Shown piece by piece: positions 1-64,000 of a stretch of DNA of 64,000 nt. The notes under the pieces are model-generated. The model was not told the DNA's origin. It ran no database searches and saw only the letters and a list, made by a program, of their open reading frames with translations. The stretch is from NCBI RefSeq assembly GCF_016756595.1, contig NZ_AP023257.1, positions 6,278,001 through 6,342,000 on the forward strand, given 5' to 3'. The position numbers and the translations under genes are program-made. Every line of letters begins with the position of its first letter. The stretch's first letter is position 1. Source of the stretch: Mesorhizobium sp. L-2-11. Its GTDB lineage: Bacteria; Pseudomonadota; Alphaproteobacteria; Rhizobiales; Rhizobiaceae.

Positions 1-884
1 TCAGCGGACAGCGAATCCATCGGATGCAGGATGCCTATGAGATCTCCCTGCTTCACTTCATCCAATACCGAGCAGCGAGGTTCGAAGATGCCGGTTGCAG
101 GCGATTTCAACTCGTCGGAAGGATGCGTTTCGAGTGTTCGGCCGGACTTCTTTTGATGGAACGTTGGATACTCGGCTTTACCCTCGACCAGCCCGAGCGC
201 GATGAGCGCGTTGCGTACTCCAGCCTCGTAGATCGCCAGATTGTCCGCACCGACCGTGCCGCCGCCGAATTCAGTGCAAACAAACACCTTGCCCTGGTTT
301 TGCGCCAGGATATCGAACATTCCAGCCGTGTCGTTGTATTCCCAGACCAATGTCAAGGGCAATTTGAACGCTTCCGCCATTCTCACCGTCCTGGCCATGA
401 GATCGGGATCGGCAATGGGGTGCGTCGTGGTCGCCGGCGGAAAATCCCACGTTGGTCCAAAGCTGTGCAGATCAAATACGGTGTCGACCACTGGCAACAA
501 TACGCGCGAAACCGCATCCGCGATTCGTTCGGTCACTGGCCCGTCGGCGCGGCCCGGAAACACGCGGTTGAGATTCAACCCGTCGAGCGGAGTATTGCGG
601 CTCCATGCCTGCACGGCCAATGGATTGAGCACCGGCAGGACGATGACCCTTCCACAGGTTTGCTCTTCTGGCAACCACTCAATAAGGCGTCGCGCGACTA
701 GTGGCCCCTCCAGTTCATTGCCATGATTTCCGCCGGTGACAAGGAGGGGCGGTCCCTCTCCTTTATTGAGACTGAAGACCGGGAGCGAAAGCTCTCCGCG
801 GTCGGCACCTCCCGGGACAACGAGATGCCCCCTGCTCACCCCGGGCGTATCGAGATCAAACGTAAGATATGGTGCTTCGCTCAT
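1..884 (-). CDS. DoeB-like N-acyl amino acid deacetylase (AstE/AspA family), C-terminus cut by window edge
   Basis: Reading leftward from the ATG at 884-882, an uninterrupted frame of about 294 codons runs off the window. It belongs to the succinylglutamate desuccinylase/aspartoacylase family of zinc carboxypeptidase-like deacylases. The zinc-site motif GGNHGNELEG lies near residue 55, LNLNRVFPGR near 115 and the second metal histidine in FDLHSFG near 145. Overall layout resembles DoeB/EutE, which removes acetate from N-acetyl-diaminobutyrate in ectoine breakdown. The substrate here is inferred, since the subfamily also acts on other N-acyl amino acids. A DoeA/EutD-like gene lies at the opposite end of the window, but the two are far apart and need not act together. 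The end of the protein is not visible. Confidence 0.8.
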   Translation of the reverse strand, partial: MSEAPYLTFDLDTPGVSRGHLVVPGGADRGELSLPVFSLNKGEGPPLLVTGGNHGNELEGPLVARRLIEWLPEEQTCGRVIVLPVLNPLAVQAWSRNTPLDGLNLNRVFPGRADGPVTERIADAVSRVLLPVVDTVFDLHSFGPTWDFPPATTTHPIADPDLMARTVRMAEAFKLPLTLVWEYNDTAGMFDILAQNQGKVFVCTEFGGGTVGADNLAIYEAGVRNALIALGLVEGKAEYPTFHQKKSGRTLETHPSDELKSPATGIFEPRCSVLDEVKQGDLIGILHPMDSLSA

Positions 885-990
885 TGTTCAACCTATTGCG
901 AGTATTCAGGCGACCTGGGCGCCGGGTTTACGATAGCAGTTGCGCGTTTGCATTCTCTCACTTTGGAAGTATGCGCCACGCGGTGTTCAA

Positions 991-1047
991 TTCGCCAATA
1001 TAATGTCCCGGACGGTGCCATCGCATTTTCAGATGGCCAGCGCCTGC
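991..1047. repeat. 57-bp repeat, copy 1 (second copy at 26564-26620)
   Basis: This stretch aligns without gaps to 26564-26620, with about 9 mismatches by eye. Both copies lie a short way upstream of a minus-strand start codon (DoeB-like here, a methylaspartate ammonia-lyase-like start there) and both are near fragments of an oligopeptide ABC ATPase. It is probably the tail of a lost shared gene; no product is recognisable. The rest of 885-1290 holds no gene I can support. Confidence 0.6.
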
Positions 1048-1294
1048 TTCGCTGGACTCCGCTGCTCCGATGTTCACAAGGAAGAACTGGAACCGTGGCG
1101 AATAGCGGGCCTCTCCTTCATAGACCTAGCACCGACAGCGTACTTGCCCGCCACACAGGCCAACCCAGGGATCTTGCAAGCTTAGTGGAGACGTTGGAGC
1201 GTTTCATCACCGGTCGAGGGCTAAGAAGCATATTGCCCGCTACCGTGCTCAATCCTGGCAGACATTATCAGCGCCTAGTTGCACTGCCCGTTGC

Positions 1295-1567
1295 TCCAAG
1301 ACGCCAGGCTTGTGCGAGATGAAGATGAAGGCGATGCCGATCCACTCTTGCAGATCCATGGGCAGGGTTCACGATCTGGGCCTACACGAAGACGTCCAGG
1401 GCCGAGGCCCTCTCGTCGGCGATGATATGCGAGACTTGAAGGGCCGCTTCGGCGCAATGTGCCGAGCTCTGGCGCGGGCCAACCGACAGTGCGGACGGGA
1501 CTTTGCGGGCGACGAGGGCCTTGGTCATACCGCCCAGTAGGGCCTGCCGGCGGAGCTTAGGGCCCAT
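1295..1567 (-). pseudogene. Remnant of an oligopeptide ABC transporter ATPase (DppF type)
   Basis: Minus-strand frames here contain a decayed Walker B/D-loop region, IIADERASALDV, which matches [12 protein letters not shown] of the intact DppF-like protein encoded at 31822-32853. The following DNA (1310-1370) still aligns with the part of that gene encoding the [14 protein letters not shown] region. The frame is broken and both ends are missing, so it cannot make an ATPase. It is one of several fragments of a peptide-transporter module scattered in the window. Confidence 0.6.
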
Positions 1568-1607
1568 CTGGGCGCTAGATGACCCAGATATGGATACTGC
1601 ATTTGAC
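1564..1607 (+). promoter_or_regulatory. 44-bp conserved upstream box, copy A (MFS gene)
   Basis: One of six ungapped 44-bp copies. Read on the strand of the downstream gene it starts CCATCT, has the dyad CATCTGGGCGCTAGATG, and ends GCATTTGAC. The end lies 127 bp before the preferred MFS start at 1734. The terminal TTGAC could be a -35 element. Function is inferred from recurrence and position. Confidence 0.6.
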
Positions 1608-1733
1608 GCAAGCTAGCAGGTGATCAATCTTGGACTGGAACGAGATTGCAAAATGGTGGCAATCTGCGCCTGCACATCTTCCGCGCAGGGCGTGTCTATA
1701 CGAACCGTCAAACGAGAGGCGACACTCCGAAAT

Positions 1734-3389
1734 ATGCGCAGGGTGGCGGAAGCAGATGACGACCCAGTTTCGCCGGCGACGTTTGCGCCACTTATGCAGC
1801 CGACTTTTCTTTCGATCTGGCTCGCCACCCAGGTCTCTACTCTCGGCTGGTTGATGCAGACTGTCGCCATCAGCTGGCTGATGGCGACAGTCTCGACTTC
1901 CGATCTGATGGTCGCGCTGGTACCGGCGTCATCGACGCTGCCCGCATTCATTCTATCTGTCTTCGTCGGGGCCATCGCCGACAATTTCAACCGTCGCAGG
2001 GTCATGTTCGCCGGCCGGTGCATTATGGTGATAGCATCTGCCATGCTGACTGCGTCTGTGGCGCTGGGCTTTGTCGACCCGTGGATGATCCTCGGCTTCA
2101 GCTTCTTGATCGCATGCGGGGGCGCTCTCAATGATCCCGCCTGGCAAGCCTCGGTTGGCGATATCGTGGACAGACGCGATGTTCCCGCTGCGGTCAACCT
2201 CCTCTCCCTCGGCTTCAACACTGTCCGCACCGTGGGCCCGGCGCTCGGCGGCATCGTGGTTGCCTCGTTCGGGCTGCTGACGGCTTTTGCCGTGACCACA
2301 CTCAGCTACCTGGTACCTCTGGGGACCATATGGCGCTGCAAGTGGAAGGTTCGCTCTTGGCCTCTTCCGCGTGAGCCGATGAGGACGGCGATCTATGACG
2401 GGCTGCGCTTCACGGCGATGTCGTCCGAAATCAAGGCGGCGATCGCGCGCGGAACTCTCTTTGGCCTGGCAAGTATCGCCATACTCGCGCTGCTGCCCCT
2501 GGTCGTCCGCGATCAGCTGGGAGGAGGACCACTCGCCTATGGCGCCCTCATGGCCGGCTTCGGGACAGGCGCTGTCATCGCCGGCATCTCCAATGGCATG
2601 TTCAGACGGATCTTGTCTCAAGAACGACTAATGACGCTCGCGTGCGTCGCCTGCGCGGCATGCTCCCTCTCCCTTGCGCTGACCTCTTCGATTGCGGTGG
2701 CGGCAATTGCGCTCGCCTTGGGCGGCGCGGGCTGGGTCACAGCCTGGTCCGGGGTTGCCGTGAGCGTACAGCTGGCGAGCCCGCGCTGGGTCGTGGGTCG
2801 CACCATCTCGATCTATTATGCATTGATAGATGGCGGTATCGCGGCCGGCAGTTGGGTGTGGGGCACGGTGGCGCAGAACCATTCCCTGACCTTGGCGCTG
2901 GAGGGTTCTGCTGGTGCTCTGTTGCTCGTTGTCGCGACCGGCGCGTTGTTTCCTCTGCGCGAGCGCCGCGAGTCCGAGCCCGATCCTTTGGAGGAATTCG
3001 ACGCCCCAGTTGTCGCTGTCAATCTGAACCCAAGAAGCGGTCCCATCGTCATCAGGGTCGAATATCTGATAGCCGAGAGAAATCTAGAGGCTTTCCTCGA
3101 CCTCATGCGGCAGCGGAGGCATGTACACAGCCGCGTCGGTGCTCGGAATTGGACGCTCCAGCGCAACCTTCAGAAGCCTATGCAATGGACAGAGACGTTC
3201 CGCACACCGACCTGGACGGACTACCTTCGACTCAATTATCGTCTCACGGAAGACGACAAGGAACTGGACGAACGGGTCCTTCTCCTGCACGGAGGAGATA
3301 TCCCACCTCAGACCACGCTTTCGATTGAGCGACCCACAGGCTCTGCTCGCAATACCGAGCCATTAACGCCTTATTTTCCCCACCGTTGA
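1734..3389 (+). CDS. MFS exporter of the MFS_3 family with C-terminal antibiotic biosynthesis monooxygenase-like tail
   Basis: A 551-residue major facilitator protein in the inner membrane. About 400 residues of alternating hydrophobic segments begin with FLSIWLATQVSTLGW and include the cytoplasmic-loop motif GAIADNFNRRRV. They are followed by a soluble tail (about residues 415-535) with the pattern RVEYLIAERNLEAFLDLM and a WTETFRTPTW stretch, as usual in this family of EntS-like exporters, in which the tail resembles a small ferredoxin-like domain. The ATG at 1734 is preferred to upstream starts because it follows GAGG, begins close to the usual family start, and lies downstream of the putative promoter box at 1564-1607. 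The substrate is unknown. No partner gene is adjacent. Confidence 0.8.
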   Translation: MRRVAEADDDPVSPATFAPLMQPTFLSIWLATQVSTLGWLMQTVAISWLMATVSTSDLMVALVPASSTLPAFILSVFVGAIADNFNRRRVMFAGRCIMVIASAMLTASVALGFVDPWMILGFSFLIACGGALNDPAWQASVGDIVDRRDVPAAVNLLSLGFNTVRTVGPALGGIVVASFGLLTAFAVTTLSYLVPLGTIWRCKWKVRSWPLPREPMRTAIYDGLRFTAMSSEIKAAIARGTLFGLASIAILALLPLVVRDQLGGGPLAYGALMAGFGTGAVIAGISNGMFRRILSQERLMTLACVACAACSLSLALTSSIAVAAIALALGGAGWVTAWSGVAVSVQLASPRWVVGRTISIYYALIDGGIAAGSWVWGTVAQNHSLTLALEGSAGALLLVVATGALFPLRERRESEPDPLEEFDAPVVAVNLNPRSGPIVIRVEYLIAERNLEAFLDLMRQRRHVHSRVGARNWTLQRNLQKPMQWTETFRTPTWTDYLRLNYRLTEDDKELDERVLLLHGGDIPPQTTLSIERPTGSARNTEPLTPYFPHR

Positions 3390-3706
3390 CTTCTTTACGG
3401 GTGTACTTCTCGTACAACTCGCGCATGCACTAGATCACGACTGATTACGCTATGCTAGAGAGTGTTGATGGCGGCGGCCAAGGAGTTGAGCAAGGCGACA
3501 GCTTCTTCGTAGCGGCCCGGACGCTGCAGGATTCGAGCGTCTTGACAGCGACGGCTATGAAAGGATTGCCGCTCAAGGTTCCGATCTGCGAAAGAGCGTG
3601 TTCAATGTTAGACGGGCTTACCGGGATGGCCAGGACGAGATGACCGCTGCATGAGCATTTGCAAGCAGCATGAGAATTCTAAGGGCCGTCAAGGTCGATC
3701 CGGCAT
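3390..3706. other. Unassigned stretch after the MFS gene
   Basis: No convincing gene. On the minus strand, one frame ending at the stop at 3457-3455 reads like the last 25 or so residues of a protein (RPGRYEEAVALLNSLAAA), but it is closed upstream within about 50 codons and I could not identify a family. It may be the tail of a deleted gene. Confidence 0.3.
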
Positions 3707-3750
3707 CCATCTCGCCTCTAGATGATAGTGATAGACAGACTGAATTTGAC
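3707..3750 (+). promoter_or_regulatory. 44-bp conserved upstream box, copy B (etfB-etfA)
   Basis: Second copy of the box. The dyad is CATCTCGCCTCTAGATG and the end is ACTGAATTTGAC. It lies 348 bp upstream of etfB. TTTGATG follows the TTGAC after about 16 bp, a poor -10 candidate. The 348-bp leader carries no gene I can recognise. Confidence 0.6.
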
Positions 3751-4098
3751 TTGAGATGCTTGGCCATTTGATGTTTGTCTGAATATTCGTCAGCCGCTAC
3801 GAGGCGCATTGAAGCGGTCTGGTTGTCAGATTCCTTGTAAACCATCGTGGCTGCCTGGCTCCTCCACATGAAACTTCTTCCAATCCTGCTTAGTCCTGTG
3901 TGAGTAGTCTTTCACAAGAACCCAGGCGGTCGCGTCCCCATGAGATGCTCAAAAAGGAGCGGGGTCCCGAAGTTATTTCCGCCGCACGCAAATTCTCGTC
4001 AACTTGAGCCCGCGACATGCAGGAAGCGGATCGCCGCTAAGGCGGGTGAAAGCCTCGCTGTCGGCGACATACTCTGGAATTCGAATAGGAGAAGCTAG

Positions 4099-4848
4099 AT
4101 GAAAGTTCTTGTTCCGGTAAAGCGGGTTGTGGATGCGAATGTGAAGGTTCGTGTGAAGGCTGACGGTTCGGCGGTGGAACTCGCCAACGTCAAGATGGCG
4201 ATGAACCCGTTCGACGAGATCGCGGTCGAAGAGGCGATCCGGCTGAAGGAGGCCGGCAAGGCGGAGGAGATCATCGTTGTCTCGATCGGGCCGCAGCAGG
4301 CGCAGGAGACCTTGCGCACCGCGCTCGCCATGGGCGCCGACCGCGCCATCCTGGTCAAGACCGACGAGCAGACCGAGCCGCTGGGCGTCGCCAAGGTGCT
4401 GAAGGGCGTGGTCGAGGCGGAAAAGCCCGGTCTCGTCATTCTCGGCAAGCAGGCGATCGATGACGATTCGAACCAGACCGGCCAGATGCTGGCCGCACTT
4501 CTGGGCTGGGCGCAAGGCACTTTTGCATCCAAGGTCGTTATCGATGGCGACAAGGCCAAGGTGACGCGCGAGGTCGATGGCGGCCTGCAGACGGTGGAGC
4601 TGAAGATGCCCGCGATCGTCACCGCGGATCTTCGCCTAAACCAGCCGCGCTATGCGTCGCTGCCCAACATCATGAAGGCCAAGAAGAAGCCGCTCGACGA
4701 GAAATCTCCCGCTGATTACCGCGCCGACGTCAAGCCACGGCTGAAGGTGATCAAGACCGAGGAGCCGGGCGACCGCAAGGCCGGCGTCAAGGTCAAGAGT
4801 GTCGCCGAATTGGTCGCCAAGCTCAAGAACGAAGCCGGCGTGCTGTAG
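4099..4848 (+). CDS. etfB: Electron transfer flavoprotein beta subunit
   Basis: A 249-residue protein, the normal length for housekeeping-type EtfB. It starts [12 protein letters not shown] and carries the AMP/FAD-site region typical of the family ([52 protein letters not shown]). With EtfA it forms the soluble FAD heterodimer that takes electrons from flavin dehydrogenases, including acyl-CoA, dimethylglycine and sarcosine dehydrogenases, and passes them to ETF-ubiquinone oxidoreductase. AGGAG lies 8 bp before the ATG. Sequence and length fit EtfB better than the nitrogen-fixation homologue FixA. The dimethylglycine dehydrogenase-like gene at 21164 is a plausible electron donor; this is inference. 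Confidence 0.93.
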
Positions 4849-4970
4849 GAATTCATGTGATGCCGGCCTGCAAAAGGCAGGGTTCTCCGCTCACCTAGGC
4901 TCACGTACTGAAGTACGCTCCGCTCGGGTTCTCGAACCCAACCGTTTTCGACTCGGCCTGACATGAATTC
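4849..4970. repeat. Inverted-repeat intergenic element between etfB and etfA
   Basis: The 160-bp gap between etfB and etfA contains a perfect 10-bp inverted repeat at its edges (GAATTCATGT at 4849-4858, ACATGAATTC at 4961-4970) and an internal hairpin CGTACTGAAGTACG near 4904-4917. It resembles the palindromic intergenic repeats common in rhizobial genomes. It may be a small mobile repeat and could form an mRNA structure that sets the ratio of the two subunits. Confidence 0.55.
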
Positions 4971-5007
4971 GAGACGTCCCCACTGAAGTGGATCAAGGAA
5001 TAAAAAG

Positions 5008-5937
5008 ATGACAATTCTTCTGATTGCCGAACACGACAATGCGACGCTTTCCGACCAGACCGCCAAGGCGCTTTCGGCGGCACTGCAGATCGGCTCCGAC
5101 GTGCATGTGCTGGTCGCCGGCAAGGGCGCGAAGGGCGCAACCGACGCCGCCGCCAAGCTCAAAGGCGTGAGCAAGGTGCTGCTCGCCGAAGCCGACGAAC
5201 TCACCGAGCGTCTCGCCGAGCCGCTGGCGGCGCTCGTCGTCGGCATCGCCGACGCCTATGACACGATCGTCGCGCCGGCGACCTCGTCGGGCAAGAACGT
5301 CGCGCCACGCGTGGCAGCCCTGCTCGATGTCGCGCAAGTGTCGGAGATCATCGAAGTTGTCTCGCCCGACACCTTCAAGCGGCCGATCTATGCCGGCAAC
5401 GCCATCCAGACGGTGCAGTCGAGCGACGCCAAGAAGGTGATCACCGTGCGCACCGCCTCCTTTCAGGCTGCACCCGAAGGAGGTTCAGCCCCGGTCGAGA
5501 CGGTTCAGGCCGCAGTCAATCCCGGCCTGTCGAGCTTCGTCGAGAACAAGCTTTCCGAGACCGATCGTCCGGCGCTAACTTCGGCCAAGATCATCATCTC
5601 GGGCGGCCGCGCGCTGGGCTCCTCGGAGAAGTTCCAGGAAGTCATCCTGCCGATCGCTGACAAGCTCGGCGCCGCCGTCGGCGCCTCTCGTGCCGCAGTC
5701 GATGCCGGCTACGCGCCGAACGACTGGCAGGTCGGCCAGACCGGCAAGGTGGTCGCACCCGATCTCTACATCGCCGTCGGCATCTCCGGCGCCATCCAGC
5801 ATCTTGCCGGCATGAAGGATTCGAAGGTCATCGTCGCCATCAACAAGGACGAGGAAGCGCCGATCTTCCAGGTCGCCGACTACGGCCTCGTCGGCGACCT
5901 TTTCCAGATCCTCCCCGAACTCCAGAACCAACTGTGA
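5008..5937 (+). CDS. etfA: Electron transfer flavoprotein alpha subunit
   Basis: A 309-residue protein of normal EtfA length. The N-terminal domain holds the EtfB contact region; the C-terminal FAD domain shows [12 protein letters not shown] (about residue 198), [20 protein letters not shown] (about 224) and [22 protein letters not shown] (about 264), which bind the FAD. It is cotranscribed with etfB across a 159-bp gap holding an inverted repeat. AAGGAAT lies before the start. It transfers electrons to the quinone pool through ETF-QO, which is not encoded in this window. Confidence 0.94.
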
Positions 5938-5944
5938 GGCATCC

Positions 5945-6688
5945 ATGTCTCAGCTCCACGTCCTGAACTTAGCCTGTGACAACCGCCCTGGGGTGGTGGC
6001 CGCCGTGACTACCGAATTGGCTGACTTAAAGGCAAACATCGCGGAAAGTAGTCAGTTTTGGGACCGCATTAGCATTCTTCATGCGAACGCGGTCGAGGGG
6101 GACAACTCCCTTTCGGCGAAGAGAATCGAGCATGCACCGAAATCGGTGATCGACCGCTTTGGCTTGCATTGGAGGCGGAGGTGGCAACGATTGTCTCCAA
6201 CCACGACGAAAGCCGCGAGACTGCCGCGCGCGAAGGAATTCCTTTCATTATTGGAAGGTGATTGCCGAGAACAAGGCCGAGCACGAACGGAGGCTGCTTG
6301 ACTTCGTACAGGAGGCTTAGGCAGACCTCGTCGTCTTGGGCCCGGTATATGCAAGTATTGTCGGATGGACTATCGACCCGGCTGTTCGGCAATCATCAAT
6401 ATTCATTATTCCTTTCTGCCCTCCTTCAAGGGGGCAAAACCCTATCATCAGGCCTTTGAACCCGGGGTAAAGTTGATCGGGCCACGGCCCATTACGTCAC
6501 ACCAGATCTCGACGAAGGACCGATTATCGAGCAGGAAGTCGGGCGTGTTGCGCATGCGATGACCGTGGATGACCTTGTTGCCACGGGTCGCGCTGTCGAA
6601 AGCCGCGTCCCCTGCTCGGGCCGTTAAGCTGCACCTCGAGAGACGCATCATGTTCAATGGCAACAGAACGATCGTTTTTCCCACCTGA
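5945..6688 (+). pseudogene. purU: Decayed formyltetrahydrofolate deformylase
   Basis: The frame opens seven bases after etfA with an ACT-type N-terminus (CDNRPGVVAAVTTEL, NIAESSQFWD) like PurU, which hydrolyses 10-formyl-THF to formate and THF. It then shifts frame several times. Catalytic-domain pieces follow in other frames: ATIVSNHDE (about 6181-6207), [10 protein letters not shown] (about 6340-6370), [23 protein letters not shown] (6415-6480), [11 protein letters not shown] in the next stretch, and a C-terminal VFNGNRTIVFP ending at the stop at 6686-6688. Segments between the ACT and catalytic domains are shortened. The order is complete, so this is a whole gene decayed in place. PurU often accompanies demethylating dehydrogenases that load one-carbon units onto THF. 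Confidence 0.85.
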
Positions 6689-6795
6689 CGACATTCGCCA
6701 ATGCAGCCAAAAGCTGGTGGCGCGCGGTCGAGGCCAATAGAGATATGACAAGGCCGTTAATCCGGACATGATTATCGCCTTACGATGGCTTCGCT

Positions 6796-6839
6796 CCATC
6801 TCGAAATCAGATTAGCCCAATTCACAAACTGAATTTGAC
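6796..6839 (+). promoter_or_regulatory. 44-bp conserved upstream box, copy C (oxidoreductase pair)
   Basis: Third copy. Its dyad is the weakest on one side (AATCTG on the opposite strand) but the TCGA core and the end AAACTGAATTTGAC are intact. It lies 185 bp upstream of the start at 7025. Just before it is the end of the purU remnant, so the box belongs to the 7025 gene rather than to etfA-purU. Confidence 0.58.
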
Positions 6840-7024
6840 ACAAGGCCTCATGACGAATGACATCAACCAACAGACTGGATGTTTGGACGTCTCAACGCAG
6901 GTACGTTCACCTGCCCTGCGTTGAGGGCTTCCGAAGTACCCGAGTGGGCGTCCGCGAGTCTCCGATGCAACTTGAACGGTGCGGACGAGCACCTCGCATC
7001 GTCAAGCAAATGTAAAGCGGACCT

Positions 7025-8644
7025 ATGAAGATCGATAAAAAATCCGTTGCAGGCAAAGAGCTAATTGTACAGGAACAGACCCAGCTCTTGGTAATTGGCG
7101 CGGGTCCTGCCGGTCTATCCGCCGCCATTGAGGCGGCTCGGCGAGGCCTTTCGGTTGTGCTCATTGATGAGAACCCGGTCCCCTTCAAGACGATGGGCGA
7201 CGAGGTGCCACTGCACTATGGACAGGGCATGTCCGGCATAGCGCGCAACCGTAATGCTATGATTGAGGCCTTCGTCACTTCCGAACCACTGATCCAGGTA
7301 GCATTCGACGCTGGCGTGGACGTGCGGCTCGGCACCGCCTGTTGGGGGCTTTATGCAAATGGTCCCGGTGTCCACTGGCTACCCGGCACGGTTGCCGGCT
7401 TGGCCGATGAGGAACGCGGCTGGCTGATCGGCGCGGAATACGTCATAGTCGCGGCGGGCCGGCGGGACATAGGACTTGGCTTCCCCGGCTGGGAGAAGCC
7501 GGGCGTAATAGGTGCCACGGCAGCGGTTACACTCGCGACGCGGTTCGGAGCCCTGAACCCTCGGCGGGTGGTTATCCTTGGCACCTCGGCAGAGGCGCTG
7601 ACTGCTGCCGCAGCACTCAGGGAGGCTGGCATCGAGATCGGGGCGATCGTGGAACAGGCGGCCGAGCCCGTCGGTCCCGCCCACCTTGTGACCGAATTGC
7701 GCGGCGCAGGGTGCGAATTCCTGACCCATCATGTCGTGCGCGAGGCGCTGGGGCGAGGATCGATCGAGGGAGTGCTAATTTCCGCCGTGGACAAGACCGG
7801 TCGATCCGTTGGCGAAGAGCGCCGGATTGGCTGTGAGGGCATCGTGCTGGCGGTCGGCGCGACGCCGGTCGTCGATCTGCTCGCCGCTCTCGGCTGCCGT
7901 ATTGCGTTTCAGCCGGAACGTGGCGGCTATGCGCCAGTGATGGACCCGGGTCAACGCACCAGCGTACACAACATCTTCGCGGTCGGCGACTGTGCCGGCA
8001 TCTGGCCTGCCAAGACGCTCGACCGCAGCATCGCAGCGGGCGAAGGTCTCCGCGCAGTCGGCACCATTCTGGGGGACGCCAGAAACTATAAGGTCCCTGA
8101 GCCCGACCGGCCAGCCTACGACATATCAGCTTATCGCATGGCTTGGGTGCGCGCCAGCGTCATAGCGGCGCGCGGCGAGTTCCACGTCTGTCAATGTGAG
8201 GAGGTCACCGCGAGAGAGATCATCGAGGTCCGTCCGCCGCGCTATCTCGGCTGGCCAGCCGACCGCCGCAACGACCGCTCGCTCTCGTCCCTGCTGGACG
8301 AGGCCCCCCCAAACCCAGACCAGGTCAAGCGGCTCACGCGCGCCGGCATGGGACCGTGCCAAGGACGGCGCTGCCGCGAGCAGATAGCGGCCTTGCTGGC
8401 GCTACAGGCCACCGCACCGCTGGCTGCTATCCCTCTCGCAGGCTACCGCGCGCCCGTGCGCCCGCTGCCCCTTGCGATCGCCAGCCAGCTTCCCGAATCG
8501 GCAGACCAGGCCCGACATTGGGAGCTCTGGTTCGGAATCCCCTCGCAGTGGCAAACCCAGTGGGAGGTTCCCGAATTTTATACGGTTGCCGCCAATGAAG
8601 CGACCGTCGCGGGGGCGGATGGTGAGGGAGGCGGCCATGAATGA
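7025..8644 (+). CDS. FAD/NAD(P)-binding oxidoreductase, HcnB / opine oxidase subunit A type
   Basis: A 539-residue flavoprotein. The FAD-binding Rossmann motif GAGPAGLSAAIEAARRG lies near residue 25, a second dinucleotide fold near 180 (RRVVILGTSAEA), and FAVGDCAGI near 320 is the usual FAD-closing motif. The C-terminal region has CQCEE and GPCQGRRC (about residues 387-450), the four-cysteine pattern of a BFD-like [2Fe-2S] domain. This is the layout of HcnB, of opine oxidase OoxA/NoxA and of D-hydroxyproline dehydrogenase subunits, which oxidise an amine or imino acid together with a DAO-type partner. That partner follows with an 8-bp overlap. Which substrate is oxidised cannot be told. It is not cyanide synthase by context, since the small HcnA-type subunit is absent. 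Confidence 0.82.
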   Translation: MKIDKKSVAGKELIVQEQTQLLVIGAGPAGLSAAIEAARRGLSVVLIDENPVPFKTMGDEVPLHYGQGMSGIARNRNAMIEAFVTSEPLIQVAFDAGVDVRLGTACWGLYANGPGVHWLPGTVAGLADEERGWLIGAEYVIVAAGRRDIGLGFPGWEKPGVIGATAAVTLATRFGALNPRRVVILGTSAEALTAAAALREAGIEIGAIVEQAAEPVGPAHLVTELRGAGCEFLTHHVVREALGRGSIEGVLISAVDKTGRSVGEERRIGCEGIVLAVGATPVVDLLAALGCRIAFQPERGGYAPVMDPGQRTSVHNIFAVGDCAGIWPAKTLDRSIAAGEGLRAVGTILGDARNYKVPEPDRPAYDISAYRMAWVRASVIAARGEFHVCQCEEVTAREIIEVRPPRYLGWPADRRNDRSLSSLLDEAPPNPDQVKRLTRAGMGPCQGRRCREQIAALLALQATAPLAAIPLAGYRAPVRPLPLAIASQLPESADQARHWELWFGIPSQWQTQWEVPEFYTVAANEATVAGADGEGGGHE

Positions 8645-9797
8645 GATCACGGGTGCATCAGTCGTCATCGTAGGCGGCGGTGTTACAGGGCTGAGCGCCG
8701 CCTGGTGGCTGGCAAAATCCGGCGTCGATGTTCTAGTTATCGAGAAAGGCATCGTCGGCTGGGAAGCGTCTGGCCGCAATGGTGGCGGCTGCGGGCACGT
8801 CACTTCGCCTCTCTACCCAGAGATGCTGCGGCTGTGGCCGATCATGGATGAATTGCTCGGTTATCCGACAGAGTTCTCGGCGAATCGGATCCACGTCGCC
8901 GTGACCGAGGAGCAACTGGCGGTCGAAAAGTGCAGCGCTGCTGCAGTGGAGCTTCATGGGTACCGGTGCGAGCTTCTTGACTGGCAGCAACGCCGTGCAC
9001 TCATTCCCCTCGTCGGCGACAACGTTGCCGGCGCGTATTTGTATCACTTCGGTGGGCACGCGAATCCACACCGCACGGTCCAGGGCTATGCGTGGGCGAC
9101 GCAGGACCATGGCGGCCGGCTGATGCAACACTGCGCCGTCACGGGGTTCCGCACCGAGGGTGAGAGGGTGGTAGGCGTCGAGACGGACCGCGGCCTGGTT
9201 GGCTGCGATCAACTCGTGATTGCAGCAGGGCCACACACTGGTCGCTTGTCCGCCATGCTGGGTCAGGAGGTTCCTATGGCCAGCGCACGCGCCGAGATGA
9301 TCGTTACTGAGCCGCTTCCCCTGATGGTTCATGGTGGTGTCGACGGGAATGGCCTGCACGGCCGGCAGACCCTGCGCGGCAATCTGGCCTTTGGAGGCGG
9401 CCCGCACGAATGGCTGGAGCTGCCCGAGGGAGGCGTATTTGCCAACCCCTCGACCCCGCTGATGGGCCATATCGGCCGCCGCTTGATTGAGATGATGCCG
9501 AAGGCCGCACACGCCCGCATCATTCGATCCTGGGCCGGTGTGATCGAGAACACGCCCGACGGGCGTCCCGTGATCGACCGGCTCTCAACGTTTCCTAACG
9601 TGGTTGTTGCGACTATGTCCAGCGTGGGCTTTGGTCTCTCACCGTCTAGCGGGCGAGCGATCCGCGATGTAGTTGTCGACGGCACCTGTAGCTTCGCGGA
9701 CATCTCCTCATTCAGGCTGGCACGATTCGCGAAACTTGAGCCCAACTGGCGTGAATTGCAGGGATGGGTTGCGCTCGCGATGGAGGAGGCCGCATAG
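8637..9797 (+). CDS. FAD-dependent amine oxidoreductase, DAO family (HcnC / opine oxidase subunit B type)
   Basis: A 386-residue protein of the D-amino acid oxidase/glycine oxidase family. The FAD motif VIVGGGVTGLSAAWWLAKSG is near residue 10, followed by EASGRNGGGCG, which is typical of the sarcosine oxidase beta/opine oxidase group, and DGRPVIDRL near the C-terminus. The ATG at 8637 overlaps the end of the upstream oxidoreductase gene and gives the usual family length; a longer upstream extension in frame is not needed. The overlap implies translational coupling and a heteromeric enzyme. It most likely oxidises a secondary amine such as an opine, an N-methyl amino acid or hydroxyproline and passes electrons to the partner's flavin and iron-sulphur centre. 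Confidence 0.82.
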   Translation: MNEITGASVVIVGGGVTGLSAAWWLAKSGVDVLVIEKGIVGWEASGRNGGGCGHVTSPLYPEMLRLWPIMDELLGYPTEFSANRIHVAVTEEQLAVEKCSAAAVELHGYRCELLDWQQRRALIPLVGDNVAGAYLYHFGGHANPHRTVQGYAWATQDHGGRLMQHCAVTGFRTEGERVVGVETDRGLVGCDQLVIAAGPHTGRLSAMLGQEVPMASARAEMIVTEPLPLMVHGGVDGNGLHGRQTLRGNLAFGGGPHEWLELPEGGVFANPSTPLMGHIGRRLIEMMPKAAHARIIRSWAGVIENTPDGRPVIDRLSTFPNVVVATMSSVGFGLSPSSGRAIRDVVVDGTCSFADISSFRLARFAKLEPNWRELQGWVALAMEEAA

Positions 9798-10169
9798 AGC
9801 ACTGTCCGACGGACATGCTCGCTGTTTCTTGACTATACAACCTTGACCACGGGGAGCGTTGAGCGTGAACGCGCTGCCTTGCCTGCGCCTCGCTTATCGC
9901 CGTTTCTTCGAAGCTGACTCCGAATGCAGAACGGCTTCATTCGGCGCATCGGCAGGAGGGACACAAGACGTGCGAATCGTTCGATAGCGGCCGCAAAAGG
10001 AAATCTGTTCGGAATGGTCTGTCCAGCACGCGGCAAAGATGCAGCAGGCATCGGGTCGATTGCGATTCCATCGTCTTCTCGATGAACTGCAGAGTGAGCG
10101 GTGTTCTGACGCCACCTTTCGGATCGGGCTGTGAGGGGCGATGTTCGAAGCCTGTGAGGGCTTCGACAT
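9798..10169. other. Spacer between the oxidoreductase pair and IS66
   Basis: No recognisable gene or terminator. The left end of the IS66 element should lie in here; the right end (20844-20859) reads GTAAGCGCTGTTTTCA inverted, but no clear partner was found, so the left terminus may be eroded. Confidence 0.4.
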
Positions 10170-10619
10170 ATGACGATTTCAGAGTTTACGCTTAAGTCCA
10201 GCGATCTTGAGCCGGTGCGCCGGTTCGAGGTTTTCACGGGCACCGGCCGGCGGCGGGAATGGTCGCCGGAAGAGAAGTCGCGGATCGTGGCGGAAAGCTA
10301 CGCAGCCGACGAGACGGTATGTGCTGTCGCGCGCCGATACGCTTTGTCCCCGCAGCAACTGTTCACCTGGCGTCGGGCCGCTCGCCAGCCGGCGGCCGAG
10401 AGAGTGGCGATGTCGGACTCGTTGTTCGTGCCAGCGGTTGTGGCGGCTCCGACGATGGAACCGACAGCGAAGCGGGCGCCAAGGCAACGCAAACGGAAAG
10501 CCGCCCGAGACGGCGGGGTGATCGAGCTGGAGATCGACGGTGTCGCCATGCGTGTTGGCCGCGGCGCCGATGCCAAGACGGTGGCTGCTGTAATCCGCGC
10601 GCTGAAGGCGACGCCGTGA
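10170..10619 (+). CDS. tnpA: IS66 accessory protein TnpA (HTH)
   Basis: A 149-residue helix-turn-helix protein of the IS66 Orf1 group: RREWSPEEKSRIVAESY, then the recognition helix region VARRYALSPQQLFTWRR (about residues 28-70), and a basic C-terminal half. It is needed with TnpB and TnpC for IS66 transposition. Its stop codon overlaps the GTG start of tnpB in the sequence GTGA. Confidence 0.85.
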   Translation: MTISEFTLKSSDLEPVRRFEVFTGTGRRREWSPEEKSRIVAESYAADETVCAVARRYALSPQQLFTWRRAARQPAAERVAMSDSLFVPAVVAAPTMEPTAKRAPRQRKRKAARDGGVIELEIDGVAMRVGRGADAKTVAAVIRALKATP

Positions 10620-10972
10620 TCGGACCGACGGGTGCGGTCAAGGTCATGGTGGCGACGAAGCCGGTCGACTTCCGAACGGGCGCGGAGGGTCTGGCCGCAC
10701 TGGTGCGCGAGACGATGGGCGCCGATCCGTTCAGCGGCGCGGTCTACGTCTTCCGGGCAAAGCGGACGGACCGGATCAAGCTGATCTTCTGGGATGGCAC
10801 CGGAGTCTGCCTTTATGCCAAACGCCTGGAGGATGGCGAGTTCCGCTGGCCGAAAGTGCATGACGGCGTGATGCGGCTGACGGCCGCGCAACTGTCGGCG
10901 CTGCTTGAAGGACTGGACTGGCGGCGGGTCCATGAGGCCCGCCGGACCCGCGTTCCGGTCCAGGCCGGTTGA
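10616..10972 (+). CDS. tnpB: IS66 accessory protein TnpB
   Basis: A 118-residue IS66 Orf2 protein. The GTG at 10616 overlaps the tnpA stop, as usual in this family. Diagnostic segments are KPVDFRTGAEGLAALV, FRAKRTDRIKLIFWDG and LYAKRLEDGEFRWP. It seems intact. Confidence 0.85.
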   Translation: MIGPTGAVKVMVATKPVDFRTGAEGLAALVRETMGADPFSGAVYVFRAKRTDRIKLIFWDGTGVCLYAKRLEDGEFRWPKVHDGVMRLTAAQLSALLEGLDWRRVHEARRTRVPVQAG

Positions 10973-11041
10973 TCCGCGACCAAGTGAATCAGCCCTGATT
11001 CCGCAGTCGCGGGCCGTCGGCGAATATGGTCTGATCCGTTC

Positions 11042-12430
11042 ATGGCGACGACGGCGGACCAGCTTCCCGACGATCCGGATGCGCTCAAGGCGATGGTCCT
11101 GGCGCGCGATGTCGAGAATGCCCGACTGATCCAGATCATCAAGGAATTGCAGCGTCACCGCTTCGGCCGAAGAGCCGAGACGCTGCCGGAAGACCAGTTG
11201 CTGCTGGGGCTCGAAGAGGCAGAGCAGATCGAGGCGTCAGGCATGGAGGATGCCGAACGGCTTTCTCCCGCCGAGCGTCTGACGCGCACCGCGAAGCGTC
11301 GCACGAACCGCGGCGCGCTGCCTGCCCATCTTCCTCGCGTGGAGGTGGTCGTCGACATCGACGACCCTGTATGCCCGTGCTGCCGCAACGGCCTAGACCG
11401 GATCGGCCAAGACGTGAGCGAGCGGCTCGACATTGTTCCGGCGCTGCTGCGGGTGATCGTCGTGCGCCGTCCCAAATATGCCTGTCGCGCTTGCGAGGAC
11501 GTTGTCGTGCAGGCTCCGGCGCCCGCACGGCTGATCGAAGGCGGGCTGCCGACCGAGGCGACGGTCGCCCAGGTTCTGGTCTCCAAATACGCCGATCACC
11601 TGCCGCTCTATCGTCAGGCGCAGATCTACGCCCGGCAGGGCATCAATCTCGATCGCTCCACGCTCGCCGACTGGGTCGGCCGCGCCGCCTGGCACCTGCG
11701 TCCGGTGCATGAGCGGCTGCTTGGCAAGCTGAAGTCCTCGCCGAAGCTGTTCGCCGACGAGACGACCGCGCCGGTGCTCGATCCCGGCCGCGGCAAGACC
11801 AAGACGGGCCAACTCTGGGCCTATGCCCGCGATGACCGACCATGGGAGGGAAGCGACCCGCAGGGCGTCGCCTATGTCTATGCGCCGGACCGAAAGGCCG
11901 AGCGTCCGATCGCTCATCTCACAGGCTTCACCGGAATCCTTCAGGTCGACGGCTATGGCGGCTATCGCGTGCTGGCCGAGAAAAGCGGCGTGACGCTCGC
12001 CTTCTGCTGGGCACACGTGCGCAGGCGCTTTTATGAACTGGCAGCAGCCGGACCAGCGCCGATCCCCAGCGAGGCGCTGAGACGGATCGCCGGGCTCTAT
12101 AAGATCGAGGACGGCATCCGTGGCCGGTCGGCCGACGAGCGCCGAGCCGTGCGTCAGGAAAAAAGCCGCCCGATCATTGCCGATCTCGAACCATGGCTGC
12201 GCGAGAAGCTCGGCCTGATCAGCCAGAAGACCAAGCTCGCCGAGGCGATCCGCTACACGCTCTCGCGCTGGGAAGGCCTCACACGCTTCCTTGATGACGG
12301 CCCATCGAGATCGACAGCAACACCGTAGAACGCTCAATCCGTCCTATCGCGCTCAACCGCAAGAATGCACTCTTCGCAGGCTCCGACGGCGGCGCCGAGC
12401 ATTGGGCCGTCATGGCGACGCTGATCAACA
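11042..12430 (+). pseudogene. tnpC: IS66 transposase TnpC, 5' part
   Basis: The frame from the ATG at 11042 encodes the coiled-coil/zinc-finger N-terminus (CPCCRNGLDRIGQDV, CRACEDVVV) and most of the DDE core (FADETTAPVLDPGRG; QVDGYGGYRVL; FCWAHVRRRFYEL). It hits a stop at 12328 after DDG because one base is missing. The IEIDSNTVERSIRPIALNRK segment continues in the next frame and the gene is cut at about 12430 by the IS91-like/RIT insert. The last part is at 20706-20846. So it carries both a frameshift and an insertion. Confidence 0.85.
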
Positions 12431-12628
12431 CGTGCTTATGCCGCGCGCGGCATAAGGCGGTTTGGACTAACCCGCTCCGCGATTGCGGAGCGGCAAGGAG
12501 GGTGTGTGCCGCCGGCGTGGTGTTGATCGCGTCGTCTGTCGCGCTGGTCATGTGTCCACAACAAGCTCCGACTGCGTCAGCATGGAGTGGCTGCTTGCAG
12601 CCCATTCCATCGGACAAAGGAGTTTGTC

Positions 12629-13510
12629 ATGACCCAACTTCGCCAGCGTATGAGCGAGGACATGGAGGTGCGCAACCTCGCGCTCAACACCCAGCTCTCC
12701 TACCTTCAGCAGGTCTCGCTGTTTGCGCGTCACTTCGGCAAGTCGCCGGACTTGCTCGGGCGAGAGGATATTCGGACCTATCAGGTCTATCTGACCAACG
12801 AGAAGAAGCTGTCGCCCGGCTCGATCCACACCGCCATTGCGGCGCTGCGCTTTCTCTACAAGGTGACGCTCGAGAGGGATTGGGCGCTTGAAGAGGTCCT
12901 GCCGCTTCCCAAGAAGCCGCAGAAGCTGCCGATCATCCTCAGTCCCGAGGAAGTTCAGCGGTTTCTCGGTTGCGTCCTCGATGTCAAACACCACGCCATA
13001 CTGACCACTTGCTATGCCGCCGGCTTGCGCATCTCGGAAGCGGTTCAGCTGAAGCCCACGGGCATCGACAGCCAGAGAATGGTCATCCGCGTCGAGCAGG
13101 GCAAAGGCCAGAAGGACCGCTACGTGATGCTGTCGCCCAAGCTGCTGGAGATCCTGCGCAACTATTGGAAGGTGCGCCGGCCAAAGGCGTGGCTCTTCCC
13201 CGGCGATCGTGCCGACCAGCCGATCACCAGGGATGCGGTGGGACACGCCTGCGCGAAAGCGCGCGACCTCTCCGGCTTGTCCAAACCGGTCACGCCCCAC
13301 AGTTTGCGGCACGCCTTCGCCGTCCATCTGTTGGAGGCCGGCGCCGACGTGCGGACCATTCAACTGCTGCTCGGTCACCGCAGCCTCGCGACCACCGCCC
13401 ATTACCTGCGGATTGCCACCAACAGAGTCTGCGCCACATCGAGCCCCTTCGAGCTCTTGCCGCGTCCGGCGCCCACCGTGCCGCCGCCCGCCAAGCCTCA
13501 GTACTTCTGA
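12629..13510 (+). CDS. Tyrosine recombinase (phage integrase family) of the IS91-like unit
   Basis: A 293-residue site-specific recombinase. The SAM-like N-terminal core-binding domain (MTQLRQRMSEDMEVRNLAL, then LNTQLSYLQQVSLFARHFG) occupies about residues 1-90. The catalytic domain has the first arginine in YAAGLRISEAVQL, the HSLRHAFAVHLLEAG box, the LLGHRSLATTAHY box and the nucleophile tyrosine within it. ATG at 12629 follows AAAGGAG. It lies 10 bp before the transposase start, so the two are cotranscribed. Such recombinases accompany IS91-family transposases in many rhizobia; its exact role there is not settled. Confidence 0.82.
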   Translation: MTQLRQRMSEDMEVRNLALNTQLSYLQQVSLFARHFGKSPDLLGREDIRTYQVYLTNEKKLSPGSIHTAIAALRFLYKVTLERDWALEEVLPLPKKPQKLPIILSPEEVQRFLGCVLDVKHHAILTTCYAAGLRISEAVQLKPTGIDSQRMVIRVEQGKGQKDRYVMLSPKLLEILRNYWKVRRPKAWLFPGDRADQPITRDAVGHACAKARDLSGLSKPVTPHSLRHAFAVHLLEAGADVRTIQLLLGHRSLATTAHYLRIATNRVCATSSPFELLPRPAPTVPPPAKPQYF

Positions 13511-13520
13511 GCTCGCGCCG

Positions 13521-14717
13521 ATGGCCCGCTCGGGGCCGGAAGTGGCGGACATATTCCGTCGCTACGGCGAGGCCTATCGTATCCAGCATGACGCGTCGCT
13601 GTCGACCGCCCAGCTTCGCGTCATGACGGCGATCGAACTGTGCCGGACCGCCGCGCTCGGCGGGCATGTCGAGCAGTGCGATCAATGCGGCCATCGGCGC
13701 ATCGCCTTCAACAGCTGCCGCGATCGCCATTGCCCCCGCTGCCAATCGCTGGCCCGCGCACAATGGCTGGAGGATCGTCGCGCCGAGCTTCTCGACACCC
13801 AATACTTTCACGTCGTCTTCACGCTGCCGGAGCCCATTGCCGCCATTGCCTATCAGAACAAGGCACTCGTCTACGGCCTGCTCTTCCGCGCCACCGCCGA
13901 GACCATGCGCATCATCGCTGCCGATCCCAAGCACCTGGGCGCCGAGATCGGCTTCTTCGCCGTGTTGCACACCTGGGGCCAAAACCTGCTTCATCATCCG
14001 CATCTGCACTGCGTTGTCACCGGCGGAGGCTTGTCTCGCGACGGCCATCGATGGATCGCCTGCAAGCCCGGCTTCTTCTTGCCCGTCCGGGTGCTCTCGC
14101 GCCTGTTCCGACGATTGTTCCTGGAGCATCTTGCGAAAGCCTTCGACGCCGGCCAGTTGAAGTTCTTCTCTGACTTGCAGGCCTTGAGCGAGCGCGATGC
14201 CTGCCGGCGCTATTTGGCGCCGCTACGAAAGGCCGAGTGGGTCATCTATGCCAAGCCGCCATTCGCCGGACCCGAACAGGTCCTCGACTACGTCGGCCGC
14301 TATACGCACCGCGTCGCCATTTCCAACAATCGCCTCGTCGCCATCGAGGATGGCGAAGTCGCCTTTCGCTGGAAGGACTATCGGCACGGCAGTCGGCAGA
14401 AGGTCATGACCGTCGCGGCCGATGAGTTCATTCGCCGCTTCCTGCTACACGTCCTGCCCGAGGGCTTCCATCGCATCCGCTATTACGGCTTCCTCGGCAA
14501 TCGCTATCGCGCGCAAAAGCTTGCCCACTGCCGCGACCTGCTCGGCATGCCGGTTCCCGAGCCGTCGGACAGCCGATCCGCAAAGGACTATCGCGACCGC
14601 TACGAGGACCTCACCGGGCATTCCCTCAGGCAATGCCCGGCGTGCCATCGCGGGCAGATGATCATCATCGAAACATTCGGCGTCACCGGACGCCCGCCAT
14701 ACCAGGACACGTCATGA
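13521..14717 (+). CDS. IS91-family transposase
   Basis: A 398-residue transposase. The N-terminal zinc-binding region (CDQCGHRRIAFNSCRDRHCPRCQ, cysteines near residues 53-76) is followed by the HUH-like motif HTWGQNLLHHPHLHCVV near 155 and the two-tyrosine region YVGRYTHRVAISN near 263. A C-terminal zinc pair CPACH follows near 372. ATG at 13521 gives the normal length. The reading frame is intact. It is expected to act by rolling-circle strand transfer. Confidence 0.85.
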   Translation: MARSGPEVADIFRRYGEAYRIQHDASLSTAQLRVMTAIELCRTAALGGHVEQCDQCGHRRIAFNSCRDRHCPRCQSLARAQWLEDRRAELLDTQYFHVVFTLPEPIAAIAYQNKALVYGLLFRATAETMRIIAADPKHLGAEIGFFAVLHTWGQNLLHHPHLHCVVTGGGLSRDGHRWIACKPGFFLPVRVLSRLFRRLFLEHLAKAFDAGQLKFFSDLQALSERDACRRYLAPLRKAEWVIYAKPPFAGPEQVLDYVGRYTHRVAISNNRLVAIEDGEVAFRWKDYRHGSRQKVMTVAADEFIRRFLLHVLPEGFHRIRYYGFLGNRYRAQKLAHCRDLLGMPVPEPSDSRSAKDYRDRYEDLTGHSLRQCPACHRGQMIIIETFGVTGRPPYQDTS

Positions 14718-15090
14718 AGCAGGGGCGTCGCCTTCCTTGTCATAAGCATCGCGCCGGCCCGCTCGGAAGCCAAACTGAGCCGGTCCCGCAAAAGTGTGCG
14801 CCGTCATCACCGGCAACCTCTCCCAGGCAGGGCGCGGCGCCGATCCTCACATGCTGGAACCGATATCCGTGCCGCTTTCGGCGCACGCCACGCCTTCAAT
14901 CGCTGGGTCTGCGACCGCATCCGCACCGCCACGCGATGCCTGTTATGGGTGCGGCCCCAAATGAAAACCCATAGCGGCCACCCGTGCCGGCGGCTTAGTC
15001 CAACACGTTTTTAGCTCAGCGCCGCGATCCACCCCAGCGCGCTCTCGCCACCCGCCTTTCAGCGCGACGCCAAGCTAAAAACGCTCTGCA
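14718..15090. other. 3' flank of the IS91-like unit
   Basis: No gene seen. Contains an 11-bp perfect inverted repeat (CGTTTTTAGCT near 15009-15019 and AGCTAAAAACG near 15073-15083), possibly part of the IS91-type end. The RIT element starts directly after. Confidence 0.4.
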
Positions 15091-15363
15091 TTATGCCGAC
15101 CGTCGAACTATGCCGAGTGAGCAAGTTTTTGCCAACACTTTCCTCAACGTAGCGGTAGCTGGATCGGCATAGCTTAGGCTCTCTCCGTCGCAATAGACGC
15201 GAAGGAGAGGACACATGAACGCAAGTGACTATCTGCAACGCAGCACACTGTATCGGAAGCTGATCCACGGGCCATATGGCGAGTTTGTGTCAGGCGACAT
15301 GCACAATTGACCCCCTGACGACACGAAGAACTGATCCCTCTCTTTTGAGAGGAAAGAAGCTAG

Positions 15364-16650
15364 ATGACGATTGAGATTTCTGTGACTCCTGCACCGTCCA
15401 GATCGATGCAGGGAGAGGGGATGCTGCAGGCAGAGGAAGTCATGTCGATGGTGCGCCTGCATAAATGCGGCTGGGGCGCAAAACGGATCGCAAAGGAATT
15501 CGGTTGCGCGCGCAATACGGCTCGCCGCTACCTTCGTGAAGGCGGTGTCATCGCTTATCAGGGTCGCCCGCGCGTGTCGGCGCTCGACGGGCTTGATGAT
15601 TGGTTGCGGGAGCGATTTTTCCGTCACGACGGCAACGCGGACGTTATTCGCCAAGAGTTGGCGGACGAACACGGGATCGTTATCAGCCTGCGTTCGGTGG
15701 AGCGTGGGGTGCAGCATTGGCGCCGGGAGCTAAAGGCGCAGAAGCGGGCGACAGTCCGCTTCGAGACGGCGCCCGGTCATCAGATGCAGATCGACTTCGG
15801 CGATACCCGTGTTTGGATCGGCGGCGAGCGGGTGCGGATCCATGTGTTTGTCGGGACGCTTGGCTATTCGCGCCGGATGCATATCCGGGCCTCGCAGAGG
15901 CAGCGCCAGGCCGACTGGTTCGAAGGGCTGGAGGGCGCATTCCTGCGGTTCGGGGGCGTTCCGGCGGAAGTCCTGATCGATAATGCGAAGGCTCTTGTCG
16001 AGCACCATGACGCGGTGACGCGCGAGGTGAGGTTTAACGCGCGGCTGCATGCCTTCGCCCGGTACTGGGGCTTCAAGCCGCGGGCCTGTGCTCCCTATCG
16101 AGCGCGCACGAAAGGGAAGGACGAACGCGGAGTCGGCTACGTTAAGAAGAACGCGATCGCCGGGCGCCGGTTTGAGAGCTGGGCGGCGTTCGAGGCGCAT
16201 TTGGACCGGTGGACGCGCGAGGTCGCCGACCAGCGCGAACACGGCACGACCGGTGTCGCGCCGGTGGAACGCTTTGCCGCTGAAGCTCGTGCGCTTCGCC
16301 CGCTGGCGGGACGCGCGCCGTTCGGACAGCTGCGGGATCTGGTCCGCAAGGTCCAGGCCGACTGCGCAATCGACTTGGATACGAACAGCTACTCGGTCCC
16401 TTGGCGCCTGATCGGCGAAAGCGTCCAGGTCGTGGTGCTGGCAGGCCGCGTGATCATCCGTCATGCCGGCCAGGTAGTGGCCGACCATGCCCTATACCGA
16501 GGGCGACGACAGCGCATCGTGGACCGAATGCATTTTGTCGGCGTTGCCGGCTTCGAAGGGCCGGTGCGCGCCGAGCGCATCGAGATCGCCCCGGCCACCT
16601 TGCTGCGGCCACTCGCCGAGTACGAAGCGGTGGTCGGAGGGGGCTGGTGA
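15364..16650 (+). CDS. istA: IS21 transposase IstA
   Basis: A 428-residue IstA with an N-terminal HTH (WGAKRIAKEFGCARNTARRYL, about residues 39-60) and an integrase-like DDE core: MQIDFGDT (about 142), VLIDNAKALVEHHD (about 203), and ARTKGKDERGVGYVK (about 247) holding the final glutamate region. The stop overlaps the istB start in ATGA. The real start may be the ATG at 15421, giving a shorter N-terminus. Confidence 0.88.
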   Translation: MTIEISVTPAPSRSMQGEGMLQAEEVMSMVRLHKCGWGAKRIAKEFGCARNTARRYLREGGVIAYQGRPRVSALDGLDDWLRERFFRHDGNADVIRQELADEHGIVISLRSVERGVQHWRRELKAQKRATVRFETAPGHQMQIDFGDTRVWIGGERVRIHVFVGTLGYSRRMHIRASQRQRQADWFEGLEGAFLRFGGVPAEVLIDNAKALVEHHDAVTREVRFNARLHAFARYWGFKPRACAPYRARTKGKDERGVGYVKKNAIAGRRFESWAAFEAHLDRWTREVADQREHGTTGVAPVERFAAEARALRPLAGRAPFGQLRDLVRKVQADCAIDLDTNSYSVPWRLIGESVQVVVLAGRVIIRHAGQVVADHALYRGRRQRIVDRMHFVGVAGFEGPVRAERIEIAPATLLRPLAEYEAVVGGGW

Positions 16651-17450
16651 TGACGACCCTAGATCATGACGTGCTGATCGCAACCCTGGATCGGCTGAAG
16701 TTGACGGCGATCCGCGACCAGCTCGACACGCTGCTGGACGAAGCGGTCCGTTCGAAGATGACCTTGCGCGAGGCCTTGGCTTTCCTGGTGTCGCGCGAGA
16801 TCGCGCGGCGCGACGAGCGGCGCATCTCCATGTCGAGCAAGATCGCGCAGTTCCCGTTCGTGCGCGAACTCGACGGCTTCGACTTCGACGCGCAGCCATC
16901 GGTGGATCCAGGACAAATCAGGGAGCTGGCGACCTGCCGCTGGATTGCCCATGGCGACACGCTCTTGTTGCTGGGGCCTCCGGGAACGGGCAAAACCCAT
17001 CTTGCTGTGAGCCTTGGTCGCGAGGCGATCCGCCAGAATTACAATGTCCAATTCGTCACTGCGGCCACGCTGGTGGCGATGTTGGCAAAAGCCCATGGCG
17101 ATGGCTCGCTCGACAAGCAGTTGACGATCTTATCGCGTCCAAAATTGCTGATCATCGACGAGCTCGGCTATCTTCCCTTCGAGGCCAATGCCGCTCACCT
17201 GTTCTTCCAGCTGGTGTCGCGCCGATACGAGAAGGGATCGATCCTGATTACCTCCAATCGTTCGGTGGGCGAATGGGGGAACGTTTTTGGAGATCCCGTG
17301 GTGGCCACCGCGATCCTGGATCGCCTGCTTCACCATTCGGCGGTGATTACCATCCGCGGCGACAGCTACCGTCTCCGCGAAAAACGTCGGTCCGGTCTTC
17401 TGCAGAAGGCGGGACCGGCGCCCGAAACCAACGAAACAGCAACCCAGTGA
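16650..17450 (+). CDS. istB: IS21 ATPase helper IstB
   Basis: A 266-residue AAA+ ATPase that helps IstA select target DNA. Walker A is LLLGPPGTGKTHLAVSLG near residue 104, Walker B LLIIDELGYLPFE near 166, and the sensor region ILITSNRSVGEWGNVFGDP near 200. The start overlaps the istA stop by four bases. Confidence 0.9.
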   Translation: MTTLDHDVLIATLDRLKLTAIRDQLDTLLDEAVRSKMTLREALAFLVSREIARRDERRISMSSKIAQFPFVRELDGFDFDAQPSVDPGQIRELATCRWIAHGDTLLLLGPPGTGKTHLAVSLGREAIRQNYNVQFVTAATLVAMLAKAHGDGSLDKQLTILSRPKLLIIDELGYLPFEANAAHLFFQLVSRRYEKGSILITSNRSVGEWGNVFGDPVVATAILDRLLHHSAVITIRGDSYRLREKRRSGLLQKAGPAPETNETATQ

Positions 17451-18673
17451 AGGGGGTCAGTTCCTGATGTCGCCAAGGGGTCAATTCCTCGTGTCGCTTG
17501 ACAGTTTGCACGCGTTTATGCGGGCAGATTGTCGGACGAAGGCTTCGGTCGGCAATGCACCTGGCGATCGCTAAGCCTATTTCGTGAGTTGAGAGACTGG
17601 CATGTCGGCAACGGGCACGATCTCCAGGATTTAAGCGAAGTTCATGTTGAGCGGTTTCTTGAGCACCGTTCCAAACACTGGAGCATCGATTCGGGCGACC
17701 GATCGGCGCTCCGGCGCTTGCTTGCCGCGTTACGGCAAGAAGGTTTGATACCAACCGCCCTTCCGATTGAGCGCACGGAGTACGAGCAGGTTGTTGATGT
17801 GTTCGCGGCTTACCTCACGAATGAGAGAGGGCTCGCCGCCTCGACGGTGGAAAGCCACAAGCTGCTCTCACGCCGATTTCTGCAGGAGGTCTGTCCGGCT
17901 GGCGCAGATGGGTTTGCAGCGCTCACCCCGGAGATCGTCATCGGTTATGTCGAGCGACATGCTCTCGATGGCTCCGCCGACAGCGGCAAGGCGATGTGCG
18001 GGGTGGTGCGCGCCTTCCTGCGCTATTTGCATCTGAAGGGCTTCATTTCGGTGGCCTTGGCCGATTGTGTGCCGTCGATCCGTCGCTGGCGGCTTGCTGG
18101 CCTACCAACCTTCCTGCCGCCAGAGAAGGTCCAACAGGTTCTCGATGCCTGCGATCGGACCACGGCAATGGGGCTCCGGGACTATGCGGTTCTGATGGTC
18201 CTGGCCAAGCTTGGCTTGCGCGCCAGCGAGGTTGCGGCGCTCAGTCTTGACGATATCGATTGGCAGTCGGGCAGTATCCTTGTCCAAGGCAAGGGACGAC
18301 GGCAAGCGGCGATGCCGCTTCGCCACGATGTCGGCGCAGCTATCGTTGCGTATATCCGGCACGGGCGACCGGCTTCAGCGTGTCGTCGGCTGTTTTTGCG
18401 GATGCTTGCCCCGCACGTCGGTTTTGCCTCCGGCTGCGCCATCACGATGGTTGCAAAGGAGGCGCTCGAGCGGGCAGGGATTGACGGCTATGCGCACCAC
18501 GGCGCCCACCTTTTTCGCCACAGCCTCGCGACCGACCTGCTGCGGTCGGGGGCCAGCTTTGCCGAGATCGGCCAATTGCTTCGCCACCGGAGCATCGACA
18601 GCACAAGAATCTATGCCAAGCTCGATATCGAGAAGTTGCGCGAACTGAGCCTGCCCTGGCCGGGAGGCGTCGA

Positions 18674-19597
18674 ATGAGCCGGCTTCGAACAGCGCTCGAG
18701 CGCTATGTGGGCATGCGCCAGGGGTTGGGATACAAGTATCACGGACCCGCTCGACGGTTGTCGGATTTCATCACCTTCATGGAAGCTCGCGGCGCCGAGA
18801 CCACCACCATAGCGCTGGCCATGGAGTGGGTGACGTCGATCGGCCGGCAACCGAGCTGGTCCATCCGCCTGACCGATGTGCGCTGCTTTGCTCAGCACCT
18901 CGCTCATTTCGATCCCCTGACGGAAGTGCCACCTCGAGACGCCGTGCCGGCGCCGCGGCGGGCAAAGCCCTACATCTATAGCGATGCCGAGATCTCGGCG
19001 CTTCTGGCGGCGGCACTGACGCTGCCGCCGGCCAAGGCCCTGCGCCGCTGGACATATCATTGCTTGTTCGGATTGATAGCGGTCGCCGGGCTACGCCATT
19101 CCGAAGCGCTCGACCTGCGCCGAGACGACGTCGATCTCGACCAAGGTATCCTCACCATTCGGGAGACGAAGTTCGGCAAGTCGCGGCTGGTCCCGCTCCA
19201 TGCCACGACGGTCGCCGTGCTGTCGGACTATGCCGCGCGACGCGACGTGCATCTCGTCGCACCTCGTAGCCCCTATTTCTTTGTCGCCGAGCAGGGCGGC
19301 AGATTGCTGCACCAATACGTGCACCGGGTGTTCTGGCAGCTGTCGCGACAGATCGGTCTGCGGCAGCGGGGGCAGCGCAATGGTCCGCGGATTCACGATC
19401 TTCGTCACCGTTTCGCTGTCCAGGCCCTGACCAACTGGTATCGTGCGGGCGAAGATGTCGAGCGGGAACTGCCAGTCCTCTCGACCTTTCTCGGCCACGC
19501 CAATGTTCGCGACACCTACTGGTATCTATCCGCCGCGCCGGAGCTAATGACCCATGCCGCGCGACTGCTGGATGAGCGGTGGGAGGTTCGCTTATGA
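18674..19597 (+). CDS. ritB: RIT tyrosine recombinase B
   Basis: A 307-residue recombinase overlapping ritA (ATGA at 18674). Catalytic-domain motifs are VAGLRHSEALDLRRDDV (arginine I, about residue 138), IHDLRHRFAVQAL (about 240) and FLGHANVRDTYWYL with the tyrosine (about 277). The protein is complete and its stop overlaps the ritC start. In RIT elements all three proteins are thought to be required together. Confidence 0.88.
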   Translation: MSRLRTALERYVGMRQGLGYKYHGPARRLSDFITFMEARGAETTTIALAMEWVTSIGRQPSWSIRLTDVRCFAQHLAHFDPLTEVPPRDAVPAPRRAKPYIYSDAEISALLAAALTLPPAKALRRWTYHCLFGLIAVAGLRHSEALDLRRDDVDLDQGILTIRETKFGKSRLVPLHATTVAVLSDYAARRDVHLVAPRSPYFFVAEQGGRLLHQYVHRVFWQLSRQIGLRQRGQRNGPRIHDLRHRFAVQALTNWYRAGEDVERELPVLSTFLGHANVRDTYWYLSAAPELMTHAARLLDERWEVRL

Positions 19598-20591
19598 GTG
19601 CCTCGAACGATCTGGCCGTGCTGATCGAGCGATGGTTCACCGATCGGCTCATGCGACATCGAGGCGTAAGCTCCAACACCATCGCCTCCTATCGCGACAC
19701 CTTCCGGCTCCTGTTTGCATTCGCGCAGACACGCCTTGGCAGGTCTCCGTCGCAGTTGACACTTCGGGATTTGGACGCGCCTTTCATCGGCGCATTCCTG
19801 GAGGACCTCGAGACCCTGCGATCCGCCTCGGTGAGGACCCGGAACCTCCGCCTCACGGCCGTACGGTCTTTCTTTAGATATGCGTCGTTCGAGGAGCCGG
19901 CCCATAGCGCCCAGATTCAACGCGTGCTCGCGATCCCGAGCAAGCGATGCGACAAGCGACAGCTTCAGTTTCTCACCAGGCCCGAGATTGAAGCGATCCT
20001 GGCCTGTCCGGATCGCAGCACATGGCTGGGACGGCGTGATCACACTCTGCTGTTGCTGGCTGCGCAAACGGGGTTAAGAGTCTCGGAGATCATCGATCTC
20101 GACCGGGACTCGGTGATGCTGGGGCACGGTGCCCACGTGCGATGCGTTGGCAAGGGCCGCAAGGAGCGAAGTACGCCGCTCACCAAAGTTGCACAGCAAG
20201 CCCTTCGGGGCTGGCTCAACGAGCCCAGGAAGCGGGGCGCAACGGCTCTCTTTCCGAACACGCACGGCGGCAAGCTGAGCGCCGACGGCGTGCAGGCGCT
20301 GCTGAACAAATATGTCGCCAAGGCTCGCGAACACTGCGTCCCGCTCGAAGCGGGTTTCGCCCCCATGTTTTGAGGCACAGCGCTGCCATGGAGCTGCTGC
20401 AGGCGGGCGTCGATTGTTCGGTCATCGCCCTATGGCTGGGCCATGAGGCGATGGAAACGACGCTGACCTATCTTCACGCACATCTTGAGCTGAAGGAATC
20501 CGCACTCGCCAAGCTGAAGCCATACGAACGCGCAAAGGCCGAACGATTTCGACCGAACGACAGGCTTCTTGAGTTCCTGAACGCCCTTTGA
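19594..20591 (+). pseudogene. ritC: RIT tyrosine recombinase C, frameshifted
   Basis: From the ATG at 19594, overlapping the ritB stop, the frame runs MSASNDLAVLIERWFTDRL through arginine I (AAQTGLRVSEIIDL) to HCVPLEAGF and stops at 20373. The remaining catalytic part, HVLRHSAAMELLQAGVDCS and LGHEAMETTLTYLHAHLEL, is in the adjacent frame and ends at 20591. The shift is near 20350, one base off. The frame before it lacks the HxxR box and the nucleophile, so the truncated product cannot be active unless the shift is suppressed. Confidence 0.82.
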
Positions 20592-20705
20592 GCATCAGAA
20601 CTATGCCGAGTGTCAACGACCGGTTCTTGATCGAAATGGCGGGCAAAGCGCTCCGTACCGCCATGATCGGAAGAGGCGCTCGGCATAGTTCGGCGGTCGG
20701 CATAA

Positions 20706-20846
20706 ACCTGCAAACAGCGTCGAGCCCCTCGGCTACTTGGCCGATGTCCCCTCACCAGGATCGTCAACGGCCACCCGAACAGCCAGATCGACGATCTCCT
20801 GCCTTGGGCCTATATCCGGGTGCCCGAGCTCAAGGCCGTGGCCTGA
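20706..20846 (+). pseudogene. tnpC: IS66 transposase TnpC, 3' fragment
   Basis: The interrupted C-terminus resumes here: frames encode PLGYLADV, then after a one-base shift TRIVNGHPNSQIDDLLPWAY and a short tail IRVPELKAVA before the stop at 20844-20846. This is the standard IS66 transposase end and joins the fragment at 11042-12430. Confidence 0.85.
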
Positions 20847-20924
20847 AAACAGCGCTTACACTGCAGACCGCGGGGCTGACAATAAGAGCAAGACTTCTGC
20901 TATACATCCTCGCGTTAGCAGCCC

Positions 20925-21146
20925 ATAGCGCCATGGCAGGTACAGTACATCTCGATCTGTCCGAAAATATCATGCCCGTGCTTCCAGCCTTCGCCAGAGC
21001 CCAGATCCCCACCTAAATCCAGTTGAGGAAGTGGTATTGCCTCAGCGGCAATTTGGCCTCAACCCGTCTTCAACATCGGACGTCAATCTTCGACGCTGCC
21101 CGCGAGCTCCTACGCTTCGATATTGTTGACCCGGCTGGATACTGAG
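20925..21146 (+). pseudogene. Probable IS630-type transposase C-terminal remnant
   Basis: One frame near 20978-21040 reads SPDPHLNPVEEVV, resembling the SPDLNPIE motif holding the last catalytic glutamate of IS630-family transposases; a neighbouring frame then ends in DIVDPAGY before a stop at 21144-21146, like the usual C-terminus. No other part of the element is recognisable. Confidence 0.45.
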
Positions 21147-21163
21147 CCGCTCCAATCGGCAGC

Positions 21164-23650
21164 TCAAGCCCGCACCCGCTCGCTCCTCGGGTCATACATC
21201 GGCTTAAGCGAGACGTCCGCGGCAAAGCGCTCACCTGCAATCTCGATTTCGTAAGAGGAGGAGAGCAGCTCTTCTTCGCTTTCATTCTTGCAAGATACAT
21301 ATCCAAGGCCTATGGCTCCGCCGAGCGTATGCCCGTAGTCAGCGGACGTGATTGTTCCCGCGATCCGACCATTTCGGAAGATGACCTCGTTGTGATGCAT
21401 CAGTGGAGTGGGATCTTTGAGCCGAAACTGAACCAGTCGACGCCCGAGCCCCGCCTCACGTTTTCTCAGCACGGCATCTCGCCCGATAAATCTAGGCTTT
21501 GCTGTTTTTACGGCGAAGCCCAATCCCGCTTCGAGCACATGATCATCGCTGCCAATATCTTCCCCAAAACCCCGATATGCCTTTTCGATGCGGCAGGAGA
21601 GAATGGCATGCAGCCCACACAGCTTGAGTCCGACATCCGCGCCGGCTACCTCGATTGCTTCGAAGACATGCGCGGCTTGGTCAGTTGGGACGTAAATTTC
21701 CCAGCCCAACTCGCCAACATAAGTCACTCTATGCGCCCGCGCCAGGCCCATGCCGATCTCAATTTCCTGGAAGGTGCCGAACGGATTGTTCTTATTGGAA
21801 AAATCATTCGGGCTTACTCTGCCGAGCAGTTCGCGCGAACTTGGTCCCATCACCGCCAGAACGCTTTCCGAAGCCGACATATCGGTTATAACGACGAACT
21901 CGTCGCCTACATGCCGCCGGAGCCAAGACAAATCGCGATGCAATGTGAAGGCCGAAACGACGAGCAGGAAAGCAGTCTCCGTGAGGCGACTCACGGTGAA
22001 GTCGCTCTCGATCCCGCCGCGCTCGTTCAGCATTTGCGTATAGACGATCCGGCCGATCGGCACGTCAACGTCGTTGGAGCAAAGCTGCTGGAGGAAGCTG
22101 CAGGCGTCTCGTCCCTCCACACGGATTTTTCCGAATGAGGTCAAGTCGAAAATACCAACACGTTCGCGTATCGCCACGTGCTCGTTGCGCTGATTATCGA
22201 ACCAGTTTTGGCGGTGCCAGGAGTAACGATACTCGCGCTCCTGGCCCTGCCTGGCAAACCAGTTGGCTCGCTCCCAGCCTACCGCCTCGCCGAACACCGC
22301 GCCCCTCACTTTGAGATGCTCGTGAATTGGCGAGCGTCGAACATCGCGCGAAGTTGTCATCTGACGGGCGGGGAATTGGTCGGCATAGGTAACCCCCACA
22401 ATCTCCGATACCCGCTCTCTCAAGTAGGAACGATTCTTCTGAAAAGGCTGCATCCGACGGATGTCCACACCTGACAGATCGAATGGCGGCTCGCCGTCAT
22501 TCATCCACTGTGCCAGCGCTAAGCCCGCCCCACCCGAGGAGGCTATCCCTCCGGTGTTGTAACCGCACGCTACCCAATAGCCTCTAAGTTCGGGAGCTTC
22601 TCCCAAAAGGTAGTGATCGTCGGGTGTGAAGCTTTCTGGCCCATTGAAGAAGGTGCGGATACCGGCCGTGGCCAGGATCGGCATGCGCTTCAGAGCCTTC
22701 TCCATAATAGGTTCGAAATGCGCAAAATCCTCAGGCAGCTGATCAAAGCAGAAACTTTCCGGGATGCCATCCATTCCCCACGGCTTCGCCTTCAGTTCTA
22801 CCGCCCCAAAAAGAATTTTGCCTGCATCTTCCTTGTAGTACGTCTGCTCGTCACGAACACGAAGTACCGGCAGTCGGGTCAGCCCTTCTATCGGTTCTGT
22901 GATCATGTAGAAATGTTCGCAGGCATGCAGTGGAATCGCGACGTTGCTTTTTGAGCCTAATTCCCGGGCCCACATCCCGGCGCAGTTTACGACGTTGTCT
23001 GTTTCAATTACCCCTCGCTCGCCATCCTTCTCCCATGTCACGCTCGACACCCGACCGTTCCTCGTCTGAACACCAGTGACTTGCACTCCTTCAAATATGG
23101 CAGCGCCGCGCATACGTGCGCCTTTGGCGAGCGCCATCGTGACATTAGTTGGATCACATTGCCCATCATTAGGAAAATGGAGCGCAGCAGTGACGTCAGA
23201 TACATCTACATGAGGGTGCATTTCCTTGAGTTCATCTACAGAGAGCTTTCGCGCCTCGGCACCGACTGCGGCCGCTAGAGACAGCTGCCTGTAAAACTCG
23301 TGCTTGCGCTCTTCGGTGAGGGCGATAGACAACGAGCCGACGCGGCGAAGTCCGGTCGCAATCCCTGTTTCTTCCTCCAGGCTAGAGTACAGCTGCATTG
23401 AGTACTTATAAAGGTTTGGCGTTGAAGCAATAGGCGGCTCACTCACTAAGCCGGCTGCATGCCAGGTTGTGCCGCAAGTAAGCTTTTTGCGTTCAAGCAG
23501 AATGACGTCGCTCCATCCGAGCTTTGCTAAGTGATATGCTATTGAGCATCCGGACACCCCGCCCCCGATTATGACGACTCGCGCTTTGAAGGGCAGCGAC
23601 TGCTTTTCGGACAACTGAACAAACTCGCTAACTTCTGGTGAAACGCTCAT
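21164..23650 (-). CDS. Dimethylglycine/sarcosine dehydrogenase-like flavoprotein
   Basis: An 828-residue two-domain protein of the DMGDH/SarDH family. The N-terminal DAO domain has the FAD motif VVIIGGGVSGCSIAYHL (about residue 25) and TTWHAAGL (about 63), where the family histidine binds FAD covalently. The C-terminal half (about 430-815) is a GcvT-like folate-binding aminomethyltransferase domain, with RERVGIFDLTSFGK, MLNERGGIESDFTV and GLHAILSCRIEKAYRGFGEDI. Such enzymes oxidatively demethylate dimethylglycine, sarcosine or related N-methyl amino acids, giving 5,10-methylene-THF and passing electrons to EtfAB, which is encoded at 4.1-5.9 kb. The exact substrate is not determined. The regulatory box at 24232-24275 lies 582 bp upstream. 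No adjacent operon partner. Confidence 0.85.
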   Translation of the reverse strand: MSVSPEVSEFVQLSEKQSLPFKARVVIIGGGVSGCSIAYHLAKLGWSDVILLERKKLTCGTTWHAAGLVSEPPIASTPNLYKYSMQLYSSLEEETGIATGLRRVGSLSIALTEERKHEFYRQLSLAAAVGAEARKLSVDELKEMHPHVDVSDVTAALHFPNDGQCDPTNVTMALAKGARMRGAAIFEGVQVTGVQTRNGRVSSVTWEKDGERGVIETDNVVNCAGMWARELGSKSNVAIPLHACEHFYMITEPIEGLTRLPVLRVRDEQTYYKEDAGKILFGAVELKAKPWGMDGIPESFCFDQLPEDFAHFEPIMEKALKRMPILATAGIRTFFNGPESFTPDDHYLLGEAPELRGYWVACGYNTGGIASSGGAGLALAQWMNDGEPPFDLSGVDIRRMQPFQKNRSYLRERVSEIVGVTYADQFPARQMTTSRDVRRSPIHEHLKVRGAVFGEAVGWERANWFARQGQEREYRYSWHRQNWFDNQRNEHVAIRERVGIFDLTSFGKIRVEGRDACSFLQQLCSNDVDVPIGRIVYTQMLNERGGIESDFTVSRLTETAFLLVVSAFTLHRDLSWLRRHVGDEFVVITDMSASESVLAVMGPSSRELLGRVSPNDFSNKNNPFGTFQEIEIGMGLARAHRVTYVGELGWEIYVPTDQAAHVFEAIEVAGADVGLKLCGLHAILSCRIEKAYRGFGEDIGSDDHVLEAGLGFAVKTAKPRFIGRDAVLRKREAGLGRRLVQFRLKDPTPLMHHNEVIFRNGRIAGTITSADYGHTLGGAIGLGYVSCKNESEEELLSSSYEIEIAGERFAADVSLKPMYDPRSERVRA

Positions 23651-24231
23651 GGAAATTTAAGCTCCTGTTCTGTTTGTTTTCCCGGCCTTTTGCCCACGGC
23701 CGAAGGGGGCGCCGAACAGGAAACCGCTCGCTCAGCGAGCCCGTAATGAGGGGAACGGTCACGACCGCCGCAAGAAAACCCTAGGTAGCCGCCATGATGC
23801 TAGCACAGCAAAGGAAGAGCCGGAGCGACAAAAAGGAGCAACTGTCGACACAGCTCCTCGCCAGTGCCGTGCTAGGAAGCCCGAGACGGCGCGAAGAATC
23901 ATCACTCCGGTCATCGAAGCGGACGAAGTCCTCACGCGCAATGAGGAAGTACTTGAGCTGACAGCAGAGCCGGCGGAGGACGCGTTCCAGAATTCCCGAC
24001 AGTTCGCGAAGTTGGCGAGACGACCAACCTGCCGAAAAAGCGAAGCTAATCTCCCGTTCATAGTGTCGTCTGGCCAATGACGGAACTCGCGCTTTTTGCT
24101 GAGAGGTAGCGGCGCCACTCGATTGCCTTGTTCTGCAGATCGCGGTACGGCATGCATCTATAGTTCCAAAATCAAAGGCTCAGCCGCATGGCATGTTTAT
24201 TTGTTCAAAGATCAATCGCTGGGCGACTTCT
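23651..24231. other. Long leader between box D and the dehydrogenase gene
   Basis: About 580 bp without a supported gene. Open frames on the minus strand (to about 24157) match nothing I know and lack a convincing ribosome site. I see no clear riboswitch fold or terminator. Confidence 0.4.
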
Positions 24232-24275
24232 GTCAAACAGTGTTTATGGATTGTCGGCATCTAGAAACGAGATGG
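24232..24275 (-). promoter_or_regulatory. 44-bp conserved upstream box, copy D (dimethylglycine dehydrogenase-like gene)
   Basis: Fourth copy, reading on the minus strand toward the gene starting at 23650. The dyad is CATCTCGTTTCTAGATG and the end is CACTGTTTGAC. GATTGATCTT lies about 16 bp after TTGAC. The distance of 582 bp to the gene is the longest of the set; an insertion in the leader is possible. Confidence 0.58.
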
Positions 24276-24379
24276 ATGCGATCTGGCGCAAAACAACCGC
24301 CACTCCGGGGGATCGCAATCGCATCGATGAGCTTCTCCCCAGGAATTGGCACGCCCGATCCGACATCAGACTTGCGGCC

Positions 24380-24613
24380 TGACTGTGGCCGCGATCACCC
24401 GGGTCTACACCCTCCCGCCCGCCGCCGAAATGCTCAGTGCGAACTGCTGTGGGAGGTCTATGTCCATATGGAACCGGAGGACGGTTGCCTATGGGTCTAC
24501 GGGCCGACGATCAGCAGATCCCCGCCTTCACAGACTTCGGCCTCGAAAGTCTGACCGATTTTATCCGCGAGCACAAAGCCAATCGCAGCGGCGGTCAAAA
24601 CAATGGCCGGTAA
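24380..24613 (+). pseudogene. Degenerate small conserved protein of unknown function
   Basis: Three consecutive frames together spell a coherent small protein: VAAITRVYTLPPAAEML, then LLWEVYVHMEPEDGCLWVYG, then PAFTDFGLESLTDFIREH ending at the stop near 24611. Two single-base shifts separate the pieces. The order and spacing suggest one decayed gene of about 75 codons. I do not recognise its function. Just before it (to 24382) a frame ends with RIDELLPRNW, which resembles the C-terminus of an IS66 transposase. Confidence 0.5.
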
Positions 24614-24781
24614 AAGCCCCAGGTCATGACCGGGCGCTTACTTTACGCGCGCAGCCCTGCTTATTGCTCCCACGCACTGCGCTCTGCTTACCCTGTCGGC
24701 ACAGTTCATTCACCAAATGCTCAAACAATTTCTCGCCAGACTGAGCATAGATAAATTTAGATGCCGCAGCCAGCCGAGTGA
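24614..24781. other. Short spacer
   Basis: Nothing recognisable between the degenerate small gene and the end of the capA-like gene. Confidence 0.3.
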
Positions 24782-26152
24782 TCACGGCGAAGTCGGACTC
24801 AATCTGATCACTCCAATATCGTTCTCGATGAAGATCTCGGTCCCAAAAGGTGTCGAGAGCTTCTGTAGGCGCTCTAGAATGGCCTTGGCTTGAGGTGTCG
24901 AGGCAAACTGCGGGATGCCCCGGTCGGCAAACCTTTTCGAGTAACCGAGTTCGATCGGATATAGCCGCAATTCGGCAAGCTGATTCTGCTCAAATCGGCT
25001 TACGGTGACAATGCTTTCATAGAAGATCGGGTCTGTGAATCCCCTCGCCATCTCGGCGACTTTCACCTCCGCATCGGTGTCGACCCGTGGGTCCTTAGCG
25101 TATTCGTCAAACATGTCGGCGCCGGACGGGGTCCCGAGGTCGTCCTCGAAGAAATTCCCAAGGCTATAAAAGATCGGCCGGCCCCTATAGATTTCGATGC
25201 CTCGCAACAGATGCGGCCCGTGACCAATGTATGCGTCCGCTCCGGCGTCGATCATTTTGCGCGCAAAGGATTGCTCGTAATCAGGCGGTTCCTGGCTCCA
25301 ATTCCCAGGCTCGTGGCCGTGGTTCGTGACAATGCAGAAGTCGGAGAACTGCTTGCCCCGACGAACGTTTCGTAGAATGTCGGCGACATCGCCCGGGTCG
25401 GGTTCGTAGCTGTATCCGGCCTTGTCGCCCGCCTTGAAAGTTGCTCCGGCGACCGCGACCCGGGCTGAGTCACCATGGCCGGACGCGCAACCCGGCAGCG
25501 CATCGCGCACTTGCCTTAAATTTTTGAGCATCTCCGGCGGGACCACGATGCTTTCGGCCAAACGAAGCGGGTTGAGTCCGGGTCTGCCTGGCGCCTCGCC
25601 GGCGGGATCGCACGCCCGAAACATAGGCGCAAACGTTGTAGCCAACGACACCAAGCCCACGCGACCGCGTGCGGTTTCCAAGAAGCGAGCCGCGCCAGCT
25701 TGTGCGAGATTCTCGCCCGTACCTGCATGGACGATACCGCTCTCATCGAGCACCCGGCTCGTCTCGCGCATGCCTTCAACGCCCCAGTCAAGCGTATGGT
25801 TGTTCGCGCGGCCGAGGATGTCGAATCCCATCGCCTTCAAATCAGGTCCGATCTCCGGCAGGCTGAGGTGATACGCGCCGCCGTATTCAGCCTGCGGGTA
25901 TCCAGTGAAGGATCGGATATCGAAGATGTTGACTTCCAGGTTGCCAAAAGTGACGTCTCCATCATGAAGGATCTTGACGACGGCGCCGAAGCCAGAACCC
26001 TGAGATTTGGTCACTGCCCGCGACACGATGAGGTCGCCAACTGCTACCATCGTGAAGCCGTCCACAACGTTCGTTGCAATCGATCCGACCGTGTCATAGC
26101 CACCGTCGTGCTGGATCAGATGACAATCGTTCTCTTGCAAATGTTCTTCCAT
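24782..26152 (-). CDS. CapA-family metallophosphatase-like protein (intact copy)
   Basis: A 456-residue protein of the PGA_cap/CapA family, which has a calcineurin-like metallophosphatase fold. Signature segments in order are MVAVGDLIVSR (about residue 35), FGNLEVNIFD (about 72), RANNHTLDWGVEGM (about 115), CIVTNHGHEPGNW (about 276), DAYIGHGPHLLRGIEIY (about 314) and YSLGNFFEDD, which include the expected metal-binding Asp, Asn and His. No signal peptide or membrane anchor is seen, so it differs from secreted capsule CapA proteins and may act in the cytoplasm on an unknown substrate. Two broken copies occur at 29770-31331 and 41120-41470, next to peptide-transporter genes or fragments. ATG at 26152 follows AAGAGAACAAGG. 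Confidence 0.8.
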   Translation of the reverse strand: MEEHLQENDCHLIQHDGGYDTVGSIATNVVDGFTMVAVGDLIVSRAVTKSQGSGFGAVVKILHDGDVTFGNLEVNIFDIRSFTGYPQAEYGGAYHLSLPEIGPDLKAMGFDILGRANNHTLDWGVEGMRETSRVLDESGIVHAGTGENLAQAGAARFLETARGRVGLVSLATTFAPMFRACDPAGEAPGRPGLNPLRLAESIVVPPEMLKNLRQVRDALPGCASGHGDSARVAVAGATFKAGDKAGYSYEPDPGDVADILRNVRRGKQFSDFCIVTNHGHEPGNWSQEPPDYEQSFARKMIDAGADAYIGHGPHLLRGIEIYRGRPIFYSLGNFFEDDLGTPSGADMFDEYAKDPRVDTDAEVKVAEMARGFTDPIFYESIVTVSRFEQNQLAELRLYPIELGYSKRFADRGIPQFASTPQAKAILERLQKLSTPFGTEIFIENDIGVIRLSPTSP

Positions 26153-26159
26153 AGTCCTT

Positions 26160-26477
26160 GTTCTCTTCTTTTCCTGTACTTGGTATGATGCTCGGTGTCC
26201 GTGCAGCGGTGCGCTTGAGATGCTCGAGCGGAAAGAGTTTCACCTCGCCCTCGACGGGCTCCTCCAACCGAACTCGGGTGGGATCCGGCACAGGAGCTGC
26301 CGCGGTCGGGGGTACGCTGAGCGAAATGCTGGAACGCGAATCGACTTGAAACCGGGGTGTTGTCGGTGCGCCGACATAGACGAAGCCGTCCTGGATTGCG
26401 CCTGACCTAATGGGTTTCTGATCGTCATAGAAAAATGGGCCGTTGCCAGGCGCGAGCAAGACATCTTTGATCTGCAT
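26160..26477 (-). pseudogene. Chimeric remnant: methylaspartate ammonia-lyase N-terminus joined to DppF-type C-terminus
   Basis: From the ATG at 26477 the frame starts MQIKDVLLAPGNGPFFYDDQ and GAIQDGFVYVG, the distinctive start of methylaspartate ammonia-lyase. After about 55 residues it becomes [20 protein letters not shown], which matches the substrate-side tail of the DppF-like ATPase encoded at 31822-32853 ([20 protein letters not shown]). This is a deletion joint between two unrelated genes, not a working enzyme: the lyase barrel and the whole ATPase core are absent. The frame runs on into the capA start region. Confidence 0.75.
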
Positions 26478-26563
26478 TTCGTTTCGCTCAATTTGTTCCA
26501 AACGCATTTATGAACGGATCTGGTCCACCCACTACCTGCCCAACTTGGTCACTTGACATTGAG

Positions 26564-26620
26564 TTCGCCAATATAAAGTTCGAGGCGGTGCCATCGCGTT
26601 TCCAGATGGCTGGCGCCTGC
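26564..26620. repeat. 57-bp repeat, copy 2
   Basis: Partner of 991-1047. On the minus strand both copies encode a similar ending, RWHR-x3-YIGELN, in a common frame, suggesting the tail of a lost gene present at both sites. Confidence 0.6.
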
Positions 26621-26639
26621 CAAGAAAGCCGCCATCGCC

Positions 26640-26986
26640 CTAACGCATCTATATGGAGCCCAACCTCAACAGGAATCAACCGAGTCGAAACGAAGCTTCC
26701 GTGCCCGGAGTGAGGCTGATGTGCGTCGATCGCATCTCCCGCACGCGCCAGGACAGTCATCTCCTTTATCACAACGACGACGCTCCTGGACCCCCAGGGC
26801 CGTGGTCGACCACAAGCTGTTTCAGCAACGAGCTGTGGTCCGAGGTCTCATCGCGATCAATTTGAGGCAAAAGGGGCCGACGACCGATATGGGTTCACCC
26901 AAGGTGAACAGCAGCGTTCATACAGCAGGTTCATATGGAGTCTGACGCGCGCTCGCGCCGGTTTTTTTGAGGGCTTGGGGCACATT
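26640..26986. other. Unassigned stretch before IS30
   Basis: A minus-strand open frame to 26772 has no recognisable family. No promoter or repeat noticed apart from the 57-bp repeat to its left. Confidence 0.3.
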
Positions 26987-28448
26987 AGGCGGATTCAAGC
27001 GGTCGTCGCAACACCTAAACGAAGGAGGTTGCGATGGGCATCCAAAAGCGACGATCACACCGTTCTGGACGAGCGCCGTTGCCGTCACCGGGACGTCCGC
27101 CAGTGGCGGAGAGATCTGAACTCCAGCGATTCTGGTTGGGGATCGCGCAAGGAATGACAAGCGAAGATGCTGCGCTGGCTGCTGGTATGTCGCAGCCTGT
27201 TGGAACCAGATTGTTCCGACAGGCGGGTGGCATGGCACCAGCGATGTTCAGATCTTCGAGCAAGCCGCCGTCCGGGCGGTACCTCTCGTTTGTGGAACGT
27301 GAGGAGATCGCACTACTTCGCGTTCAAGGCCTTTCGAGACGCGAGATCGGTCGCCAACTTGGCCGATCCGCCTCAACCATCTCCCGCGAGCTACGACGCA
27401 ATGCCGCGACGCGCAGCGGTGGCCTGGAGTATCGTGCATCGACAGCCCAATGGCATGCCGAGCGATCGGCCCGTCGACCCAAACCGACCAAGCTTGCGCT
27501 CAACACGACCTTGCGCACTTATGTTGAGCAGAGACTGGCCGGCGTCGTCATGACTCCGAGCGGCGCTCCCGTTCCGGGTCCCGCCGTTTCGTGGAAGGGC
27601 CGCCGGCATGGCCCGCGAAAGAATCGGCGGTGGGCCACGGCCTGGAGCCCGGAACAGATTGCCCGACGCTTGCCGATCGACTTCCCGGACGACGAGACGA
27701 TGCGCATCAGCCACGAAGCCATCTATCAGGCCCTTTTTGTTCAGGGCCGGGGAGCGCTACGCCGCGAACTGTCGGCCTGCTTGAGAACGGGGCGCGTGTT
27801 GCGGGTCCCCAGGGCGCGCGTACGCGGGCGAGGCAAGAGCTTTGTCTCGCCGGAGATCATGATCAGTCAACGCCCCGCCGAAGCGGTCGATCGCGCGGTG
27901 CCGGGTCACTGGGAGGGAGACCTCATCCTTGGTCTTGGCAGCTCGGCGATCGGCACGCTGGTTGAGCGTACGACGCGCTTCACGATGTTGCTGCATCTTC
28001 CCCGACTTGCGGGGCATGGCGAAGCTCCGCGCATGAAGAATGGCCCTGCTCTCGCGGGACACGGAGCTGAAGCCGTGCGTGACGCGATTACGCGCACCAT
28101 CATCACCTTGCCCGAAGAGTTGCGGCGTTCGCTGACCTGGGATCAGGGAGCCGAAATGGCTCAGCATGATCGTCTCAAGATCGACGCGGGTGTCCAAGTC
28201 TACTTCTGCGATCCGCAAAGCCCATGGCAGCGTGGCACCAACGAGAACACCAATGGACTGCTGCGTCAGTACTTCCCGAAAGGCACCGACCTGAGCGTCC
28301 ACAGCGCCGACGAGATCGCCGCCGTGGCCGTGGCCCTCAATGCCCGACCGAGAAAAACTCTGGGATGGAAAACACCCGCAGAAGCGCTTGACGAGTTGCT
28401 GTCGCGAGTGAACACAATCGGTGTTGCGACGACCGCTTGAATCCGCCT
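26987..28448 (+). mobile_element. IS30-family element with perfect 28-bp inverted repeats
   Basis: The ends 26987-27014 and 28421-28448 are perfect 28-bp inverted repeats beginning AGGCGGATTCAAGCGGTCGT. The element is 1462 bp with one intact transposase gene. No clear target duplication was seen. It separates the CapA/MAL debris from the BNR-repeat pseudogene. Confidence 0.9.
27034..28440 (+). CDS. IS30-family transposase
   Basis: A 468-residue transposase. An N-terminal HTH (LSFVEREEIALLRVQGLSRREIGRQLGRSASTISRELRRN) precedes the DDE core: GHWEGDLILGLGSSAIGTLVERTTRF, LTWDQGAEMAQH and SPWQRGTNENTNGLLRQYFPKGTDL with the catalytic glutamate. AAGGAGG precedes the start at 27034. The frame is intact and the stop lies inside the right inverted repeat. 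Confidence 0.9.
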   Translation: MGIQKRRSHRSGRAPLPSPGRPPVAERSELQRFWLGIAQGMTSEDAALAAGMSQPVGTRLFRQAGGMAPAMFRSSSKPPSGRYLSFVEREEIALLRVQGLSRREIGRQLGRSASTISRELRRNAATRSGGLEYRASTAQWHAERSARRPKPTKLALNTTLRTYVEQRLAGVVMTPSGAPVPGPAVSWKGRRHGPRKNRRWATAWSPEQIARRLPIDFPDDETMRISHEAIYQALFVQGRGALRRELSACLRTGRVLRVPRARVRGRGKSFVSPEIMISQRPAEAVDRAVPGHWEGDLILGLGSSAIGTLVERTTRFTMLLHLPRLAGHGEAPRMKNGPALAGHGAEAVRDAITRTIITLPEELRRSLTWDQGAEMAQHDRLKIDAGVQVYFCDPQSPWQRGTNENTNGLLRQYFPKGTDLSVHSADEIAAVAVALNARPRKTLGWKTPAEALDELLSRVNTIGVATTA

Positions 28449-28519
28449 TATCATCAAGAGCAGGTAGTCGATGTCGGCACAGATCCGTGTCACCGACCCG
28501 AAGAGCCGCGGTCGCGGGC

Positions 28520-29500
28520 GACCCCAACGAGCCGATAGTGTTCTATTTCGGCGGGTGGGCGGGCGGGGTATGGAAGACGATCGCCGGCGGCGTATATTGG
28601 CGCTGCGTATCCGATGGTTCTTGACGAGCGCCAGTGTCGGAGCGCTCGCGGTCGCCCGCTCGACCGATGGTGGGGCGAGCTTCACCGAGGTGATCACGCC
28701 TCATGGCGACAACCACGATCTCTGGATCGACCCGGTCAATCCCAGCTAATGATCGAAGGCAATGACGGCGGCGCCTACATCACCTTCAATGGGGCAGGAC
28801 CTGGTCGTCGATTTACAATCAGAACACAGCGTAGTTCTATCGCATCGATGTCGACGACCAATATCCCTATCTACGCCACGCAGCAGGACAACACCTCGAT
28901 CTCGGTTTCGAGGGCCCTCGGAATAAGTGTTATCACGCTTGGGCGACTGCACCTATCCAGGCACCGGCGAGAGCGGCTTCATCGCCGTGGATCCCAAGGA
29001 TTCCGAGATCGTCCAGTGCGGCGCGATCGGCTCAAGCCCAGGAGACTGTGGAGCTTTGCAACGCTACGACCACCGCACCCGACAAATTCGCCTTGTCAGT
29101 GGCTGCCCGGAAAAGACGAGCGGTATGGCGTCGAAGAATATGCGCTACCGTTTCGGTTGGATCTTCCCGATCACCTTCTCGCCGCATGATCAGAAGACAC
29201 TTTATATCGGGGCAAGCACGTCTTCCGCAACCGCGCCGAGGGATCGAGTTGGACCGTGATCTCGCCCGATCTAAGCCTTAACGACCCAGCTCGACAGGAC
29301 CATTCGGGTGGCGTCCTGACCCACGACGATTCCGGCGCCGGAGTGCATGCTACGTGCGCCTCGATCGTGGAATCCCGGAACCGCAAGGGCGATATCTGAG
29401 CAGCTACCGACGACGGGCTCATCCATGTGACGCGAAACGACGGGGCTCAGTGGAGCAACGTTACGCCGAAAGCGCGGCTTTCGACAGATCTTTTTTGCAT
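28520..29500 (+). pseudogene. Remnant of a BNR/VPS10-like beta-propeller protein
   Basis: Pieces in successive frames match the glycosyl-hydrolase/BNR-repeat proteins with sortilin-like propellers: DPNEPIVFYFGGWAGGVW, then after an internal deletion FTEVITPHGDNHDLWIDPVN, MIEGNDGGAYITFNG, TGESGFIAVDPKDSEIVQCG, ALQRYDHRTRQIRLVSG and DDGLIHVTRNDGAQWSNVTP near 29405-29465. Stop codons and frameshifts occur throughout. No signal peptide or start is left. The function of these propellers is not well known, and this copy is dead. Confidence 0.75.
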
Positions 29501-30153
29501 GGTCGACGAGAAATGTGAGGAGGCAGACCCGCAGCCATTTCAAACGGAACTGACAATCGGAAAATTGCTGTACCCGCTGATGTCGCCTAAGGTTTTGCCT
29601 CGGTCGCGGCTTTCCAATTTAGACGAGATCACGAGGAATCTCCTTCGACCATGAGTTGAAAAAGATGCGCGCCGCATTCGAACGCATCGAAATCGATCTG
29701 AAGGTGGAAGGCCGACTTGGTAGCGGTCATAACTGTCCCGCCCCGGCTCAACATTGCCGGTTTCAGCAACGTGGTCGCCATCGGCGGAGAAGCCCCTCCG
29801 GGGCGTCAAAGACTGACCGCTCCGGAAGCGAGCGGCCCCAGCTTGTGCAAGAATGTGACAAGCGCCGCCGTGCTCAGCCTCCGGACTTCCCTCAAACGAT
29901 CGGATATCGAAGATCAAGGTTTCCATATTACCGAAGTGACATCGGCATCACAAGGAATCTTGACGATGTCGCCGAAGCAGGGATGTTCGTATCTAGTCAG
30001 CGGTCGCGATAAGATGAGGTCGCCGACTGCTACCAGTGTGAAGCCGTTCGCAACATTCGTTCGATCGAGCCGGCCGTATCATAGCCATTGACCTGCCACT
30101 GAGTTTTTCCTCCACCTGGAGTTAGAGTCCGGCCTCGATTGAAGGACGGACAG

Positions 30154-30420
30154 ATGAAGCGGAAGCGGTTCACGGAAGATCAGATCATCGCGGTTCTGCG
30201 CGAGCACGAGGCGGGCGCAAAGGCCGGTGACCTGGCTCGCAAGCACGGGGTCAGCGAGGCGACGCTATATAACTGGAAGGCGAAGTATGGCGGCATGGAC
30301 GTGTCCGACGCCAAGCGCCTGAAGGCGCTGGAGGATGAGAACGCCAGGCTGAAGAAGCTGCTCGCCGACCAGATGCTGGAGGCCTCGGCGCTGCGCGAGC
30401 TTCTGTCAAAAAAATGGTAG
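30154..30420 (+). CDS. IS3 OrfA (HTH protein)
   Basis: An 88-residue HTH protein: [42 protein letters not shown], then a leucine-zipper-like coiled coil ([19 protein letters not shown]). It ends just after an A7 run (30408-30414), the classic site for -1 ribosomal frameshifting into orfB. Confidence 0.85.
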
Positions 30421-31260
30421 GGCCCGCCGCCAAGCGCGAAGCCGTCGCGCATCTGAGGTCCGCCATGGGCCTGTCGGAGCGGCGGGCCTGTTCCTTCGTC
30501 GGTGCCGATCGCAAGATGATCCGCTACCAGTCCTGCCGGCCGCCGGAGACGGAGTTGCGCAGCCGACTGCGCGACCTGGCCAACGAGCGGCGTCGCTTCG
30601 GCTATCGGCGACTGTTCATCCTGCTTCGGCGCGAAGGCGAGCCGTCAGGGATCAACCGGATCTATCGGCTCTACCGCGAAGAGGGACTGACGGTTCGCAA
30701 GCGCCGGGCGCGGCGGCGCGCGGTTGGCACGCGGGCACCGATCCTGGTCGAGGCACGGCCGAACGCGCGCTGGTCGCTGGATTTCGTCCATGATCAGTTC
30801 GCCTGCGGCCGCCGGTTCCGCGTGCTCAACATCGTCGACGACGTGACGCGCGAGTGCCTGGCGGCGATCCCCGACACCTCGATCTCCGGTCGTCGGGTGG
30901 CACGTGAGCTGACCGACCTGATCGTCCAGCGCGGCAAGCCAGACATGATCGTTTCCGACCACGGGACGGAGTTCACCTCGAACGCCATCCTTGCCTGGTC
31001 GAAGGATCATCGCGTCGAATGGCACTACATCGCGCCGGGAAAGCCGATGCAAAATGGCTATGTCGAGAGCTTCAACGGCCGGATGCGCGACGAGGCCGCA
31101 TTCCTCGCTCGGCTACCAGACCCCGGCGGCCTTCGCCGGAACCCTCACTGCAACCGGCTCCAACGCTGCGCTCGATAGAAGCTTCGCGTCTCCGCCGGTT
31201 GTTCAACCCGCGCCCTACGGCGTAACAGAAAAGGCCGAGGCTCTAATCGCCGCTGGATGA
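30414..31260 (+). pseudogene. IS3 transposase OrfB, internally deleted
   Basis: From the A7 slip site the frame encodes [53 protein letters not shown] (first Asp), [15 protein letters not shown] (second Asp) and [18 protein letters not shown] (Glu). About 40 codons after MRDE are missing and the frame shifts; the end [16 protein letters not shown] continues in another frame to 31260. The catalytic residues are present, but the C-terminus is altered, so activity is doubtful. Confidence 0.82.
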
Positions 31261-31331
31261 CAGTTCAGTGGCAGGTCACCATCGCCCCGCCGAGCTGTAT
31301 GAGAGCCGTGATCTTGTGAATTGTTCTCCAT

Positions 31332-31821
31332 TGACACCTCCATAAGCTGAATCTTACAACGACTAACTTCTTCTTTTGCCGTACTGAACCTAACGTTCAG
31401 AATCACGATGCCGGTCCGCTAGAACCGAACGGGCATCCATAAAGTCGCCCTGCGGTCACACCGGCCTTGATACGGTTGCGTCGTGATTGTCATATGGCGG
31501 TTCCCTTCTGGACTAGTCACGGACTTCGCTTGACAGACCACGAGTCATAAAGCGGGCGATTGATCTAATATAACTTTCATCTGACCTCATCTTGCTGGGT
31601 ATCGTTCGACTGGCGGGATCGAGTCGGCTTCTGGGTTCGAGTGAGCAGGCTCGACCAGCCGTTCGAGAACCCGGACCAAGATTGGGATGCCATTGAAGCC
31701 TGCATTGCCGCCGATCTTCAATTCTCGCGGCAGCAACGTCGCGTTTGACGCAGCCGCCGAGATTGCCAGTTCCAAGGACGGCAATCACCTCTATAAGAGC
31801 ATGATTTCCTCAGGCACAGGT
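31332..31821. other. Gap between dppF and the capA-like remnant
   Basis: 490 bp. A minus-strand stretch (about 31590-31784) reads like part of a protein (LPRELKIGGNAGFNGIPILV) but has no recognisable start or family. Possibly the remains of one more gene of the dpp-capA unit. Confidence 0.35.
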
Positions 31822-32853
31822 CTACGGCTCTGCCACGGAAGCGAGTAGAGCGTTGGCGGCCGACTCTCCCGGGCCCCCTGTCGCCGGTGCGCGCACATGA
31901 CAGGCCACGAACCGTCCGTCGGCCATCGGCACTAAAGGCGGCACTTCGATGCGGCAACGCTCGACCGCGAGGGGGCAGCGCGGGTGGAACGCGCACCCAC
32001 TCGGCGGGTTGATCGGGCTCGGCACCTCGCCCTCCACGAGCACCTCCAGCCGAACCCGCGTCGGATCCGGCACCGGAGCTGCGGCGATCAACGCCTCAGT
32101 GTAGGGATGGACCGGTTTCGCGAACAACGCCTCGCACGTGGCGAGTTCCACGATCCGCCCCAGGTACATGACGGCAACGCGATGCGCGATATGCTCCACG
32201 ACGCCAAGGTCATGCGAGATGAAGACGAAGGCGATGCCCATCTGCTGCTGGAGATCCAGAAGCAGATTCAGAATCTGCGCTTGCACGGACACGTCAAGGG
32301 CTGAGACCGCTTCGTCGGCGATGATGAGAGAGGGGTTGAGCGACAGGGCGCGTGCAATGCCGAGCCGCTGGCGCTGACCGCCCGACAACTCAGACGGGAG
32401 CCTGTTCATCATCTCGGGCGACATTCCGACCTTTCGGAGAAGGTCAGCGGCAAGCGCCTGACGCTGCTTCCGGCTGAGGCGCTCAAAATTCTCGACGGGT
32501 TCGGTGATGATCTGTCCGGCGGTGAGGCGCGGGTTGAGCGACGAGTACGGGTCCTGAAAGACCATCTGCATCCGACGGCGCCACGCGTGAAGCGCGCCCT
32601 TCTTGAGGCCCGCGATATCGGTCCCGTCGATCAGCACGCGCCCGCCCGTCGGCTCCACGAGCCGCATCAAGAGCCGCGCGACAGTCGACTTGCCGCAGCC
32701 GGATTCGCCGACGATGCAAAGCGTCTCGCCCGCCTCGACCGAAAAGGATACATCCTCCACCGCCCGGATCACCGGAATGCTTTTCTTGAAGATTCCCGCA
32801 CCGAGCGGATAATGCTTGGTCAGATTCTCGACTTTCAGCAAAGGACCACTCAT
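31822..32853 (-). CDS. Dipeptide/oligopeptide ABC transporter ATPase, DppF type
   Basis: A 343-residue cytoplasmic ATPase. Walker [15 protein letters not shown] is near residue 48, Q-loop [11 protein letters not shown] near 100, signature [15 protein letters not shown] near 157, Walker [18 protein letters not shown] near 178 and H-loop [13 protein letters not shown] near 210. The C-terminal oligopeptide-transporter extension carries the [14 protein letters not shown] cysteines. The ATG at 32853 overlaps the stop of dppD (ATGA), so the two ATPases are coupled. It powers the DppBC channel with DppD. Fragments of closely similar genes lie at 1295-1567 and 26160-26310. Confidence 0.9.
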
Positions 32854-33857
32854 GCGTCCATCACCTCTTCGGCGCGCCAGCAAGCTGCGGCGTGGCTCGA
32901 CCCGACATCACGCAGGGCGGGCGTCTTGTCGCGGCAAATGTCGATCGCGAACGGGCAGCGAGGCGCAAAGCTGCAGCCGACAATGGGCTCGCACAAGCTT
33001 GGCACGATGCCGGGGATTTCCGGAAGGCGGCGCTGACGGCCGCGGCGCGGATCAGGCACCGAACGCATCAGGCCCTGGGTGTACGGATGCGCAGGGCGCG
33101 CGAACAGCTCAGTTACGCTCGCTTGCTCCACGATCCGGCCGGCATACATGACAATTACGCGCTGGCACGTCTCTGCCACAACGCCCAGATCATGCGTGAT
33201 GAACATCACGGCCGTTCCCATGCGCTCTTTCAGGTCGACGATCAGCCGCAGGATCTGCGCCTGGATAGTGACGTCGAGCGCGGTGGTTGGCTCGTCGGCA
33301 ATCAACAGTTCCGGTGAGCAGGCAAGAGCCATGGCGATCATGACGCGCTGGCGCATGCCCCCCGACATTTCGTGGGGATAGTTGTTCACGCGACGCTCCG
33401 GGTCAGCGATGCGGACGAGACGGAGCATCTCTTCGGCCTTTTCCATGGCCACCGAGCGGGACGCTTTCGTGTGGATCTGCACCGCTTCGGCGATCTGGTG
33501 GCCGACCGTATAGACCGGGTTCAGACTCGTCATCGGCTCCTGGAAGATCATGGCGATCTGGTCACCGCGGATCTGGCGCATCTCCCGAGCAGACAGTTCA
33601 AGCAGGTCGCGTCCGCGAAAACGGATCTCGCCGCCGACCGTCCTGGCGGACAGCTTCGGCAGCAGGCGAAGGACGGAGAGAGCGGTAACGCTCTTTCCGC
33701 ACCCGGATTCGCCGACGACGCCGAGCGTCTCGCCTTTCTTGACCTGAAAGCTGATGCCGCCTAGGGCGCGGGTAACGCTTGCTTCGCCGTAAAAGTGTGT
33801 CTCGAGGTCTCGAACGTCGAGAAGCACGTCGTTCCCTGCGGTTTGATGCATCTTCAT
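32850..33857 (-). CDS. Dipeptide/oligopeptide ABC transporter ATPase, DppD type
   Basis: A 335-residue ATPase. Walker A is [15 protein letters not shown] near residue 49, signature [15 protein letters not shown] near 162, Walker [17 protein letters not shown] near 182, H-loop [13 protein letters not shown] near 214. The peptide-transporter C-terminal cysteine cluster [14 protein letters not shown] follows. The ATG at 33857 lies next to the dppC stop; the longer upstream frame overlaps dppC and is not needed. The stop overlaps the dppF start by four bases. Confidence 0.9.
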
Positions 33858-33858
33858 G

Positions 33859-34740
33859 TTAGCGCCTCCGCTTGGCGCGGGGATCGAACAGGTCGCGCAA
33901 ACCGTCCCCGAGCATGTTGACGGCAAGGACCGTGACCGCAAGGCAGATACCGGGGGCGAAGATCGTCAATGGGGCGATGGCGAGATACAGACGCGAACTG
34001 GCGATCATGTTGCCCCAGCTCGGAATTTCGGGTGGCACGCCCACGCCGAGGAAGCTCAGCCCGGCCTCCGTCAGGATCGCGCTGGCGCAGACAGTGGCGC
34101 CCTGGACCATCAGCGCCGGAATGGTGCTCGGCAGAATATGCCGCCACAGCACCTTGGGCAGGCGCGCCCCGCCGCAGAGCGCGGCCTCCACGTAGGGACG
34201 CTCTCGAACACCCAGAACCACCGAACGTACCAGCCGCGCGACGGCTGGCGTCTCGGGGATCGCGATGGCGACGATGAGGATGCCAATACCGGGGCCTGTC
34301 AGAGAAATAAGGGCAATGGCGAGCAGAATGGTCGGGATCGACATCAGGCCGTCCATGACCCGCATGACGAAGTTGTCGAAGCTGCGGCTGTAGCCGGCGA
34401 TGACACCGATCAGAGCCCCGGCAAGAGCCGCGCATGCCGCCGACAGCAATCCCACCATGAGGGAAATCCGGGCGCCGAAGATCGTTCGCGCGAACACGTC
34501 CCGACCCAGATTGTCGCTCCCGAACCACATCTCAGCGGTAGGCGGCTGGAGGCGCGTGAACGGATCCATGTTCACTGGGTCGCCGGCGTAAAGTGGGGCA
34601 GCGAACGCCAGGATGATCAGAAGCGCCAATAGGCCGCCGCCTGCAATGACCAGCGGATGACGCCTTGCCAGATGGGGAATATCAGATATTCGCAGGCGGC
34701 CCGTCGGGACCGTTTCAACTGATGCGGACAAAATCGTCAT
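33859..34740 (-). CDS. Dipeptide ABC transporter permease, DppC type
   Basis: A 293-residue inner-membrane permease. An N-terminal hydrophobic segment ([20 protein letters not shown]) precedes the OppC linker with [20 protein letters not shown], then five further membrane spans and the EAA loop [20 protein letters not shown] (about residue 190), which contacts the ATPases. It pairs with DppB. The start is one base from the dppB stop. Confidence 0.9.
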
Positions 34741-34741
34741 A

Positions 34742-35683
34742 TCAGTACCGGATACGGGGATCGATTAAGGTGTACGCCAGATCGACTGTGAGGTTGATAA
34801 GGACGTACACACCCGAAGTCAGGATGAGCACACTCTGGATGATCGGATAGTCGCGGTTGTTGATCGCATCCACAACCAGACGACCGATACCGGGTATGTT
34901 GAACACCGTTTCCGTGAGGACAACTCCGCCGATCAGATAGGCGAAGCTTATGCCGATGACGGTCAGGATTGGCGCGCCGGCATTCTTCAAGGCATGGTGG
35001 AAAAGCATGGCATGGGACGAAGCGCCTTTGGCAGCGGCGGTTCGCATATAGTCTTCCGACAAGACCTCGAGCATGCTAGCCCGCGTAACCCGCGCGATGA
35101 ATGCGATGTAGCCCAGACTTAGCGCCACGGTGGGAAGGATCAGATGCACGAACCAAGGCCCGAGGCCACCATCGATGGGCTCATATCCCTGCACCGGTAG
35201 CCAGTGTGTCTTGATGGCGAAGAAGTATATGAGAAAATAGCCGATGACAAAGACCGGGACGGAATAACCAAGTGCCGAAAAGGCCGTGAGGAGGCGGTCG
35301 ACGAGACCGCCAGATCGCCACGCGGCAAGGATGCCGAAGGAGACCCCGACCGTCACCGAAAGCATCATCGTCAGGATCGACAGGGAAAGGGTCGGCTCAA
35401 GCCGCTGCGAGATGAGGTCCAGAACCGGTCGTCCGGCAAAGATCGAGGTGCCGAAATCACCGCCTAGCATATCCCGCACCCAATGCATGAACTGAACCGG
35501 CATAGGATCGTTCAGGCCCAGCTTTTCACGGATGCCGGCGATCATCTCAGGCGTCGCGTTGCGGCCAGCGATCATATCCGCGGGGTCTCCGGGCGCCAAC
35601 CTAAGAAGCAGAAATACAAAAATCCCGACCATCGCCATGACGGCGATGGTCGAGACCATTCTGCGTAGGATGTAGACAGCCAT
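34742..35683 (-). CDS. Dipeptide ABC transporter permease, DppB type
   Basis: A 313-residue permease starting MAVYILRRMVSTIAVM, with the DppB pattern LLRLAPGDPADMIAGRNATPE (about residue 25), WVRDMLGGDFGTSI, and the EAA-like loop MRTAAAKGASSHAMLFHHAL (about 205). About six membrane spans. The ATG at 35683 overlaps the last base of the dppA stop (TAATG), which points to coupling with dppA and rules out the longer upstream start. Confidence 0.9.
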   Translation of the reverse strand: MAVYILRRMVSTIAVMAMVGIFVFLLLRLAPGDPADMIAGRNATPEMIAGIREKLGLNDPMPVQFMHWVRDMLGGDFGTSIFAGRPVLDLISQRLEPTLSLSILTMMLSVTVGVSFGILAAWRSGGLVDRLLTAFSALGYSVPVFVIGYFLIYFFAIKTHWLPVQGYEPIDGGLGPWFVHLILPTVALSLGYIAFIARVTRASMLEVLSEDYMRTAAAKGASSHAMLFHHALKNAGAPILTVIGISFAYLIGGVVLTETVFNIPGIGRLVVDAINNRDYPIIQSVLILTSGVYVLINLTVDLAYTLIDPRIRY

Positions 35684-37281
35684 TAGGCCGAGGCCTTCTG
35701 CATGTTCCACATCGGGGTACAATCTGGCATGGCGATGAGGCCGGTGAGCGCTCTGCGGTTGGCGGTTGGCGAGACAGCTTCACCCAGCAGAACGGTGCCG
35801 ACGAAATTCCAGTGTTCTTGTTGCATCTTGCGGGCCAGTGCTTTGCGCTCTGCCGTGTCGACATTCGCCCATTTGGCTCGAAGAGCCTCATACTCGTCGC
35901 TCTTCGGCCAGCCGTACCAACCGTTCTCGCCATTCGCGCTTAGAGTGGGGTTTCCGACCGGATCGGTGCGGGAGTAATCGGACTCGCTCGTGATGAAAAT
36001 GCTCCAGCCGCCGTTCTCTACCGAACCCTTGTTCGCGCGGCGGGCGACGAGCCCGCCCCAGTCGCTCGGGGCAAGCTCCGCATTCACCCCAATCTTGCGT
36101 AGTGTGGCCGCCAATAACTGCGCCATATTGTTGGCCGCCCCCCAATCCGTGGGATCAAGAATGACGACCTTCTCGCCCGCATATCCGGCCTCCTTGAAGA
36201 GCTGCTTGGCTTTTTCGGGGTCGCCGCCCTTCTTGAACCATCCCGTATTTTCATCATTCGAATAAAGTGTATCGTTTCCAAAAAAGGAAGTGATAGTGCG
36301 GATGTATTCTGGGGGATACGTGGTACGCATGACTGCCTCCTGATCGATCAGGCTAAGCATTGCTTGGCGCGCCTTGACGTTGTCGAACGGCTTCTGCAGA
36401 CAGTTCATGCGCATGAAAAATACTTCGTTCGACTTGGGAACCCGGAGTTCAAGGTTAGGATCGCTCTCGATTAGTGAGTAAAGATCCGGAGATGGCGTTC
36501 CGAGGTAGTCAGCTTCACCTGACTGCAAGGCGGCGAAAGCGGTCTGCTGATCGGCGATGATTTCCCAGATGACACGATCGACCTTGACGACCTTCCCGCC
36601 GGCCAAGCCATCCGAGGTTTCCTCACGCGGCACATATTTCTCATTGCGGTCGTAGGTGAAGCTCGCGCCCGGCTTTGCAAGAGCCTCATTGAACTTAAAT
36701 GGTCCCGATCCGATATTCGCGGTCACCTGCTCGGTCGCGGGCCGATCTGCGTCTTTTTCGCGCATCATAAACGGGACCGGTCCAACCACTTTCGCGAGCA
36801 GATCGAGCAGAATCCCCAACGGCTCCTCGAGCGCGATCGTGAAGGTCTTGTCGTCCTTCTTAGAGATATCCTTGGTCCGCGCAACGATCAGTTGTCCGCC
36901 GGGATCCACCTGGCCCCAGCGACGAATAGACGCCACACAGTCCGCCGAGGTGACAGGCGCGCCGTCGTGCCACCCCAAACCATCCCGAAGCTCGAACGTA
37001 TAGATCTTCTTGTCGTCGGAAACGCCCCACTTCCCCACCATTTGCGGCTGCGGCATAAACTTGGAATCAAGCGCAAACAGCGTGTCGTAAATCGCCAGGC
37101 CATGGGTGACAGTGGCGGTAGCCGTCGTCAACATCGGATCGAAGACGCTGAGGTCACCCATCACCATCCGGACCGTCCGCGCGTCGGTTGGTGCTTTTTG
37201 TGCCCGCAGGACCGATGGGATCGTTATAGCCGCTCCGGCGGCCAAACCGGCCTTGATCATTTCGCGTCGTGAGATTGTCAT
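35683..37281 (-). CDS. Periplasmic peptide-type substrate-binding protein, DppA type
   Basis: A 532-residue SBP_bac_5 family protein, the first gene of the dppABCDF operon. Its signal, SRREMIKAGLAAGAAITIP, has the twin-arginine pattern, and processing is expected after VLRA. Family landmarks are KIYTFELRDGLGWHDGAPVTSADCVASI (about residue 80) and the later AGYAGEKVVILDPTDW. The ATG at 37281 follows AAGGGGAA; a start ten codons upstream is less likely. Members bind dipeptides, oligopeptides, opines, glutathione or cyclic compounds, so the ligand is open. Box E lies 353 bp upstream. Confidence 0.88.
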   Translation of the reverse strand: MTISRREMIKAGLAAGAAITIPSVLRAQKAPTDARTVRMVMGDLSVFDPMLTTATATVTHGLAIYDTLFALDSKFMPQPQMVGKWGVSDDKKIYTFELRDGLGWHDGAPVTSADCVASIRRWGQVDPGGQLIVARTKDISKKDDKTFTIALEEPLGILLDLLAKVVGPVPFMMREKDADRPATEQVTANIGSGPFKFNEALAKPGASFTYDRNEKYVPREETSDGLAGGKVVKVDRVIWEIIADQQTAFAALQSGEADYLGTPSPDLYSLIESDPNLELRVPKSNEVFFMRMNCLQKPFDNVKARQAMLSLIDQEAVMRTTYPPEYIRTITSFFGNDTLYSNDENTGWFKKGGDPEKAKQLFKEAGYAGEKVVILDPTDWGAANNMAQLLAATLRKIGVNAELAPSDWGGLVARRANKGSVENGGWSIFITSESDYSRTDPVGNPTLSANGENGWYGWPKSDEYEALRAKWANVDTAERKALARKMQQEHWNFVGTVLLGEAVSPTANRRALTGLIAMPDCTPMWNMQKASA

Positions 37282-37634
37282 GTTCAGTTCCCCTTTGGTT
37301 TGTGGCGACAAACGATGAGCGCTATTCGCTGGATCGGGTGCCTTTCTGCAGGTCGACGTTGTCGATCGAATCCTCGTCGGATGTCTGCCGCAACGTTGAT
37401 CCCACCCTTGGCGCGGAACGGCGCCACTTTAGCTGCAGGGTCGCGTTTTCCATCCCACAGTCAATTAAACTGAAGCCCGGCGAGGTGCGGATGATTGAGC
37501 CCCGACGGCAACTGGCCAACATTGATGCCGCCTGCGGTTTACCAAATAGGCACATCGCCTCCTCCGCCTTGCGACTGTCTTGCTGTCTTGCTTTTTGGCT
37601 TATCGGTGGATTTTCAATTGCCGAAGGGCTTTGC
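37282..37634. other. Leader of the dpp operon
   Basis: About 350 bp between box E and dppA. No gene I can support; the long minus-strand frame 37322-37978 looks spurious. Confidence 0.4.
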
Positions 37635-37678
37635 GTCAAATTCAGTGTGTGTATTGAAGTCATCTGGTTTTGAGATAG
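37635..37678 (-). promoter_or_regulatory. 44-bp conserved upstream box, copy E (dpp operon)
   Basis: Fifth copy, reading on the minus strand toward dppA. It begins CTATCTCAAAACCAGATGAC and ends ACACACTGAATTTGAC. It differs from the others at the second base of the CCATCT start and in the dyad core. It is the copy with the most degenerate dyad after copy C. Confidence 0.56.
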
Positions 37679-38400
37679 ACGTAGGACGGCATAAGGCCGA
37701 ATACGGCATGGGCACCGCTCGGTCTGTATTGCACCCGTTCGAGCAGGTCCGCCAACAGGGAGAGCGCGGTGTGTCGGTGCCGGTGTATCGCAGGTCAACT
37801 TGAGGCCGCAGCAGCGGCGACGAACAAGCCCGGAGAGAGAGAGAGCGCTGGCGTAATAGATCAAGCTCGTACTCGTTGGCACTACCCTTCGATCCCGGCG
37901 GCGATCTGTCATTTCCCGTCGTGGTGCACAAACCGTCTTTTTGATCGCTTGATGCGGTGTCGACGACGCGACACACATCTCGACGAGTTCCTACCAGTCG
38001 CGGCTGTTGCGGGCAACCGCGACACCTCCCGCGCCGAAACTGCCCAACCTTACCAAGCAGATCTCGGACCATCTGGTCGAAGCCAGTACGTGCGACACCG
38101 CCGGCGGCCCAACGGCCGAGATCGTCTCCGATAGTGTCAATGCGAGATCAGCCACGGACCGTCAGGGGGGCGCATCGCCAAGCTTCTGCTTTCCGCCCGT
38201 GGACCGTTGCAGCGCCCTGCAAACCGAGGGGAGCTCGCCATCAGGCGCTGTAAACGCGCCGCAAGCTTGTATGCGGTTGGATCCTCGCGGATCGAAAACC
38301 ATGATGCAGCCATACGCATCGGCGGCGACGCTCCGGGCGGTCGGCCCATTCGTCAGCCATGTGACTGACCGGGATCATCACCACCTCGGACCGTTGTCGG
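37679..38400. other. Unassigned stretch upstream of the dpp leader
   Basis: About 700 bp with several open frames on both strands but none with a recognisable domain. Probably decayed DNA between the operon and the IS110 remnant. Confidence 0.35.
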
Positions 38401-38419
38401 CAGACGCTATTGCAGCTAC

Positions 38420-39395
38420 CAAACTCGTCCCGTCGAACGCTCCTCCATGCTTTATGGCGGACCCAGAGCTACTCCCGTCGGGATCTCGCCGGTCGTGACA
38501 AGTCGCCAGAATGCAATCAGTAGCTTGCGCGCCAAAGCCACGATCATCGTCTTGCGCGTACCGCCATGGCCATTGGCCGTTCTCGCGCAAAACCAGTGCA
38601 CCGGCGCGCTGTCCTTTTGGTATTGGAGGAACCGCCAAGCCAAAGAATCATGCCATAGTGGACGCGAGCGTTGCCGGCCCGCGCAAGACCTTTCTCGCGC
38701 CTGCTTGGCCACGTTGATCCGGCGCGCCGGTAAGTCCGGCATAGCGGGCGACGGCTCTCCGATCACGCAGGCCGCGTGAGAGAATCTCATTCACCAGCAT
38801 GTCCGCAGTCTCGATACCGACACCGATGATCCGCGCAAGAAGGCGAACCATTGCGAGCGCACGCTTCTCCGTGTCCAGAACCACCGAGAACTGCCGCAAC
38901 CGCTCCTGTTCGATCTCAAGGATTTATTCACGCAACAGGTGAAGCTGTCCGAGGTTACGGCGCAACTCGGCTCGGCTTCGTGCCGGTAGGGGCGTACCTT
39001 CCGCCGTATGCAGAGTCTCCAGTTTCTCGGCAGCTTTGCGCAGATTGGGTTTGAAGGCGCGAAGGCCGAAGCGAGCGAGGATTGCCTTAATGCGCTTGAC
39101 GATCCGCGTACGTTCGCGGACGAGATTGTCTCGTCACGGTTGGGACGGCGGGCCTCCTCCTCATTGATGGTTGGGATGGCTGCCATGCAGCGGCGCTTCT
39201 CGCGCCGCAGCCAGCCAAGAAAGCCACGCATCAGCAGTTCGGATCGAGGCGATCGGTCTTGGCACGCCGATGTTCACGGGAAACCTCGACGCTCGATGCA
39301 TGGATGACATAAGCTTCGACAGCGCGCGCCTGGAGCCAGCGTGCCAACCAAAAGCCGTCGTGTCCAGCCTCATAGATGGTGACATGGGGCGCTCC
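38420..39395 (-). pseudogene. IS110-family transposase, multiply frameshifted
   Basis: Pieces in order on the minus strand are TIYEAGHDGFWLARWL (about 39390), MRGFLGWLRREKRRCMAAIP (about 39230), RLRQFSVVLDTEKRALAMVR (about 38900), VGIETADMLVNEILSRGLRD with YAGLTGAPD (about 38740), and LAWRFLQYQKDSAPVHWFC and LARKLLIAFWRLVTTGEIPTG (to about 38430). These are the DEDD N-terminal domain and the C-terminal Transposase_20 domain of IS110. Frame shifts separate each piece. Confidence 0.8.
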
Positions 39396-39886
39396 TTAGT
39401 AGCTGCTCAACAGCGCCGAGGATGCCACACGCTCGCCCACAGCATCTACAGCGCTATTAACGGCGCGCTCGCGAGCGGCTTAAAACCGCCGAGCTACACC
39501 ACCTCGTGGGGCACGAGCCAGAGCACTCCGTAAGAGGCGGGCATAAGCCCGCTCCTCGCCCCGCCGCAGGTCCGGAGTTGCCGCCCTGGCCTTTGGACCT
39601 CAATCGACCGATCGAACGTTGAAAAACCAACAATTTGTAGTTTCGCAGACAACGACGAAACGGGGCGCAAATAGCCAAGGTATTGAACAACCAATCATTC
39701 TTCACTTGGCATAGTGTGTGCACTCCGAACTGCAACAGCCATCCACGAACGAAGCCGCTCAGTTCCGTATTGCAGTTTGCATGCGAGTGGCACTTGGACA
39801 GATGCCCGCGCCAACGAGAACGGGAGTAGACTCTTTCGCATCTCTAAATAACCCTACACAAGGAAGTGTTAAGAAGTAAAACTGCA
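39396..39886. other. Upstream region of the methyltransferase gene
   Basis: No gene. The last 150 bp are visibly more A+T-rich. I looked for a nod box and saw none. Confidence 0.4.
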
Positions 39887-40636
39887 ATGGAGCCGGATAT
39901 GCTTGACGAGTATGGTTATGATGATAATTTGTCATCGATGTATGAGGAGTATACAAATCTTATCGGCAGAGACACGGAGGCCGGCGAAGCTGCCGCCTTT
40001 CTTGAGCGATTTTGCATCAGAGGGAATGCCCTTGAACTTGGTATTGGAAACGGGCGCGTGGCGGGGCCGTTGAGTGAGCGCGGCGTGAGGGTCGAAGGTA
40101 TCGACAATTCGGACAGTATGTTGAAACTGCTCGCGGAGCGTACGTATCAGGTCGAGGCGTGGAAGGGGGACATTGCGAATTTTAGCGTAGAGCAAGTCTA
40201 CGACCTAGTCTTTTGTATATATGGCACGTTCACGCTGCTCTCCAACCGCGAAGACCAGATAGCTTGCCTCCGGTCTGCGGCGGCGGCGCTAAATAAGGAG
40301 GGAGTCTTAGTGATAGAAATACGCGTGCCAGTCTTGGGTGGTTTCGTTAATAGGCAGCGGATTACGGCAAGGCTATTTGATGACAAAAATACTTTCGTGG
40401 ACACAGAAACGCACGACCCACTGAACCAAACCGTAACGTCAACCAGCCTCTGGTTTTCTGGTAAGTCTATTAGGCGTTGGCCACAACGCATTCGTTACGT
40501 CTATCATCAAGAGCTCGATACCATGGCCGAATGCGTGGGCTTGGAATTGGCGGAGCGTTGGGAGAACTGGATGAGAGATGGGTTCACAGATACTTCCGAA
40601 CGCCATATTTCAGTGTATCGGCGAGCCAGCCCATAG
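39887..40636 (+). CDS. Class I SAM-dependent methyltransferase
   Basis: A 249-residue methyltransferase. The SAM-binding motif I is ALELGIGNGRVAGPLSERG (about residue 50), the acidic post-I is VEGIDNSDSMLKLL (about 72), with motif IV region YDLVFCIYGTFTLL (about 105) and the strand LNKEGVLVIEIRVP. Layout is that of small-molecule (often N- or C-) methyltransferases; the acceptor cannot be told. The ATG at 39887 follows AAGAAG; GTG at 39866 would add seven residues. G+C is visibly lower than in neighbouring genes, suggesting foreign origin. No operon partner is adjacent, though an ATP-grasp ligase gene lies 6.2 kb downstream beyond IS debris. Confidence 0.78.
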   Translation: MEPDMLDEYGYDDNLSSMYEEYTNLIGRDTEAGEAAAFLERFCIRGNALELGIGNGRVAGPLSERGVRVEGIDNSDSMLKLLAERTYQVEAWKGDIANFSVEQVYDLVFCIYGTFTLLSNREDQIACLRSAAAALNKEGVLVIEIRVPVLGGFVNRQRITARLFDDKNTFVDTETHDPLNQTVTSTSLWFSGKSIRRWPQRIRYVYHQELDTMAECVGLELAERWENWMRDGFTDTSERHISVYRRASP

Positions 40637-41030
40637 TCCATGTCCTGCCGGTGAATCAATGCAATTTGCATTTTGCTGACCGGCAATTAGCTCAGCCAGT
40701 CGGCTTTCGCCCTCACAGATTCGGGCGAGGGGATTTCCTGACCCGGCTTTTCCCGAGAGTAACCAACGTCATCTCCGAGCGTGCGGCCAAGTGCGAATAA
40801 TGCGCGGAGCGGGCAGGCAGACGCGTGCCATCAGGGTCTCGAACCTCCGACCGGCCCATGCGCCGACTTTTTCTGGCCGCGCCGTCTCAGACAGCGCAGC
40901 CACGTCCGACGCACTTCCTCGTTGAACCGTTCAGTGCAAGGTAGTCGTGCGGGCTCCCTTAGTTGCCGTAGTGTGCGCGCAAACGGCTGCGGACCACTCG
41001 TGCTGCGTAGCCAGTGGCGCGTGCATGAGT
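40637..41030. other. Spacer
   Basis: About 390 bp without recognised gene or repeat. Confidence 0.3.
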
Positions 41031-41126
41031 CGCCAAGGCTATTTGGCGAAGGCCGGACACGGCGGCGAGAAGTTTGTCATTCTCGACCCGACGAACTGGC
41101 ACGAATCCGACCAGGGTCAATGCTGA
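41031..41126 (+). pseudogene. Short fragment of a DppA-like binding protein
   Basis: The frame reads YLAKAGHGGEKFVILDPTNW before a stop at 41124-41126. It matches the part of the intact DppA-like protein with KEAGYAGEKVVILDPTDW. Only about 30 codons remain. It directly precedes a capA fragment, as at the other peptide-transporter/capA sites. Confidence 0.65.
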
Positions 41127-41470
41127 ACAGTGACATCGTCCCGATCTTGCGGGGTGCAGATGTCACGTTTGGCAACATGGAAACGAATATCTTCTACAGC
41201 CGCCACTTCAAGGGAAGTCCTGAAGCAGAGTACGGTGGTGCATATCACGTAAGCCCGCAGCGATTGGACCTGATTTAAGGGCGATGGGCTTCTATATCGT
41301 GAGTTAGGCCAACAACCACACACTCGACTGGGCTCGAAGGCATGCGCGAGACATGCCGCGTTCTTGATCAAAGCGGAATCGCCTAGGTGTGGGCGAGAAC
41401 CTGGCATAAGGCTGGCGCAGCTCGCTTTCCGGAAACTCCCGCGGGCGCGTGGCACTGGTCTCCTTTGCGT
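41120..41470 (+). pseudogene. Third capA-like copy, fragment
   Basis: Frames encode GADVTFGNMETNIF and FKGSPEAEYGGAYHVS, then ANNHTLDWA, CRVLDQSGIA, and AGAARFPETP with VALVSFA, in the same order as the intact copy (FGNLEVNIFD, EAEYGG, ANNHTLDW, AQAGAARFLET). It has several stops and shifts and is cut near 41475 by IS21 debris. Unlike the other two copies it lies on the plus strand. Confidence 0.75.
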
Positions 41471-41479
41471 AGTATTACA

Positions 41480-41958
41480 CGCCCATGGAGGATTTCAGGT
41501 GCAAGCGCCTTCAGCTCGCGCCGCCAGCCAGTGACACGCCGCTCACCATGCCGCAGGCTGAGTACGAGGCCGTGCTCGGTCGCAAGCTCCTGCCGGATGA
41601 CGTCGGCGTTGCCACTATGCCTGAAGACCCGCTCACGCAGCCACCCGTCCGGTCCGTCCAGCGCCGATCGCCGTACCAGCCGCCGGGAGAGTCGCCACCC
41701 ACCTTGACGAAGGTATCGTCGCACCGTGTTGCGCGCATCCGAACTCATGCGCCAGCCGCTTGGCACCCAGCCAAGCCCGTGCAGCCGTATCATCGCCGCC
41801 ACCTCGTCAGGCTGCAGCATCTCCTCTCCCCGCGTCACAGAAACACGCGGGCAAGATGGCCAGATTCTATCGTTTCCATCCTTCCCTCCTCGATCACGAA
41901 GAGAGGTCAGTTCCTCGTGTCGTTAGTGGGTCAATTTCTCAGGCCGCCCGTTAGCGGT
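41480..41958 (-). pseudogene. istA: IS21-type istA N-terminal remnant with one element end
   Basis: The minus-strand frame to 41838 encodes MLQPDEVAAMIRLHGLGW, RNTVRRYLRQGG, SALDGPDGWLRERVFRHSGN and DVIRQELATEHGLVLSL, parallel to IstA of the intact IS21 at 15364. It lacks the catalytic core. Upstream (about 41885-41950) lie the terminal GTCAGTTCCTCGTGTCG and GGTCAATTTCTC repeats of that IS21 type. Confidence 0.8.
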
Positions 41959-42146
41959 CACGAGGAACATCGATCTCCAGCTTGCCGGTCTCGGTCGTCA
42001 CCGTCTTGCGGCTATAGCCGTTACGGGTATTGCCAGCGTCTTCGTCGCTCGCCAGATGATGGTCCATCTCCGCGTTCAGCGCGCGCTCGGTCAGAGCGTT
42101 CTTGAGCGTATCAAGCAGGCCGCCCTGTTCGAAGGCAGCACTCGAG
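41955..42146 (-). pseudogene. IS256-type transposase N-terminal fragment
   Basis: The minus-strand frame contains GGLLDTLKNALTERALNAEM, DHHLASDEDAGNTRNGYS and KTVTTETGKLEIDVPRDR, the typical N-terminus of IS256/mutator transposases. It is a different subtype from the fuller IS256-like element at 42303-43723. It is cut at both ends by IS21 sequences. Confidence 0.75.
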
Positions 42147-42302
42147 AGGCGACGGACGTTATGGCCGGATCCTCAAGCAACTCGCCAAAACCGACCTTCT
42201 CATTCTCGATGACTGGGGACCGGAAAAACTCAATGATGACCAGCGGCGTGATGTGCTGGAGATCATTGAAGACCGCTACGAACGCCGATCGACAATCGTC
42301 AC

Positions 42303-43723
42303 GGTAGCGTCCGTCAACGTGGTGTAATTTCGGGTGTGGTTCCGGGCCGTCATGATCAGGCGGCTCTCGGTGTAATCTGAAGCGTCTTTTCCTCCTCTAT
42401 TGCTGGTGGGGTGAGGTCGGCCATGGCCTCGACCTGCATGTATCGGTGCTGAAGCTGCCACTCATCGTTGGCTTCGAGGAGGACCGCGCCGATCAGGCGG
42501 ACGATGCTGTCCTCGTTCGGGAAGATGCCGACGACATCGGCGCGGCGCTTCACCTCCTTGTTCAGCCGCTCCAGCGGGTTCGTGCTGTGCAGCTTCGTTC
42601 GGTGCTGGGCCGGGAATGCCATGTAGGCGAGCACGTCGGCTTCGGCGTCGTCCATGAAGGTTCCCAGCTTCGGCCATCTGGCGCGGAGCTGGTCGGCGAC
42701 ATGCCGCCAGGTCTGGACGGCGTTGTCGTGGTCGGGCTGGATGAAGGCCTGCCGGATCGCAGCCGCGACCATGGTGTGCTGGCCCTTGGGAACGTAGGCG
42801 AGCGCGTTGCGCATGGCGTGAACCCGGCATCTTTGCCATGTCGCGCCGAGCACGCGGGTGATGGCGGCCTTCAGTCCTTCGTGTGCATCGGAGATGACCA
42901 GCTTCACGCCGGTCAGGCCGCGGCGCACCAGATCGCGCAGGAAGCTCGTCCAGAACGGCTCGGCCTCGGACGGGCCATGTGCAGGCCGACGATCTCGCGC
43001 TTGCCGTCGGTGTTGACGGCAACCGCGATTATCGCCGCCACCGAGACGATGCGCCCGCCCTCGCGCACCTTCAGGTAGGTGGCGTCGAGCCACAGATAGG
43101 GCCAGTCACCGGCAAGGGGGCGCTTGAGGAAGGCGTTCACCCGCTCGTCGATGTCCTTGCACAGCTTCGACACGGACGACTTCGAGATGCCGGTCATGCC
43201 CATGGCCTGCACCAGTTCATCGACCTTGCGGGTTGAGACGCCGTTGATCCATGCCTCCTGGATTACGGCGACCAGCGCCTTCTCCACCGTCTTCCTCGGC
43301 TCCAGGAAGCCTGGAAAGTAGGCCCCGTTGCGCATCTTCGGGATCTTCAGGTTCAGCGTGCCAAGCCGCGTGTCGAGCGAGCGCTCGCGGTAGCCGTTGC
43401 GCCACGTCTGGCGGGCCTCGCCGCGCTCATAGCGGCCTGCACCGATCAGGCCGTCGACATCGGCCTCCATGATCAGTTGCAGCACGTTCTCGGCAATGAC
43501 GCGCAGAAAATCGGCGTCACCGCTCTTCGCGGCAAGCTCGGCCAGCGGTAGTCTGTCATCGGTCATCGGGGGTTCCCTTTCGGTCAGGTTGAAGTCCTCA
43601 AACTCCACCTTATCCGACAGGCCCGGTGACCACCCGACGCTCGGCGAAACTGGCAGCGAAATCTCCACCGCAAAGTCCACCCGCATCGCTCCCCGAAATT
43701 ACACCACGTGCGCGGACGTTACC
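42303..43723 (-). mobile_element. IS256-family element with about 34-bp inverted repeats and 8-bp target duplication
   Basis: The ends GGTAGCGTCCG and GTGGTGTAATTTCGGG (left, from 42303) match inverted GGTAACGTCCG and GTGGTGTAATTTCGGG (right, to 43723). Flanks ATCGTCAC (42295-42302) and ATCGTCCC (43724-43731) are an 8-bp target duplication with one mismatch. It is inserted in the istB remnant. Its transposase gene has a frameshift. Confidence 0.85.
42356..43566 (-). pseudogene. IS256/mutator-type transposase, one-base deletion
   Basis: From the ATG at 43566, MTDDRLPLAELAAKSGDAD and the DDE-core start (WLDATYLKVREGGRIVSVAA, first Asp) are in frame up to EIVGLHM near 42975. One base is missing there (expected GLHIGPSEAEPFW). 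The rest, SEAEPFWTSFLRDLVRRGL, LVISDAHEGLKAAITRVLGA, and STNPLERLNKEVKRR with the glutamate, is in the next frame and ends at 42356. A full transposase would be about 400 residues. Confidence 0.85.
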
Positions 43724-43811
43724 ATCGTCCCCAGCCAGTTGCCTCTGGATCGCTGGTACGAGATCATTGCAAACCCAAGCAACGCAAAATACCCCTGTTG
43801 TTGATCGGTTG

Positions 43812-44285
43812 GTGTCTCATGTCACGGTAGTTGACCGTCGACATGCGCTCTGTGGACAGCGGTTTGAGGTGGCATCACTTCGGTCGGGGCGCGGACCTGC
43901 CTTTATTGTCATCCGCCTTCCGGATGGTCGGTCACGCAATATCCGCCGGTCAGTGACGGATTTGTCGCCTGCTAGCAATGATGATCTTGAACATCGTAGC
44001 GCAGCGAGAAAGTTAATATCCGTTCGGACTTTGCTTCCTTTAGTGTATTATGCGCGAATCACCTTTGGTAACTCAATAGCGAGTTGCGATGGTTGCTCAT
44101 GCTTTGGCGCATCGGATTGCGGTGTCTCTACAGGAGACCAGTATTCCACTGGTAAGAATCAAGCCAGATACGCCCAGCCTTTGGAACAATCTCCCACCAG
44201 TATCTCAGCACCAAGTCGCGCAGATGCTCGCGACTCTGATCCGCCGGATGCCGCCGAACGCGCCAGCGGCGAGGGAGCGGTTTGA
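43812..44285 (+). CDS. DUF5372-type protein of the serine-recombinase element
   Basis: A frame beginning at the GTG at 43812 encodes VVDRRHALCGQRFEVASLR, FIVIRLPDGRSRNIRRSVTD, the pattern of small beta-rich DUF5372 proteins that precede large serine recombinases. The conserved part ends near residue 70; the rest of the frame overlaps the next ORF and may reflect a lost stop or a shift. The role of these proteins is unknown. Confidence 0.55.
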   Translation: MSHVTVVDRRHALCGQRFEVASLRSGRGPAFIVIRLPDGRSRNIRRSVTDLSPASNDDLEHRSAARKLISVRTLLPLVYYARITFGNSIASCDGCSCFGASDCGVSTGDQYSTGKNQARYAQPLEQSPTSISAPSRADARDSDPPDAAERASGEGAV

Positions 44286-44310
44286 TGTTGGCTATTCCGA
44301 GCAGTTCTGA
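44089..44310 (+). CDS. Small conserved ORF preceding the serine recombinase
   Basis: A 73-residue ORF (MVAHALAHRIAVSLQETSIP, then PSLWNNLPPVSQHQVAQMLA and LIRRMPPN) whose end overlaps the recombinase start. A short ORF with the LWNxLPP pattern is common between DUF5372 and the recombinase in such elements. It has no known function. Confidence 0.6.
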   Translation: MVAHALAHRIAVSLQETSIPLVRIKPDTPSLWNNLPPVSQHQVAQMLATLIRRMPPNAPAARERFDVGYSEQF

Positions 44311-46227
44311 CGAGCGGCTCACGACCGTCCGGCGTTCAAAGTTCGCTTACGTGTATGTGCGCCAATCCTCGATAAACCAGGTGCGCCACCATCAGGAAAG
44401 CACCGAACTTCAGTACAGCTTGGTGGACCGCGCCGTCAGGTTGGGCTGGCCGCCGGACCGTGTAGTCGTCATCGATGAGGATCTTGGAAAATCGGGAAAC
44501 GGCCAAGTCGAGCGTGGCGGCTTCCAACGGCTCATCGCCGAGATCGGGCTCGGCAACGCGGGTCTGGTGGTCAGCCTCGATGCATCTCGATTGGCGCGCA
44601 ACAACCGGGATTGGCATCAACTCCTCGAGTTGTGTTCATTGTTCGGCGTTATCATCGCCGATGGCGAGCGCCTCTACGATCCCTGCGCCTATCACGACCG
44701 CCTACTGTTAGGGCTCTCGGGGATCATGAGTGAAGCGGAGTTGCACCAGATCCGCATCCGCCTGCATCAAGGGGAGCGGCCTGCGCACGCATGACCTGCG
44801 TGTACCGGTGCGGCCGCTTCGCGGGCCGGCGCCCCAAGAGCTGGTGTGGCGAGACGCCACCATCGCCCATGTCCATCATATTTTGCACAACCCGGCCTAT
44901 GCCGGCGCATATGTCTACGGCCGGCGCCGAATAAATGCGGTCCGCCAAGGTCCAGGTTCGCACCGCGCAACCTCGAAGGTGGCCATTGACGACTGGGAGG
45001 TTTGCATCAAAGACGCACACCCTGGTTATATTAACTGGGAGGAGTTCATGGCCAATCAGAGACGCCTCGCCGACAACACCAATCAATACGAGGCCGGCCA
45101 CCGCGGCGCGCCACGCAAGGGCATTGCTTTGCTGCAGGGCTTAGCGGTCTGCGGCCAGTGCGGACGGCGGATGACCGTGCGCTATAGCGGCCCCGACAGT
45201 GCATGCCCCGTCTACTGCTGCCTGGCGGACCGCAACCAGACCGGCAGCTCTCTCTGTCAGGAGGTTCGGGCGCCCGCAGTAGATGAGTTGGTTGCCCAAA
45301 CCCTCCTGAAGGCGTTGGAACCTGACCAAATCGCCATCGCCATCGCTGCGCTCGACGAGATTGCGGAGGAAACGCGGAGCCTCGAGAAACAATGGGCGCT
45401 ACGGCGGGAACGTGCGCGGTATGACGCCGAGCGGGCTCGACGACAATACGACACCGTGGAACCGGAAAATCGTCTCGTCGCCAGAACCCTGGAAAAGGCA
45501 TGGGAAGACAAGCTGCGCTTGGTCGGTGAGATCGAGCAAGAATATCGTCGGTGGAAAGACCGAGAGCCCTTGGTGTTACAGGCACAGGATCACGCGGCGC
45601 TTCAGGAACTCGCCGAGAATTTGCCGGCTATCTGGCACTCAGAAACCACCCAGCCAGAAGACCGCAAACGTATCTTGCGCTTCATCGTGCAGGAGGTCGT
45701 TCTAGACCAGAAGAAGATACGCGGCCAGGTCGCCATCAAGATTCTTTGGCAGACCGGCGCAACCAGCGAACATCAAATCCAACGCCGAGTTCAATCTTAC
45801 GATCGAGACTATGGCGAACTCGAGCTTGTGCGTGAGCGGATCACGCAACTCAATGCTGCGGGCGATATGGATAGGCAAATCGCCAAAATATTGAATGAAG
45901 AGGGCGTCCGCTCGTCGCGAGGCAAGCTGTTCAGCTATGAGAAACATCTGGCTCTTACGCCACCGTTGGGGAATCCCCACAGCCAAGATCAACGGCGTCG
46001 CAGCCAATCCGCCGCGCTGGCCTGATGGAACCTACTCTGTACAGGGCGCAGCCGCTGCAATCGGCGTGACGGCTCAAACCATCTTCGACTACCTCGCCCA
46101 GGGCCTTGTCCACGGTCGGCAAAGCACGAAAGGCCAGCCTTGGCAAATCAGCCTTTCCAGCGACCAGATCGATCAACTTCAACGCCGAATGCAACGGACC
46201 AGGCGATCAAGGAAAGATGCATCATGA
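44285..46227 (+). pseudogene. Large serine recombinase, deleted and frameshifted
   Basis: The resolvase domain (FAYVYVRQSSINQVRHHQES with the catalytic serine pair region; LGKSGNGQVERGGFQRLIAE; SLDASRLARNNRDW) is intact to about 44770. It then joins by deletion and shift to LRVPVRPLRGPAPQELVWRD and HHILHNPAYAGAYVYGRRR, a zinc-ribbon part (GLAVCGQCGRRMTVRYSG), and a coiled coil. A second shift near 45940 places the last part, LLRHRWGIPTAKINGV to [19 protein letters not shown], in another frame ending 46227. Confidence 0.82.
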
Positions 46228-46415
46228 AGCATTCGCGGACCCAACCCTGGCCGATGCCATCCTGGACCGCCTCGTTCACAACGCCTATCGCATCGATCTC
46301 ACCGGTGAAAGCATGCGAAAACAGCGCTCGCCAAGAGCGTCTGAAACAGCGCAAGCTTGACCGGAAACGAAACCCAATCCAAACATCAACGAGACCCAGG
46401 ATCAGTCCGAAAAAT

Positions 46416-46504
46416 GGCCGGCTTCAAATCGGAACACCGGCCGGAATGAAATCGGAATGACTGGCCGGCTTCAAATCGGAATCGATGGCCGGCTTCGTCG
46501 GAAT
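46416..46504. repeat. Three tandem terminal repeats of the second IS21 element
   Basis: GGCCGGCTTCAAATCGGAA occurs at 46416-46434 and 46463-46481, and a shortened copy GGCCGGCTTCGTCGGAA at about 46487-46503. Repeated end motifs of this kind are characteristic of IS21 termini, where IstA binds. This marks the right end of the element whose istB is in pieces. Confidence 0.75.
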
Positions 46505-46830
46505 CCGCAGTGGGAATCCTTTTTACCCATTATGCCGCCCGCACACGGAATTCCTGACAGTTCCCGCACGCAAAGGCAGGATGACTGACTGGTTAAGCTT
46601 GCGACCCTTGAGCATCGCAACGCTCCGAAATTCGTTGAATCGTTCGGTGCCACACCACCAGTAAACCAACACGTGGCAACAAATCCTTCAAACTAAATTG
46701 CAGAATCTTTATGATCGCAGATCGCTGACAATGGTACGGTCTCCGCAAGTCTGAGGTCTCGCACGGCTAACAAAAGCTGTTGCCGATTCTCGCCCGGACT
46801 GCCGCACAGCACGCAAGGAGGTCGACGCCA
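46505..46830. other. Spacer upstream of the ATP-grasp gene
   Basis: About 320 bp, A+T-richer toward the gene. No regulatory box of the 44-bp type and no other gene seen. Confidence 0.35.
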
Positions 46831-48060
46831 ATGGCAAAAAGAGCCCTCATCCTGGTTGAAGGTCATAGGAATATTGGTCTGGGGTACGTCGAAGCAGCCC
46901 GGAGTCTTGGTCTTCATCCAATTACCCTGTCGGCTGATCCAGCTCGCTACGACTACCTTGCGGCAGAAAGCATTGAGACAATCCGTGTCGATACAGACAA
47001 TCTCGATGCGCTAATCCACGAATGCTCCCGGTTAGCTGGGACGTATGACATTGCTGGCATTACTGGCTTTGCGGGCGACGACGAGTCAATCTATGCGACA
47101 GTTGGCAGGCTCTGCCGGCATTTCGATCTACCGGGACCGAACCCACAATCGGTTGAACGATGCTGCGACAAATTCATTCAACGTCAACTCCTAGCGGCAG
47201 CCGGCGTTCCAATGCCTGCTTATCGGCTGGCAGCGAATGCGTCGGAGGTTGAAGGCTCTGCCGCGGAGATCGGCCTGCCGGTGATTCTGAAGCCAGCTGT
47301 AGGCAGCGGCAGCATCGGTGTCCGATTGTGCAGCACCATCGATGAGGTAGCCGAACATACCACTTACCTGTTTAGCGAGAAGCACATATGGCGGTCTTCG
47401 CCGAGGATACTCGTCGAAGAATTCGTACAAGGCCCCCATTATATCGCTCATATAATGGGAAATGAGGTCTTTGGGATCGAGGCCACTAATTTCGACCGCC
47501 TACCGCATTTCGTCTTTTATACCGGTATCTTTCCCGCCCCCCTTGCAGATGAAGAGCATAAGCGTATTGCCGATGTTTCGCTGAGCTGTTTGCAACCTCT
47601 CGGCCTCGGCTGGGGCCCAACGTGCATTGAACTCCGGTGGGCGAAGCTTGGCCCAGTCGTCATTGAAGTCAATCCACGTCTTGGTGGCGGTCCTCGACCG
47701 ATCCAGCTGGCTTACGGTGTCGATCTAGTTACCGAACACATCAAGCTTGTCGTCGGCGACGAAGGGGATTTGCGCAAAAGGCATTCGCACATTGCGGCCT
47801 GGCGAACCCTTCTTCCTGATCGCGATGGCACCCTCGACTGGATCCGTGGTGATGATCAAGCGGCTGCTGTATCAGGTGTTGCCGAGGTCAAATTGTATGT
47901 TGAACCCAAGACGCCGATCGTCAGGAAAGGCGACTACCGGGACTGTCTCGGATATGTCATCGCCGTTTCACCCAGCCTTGCTGAGACCGAGATCGCACTC
48001 CAGCGTGCCGTCGACTCGATCGATTGGTCGATCACACCATTCCGACAGAATCTGATCTGA
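46831..48060 (+). CDS. ATP-grasp ligase
   Basis: A 409-residue ATP-grasp enzyme. The N-terminal pre-ATP-grasp fold begins MAKRALILVEGHRNIGLGY; the ATP-binding core shows CCDKFIQRQLLAAAGVPMPAY (about residue 110), VILKPAVGSGSIGVRLC (about 150), the EEFVQGPHY lysine/glutamate region and the magnesium-site VIEVNPRLGGGPRPIQLAYG (about 283). Members join a carboxylate to an amine, as in amino-acid ligases of small peptide or natural-product pathways. The substrates are unknown. ATG at 46831 follows AAGGAGG at the right distance. It is flanked by IS debris on both sides and has no adjacent pathway gene except, distantly, the methyltransferase. Confidence 0.85.
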   Translation: MAKRALILVEGHRNIGLGYVEAARSLGLHPITLSADPARYDYLAAESIETIRVDTDNLDALIHECSRLAGTYDIAGITGFAGDDESIYATVGRLCRHFDLPGPNPQSVERCCDKFIQRQLLAAAGVPMPAYRLAANASEVEGSAAEIGLPVILKPAVGSGSIGVRLCSTIDEVAEHTTYLFSEKHIWRSSPRILVEEFVQGPHYIAHIMGNEVFGIEATNFDRLPHFVFYTGIFPAPLADEEHKRIADVSLSCLQPLGLGWGPTCIELRWAKLGPVVIEVNPRLGGGPRPIQLAYGVDLVTEHIKLVVGDEGDLRKRHSHIAAWRTLLPDRDGTLDWIRGDDQAAAVSGVAEVKLYVEPKTPIVRKGDYRDCLGYVIAVSPSLAETEIALQRAVDSIDWSITPFRQNLI

Positions 48061-48246
48061 CCCCTTCATTCTGGACTACTTTTGGTCAAGGCGTAGATCT
48101 ACAACTTGCGGAGCTGGGCGGTGTTTCGAGACCTGTGCGCGGGAAGTTCGTTGATTTTGTTTGATCTTTTCGGCTTCCAGGGTAAAGGGCGCATGAAGTC
48201 AGCGCCGACATAGTCGGTTGTGTCTTTTGACGCTCTCGTGTGAGCA
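48061..48246. other. Spacer
   Basis: No gene; probably holds the right end of the IS5-type remnant. Confidence 0.3.
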
Positions 48247-48895
48247 TCAATGGTGTTTTTTGCCGCTATCCAGCCATAGCGATGACATGACCTTCAAACT
48301 GTGTTCCATATTGTAGGCGATGGCGGTGATGAACGCCTGCCTTTGCAAGCCTCGCCATCGCATCCGGTGAAGGCCGTAGCTTCGTTTCCATATGCCGAAA
48401 ATCTTCTCGATCCGGCCACGAATGCGGTGGATCGGTTGGTTGCAGTCCTCAAGGCGTGCCAGTATTTCGGCTTCATCCCCGTCCACACATGCCGGTTGGC
48501 GGCGATGCGTGGCGTTCCACCCTTGGCCCGCACCGCGTCGCCGAAATGGTTGCCCCGATAGGCGCTATCGGCAAACACCTCGCCGGGGTTGTCAGGCAAA
48601 GCATCGGGACCGGCCTTGCCGTCGTTGATGTTAGCGGGTGTGACGGCGATCTCCTCGACCAGAGCTGTATCGGCGTCGGCACCGACATGGGCATCAAGCA
48701 GCGACGTTGCGATGACGCCGCAGCCGGCAGAATCCTTTTCACGGCGTCGTTGGTTTGAGCCCGATTGCATGATGCGGCTGGGGACACCCAAGCCTGATCA
48801 ACCTCACATCCGATCGCCGTGCGGGACGGCTGCACCAAAATCCCGCTTGCGGCAGGCAAGGGCTCAGGAGGACGAGACCATCCTTGAAGTCGGGG
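48247..48895 (-). pseudogene. IS5-family transposase remnant
   Basis: Minus-strand pieces include LVEEIAVTPANINDGKAGPD, FADSAYRGNHFGDAVRAKGG (second Asp region), and in the next frame CNQPIHRIRGRIEKIFGIWK with the glutamate, then QAFITAIAYNMEHSLKVMS before the stop at 48247. The N-terminal half is missing and the frame shifts near 48480. Confidence 0.8.
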
Positions 48896-48959
48896 GGTAA
48901 AAAAACCATGCCCACGTTCGGTCGTCACCTGGATCCGTCAGGACTTGATCAGATCCTTC

Positions 48960-49090
48960 GGATACGGGGATAGTTGAAGTCATGCCGGCTTCATCACTGC
49001 CCCCTCGAGCGCCACCAGCAGCTTGCGTGCGAGCGGAACGTTGAAGCCCCAGCTGGTTTGACTTCGCTTATCCAGACAAGACTTTCATCC
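48960..49090 (-). pseudogene. Possible IS110 transposase C-terminal scrap
   Basis: A minus-strand frame reads NVPLARKLLVALEGAVMKPA before a stop, resembling the last part of IS110-type transposases (LARKLLVALW). Too short for certainty. Confidence 0.35.
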
Positions 49091-49164
49091 CGGAACTTCA
49101 CAATTTCCTGCCAAGCCGACTAAGCAAGGGGCGCGTCGATGCTGTTAAGGTTCGGAAGATTCGG

Positions 49165-49875
49165 TCAGCTCGCGCTGGTGAATGTCATCCGGCTCAGCGT
49201 CACCGTGTCGTATACCGGCAGCCCGGTCATCCGGCGTATTACCGGGGACACCAGAGGGAATGCGGTACATTCAAACAAGAAAGCGGCGATGTCCGGATGT
49301 TTCTTTCTCAGTCGCATGACGCACGCCTTGACATCATCCTCGATTTCAGACACCCGCGTTCGCCGCGGCGGGCGCTGCATTTCGTTCTCAAGGAGCTTTC
49401 CACCTTCGATACCGCCGACCACGATCCGCGCGCGCTCGGCCGCATCGTCGATCCCGAATAGGTCTTCGCTGCAATGCGTGGAATCGGCAGTCAGTACCGC
49501 GAGCTTGGCGCCGGGTGAAAGCTGACGTAGCAGGGTCGGGATAAGCAGGAGACTTGACAGCGCCACGGGTACGTTCACCGACGCGGCCACCGCCGCTTGG
49601 TGCCGGATGGCGAACCCGCAGTTGGCGATCATGGCAACCGCGCCCCGTTCGACCAAGCGTTGCGCGGCCGCGACATAGGCCAGCTCAAGTGACGGATCGC
49701 CACGAATGACCCGATCCGCCCATGCACCCTCTACTGTCTCGATAATGATCGGAAAGTCGTAAGTAGCTGGGTTGAGCAGGGAACCTGGATGCGCTTGCGG
49801 AGGCTTTTCGCCCGGCGCGAGCCCGCGCTCAAGCTCGAGAAAGCCCAGGGAGGCAGGCGGTCTAAGTATTGTCAC
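49165..49875 (-). CDS. Asp/Glu racemase-superfamily protein
   Basis: A 236-residue protein. The two cysteines typical of the aspartate/glutamate racemase superfamily are in AMIANCGFAIRHQ (about residue 87) and FLFECTAFPLVSPVIRR (about 202), each in the expected surroundings. The family includes racemases, hydantoin racemase and maleate isomerase; the N-terminus (SLGFLELERGLAPGEKPPQA) does not settle which. It runs toward the left alone, downstream of the decayed aldehyde dehydrogenase gene on the same strand, so it may be the tail of a former operon. Confidence 0.72.
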   Translation of the reverse strand: MTILRPPASLGFLELERGLAPGEKPPQAHPGSLLNPATYDFPIIIETVEGAWADRVIRGDPSLELAYVAAAQRLVERGAVAMIANCGFAIRHQAAVAASVNVPVALSSLLLIPTLLRQLSPGAKLAVLTADSTHCSEDLFGIDDAAERARIVVGGIEGGKLLENEMQRPPRRTRVSEIEDDVKACVMRLRKKHPDIAAFLFECTAFPLVSPVIRRMTGLPVYDTVTLSRMTFTSAS

Positions 49876-49933
49876 GCGGGGAGCCTCGAGCAGTATTCTA
49901 TGTTATCGGAACTAGCGCCGCCTTTGTGGGCGG

Positions 49934-51320
49934 TCACGTGCCAATGTCATCGCACTTGCGCCGGCCGGTCAAGTATCGAATGCAGGCGGCAACCATCGTA
50001 AAGCCAGATGGCTTGCCGGCGACGTCGTGGCTGTCTTCACGCAGCAAATCAGCCGCATGTCTCCATAACAATTCGGACACATGCAGGTTGGCTACGCGTA
50101 CGTATCGATGGATGGCCAGAACTTGGATGCATCGCGGGAGTAGATGGAGGATGCGAGACCGAACTTGGTATCGTTTGCGCGTCTGATGCCTCTTCTTCCG
50201 TATTAAATCGGAAGGGAGGCGCGACCAGCCCGAATTGTCTTCGCGCGCGACTTTCATCTCCTGCGTAACAGCAGTCGGGACCGGCGGCGTGAAGAACAGC
50301 CCACCTCTTCCGTGCTGTTCGCCGCCGGGGACGACCTGAGCACCCACTGCACATGCGTCGGTGATATGCTCCTTCACCTTGGCGACGGCCTTCTCGTCGA
50401 TGTTTGGTCCGATCGCCACGCCATTCTCAAGGCCGTCGCCGACATTGAGGTTGCCGATGCGACTTCGCCAGCGCCGCGAAGAAATCATGGATACCGGACT
50501 GTACGTAAAGCCAGTTGGGGCACAGGCAGGTCTGCCCGGCGTTGCGGAACTTCGACAGCATCGCGCCTTCGATGGCAGCGTCCAGGTCCCGCCGTTGAAG
50601 ACGATGAAAGGGGCGTCGCCGCCGAGTTCGAGGCCAAGCTTCTTGATCTGGTCGAAGCCTACCGCATCAGGGTGCGGCCAATCTGCGTAGAGCCGGTGAA
50701 GGTGATCTTGCGAACCTTGTCGTTCTCGTAATGTCTTGCCCACCATGACCGCGGCCGTCGCGGTGATCACCGAGAACAGTCGCCCGGCAGTCCGGCGCGC
50801 GGCGAGCAGCGCCGGCCCCGAGAGCGGTGTCTGGGCAGCGGGCTTGGAGACGATGGCGTAGCGGGCGAGTAGCGCTGGCGCCACCTTCCTCGCTGGCATC
50901 GAATTCGAGAAATTCGACGGGGTGATCGCACTACCGCGCCGATCGGCTGGAGTATTGCCATAATGCGCTTGCCGTGCTGATGTCCGAGGATGACGTCGCC
51001 ATAGAACCGCTTCGCTTCCTCGGCGAACCACTCGACGTAGGACGTGCCATAAAGGATCTCGCTGCGCGCTTCGGCGCACGGCTTGACCATCTCGGCGGTG
51101 AAGAAGGCATTGGAGGGAGCGCAGAACCGCAGCGCTCGCGTTGCCTGTGCGTCGGGCTCATCCCGTTGCGCGCGGTGCGCGGCGTCGATCGCCACCCTCC
51201 ACCGTATCCCGTCGGTTATCGGGGACCGACGCAACGGGATCACGTCAAAGCGACGTCCGCCCGAAATCCATTCGCCGCCGACATAGGGGCGTTCGATCTG
51301 AATCCGCCAGTCGCGCTAAC
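49934..51320 (-). pseudogene. Decayed NAD(P)-dependent succinate-semialdehyde/aldehyde dehydrogenase
   Basis: Recognisable pieces, in order but in changing frames, are NAFFTAEMVKPCAEARSEIL and YVEWFAEEAKRFYGDVI (about 51080-50980), [15 protein letters not shown] (about 50620), [13 protein letters not shown] with the catalytic cysteine (about 50540), [20 protein letters not shown] (about 50440) and AYATCMCPN-type debris near 50080. The order matches GabD-type aldehyde dehydrogenases. Many shifts and deletions are present. A working copy would have oxidised a semialdehyde made by the surrounding catabolic genes. Confidence 0.82.
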
Positions 51321-51390
51321 ACCACGGTAGGTACCCCCATACCCAGAACTCCAAACTTTCACGTTTTGTAGTCTTCAGCCGCCAGGCGGA

Positions 51391-52176
51391 TCAGATCATG
51401 AACGAGCCGCCGTTGACGTCGAGCGTCACACCCGTGAGGAAGGCAGCGTCTTCAGACGCCAGGTAGGCGACCGCAGCGGCGATGTCCTCGCCGGTGCCAA
51501 GTCGGCCGACAGGAATGCGGGCGACGTAAGCCCGGTTAAGCTCGGCACCAGCCGCGGCAGCCATCGGTGTTTCGATGCGGCCCGGCGCAATGGAATTCAC
51601 CGTAATGTTCGCTGTGCCAACTTCAACCGCAAGGGTGCGGGCAAGGGCCATCATGCCGGCTTTGGACGCGGCATAGTGGGCTCCTGCAATCTCGGTTTTC
51701 GTTCGGCCGGCCACTGAAGCGATGTTGATGATCCGGCCCCATTTCGCCGCCCGCATGTGGGGAAGGCAGGCCCTGCAGCAGAGGAAGGCGCCTGTCAGGT
51801 TAACTTCGAGAACCTGACGCCACTCCGCGGCGAGCATCTCTTCAACCGTAGCCTTCAGTCCGCCGTGTTTCGGAGAGATTCCCGCGTTGTTGACCAGGAT
51901 GTCGACCCGCCCGAATCGGGCCGCTGCTGACTCGACCATTCGCGTGACATCAGCGTCTTTGGACACATCAACGCGCACCGCCAAGGCCCGCCCAGTACAG
52001 TCCGAAGACAGGGTCGAAATGCTGGCGTTCAGGTCACTCTCGGAGAGGTCCGTCAGCACCACACCGGCGCCGGCGTTAAGAAACCGCGTGGCGATCGAAA
52101 GTCCGATGCCCCGCGCGGCGCCTGTCACCAGAGCCACCTTGCCCGCGAATGCGGGTGCGTGCGAAATCTGGTCCAC
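51391..52176 (-). CDS. SDR-family oxidoreductase
   Basis: A 261-residue classical short-chain dehydrogenase. The cofactor motif VTGAARGIGLSIA is near residue 18, LVNNAGIS near 94, and the catalytic Ser-Tyr-Lys in NIASVAGRTKTEIAGAHYAASKAG (Ser about 149, YAASK about 163). The end ASEDAAFLTGVTLDVNGGS is typical of FabG-like members. Asp at the end of the second strand (VVLTDLSE) suggests NAD rather than NADP. It lies 13 bp from the cyclase-family gene on the same strand, so the two are probably in one operon with the TPP enzyme. Substrate unknown. Confidence 0.85.
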   Translation of the reverse strand: MDQISHAPAFAGKVALVTGAARGIGLSIATRFLNAGAGVVLTDLSESDLNASISTLSSDCTGRALAVRVDVSKDADVTRMVESAAARFGRVDILVNNAGISPKHGGLKATVEEMLAAEWRQVLEVNLTGAFLCCRACLPHMRAAKWGRIINIASVAGRTKTEIAGAHYAASKAGMMALARTLAVEVGTANITVNSIAPGRIETPMAAAAGAELNRAYVARIPVGRLGTGEDIAAAVAYLASEDAAFLTGVTLDVNGGSFMI

Positions 52177-52189
52177 GACGTACTTCCTC

Positions 52190-53212
52190 CTACACTGTGG
52201 CGACGGGTGTCAGCGGCGAGCCAAACGAGCCGGGCAGGCGCAGAGGCGGGGCGGTAAGGAAAAACCGGCTACGGTTGTGATCTCTTAGCCACGCAGCCAA
52301 GTCCGATAGGTACCAGAGCTCGCCAAGGGGAAGGCCAAGCTTGAACAGACACTGCTGGTGCAGCGGCAGGCCGGCGCAGTGGTCGCAGTCGTCCGGTACG
52401 CGATTCGGATAGGCCTCCACCGCGAAGTTGTCGGCAACCAGCGCGGCGATACCGCAGTCGTCGATCCACCGGAGCAGCCTGTCGTCCCGCCCCTCTAGTA
52501 CGGCGCAGGCATTGTGCAGAACACGCGGATCCGGGCTGCCGTCCATGTCGACAACAAGTTTGGCGAATCCGGTGTGAATGCACAGCATGTCGCCCGCCTC
52601 GACTTCAACGGACTGACTCTGCATAGCATGCAACAGGGCATCGTAGCCGACCAGGGTCCGGTCCCGTCCATAGATCCTGCCTAGGTCAAGCAGCACGCCC
52701 CTACCTTGGACGCAAGTCTCGGCGAACTTGTCGATGCCTAGTCGGCGCGCGCGGGCTCCGCCTTCGGCATCGGGTCCAAGAACATCCGTGCCGCCCTTGA
52801 AGCCATTATAATAGACGATCTCAGCGGTGCCGTCACCGTCGGCGTCGAAATGCTGCCCGATGTGGCTAAGGGCGTCCCACTGCGTCGAATATTGTGTGAA
52901 TAATGTCACGCTGTCATCGCAGGAAGCGTCGATGTAATGGGTATTCTCCAGATGTAGCGGATAGTTCACCGCCGGCAGTCCCTGCTTGCGTGTCGCCACA
53001 TGACGACGGGGCGGCTTTCGGTTCGGATTGAGCGCAGTCCCGCCGGGAAGGTCCAGCGGCAAGCTGAGGCAGAAAGCCCGGCCGGTCCTGATCTCGGCGG
53101 CCGCTTTCAGGCGGATGTCATCCGTGATCAGGTTGAGACGCCCGACTTCGTCGTCGGCGCCGAACAGGCCCCAGTTTGCGCCTTCCGGCTTATTGTTCCA
53201 TCGGTTGCCCAT
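52190..53212 (-). CDS. Cyclase-family (kynurenine formamidase-like) hydrolase
   Basis: A 340-residue protein of the large-cyclase/formamidase-like family (PF04199). The family hallmark is the metal-site segment, here STQWDALSHIGQHFDADGDG (about residue 110), followed by VLLDLGRIYGRD and the second site EAGDMLCIHTGF (about 205) and LVADNFAVEAYP (about 260). Members hydrolyse amide or lactone bonds; the substrate is not known. It sits between the TPP enzyme (17 bp upstream) and the SDR gene (13 bp downstream), all on the minus strand. Confidence 0.82.
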   Translation of the reverse strand: MGNRWNNKPEGANWGLFGADDEVGRLNLITDDIRLKAAAEIRTGRAFCLSLPLDLPGGTALNPNRKPPRRHVATRKQGLPAVNYPLHLENTHYIDASCDDSVTLFTQYSTQWDALSHIGQHFDADGDGTAEIVYYNGFKGGTDVLGPDAEGGARARRLGIDKFAETCVQGRGVLLDLGRIYGRDRTLVGYDALLHAMQSQSVEVEAGDMLCIHTGFAKLVVDMDGSPDPRVLHNACAVLEGRDDRLLRWIDDCGIAALVADNFAVEAYPNRVPDDCDHCAGLPLHQQCLFKLGLPLGELWYLSDLAAWLRDHNRSRFFLTAPPLRLPGSFGSPLTPVATV

Positions 53213-53228
53213 GTAACGCCATTCCGCT

Positions 53229-54935
53229 TCAGTGATCTAGGGTCCCGGCAAACAGCGAAATCGGAGGATGCGCATCGGGATCCGTCATCACCTCGATGAG
53301 TGTCGGCCGCTCGGCCGCGAGGGCTTGCTTGAGGACCTCTGGCAGATCCGCAGCGTCGTCGACTCTTATCCCTTCGCAGCCACAGGCGCGCGCAATCGCC
53401 GCGTGATCAACCGCTGCAAAATGGCAGGCTGTGGTATAGGCCCCAAACTTCACGGTTTCGGCGTCCTTCTGGAAGCCGAGGATGCCGTTGTTCAGGACGA
53501 CGACCGTCACCGGAATTCCCATGCGGACCATTGTCTCCAATTCGGCCCAGGAATGTGCAAAGCCGCCGTCCCCGACGATCGCCACAACAGGTGCCGAAGG
53601 CCGCGCGACTTTTGCTCCCATGGCGAGCGGAAGGCCCCATCCGAGCCCGGCGAGCCCACGGGGTGTGAGGAAGCGCATCCCTTCCCGTGGCGCTCGCAAA
53701 TGACCCACGACCCACATCGATGAGTAGCTTGCATCAGCGGTGATGATCATCTCCGGCTGGATCAGATTCTGCAGTTCGGCCATCACACGTTCCGGCCTGA
53801 TCCCTCCGGTTCCCTGCATTAGAAGGGGTGCCCTGACCGTCTCGAACTGGCGCCACGCGTCGGCAATCCGATCGACCAGACCGGGGCGCGCCTGTGATCT
53901 TGCCTTGAGATCTTGGGTCTTGAGGGCCTGCGTGAGTGCTTTGAGGGTTTCTGCCGCATCCCCGACGAGACGGACTGCCTCATAGTTGCGCCCGATCTCC
54001 TGCGGGTCAAGGTCGATCTGGATGATCTTTGTGCCCGGGCGAATGAGGCGCCAGCTGTCAGTGCCGTTCTGGTTGTTTCGTGTTCCAACCTGCAGGATGA
54101 GGTCGGCGTCCTCGACCAAGCCCCGCGTGAAGCGGCCAAGCGATGTTGGCCCGACGAGGGATCCGAGCACACCGAATGAAAGGGGGTGGAATTCATTGAC
54201 GGCACCCTTGCCCATGTTCGTCGTGAATACAGGGAGCGAGGCAAATTCCTGAAGGTTCGCCAGAGCCGATGGCGCGCCGGTGGAAAGCGCGCCCCCACCT
54301 GCCACGACCACCGGGCAATGGGCTTTCGCGATTAGGAAAGCCGCTTCGGCAATGCTGGCATCCGACGGCCGGGTCCGGTCGAGCGGCCAGGCGCTGAGGC
54401 ATGCCTCGCGCTTGTGGGCGCTGGGCTGAGCTGTCTCGCGGAGCAGGTCAGCCGGCAGTAAAAGGACGGCAGGCCCCGGCCGGCCACTCGCCGCAGCCAC
54501 GAACGCGGCGTCCACGTAATCGTCAACCCGATCCGCGGTGCCAATCCGGCGCGTCCACTTGGCGCAGGATGCGAAAAGCGCCAGGTGATCGAGTTCCTGA
54601 AAGGCATTCTTGTCCACTTGCGGTCGCTCTACCTCCTGAACGAGAGCTACCACGGGGATGCTGGCCTTCAGGGCCTCGGCCAGCGGTGCAACGAGCAGTG
54701 CCGCTGCTGGACCGTTCTGGGCGGTGACCACCGCGACCTGTCCCGAGGCCCTCGCGAAACCGTCGGCCATCGCACCACCCATATTCTCCTGGCGGTAGGC
54801 GATTTGACGGATTCCGATTTCCTCCGCAGCGAGGATCACGGCGGAAGGAAGGCTCTGACCGAATATGAACTTCACGCCGTGGCGCGATAGCGCACGGGCG
54901 ATTGTTACGGCAACTGTAGGTTCGGTTTCTGTCAT
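53229..54935 (-). CDS. Thiamine-diphosphate enzyme, acetolactate synthase-like
   Basis: A 568-residue member of the acetohydroxyacid synthase/benzoylformate decarboxylase family. The catalytic glutamate region AYRQENMGGAMADGFARASG is near residue 46; the middle domain LILQVGTRNNQNGTDSWR follows; the ThDP-binding GDGGFAHSWAELETMV with the later VLNNGI is near 460. It carboligates or decarboxylates a 2-oxo acid. The second helix region lacks features to tell acetolactate synthase from other members, and no small regulatory subunit gene is adjacent, so a catabolic carboligase or decarboxylase role is favoured. It starts the TPP-cyclase-SDR operon; GGAAGAAACACC lies before the ATG. Confidence 0.82.
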   Translation of the reverse strand: MTETEPTVAVTIARALSRHGVKFIFGQSLPSAVILAAEEIGIRQIAYRQENMGGAMADGFARASGQVAVVTAQNGPAAALLVAPLAEALKASIPVVALVQEVERPQVDKNAFQELDHLALFASCAKWTRRIGTADRVDDYVDAAFVAAASGRPGPAVLLLPADLLRETAQPSAHKREACLSAWPLDRTRPSDASIAEAAFLIAKAHCPVVVAGGGALSTGAPSALANLQEFASLPVFTTNMGKGAVNEFHPLSFGVLGSLVGPTSLGRFTRGLVEDADLILQVGTRNNQNGTDSWRLIRPGTKIIQIDLDPQEIGRNYEAVRLVGDAAETLKALTQALKTQDLKARSQARPGLVDRIADAWRQFETVRAPLLMQGTGGIRPERVMAELQNLIQPEMIITADASYSSMWVVGHLRAPREGMRFLTPRGLAGLGWGLPLAMGAKVARPSAPVVAIVGDGGFAHSWAELETMVRMGIPVTVVVLNNGILGFQKDAETVKFGAYTTACHFAAVDHAAIARACGCEGIRVDDAADLPEVLKQALAAERPTLIEVMTDPDAHPPISLFAGTLDH

Positions 54936-55055
54936 GGTGTTTCTTCCGATAGAGTTCTGAAAGGTCAGGCGCAGAGTGACCGCGGCCCAAGGCGCGTGTC
55001 GTGCCCTGCGGTTGACACGCTGGCACTGCCCGGGGCCCTAACGAGTAGTGCGGCT
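54936..55055. other. Short gap between the two minus-strand operons
   Basis: 120 bp; no clear hairpin terminator noticed. Confidence 0.3.
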
Positions 55056-56828
55056 TCAGACCGCGGCGAGCGTGGGGGCGGAAGCGGCTTGCATTCTGGA
55101 TCTTGACCGCCACCAGACGAAGTACATAGCGACGAGCCAGAGCACGGGCAGAAGCATCAGCAGCGACGCTACCGCGGCGACGGTAGGGTCGATCTCATGC
55201 CGGATGTTTTCCCACATCTTTAAGGGAAGCGTGCGTATGGATAGACCGCTGACCAGCAAGGATATGACCACTTCGTCGAATGAATGAAGGAAGGCAAAAA
55301 CCGCCCCGCCGAGGATGCCTGGCCGGATCAAAGGCAGTGTCACCCTCATGAACGTCCGGAAGGGCCCGGCCCGCATGCTCTTAGCGGCTTGCTCAAGGCT
55401 AGTGTCAAAGTTGGTCAGCGTTGCCGCGACGACAGCCACGACATAGCTCATAGCGCCAATGCTGTGCGCCAAGACGATGCCCGTCTTCGACCCGACCAGG
55501 CCGAAGGATACCAGACCAAGGTAGGCTGCGATGCCTACCACGATCACCGGAAAGGTGATCGGTGCCAGGAGGATCAACGTGAGCACGTTGCGCAGCATTG
55601 GCGTGCTGCGGCTGAGTCCATAGGCGGCCAGCGTACCGAGTATGGTCGAGATTATGGTTACCGAGATTGCAATTTCGAAACTGCTGAGCGCGGCCCTGTT
55701 CCACGACGGATCGGCAAAAAACGAACGATACCATTGCAAGGAAAAGCCGGATGGAGGGAATTCCAACTGCGTTCCGGCGCTGAACGACACGATGATCACC
55801 ACCACACCCGGGAAGAGGAGAAAGAGTAGGGTGAATATGACTAACGTGATCCCCGGGTACCTCCAGACACGGGTGGCGTCGCCAGCGCGGTAAAGATGCG
55901 TCTTCCAGCGACGCGCCCGCCCAACCGTGCCGAGCTCAATGAGGTGTCGCGCCAAGGCCCCCGCTGCGGGAAAACGGTTTCGCCGAACCGACGCAGCATT
56001 GCCTTGGGGGCCGGCCGGATTGAGTCTGAGGACGGCGAGCACCGTCATCGCGATCGCGAGGAGAATAAATGACGCGGCCCCTATCCGGCCGAGATTGAAC
56101 GAGCTTTGCACCTCAGCCGCGATGAAAGTCGAGAGCATGACATCGCGCAGGCCACCGAGGGCTGCGGGCGTGATGTAGAATCCGAGGCTCAGGATGAAGA
56201 CGAGCAACGCACCGCTGCGTAAGCCGGGCAGACTGAGCGGGAAGAACACGCGCCAGAAGGCCGAGAACGGACGCGCGCCCATGCTGCGCGCGGCTGCCAC
56301 TTGCGACTTATCGATTCCGAGCATCACGCTCACTAGCGGCAGGATCATGATCGGCAACATGATGTGGACCATGCCGATGTACATGGCCATACGGTTGTAA
56401 ATCAGAGGCAGAGGACTCGTGATGACGCCCAGATCGAGCAGCAGGTTATTGATGAGGCCGCGGTCACCCAGGATCATGACCCAGGCGTAGGTTCGGGCCA
56501 GGGAGCTCGTGAGATACGGGATCAGGACGAGGATGACCAAGACGGTCCGGACCTGCTTCGAAGCAGCCGTGATCAGGTAGGCCGTCGGATAGCCGATGAG
56601 AGCGCAGATGACCGTGGCTGCGATGCTTACCTCGAGGGTCTGGATGAGGACGCGAACGTTCGCAGGACGCACGAAGAACGTCAGGTAATTGACGAGGGAG
56701 AACGCGGGTGCGTTGATGCTGTTGAAGAAGAGCTGGACGATCGGTATGGCAAAGACGAGTAGCAGGAGGCAGAGCGCCGGAAGGGTCAGCCCAACAGAGG
56801 CCCGCGTAAGCTTTTGTAAAGTCAACAT
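55056..56828 (-). CDS. Fused ABC transporter permease (PotB-PotC type in one chain)
   Basis: A 590-residue inner-membrane protein with two BPD_transp_1 domains. The first half (about residues 1-280) has LTLPALCLLLLVFAIPIVQL, and the EAA loop QVAAARSMGARPFSAFWRVF; the second (about 320-590) begins YPGITLVIFTLLFLLFPGVV and has the EAA loop SLEQAAKSMRAGPFRTFMRV. In most polyamine/Fe-type importers these are two genes. The ATG at 56828 is preferred; a GTG at 56849 overlapping the ATPase stop (GTGA) is also possible. It works with the ATPase and binding protein next to it. Confidence 0.85.
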   Translation of the reverse strand: MLTLQKLTRASVGLTLPALCLLLLVFAIPIVQLFFNSINAPAFSLVNYLTFFVRPANVRVLIQTLEVSIAATVICALIGYPTAYLITAASKQVRTVLVILVLIPYLTSSLARTYAWVMILGDRGLINNLLLDLGVITSPLPLIYNRMAMYIGMVHIMLPIMILPLVSVMLGIDKSQVAAARSMGARPFSAFWRVFFPLSLPGLRSGALLVFILSLGFYITPAALGGLRDVMLSTFIAAEVQSSFNLGRIGAASFILLAIAMTVLAVLRLNPAGPQGNAASVRRNRFPAAGALARHLIELGTVGRARRWKTHLYRAGDATRVWRYPGITLVIFTLLFLLFPGVVVIIVSFSAGTQLEFPPSGFSLQWYRSFFADPSWNRAALSSFEIAISVTIISTILGTLAAYGLSRSTPMLRNVLTLILLAPITFPVIVVGIAAYLGLVSFGLVGSKTGIVLAHSIGAMSYVVAVVAATLTNFDTSLEQAAKSMRAGPFRTFMRVTLPLIRPGILGGAVFAFLHSFDEVVISLLVSGLSIRTLPLKMWENIRHEIDPTVAAVASLLMLLPVLWLVAMYFVWWRSRSRMQAASAPTLAAV

Positions 56829-56845
56829 CTGCGAGTCCCCTGAGA

Positions 56846-57943
56846 TCACGTCGTGACGAAGCGGATGTCCGATCTCAACCAGTCGAGCTGAATGGTGTCC
56901 CCGAGCTGGAAAATCTGACGCCCCGCGGCGACATGTTCGCGTATGACCAGGTCGTTATCGCCGACAGCCACGTGGTATCTTCGCAGCGGGCCAGCATAGA
57001 TCATATCGGTCACGGTGCCGGCGACATGCTGGCGCTGATCGGCGTCGGCACTCATCGTGGTGCCAGGAGCGGAGATCCGTATACGTTCCGGCCGGATCAT
57101 CGCGACGGTGCCGTCCGGTTGCGGCGTGTCCGCCTCAACGGCGAATGACGGATCATCGAGGATGTTGGCGTCCCCAAGGAAATTCGCGACAAACCGGGAG
57201 ACAGGACGGTCATATAGCGCCTCAGGCGTGTCAGTTTGCTCAATTCGTCCAGCGTTCATCACCACGATCCGATCGGAAAGTGTGAGCGCCTCCTCCTGGT
57301 CGTGTGTGACACACACCGTGGTGATTCCGAACTCCTTGTGAAGCCCCTTGATCTCACCCTGCATTTGCTCACGCAGGTTACGGTCGAGTGCTCCCAACGG
57401 CTCATCTAGCAACAGGATTGGAGGGTCGGCTATGAGGGCCCGGGCGAGCGCCACGCGCTGCTGCTGCCCACCGCTGAGCTGCGATGGCATGCGGTCACCC
57501 AGGCCGTCTAGATGGACACGTGACAGGATACGTTCGGCTCTCGCAGCCCGTTCAGCCGACCTGATGCCGCGCATCTCGAGCGGAAATTCAAGGTTGCGGC
57601 GAACAGTAAGGTGCGGGAAGAGCGCATAGCTTTGGAAGACGATGCCCTGATCGCGCCGATAGGAAGGTACCGAGGCGACGGACTTCCCCGCGATGCGGAT
57701 ATCACCTTCGGTAGGCGCCTCGAACCCAGCCAGCAGCATGAGTGTCGTCGTCTTGCCAGAACCGCTCGGACCAAGGATCGTGAGGAACTCGCCGCGCCCA
57801 ACGGTCAACGACAGGCTCCTGACGGCGGTGACCTGACCGTATAGTTTGGTGACGTTCCGAAATTCGATTTGCTCGGAAAGAGCGAGTTTCTCCAATGGTC
57901 TATCCTTAGCTAGCGGATGCAGCGTTCTGACAGGTGCATTCAT
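56846..57943 (-). CDS. Polyamine-type ABC transporter ATPase (PotA-like)
   Basis: A 365-residue ATPase. Walker A is ILGPSGSGKTTTLMLLAG near residue 56, Q-loop FQSYALFPHLTV near 104, signature QLSGGQQQRVALARAL near 150, Walker B ILLLDEPLGALDRNLRE near 170 and H-loop CVTHDQEEALTLSDR near 202. A C-terminal TOBE domain (about 270-365) is typical of the spermidine/putrescine and Fe(III) importers. ATG at 57943 gives the usual length; a longer frame upstream is unlikely. Confidence 0.88.
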   Translation of the reverse strand: MNAPVRTLHPLAKDRPLEKLALSEQIEFRNVTKLYGQVTAVRSLSLTVGRGEFLTILGPSGSGKTTTLMLLAGFEAPTEGDIRIAGKSVASVPSYRRDQGIVFQSYALFPHLTVRRNLEFPLEMRGIRSAERAARAERILSRVHLDGLGDRMPSQLSGGQQQRVALARALIADPPILLLDEPLGALDRNLREQMQGEIKGLHKEFGITTVCVTHDQEEALTLSDRIVVMNAGRIEQTDTPEALYDRPVSRFVANFLGDANILDDPSFAVEADTPQPDGTVAMIRPERIRISAPGTTMSADADQRQHVAGTVTDMIYAGPLRRYHVAVGDNDLVIREHVAAGRQIFQLGDTIQLDWLRSDIRFVTT

Positions 57944-58028
57944 GTTCGTCACTCCAAGCCGAACGATGACGTGCCGGGTTCGGCGCGGCACGTCATCGGT
58001 AAATGCCGTCGCAAAAGCCGACGGGGGC

Positions 58029-59141
58029 TTAAAGCAGGATCCACTCGTTCCAGCGCTGGACCAGCTTTTCGGTGTTCGTGAGCCCGTCCGATCCCTTCTC
58101 GGCGTACCATTTCGAGTTGATTAGCACACTTGACCTCAGATAGTCGGGGTGGCTGGCCAGCGAGCGCCCGAGGTCTTCCGGCAGAACCTTGAAGGCGTTG
58201 AGGTTGCTCGGGCCGAACGGCATGAGTTGTGAAAATGCTGCCTGACGGTCGGCGCGCGCGGTAAATGCAACAAACTTTTGCGCAGCGTGCGCGTTAGGAG
58301 ACCCCTTCAGAATCTGCCAGTAGTCCCAAGTTATTTTCGCCTGGTTACGATTAATTTCAAGCGGTGCTCCCTGCTTGATCAACGTGCCGGCCCTACCGTC
58401 ATAGGCATTCACAAGATCTACCGCCTTGTCATGCATCATCTGCTGGATTTCGGACCCTGTTCCCCACCACTTGCGAATATCGGGCTTTATTCTGTCCAAA
58501 CTTTTGAAAACACGATCTATGTCCATAGGATATATTTCCTTTGGAGCCACGCCGTCGGCGAGAAGGGCTTCCTCCCAAGGGCCTTCTGAACCATATTGGC
58601 CGCTGACAAGACTGCGGACACCCGGGAAACTGTTCACGTCCCAGAATTCCGCCCATGTGGTCGGCCGCGGCTTACCCGCTGGGAATTTTTCGGTATTGTA
58701 GACCATGACGTAAGCATAAACTACGTTAGCTACGCCAAACGGCTGCTTTGCGAAGTCGGCGAGCCCGTCTAGGTCTTCTGTCCTGTAAATAGAATAATCA
58801 ATCGGCTCAAAAAGACCCTTTTGGGACAACTCGAACGAAGATCCCTGGTTAGCGGTGACAACATCGACGGTGACGTTATTCTGCGCAACCATCATCTCGA
58901 TCGACGCCCGGTCACCCTGATCGGTAATCGGGGTCATCTTAATGCCTGTTTCGGCTTCGAACGGTTTTACATAAGCCTCAATCATCGCCTTTCCGGTATC
59001 GCCACCGTAGACAAGGACGCGCAGTTCGCCAGGAGTCTGCCCCGATGCCTTGTTACTGGCAATGGAAAGTGCGCCGGCAGCCAAGGCGGTTGATGCTGCC
59101 TGCATGAAACGCCTGCGGTTAATGTTAATAGAGAAGCTCAT
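58029..59141 (-). CDS. Periplasmic substrate-binding protein (PotD-like), Tat signal
   Basis: A 370-residue extracellular binding protein, first gene of the import operon. It has a twin-arginine type signal (NRRRFMQAASTALAAGALSI), then ELRVLVYGGDTGKAMIEAYV and FEAETGIKMTPITDQGDRAS, the start of a SBP_bac_8/PotD-like fold. Asp/Glu-rich binding features of true polyamine proteins cannot be judged by eye, so the ligand could be a polyamine, an opine or another cationic compound. 85 bp separate it from the ATPase gene. The region 59142-59326 before it has no 44-bp box. Confidence 0.83.
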   Translation of the reverse strand: MSFSININRRRFMQAASTALAAGALSIASNKASGQTPGELRVLVYGGDTGKAMIEAYVKPFEAETGIKMTPITDQGDRASIEMMVAQNNVTVDVVTANQGSSFELSQKGLFEPIDYSIYRTEDLDGLADFAKQPFGVANVVYAYVMVYNTEKFPAGKPRPTTWAEFWDVNSFPGVRSLVSGQYGSEGPWEEALLADGVAPKEIYPMDIDRVFKSLDRIKPDIRKWWGTGSEIQQMMHDKAVDLVNAYDGRAGTLIKQGAPLEINRNQAKITWDYWQILKGSPNAHAAQKFVAFTARADRQAAFSQLMPFGPSNLNAFKVLPEDLGRSLASHPDYLRSSVLINSKWYAEKGSDGLTNTEKLVQRWNEWILL

Positions 59142-59326
59142 TGGCCATCCCCTTTTTTAATGTTGAGCATAATGAATATGCAATTTTCGCCGAATCAGCG
59201 GACAGCGCATCGAGACTTCCCGAAGTGATCTCCGCGGTGCCGCCCGCGCTCCTGTCCTGCGCGCTTCAAGGTCAACCGAAGCATCTCTCGCCCTTCAGCA
59301 CGGTTTACGAGCCGTAACCCGACAAG

Positions 59327-60490
59327 TCAGGCCGCCAGGATCTTCTCGACGAGGGTTACCCAATAGCCCACGCCATAAGGGATCGCCTCGTCGTCGAAAT
59401 CGTAAGCGGGATTGTGCAAGCCCGGCGTCGAGCCGTTCCCCAAGAGGATGATCGCGCCCGGCCGCGCTTCCAGCATGTAGGCAAAGTCCTCGGATCCCAT
59501 CGAAGGCTTGACGTTGTCGTTTACGGCGTCGTGGCCCACGAGGCCGCGGGCTGCGGTGATCGCGAGATGTGTTCCGGCCGTGTGGTTGAATGTGAGGGGC
59601 TCGAGCCGCCGATGCGTGAACTCAATTTCCGCGCCGAGCCCGCGGGCCACACCCTCGGCGCATAACCTGATCTGCTGCTCCGCCAAATCGCGCACGGCGG
59701 AGGTCAGACTCCTGACAGTGCCACCCATTTCGACCTGGTCCGCGATGACGTTGTAGGCTTGGCTCGCCGTGAACTTCGTGACAGAAACGACGAGGGCGTC
59801 AGTGGGATCGGTGTTGCGGGATACCACGGTCTGCAGGGCAACGATGATTTGTGCGGCGGTGACCACAGGGTCGACGGTCCTGTGGGGCGAAGCTGCATGA
59901 CCGCCCCTCCCCTTGACGATGATGTCAAACTCGTCAAGCGCCGCCATCATACCGCCGTCCCGGATGGCGAACTGGCCAATGTCCGTGCCGGGTGAGTTGT
60001 GCATGCCGTAGACCTGGGAGATGCTGAAGCGGTCCATGATCCCTTCCTGGACCATCTTCAAAGCACCTCGTCCATTTTCCTCGGCAGGCTGGAAGATCAA
60101 AGCCACCGAGCCTTTGAAGTCGCGCGTCGCGGCGAGGTGTTTTGCAGCCGCCAGTAGCATCGTGGTGTGGCCGTCATGGCCGCACGCGTGCATTTTGCCG
60201 GGTATCCGCGAGGACCACGCCTTGTTCGACGCTTCGATGATCGGCAGGGCATCCATATCGGCGCGCAGTCCGATCGTCGGCCCCTCCCCGCCCTCACCCT
60301 GGATCAGGGCAACCACGCCGGTCTCGGCGATGCCCGTCTCGATGTGGTTGATACCGAAGGAAGCCAGCTTCTCCGCAACGAACTTCGCCGTATTGTGCAC
60401 CTCGTATCCCAGCTCCGGATTCTGGTGCAGGTAGCGTCGCCATTGCGTGGCTTCGTCCTGGAGATGTCGGAAAGTGTCGACGCTGTGCAT
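59327..60490 (-). CDS. M20-family amidohydrolase (hippurate hydrolase/HipO-like)
   Basis: A 387-residue M20D metallohydrolase. Metal ligands lie in MHACGHDGHTTMLLAAAKHL (about residue 96), QPAEENGRGALKMV (about 132), VYGMHNSPGT (about 160) and the C-terminal MGSEDFAYML (about 348). A dimerisation lid domain is between 180 and 290. Such enzymes split N-acyl amino acids (hippurate, N-acetyl or indole-acetyl amino acids) into acid and amino acid in the cytoplasm. Box F ends 74 bp before the start, so this is the gene closest to its box. No operon partner; the PotD-type import operon follows on the same strand after 185 bp. Confidence 0.87.
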   Translation of the reverse strand: MHSVDTFRHLQDEATQWRRYLHQNPELGYEVHNTAKFVAEKLASFGINHIETGIAETGVVALIQGEGGEGPTIGLRADMDALPIIEASNKAWSSRIPGKMHACGHDGHTTMLLAAAKHLAATRDFKGSVALIFQPAEENGRGALKMVQEGIMDRFSISQVYGMHNSPGTDIGQFAIRDGGMMAALDEFDIIVKGRGGHAASPHRTVDPVVTAAQIIVALQTVVSRNTDPTDALVVSVTKFTASQAYNVIADQVEMGGTVRSLTSAVRDLAEQQIRLCAEGVARGLGAEIEFTHRRLEPLTFNHTAGTHLAITAARGLVGHDAVNDNVKPSMGSEDFAYMLEARPGAIILLGNGSTPGLHNPAYDFDDEAIPYGVGYWVTLVEKILAA

Positions 60491-60563
60491 CTGCTAGTTC
60501 CAAGCTTTTTCTGTTGGCGGCAAACGCCTTATTCAAGCGAGCATCATTCCCCGGGACAGTTTC

Positions 60564-60607
60564 GTCAAATGCCGTTTGTATATCTTCGGCATCTAGTAAC
60601 GAGATGG
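60564..60607 (-). promoter_or_regulatory. 44-bp conserved upstream box, copy F (M20 amidohydrolase)
   Basis: Sixth copy, reading on the minus strand. The dyad is CATCTCGTTACTAGATG, the best-formed of the set with copies A, B and D, and the end is GGCATTTGAC. TTGAC is followed by AATGATG about 16 bp later and the gene begins 74 bp after the box, a distance fit for a promoter at the box end. A second dyad ATGCCG-CGGCAT lies within the box. Confidence 0.65.
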
Positions 60608-60771
60608 ACCGGGGCTCGCTTTTCAGCAGGAGGACGGTCCGGCAGCACGTGGCGGATCGTCTTCATTCGCGAATACGAAATACCCGTGATCCAAAGGCTC
60701 TGAGGGCTGACCCTCTAGGGGTTCCCGCCTCGACTGATCCGTGATTCCTTGTCGCGAGGAGGATTCGGGCG

Positions 60772-61820
60772 ATGGGACTAGCGGTGAAGATGCGGATGGA
60801 CTATTCGGCTGTGGCGCTTCGGCGACTGGCGAAGGCGGCGAAGGCGGCGAAGGACGTCAACCAGAGCAGGCGCTTGTTGTCGCTGGCTAGAATCATGGAC
60901 GGCATGAGCCGGGAAGATGCTGCACGGATCGGCGGCATGGACCGCCAGACGCTGCGGGACTGGGTGCAACGCTTCAACGAGGATGGCCCTGACGGACTGA
61001 AGGATGCCTGGTATGGCGGCCCCATGCCGCAGAAGGCCGAACCGGCGCAAATCGTCGAGACGGGACCGGACCTGGCGGTTGACGGCGTGGTGCGCTGGCG
61101 GCGCATCGATCTGCAGCGCGCCATCGCGGATCGTTTCGGCGTCGCCTATCACGAGCCTTCGTGAGCAAGCTGCTGAAGGAACTCGGCTTCTCGCACATGA
61201 GCCCGGCCGCGCCATCCGGCGCAGGATGCCCGATCGTGGAAGAGTTCAAAAAACTTTCGCGCACGCTAGACGCCCACCTGGCCGATCTGCCGAAGGGCAA
61301 GCCCGTAGATGTGTGTTTTCAAGATGAAGCCAGAATTGGCCAGAAAAACGGTGTCGTGCGGCAATGGGCGCGCCGTGGCACGGGGCCAGGCAGCCCGCCG
61401 ACCAGCGCTATCAAAGCGCATACCTGTTCGGCGCCATCTGCACGGCGCGCGGCAAGGGAGCAGCCATGGCGCTGCCGTTTGCCGACACCGCGGCCATGCA
61501 GCTTCACCTCGACGAGATCAGCCGCCACGTGGGCGCGCGGCGCGCAGGCCGTGCTGCTACTCGACCGGGCAGGCTGGCACACAACCGCCAAGCTGAAGGT
61601 GCCGAAAAACATCACGCCGGTGCTGCTGCCGTCGCGAGCCCCAGAACTCAACCCGGTCGAGAACGTCTGGCAATATCCGCGCCAAGGCTCTCCAACCGCG
61701 TTTTCGACGGCCACAACGCCATAATCGACGCCGCCTGCGAGGCTTGGCAGAAGCTCATCGCCCGACCCGAAACAATCACATCAATCGGAATGCGAGAGTG
61801 GGCTCACGTCGGTCGAGCTT
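60772..61820 (+). pseudogene. IS630-family transposase, frameshifted
   Basis: Frame 1 (60772-61164) holds the HTH part DYSAVALRRLAKAAKAAKD, GMSREDAARIGGMDRQTLRD and FNEDGPDGLKDAWYGG. It shifts at about 61160 into LLKELGFSHMSPAAPSGAG and DVCFQDEARIGQKNGVVRQW with the first Asp, then into YLFGAICTARGKGAAMALPF, and back for LLLDRAGWHTTAKLKVPKNI and PSRAPELNPVENVWQY with the last glutamate, ending in the third frame at 61825. At least three shifts make it non-functional. Confidence 0.85.
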
Positions 61821-61825
61821 CATGA

Positions 61826-62254
61826 CCTTTGGTATGAGTCCCCTCAGCAGCTTAGGCAAGTGGCTCCCAAACCATTTAAGCGGAGTGGTGGCCGCCAGGC
61901 ACATCGGGGCGCGTGGCGGCGCCGAACCGACCCGGGATGCCCGCATCTTTCCCTGGCGGACCGGGGTGAATCCTGCCCACCCGAATTCAGATCTTGGGAA
62001 GCCGCGACATCAATGTCGACCGCAGCATTAATGATTACCTGTCGGGTGACTAGGTAATGTCGTAGTCGTGGTTGTTGTTGAGCGAGCCGCGGGCCCCCCG
62101 GGGTCACTCCGGCTGCGATAATTTAGTCGATAGTGACCGGGGTGACTTCCCGAGAGGTTGTGAGCAGGAAGATCCGGCGATGTCAGCGTCCAAAAAGCCC
62201 CGTATCGTTTCCGGTCATTGGGACGAAGGGTTGCTGCCACCCGATGCAATTCCT
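61826..62254. other. Unassigned stretch
   Basis: About 430 bp of decayed DNA after the IS630 remnant; a GT-rich run near 62055-62080. No gene supported. Confidence 0.3.
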
Positions 62255-62550
62255 GCTCGAGCTTCTTCCGAGAAATGATTGCGGGACTAAAGGTGCATGC
62301 ATAAGCGAAAACGCGGATCAGATCCGGCGGGTCGAGCAATGCCGCCGCGCAGTATGCCAGCTACATGCCTGCGCAGGTTCTCGACTGTAACCGGGGTTCC
62401 AGTTTTCAAATGCGCGTAGCGGATATCGTGACATCAGCCGGGAGCATCATGCGAAGTTCGAACTCGGTCAACGTGTCCGTGGAAAGCATAATAAAGGCCA
62501 ATCGTAACCGGTTATCGATATCGCTTTCAAACCTTGGCCGATATGCCTGA
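62255..62550 (-). pseudogene. Decayed arylmalonate decarboxylase/maleate isomerase-type gene (EutA-like)
   Basis: Minus-strand pieces in order are LRLAFIMLSTDTLTEFELRM and LPADVTISATRI (to a stop near 62428), TPVTVENLRRHVAGIL (next frame), and LDPPDLIRVFAYACT with KLEQELHR (from 62339). These match the AMD/Asp-Glu racemase-like family, in which FAYACTSGT carries an active-site cysteine. EutA of the ectoine-utilisation operon is a member and normally neighbours EutD (DoeA), and a DoeA/EutD-like gene lies directly upstream. So this is probably the decayed partner of that gene. Confidence 0.65.
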
Positions 62551-62552
62551 TG

Positions 62553-62581
62553 AATGTCGTGGACTTCGCGTCCACGACATT
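62553..62581. other. Perfect 12-bp stem hairpin
   Basis: AATGTCGTGGAC and GTCCACGACATT flank the loop TTCGC. It lies between the DoeA/EutD-like gene end (62676) and the EutA-like remnant. No run of T follows on the minus strand, so it is not a standard terminator; it may be mRNA-stabilising or a repeat. Confidence 0.55.
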
Positions 62582-62675
62582 GCCTCTTTCCGCCTGATGA
62601 TTGGATCGACGGTTTAGACCCAGAAAGGTGTCCGCCCTCCGGTTCACTTGGCCGGCGACCGGACACGATTGCCCG

Positions 62676-63845
62676 TCAGATTTCGAAGATCTTCCGTGGC
62701 GTATTTGTGAGGACCTCAGCGCCGCTGCCAGATACCCTGAATGTCTCGCTGATCACGTAACCGAAGTCGTCTTCAATCCAGTTGCCCAGCATCAAATGAA
62801 AGGTCATGTTCGGTTTCAGTTCAGTCGTGTCGCCGTCCTTGAGGCTTGCGGTCGGTTCGAGCCAGCCGATGCCGTGCGCATAGCCGCAGCGCGTTTCCTT
62901 ATCGAAACCGTGTTTGCGGAGCGTCGCGTAAAATGAATTCGCTACCTCGCTGCAAGTTGATCCAGGCCGGACCGCGTCGAGTGCCGCCTCGAGGCCTTCG
63001 ACCTGGGCCTCATGAATGCGGCGCAGGCGTTCGGACGGGGCGCCGATCGAGAAAGTACGCATGAGGCCCGCGGAATATCCGTGGCGAGTGCCGCCGAGTT
63101 CCAGATTGATCTGAGACCCGTCTCGGAAAACGTCGCCCGTCCAGGGAATATGACAGGTACCTATCCGAGGGGAGGCGCAGAGATAGAATGACTTCAGCGC
63201 CGTACCCGGCTTGCCATTCGCCCCCCGGATTAACGCCGCCGCAATCTCTGCCGCTGCGTCCGCTTCCGTCACACCGGGGCGTATGACTTCGCTGGCACGT
63301 TTCATCGTCGCGTCGGATATGGCGGCTGCTTCCCGCATGACTTCGATTTCGAGATCGGATTTGACAAGGCGGAGCCAAGTGACAAGCTTGGTACAGTCCA
63401 CAACGCGAGCCTCGGGTAGCCGCGACTTAAACTTTTCCAGTGTCGCTGCAGGCAGGCTCGCCACCTCGATCCCCAGGCTGCGTCTAGCAAGGCCAGCTTC
63501 ATTCAAGAAGCCGATGACGGCGTCGTATCCGTCCTTGTCTGGATTGCCAATGAGCACTTCCGGGTAACCGATGATCTTATGCTGTTCCATAAAGCATTCG
63601 TGCATGGCGGCCGGCGCGTCGCAGCGACGAAGGATGAATATCGGCTCCTCAGCTTCCGCGTCAACCACGAGGGCCTGAGGAACATATCCGGAGGGAATGG
63701 TATAGCCCGAGAGATAAGTGATATTTGAGGCGTCCAGAACGAGGAGTACGCCCACGTTGCGACTCTCCATTTCTGTCTTCACGGCGGACAGCCGGCGCAG
63801 GTATTCAGCGCGTGGAAACGCCTGGCTCCCTTTTGGGATCGTCAT
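62676..63845 (-). CDS. M24-family ectoine hydrolase-like protein (DoeA/EutD type)
   Basis: A 389-residue pita-bread fold protein. The creatinase-like N-terminal domain (YLRRLSAVKTEMESRNVGVL, DASNITYLSGYTIPSGY) is followed by the M24 domain from about residue 165. In place of the metal-binding aspartates it has LELGGTRHGYSAGLMRTFSI (about 257), and the end has SLKDGDTTELKPNMTFHLML, ISETFRVSGSGAEVL and TPRKIFEI, which fit DoeA/EutD ectoine hydrolases better than Xaa-Pro peptidases. So it probably opens a cyclic or amide substrate without metal, possibly ectoine. ATG at 63845 follows GGAG. The EutA-like remnant downstream supports this context. Confidence 0.78.
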   Translation of the reverse strand: MTIPKGSQAFPRAEYLRRLSAVKTEMESRNVGVLLVLDASNITYLSGYTIPSGYVPQALVVDAEAEEPIFILRRCDAPAAMHECFMEQHKIIGYPEVLIGNPDKDGYDAVIGFLNEAGLARRSLGIEVASLPAATLEKFKSRLPEARVVDCTKLVTWLRLVKSDLEIEVMREAAAISDATMKRASEVIRPGVTEADAAAEIAAALIRGANGKPGTALKSFYLCASPRIGTCHIPWTGDVFRDGSQINLELGGTRHGYSAGLMRTFSIGAPSERLRRIHEAQVEGLEAALDAVRPGSTCSEVANSFYATLRKHGFDKETRCGYAHGIGWLEPTASLKDGDTTELKPNMTFHLMLGNWIEDDFGYVISETFRVSGSGAEVLTNTPRKIFEI

Positions 63846-64000
63846 GGGTCTACTCCATTCATTTTGAAATGTGCATTCGTGCAACAAGGACACAGCCGCC
63901 GCTAAGACTCGCCAGCACCAAAATCCGATTGTTGAAGGATAGTGCTGTGCTTGCTTCTCAACTCGCGGCGACGAAGTCAGACGATTGAACGCCCGGCGGC
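63846..64000. other. Right edge
   Basis: 155 bp upstream of the DoeA/EutD-like gene. No 44-bp box and no gene start was recognised before the window ends. Confidence 0.35.

Follow-up and report, generated by a model that had tools for sequence, protein, structure and literature searches.

In LysR-type activator promoters, as set out in the accessible part of PMC11739112, two half-symmetric T-N11-A sites lie 22 bp apart with the second touching the -35, and the linked LysR gene is itself preceded by a dyad. The nod boxes of the NodD regulon, which are dispersed on symbiosis islands, show ATC-N9-GAT followed by AT (PMC7643969, in the portion available), and the consensus in the available text of PMC4990936 has a second half of ATC-N6-ATCGAT and an AAT end; the S. 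fredii positions in the same partial text imply 66 bp for the SyrM box. In the ectoine doe/eut clusters M24 EutD-like, AstE/EutE-like and M20 DoeB2-like genes recur together (doe genes: PMC3187862, accessible part) and Lrp/AsnC, aldehyde dehydrogenase and class III aminotransferase genes stand alongside (same portion). The 44-bp box of Mesorhizobium sp. L-2-11 that is described here shares features with all three, but unlike LysR-type activator promoters in general it is a strikingly invariant block that is reused before many unrelated first genes and is carried mainly by rhizobia. The switch is of a known kind and the regulon is apparently undescribed. No description of this box or of its LysR regulon was found in the open-access literature, a weak negative given that most subscription papers were outside its scope, and neither appears in the available portions of PMC5596368, PMC7643969, PMC4990936, PMC10771577, PMC4417242, PMC3973600, PMC11739112, PMC3187862 and PMC4682846.

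The window, by which we mean the whole stretch of DNA analysed, is 64,000 nt of this genome (GCF_016756595.1, NZ_AP023257.1, 6,278,001 to 6,342,000 of the forward strand). The initial annotation had reported six gap-free 44-mers in it, and a sequence check found all six exactly at the positions and on the strands given, each starting with C(C/T)ATCT, ending in TTTGAC and followed on the same strand by a gene of the kind that had been named. Box 1 (1564..1607, +) is upstream of an MFS exporter ORF (1620..3389, +; PF05977) whose true start probably lies downstream of where the transcript is predicted to begin, near 1638, and box 2 (3707..3750, +) is upstream of etfBA, the electron transfer flavoprotein genes (4099..5937, +; etfB 4099-4848 and etfA 5008-5937; PF01012, PF00766). 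Box 3 (6796..6839, +) precedes a sarcosine/opine-oxidase-like FAD oxidoreductase pair (7025..9797, +; 7025-8644 and 8472-9797) that is below the cut-off of the sarcosine oxidase models, and box 4 (24232..24275, -) precedes a dimethylglycine-dehydrogenase/sarcosine-oxidase-like gene of 828 aa with FAD and GcvT-like parts (21164..23650, -), for which all named models are below cut-off. Box 5 (37635..37678, -) is upstream of a Dpp/Opp-type ABC importer with an SBP_bac_5 protein, two permeases and two ATPases (31822..37311, -), and box 6 (60564..60607, -) is upstream of an aminoacylase-like M20 amidohydrolase (59327..60490, -; above the TIGR01891 cut-off) and of a run coding for a PotD-type binding protein, ATPase and permease, then a TPP enzyme, an unnamed ORF and a short-chain dehydrogenase (51391..59141, -). 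The earlier statement that the PotD-type operon has no box is literally true but misleading, as 186 bp separate the run from the boxed M20 gene, which precedes it on the same strand; because all these genes share a strand with gaps of at most 186 bp, the run and the M20 gene probably form one unit. Elsewhere nine boxes stand directly before a PotD homologue (58-65% identity). The statement that the DoeA-like gene has no box was wrong: box 7 (genome C1:6342005-6342047, window 64005-64047, -) lies 5 bp beyond the window end, upstream of this M24 DoeA/EutD-like gene (62676..63893, -).

The six 44-bp boxes are far above chance. With leave-one-out matrices the left-out copy scored 35.7-48.9 bits compared to 13.1-16.1 bits for the highest-scoring site elsewhere in the window, and five shuffled windows peaked at no more than 13.6 bits with the six-site matrix. 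The mean pairwise identity of the seven copies was 0.69 inside the box and 0.28 and 0.31 in the 60-bp flanks. There was no Rfam match in the window, which rules out a known RNA element. The dyad that had been proposed, CATCTnG-n3-CnAGATG, occurs verbatim in only four of the six copies whereas its core, ATCT-N7-AGAT, occurs in all six. In the logo of 146 boxes, AT-N11-AT occupies positions 3-17 with each of its four letters in 97-100%, a second AT-N11-AT, shifted by 22 bp from the first and with AT at 25-26 and 38-39 (93-99%), runs into TTTGAC, TTGACg-N17-(-10) comes next, and conservation is graded by promoter part. The centres of the two are at about -65 and -43, so that, as in LysR-type activator promoters, there is a T-N11-A dyad near -65 and a second site adjoining or over the -35; with TTGAC(g) at positions 40-45, the initial annotation was right to place a dyad upstream of a -35. 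For 93 of 102 boxes an ORF of at least 250 aa begins no more than 700 bp downstream, and for 17 of 102 one begins upstream in the divergent direction. When the downstream genes were clustered, 12 of 148 boxes were without an ORF of 80 aa and 22 of the 45 clusters were single cases; the first genes behind boxes were mostly importers and amide-type hydrolases.

The initial annotation had suggested a scan of the replicon, and it returned seven sites and not hundreds, all clustered and pointing at genes: in the whole 7.4-Mb genome (150 of 443 first-look candidates scored) they are all inside 62.5 kb near nod genes, with refined-matrix scores of 47-64. At E<=0.001 with model R1, and with stricter filters in searches of more than 40 genomes, 71 of the 146 Mesorhizobium genomes examined bear boxes, and a family-wide search of 394 genomes found boxes in six, three of them outside the genus. 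A box match in Aquimarina, where the LysR discussed below is absent, is likely due to chance.

We consider it highly probable that the box supplies a LysR-type activator promoter with its -35 and with the sites where the regulator binds. The regulator itself is most likely a NAC-like LysR whose gene lies 3.7 kb to the left of the window (genome C1:6273320-6274270, window -4680 to -3730, -). Its gene run also holds an AstE-like deacylase, methylaspartate ammonia-lyase, CoA-transferase, CitE-like lyase, aldehyde dehydrogenase, fumarase, Lrp and aminotransferase; the 5' part of the AstE/EutE-like deacylase gene, upstream of methylaspartate ammonia-lyase, is at 1..884 of the window (-; whole gene at genome 6277889-6278884), and its product is 71-74% identical to boxed or annotated AstE-family proteins. 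The best NCBIfam match of the LysR is NAC (nitrogen assimilation control), with 172.9 bits over nearly the whole protein, but this is below the NAC cut-off of 309 bits and the gene neighbours and the site differ from those of NAC. No PDB chain matched it at E<=1e-20. This LysR is present in 70 of the 71 box-bearing genomes of the genus, the exception being G140, which has a box and no LysR at E<=1e-60. After two genomes with 40% identity (G028 and G141) were removed from a set of 80, 78 LysR genomes were counted, and among the 101 NodA-bearing genomes 69 had box and LysR, one a box only, eight LysR only and 23 neither (Fisher p 5e-15, a value inflated because LysR and box share islands and descent). 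In eight genomes there was LysR and no box at E<=0.001, and G100, G089 (partial LysR) and G006 (LysR in pieces) gave nothing convincing; G077, with an 85% LysR copy, had only weak boxes, near its 70% copy. The LysR was also found, at 71-91%, in box-bearing genomes of Aminobacter, Phyllobacterium and Microvirga and in two further genomes; public genomes taken as two of the three carriers outside the genus were checked, the third, G308, being left out. On 17 contigs picked for also carrying LysR (excluding drafts, G027, G040 and G114 among them), 36 of 47 boxes were within 50 kb of it and 45 within 120 kb, and in G047 two boxes were 378 and 431 kb away from the nearest copy. A dyad precedes the LysR gene at 29 of 35 loci, compared to 0.9% for shuffled upstream sequence, and a 44-bp box-like site lies behind the gene at 30 of 35, with TTTGAC at the same spacing in 30 of 30. 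The methylaspartate ammonia-lyase operon of this genome has no recognisable box. Across 184 kb loose sigma-54 patterns matched at three places, 6280912 (+), 6384886 (-) and 6376346 (-), none of them before the LysR gene. The earlier proposal that one regulator controls a dispersed regulon is well supported, and a candidate for that regulator can be put forward.

The box, its layout, its narrow distribution, its co-occurrence with LysR, the dyads beside LysR and the gene content were all computed. LysR binding, activation, the inducer and the substrate are what we infer from these, with a mechanism drawn from the LysR family. Positions 3-17 would be the recognition site for LysR and positions 25-39 the activation site, touching the -35 at 40-45, with the -10 after 17 bp. 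A LysR tetramer would sit on both sites; once shifted on the activation site by an inducer, it would recruit RNA polymerase. The dyad directly before the LysR gene may let LysR restrain itself. LysR would thereby turn on a dispersed regulon of importers, hydrolases and oxidases which moves with the symbiosis genes and whose enzymes may convert amide or cyclic-amidine nitrogen compounds to amino acids.

It is quite unlikely that NodD or SyrM reads the box, as a variant nod box or SyrM box, and makes the genes answer to plant flavonoids. The first half of the nod box, ATC-N9-GAT, is present in all six window copies, AT follows it in the box at the same spacing as in nod boxes, and in an ungapped alignment the box has 21.3 of 42 positions identical to four nod boxes of its own genome compared to 10.9 +/- 2.0 after column shuffling (none of 5000 as high). 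Nod boxes are 91-175 kb from the boxes, and NodA is found in 70 of the 71 box-bearing genomes. However, the second half with ATCGAT and AAT, as given in the accessible text of PMC4990936, is missing, and the nod boxes of the genome score -11.5 to 4.9 with the refined matrix. Nor does the box follow nod genes across genomes: with NodA as marker, no box is seen at E<=0.001 in 31 of the 101 genomes that bear NodA, among NodA-bearing genomes boxes track the NAC-like LysR by 69 to 1, and G102 has LysR and boxes without NodA. Unlike nod boxes, these boxes precede catabolic and transport genes and not nod genes. On the co-occurrence and matrix tests the nod-box reading was dropped.

Linked genes are inseparable by co-occurrence, and an Lrp/AsnC regulator is present both in the LysR gene run and on Rhizobium plasmids, so another transcription factor of the island could read the boxes while the NAC-like LysR merely travels along. 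This is very unlikely: paired AT-N11-AT sites and a fixed -35 make a LysR layout, the dyad stands before the LysR gene itself, and PF00126 (150 of 229 first-look candidates scored) places the next closest LysR genes about 100 kb off, at 6170612 and 6172906. A reading of the boxes as a mobile or dispersed repeat is hardly credible and was dropped. The region does abound in transposase and recombinase genes, and the first ORF at two boxes elsewhere (cluster 17) is transposase-like by eye, but the copies are only seven, clustered and gene-directed, with unrelated flanks and conservation graded by promoter part.

The NAC-like LysR and its boxes also have relatives on plasmids. On plasmids of Rhizobium and Sinorhizobium boxes adjoin LysR relatives of about 56-70%, and the scattered units of the window have homologues there that form one compact cluster. 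Twelve plasmids were found, and in all seven examined the region around the LysR relative exceeded ten shuffles in matrix score, some of the matches being without the exact TTTGAC end. On R. leguminosarum pRLN3, M20, PotD, ATPase, permease, M24, CapA and DppA homologues (57-71%) surround LysR; M20 is 68%, M24 67% and the SBP_bac_5 binding protein 58% identical to the window counterparts, and PotD, ATPase and permease are 60, 71 and 63% identical with gene order kept. On a Rhizobium plasmid homologues of the M20 and PotD-run genes stand, in the same order, behind a box. Two Rhizobium plasmids have aspartate ammonia-lyase in the cluster whereas methylaspartate ammonia-lyase is found here.

The initial annotation had proposed an N-acyl or N-methyl substrate; the hydrolases behind boxes favour N-acyl, and N-methyl is suggested only by the sarcosine-oxidase-like and dimethylglycine-dehydrogenase-like genes. 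The boxed first genes are partly ectoine-degradation-like, under all curated cut-offs tested. For DoeA/EutD (cut-off 613 bits) the window M24 scored 276.8 bits and the pRLN3 homologues 404.2 and 267.3, for DoeB2 (550 bits) the window M20 scored 330, and for DoeB/EutE (402.7 bits) the AstE-like protein of Mesorhizobium sp. 131-3-5, 71% identical to that of the window, scored 222.6. The companions beside LysR, namely the Lrp/AsnC regulator, aldehyde dehydrogenase and aminotransferase, correspond to those of ectoine clusters, but unlike the ectoine clusters this set is predicted to be under a LysR box and runs on into methylaspartate ammonia-lyase, which scored 689 bits against a cut-off of 286. 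A search for the glutamate mutase E subunit (PF06368), with methylaspartate ammonia-lyase a marker of glutamate fermentation by the methylaspartate route, found no match in this genome, with a thin control in which one of 14 genomes matched, below cut-off; methylaspartate should therefore derive from the substrate of the regulon if the pathway is ectoine-like. A tentative and, taken as a whole, rather doubtful reading is that the regulon is an ectoine-degradation-like pathway for a nitrogen compound, perhaps C-methylated, met in the legume root or nodule. The importers would take up the compound, the EutD/EutE/DoeB-like hydrolases would open and deacylate it, and aminotransferase and aldehyde dehydrogenase would give 3-methylaspartate, which methylaspartate ammonia-lyase, a class I fumarase acting as mesaconase, CoA-transferase and CitE-like lyase would carry to central metabolism. 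A dedicated LysR with portable 44-bp promoters may let symbiosis islands add catabolic units singly.

Symbiosis islands hold many catabolic genes without a known purpose, and one regulator with a countable box would make of them a single testable set, spanning about half of the Mesorhizobium genomes examined and some other rhizobia. The common chemistry of its members points to a substrate class which symbiosis may supply, and the box would join the nod box as a second promoter of such a layout travelling with the symbiosis genes.

The six 44-bp boxes of the initial annotation, at 1564-1607, 3707-3750 and 6796-6839 (plus strand) and 24232-24275, 37635-37678 and 60564-60607 (minus strand), were borne out: they align without gaps, all end in TTTGAC and each is directed at the next gene. 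With leave-one-out matrices every left-out copy scored 35.7-48.9 bits and the top non-box site in the window 13.1-16.1. In a search of the genome (7,416,043 bases, 5 contigs) that scored 150 of 443 first-look candidates, the sequence model built from the six boxes matched seven times at E<=10, each time on contig 1 (6279564-6342047). Scanning independently for the pattern, with no more than 3 mismatches, returned the same seven boxes and a weak site at 6273219. Box 7 precedes the DoeA-like M24 gene (62676-63893, minus strand), for which absence of a box had been claimed; that negative was an edge effect because box 7 begins 5 bp beyond the window. Mean identity among the seven copies is 69% in the boxes and 28% and 31% in the 60-bp flanks.

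Boxes of at least 30 bits (148) were collected from the window, 29 box loci, 20 other-genome regions and 108 pattern-scan stretches, and the 146 that were distinct over 70 bases made up a logo. It has AT at 3-4 and 16-17 and again at 25-26 and 38-39, that is AT-N11-AT twice, spaced 22 bp, with A31, A33, C34, T35 and G36 conserved in between. The columns 5' of the box average 0.05 bit (147 sequences). TTTGAC at 39-44 and position 45, which is G in 63%, are followed by a looser [G/T]A[A/T]NNT at 63-68, and the arrangement therefore reads TTGACg-N17-(-10); transcription is predicted to begin about 30 bp past the box. LysR recognition and activation sites lie near -65 and -43, positions that for the box follow from its -35. 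Judged by its sequence, the box is laid out as a LysR-activator promoter with a recognition site and an activation site, the plan of such activators described in PMC11739112. When aligned without gaps to the four nod boxes of this genome, the boxes agreed at 21.3 of 42 positions (shuffled controls, 10.9 +/- 2.0), a common layout, both looking like LysR promoters. A nod box reading was nevertheless dropped because the box lacks the ATCGAT and AAT parts that the nod box consensus includes (PMC4990936), because the nod boxes score only -11.5 to 4.9 with the refined box matrix compared to 47.2-63.9 for the seven boxes, and because across genomes the boxes track a NAC-like LysR gene and not the nod genes.

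This LysR gene (genome 6273320-6274270, minus strand) is found 3.7 kb to the left of the window in a same-strand run of AstE-like, methylaspartate ammonia-lyase, CoA-transferase, CitE-like, LysR, aldehyde dehydrogenase, fumarase, Lrp and aminotransferase genes, and its top NCBIfam match is NAC, below cut-off. We propose that it is the regulator reading the boxes because of five lines of evidence: co-occurrence, genome G102, cross-genus genomes, dyads at the LysR gene and a plasmid prediction. Boxes occur in 71 of 146 genus genomes, the LysR (at least 60% identity) in 78 and both in 70, and among the 101 NodA-bearing genomes 69 have both, one (G140) the box only, 8 the LysR only and 23 neither, all numbers that are inflated by common ancestry and by linkage on the island. 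No NodA match was found in G102, yet it carries boxes and two LysR copies (86% and 61%). Titled stretches with the exact pattern numbered 80, in a scan of a size for which about 2 chance matches are estimated: Mesorhizobium 73, 'Bacterium M00.F.Ca.ET.205.01.1.1' 1, Aminobacter 2, Phyllobacterium 1, Microvirga 2 and Aquimarina 1. The LysR was found in the box-bearing genomes of Aminobacter (91%), Phyllobacterium (71%) and Microvirga (72%), as well as in M. albiziae (91%) and M. sp. L-8-3 (85%); none was found in the Aquimarina genome. These cross-genus cases reduce the inflation from descent and linkage and do not abolish it. Of 35 loci, 29 have an ATCT-N8-GAT dyad 5' of the LysR gene (shuffled upstream sequence, 0.9%), mostly between -31 and -41 relative to the aligned start and once at -64. 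Behind the gene the dyad stands in 30 of 35 loci, each time with TTTGAC at box spacing, a site that in this genome lies before the aldehyde dehydrogenase gene.

The prediction was that plasmid regions around LysR relatives would hold boxes. Such relatives are on 12 plasmids of Rhizobium, Mesorhizobium, Sinorhizobium and Microvirga, and in all of the 7 examined the region had matrix matches that outscored the best of ten shuffles. The top two matches (25.8-35.0 bits) stand before two M20 genes on R. leguminosarum pRLN3, R. bangladeshense p3 and S. meliloti M270 accessoryA, where the LysR is at about 56%. Behind the first M20 gene of pRLN3 come genes for a binding protein, an ATPase and a permease (60, 71 and 63% to the PotD-type run of the window), and the cluster has homologues of the window M24 (67%), CapA (67%) and DppA (58%). 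Units scattered with their own boxes in the window form a compact cluster there. The TTTGAC end is lacking from plasmid matches in regions L241 (31.8 bits), L243 (both) and L244-L246 (first M20 matches). Sub-threshold matrix matches in several loci belong to a different recurring motif, CCATCTGnAAAnnCGATGG then TATATTGG (window 993-1036 and 26566-26609, minus strand; also L095:8626 and L241:16378), which may be the site of another regulator or the end of an element.

Some results go against the link. G140 has a box at 2.7e-8 and no LysR at E<=1e-60, and two boxes of G047 have their nearest LysR copy 378 and 431 kb away. Among the LysR-only genomes, G074 and G077 each have three weak boxes, no more than 19 kb from a 70% LysR copy (one of full 44-bp form, one of 43 bp and one ending TTTGTG), and no strong box was found for the second copy of G077 (85%). 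In the draft G083 the contig with the LysR carries one weak box and a second contig two, G055 and G015 have weak boxes, in G015 about 4 kb from its LysR, and no convincing box was found in G006 (LysR in pieces), G089 (partial LysR) or G100. The methylaspartate ammonia-lyase operon beside the LysR has no recognisable box in this genome; AstE-like genes that are 74% to its first gene (cluster 13) are boxed elsewhere.

Four nod boxes with 1 mismatch to the published consensus (6103347, 6172828, 6177662 and 6186556; 91-175 kb left of the window), NodA at 6185873 and LysR-family genes at 6170612 and 6172906, the latter's product having an N-terminus that we take to be NodD-like, stand to the left, and the window is taken as part of a symbiosis island because of them. 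A second nodA-like stretch with in-frame stops (6172338-6172751, minus strand) adjoins the nod box at 6172828, and similar broken copies occur in other genus members. Transposase and tyrosine- or serine-recombinase-type genes (IS66, IS91/Y2, rve-type, IS30, Mutator and others) at 10259-12328, 13209-14717, 15364-19597, 27034-28440, 30414-31178, 42913-43686 and 44730-46025 split up the catabolic units of the window, as is usual on symbiosis islands.

Boxes here stand in front of an MFS exporter gene, etfBA, the genes for two FAD oxidoreductases, a gene for a dimethylglycine-dehydrogenase-like enzyme, the Dpp/Opp ABC importer genes, the M20 gene with the PotD-type run and the DoeA-like M24 gene. 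For 136 of the 148 boxes an ORF of 80 aa or more begins within 700 bp (45 clusters, 22 single); with a minimum of 250 aa, an ORF begins within that distance downstream of 93 of 102 boxes and upstream-divergent at 17. Families were assigned by Pfam from 30 representatives (cluster 12 without match) and the window genes, each cluster taking its representative's family. By these counts, on which closely related genomes weigh, 41 of 136 boxes precede an ABC binding protein and 59 an M20, M24, M55 or S15 peptidase, amidase, AstE/AspA or beta-lactamase-fold hydrolase; the remainder include MFS, FAD and ETF genes, PGA_cap, PTE, PrpD-like and AMP-binding enzymes and short ORFs. The window PGA_cap (CapA-like) gene (24782-26152, minus strand), upstream of box 4, may belong to the same function as the boxed genes because the LysR cluster of pRLN3 has a 67% homologue of it and a box in L056 is immediately followed by another PGA_cap gene. 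At 46780-48060 (plus strand) lies a gene for an ATP-grasp protein whose C-terminal domain is of the L-amino-acid-ligase type (PF18603), and no box was found nearby.

As outlined in PMC3187862, ectoine degradation likewise involves M24, AstE or M20, Lrp/AsnC, aldehyde dehydrogenase and aminotransferase, but the hydrolases tested score below the ectoine cut-offs. Methylaspartate ammonia-lyase stands beside these ectoine-like genes here (689 bits, cut-off 286), with aspartate ammonia-lyase in its place on pRLN3 and R. bangladeshense p3. The search of the genome for glutamate mutase gave no match, with a thin control, and class I fumarases are able to act as mesaconases, according to PMC4682846. 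On a bold reading of these genes, the substrate would be a modified ectoine-like or N-acyl compound, perhaps C-methylated. The core idea of the initial annotation, one regulator, for which a candidate is now proposed, over a dispersed catabolic regulon, stands.
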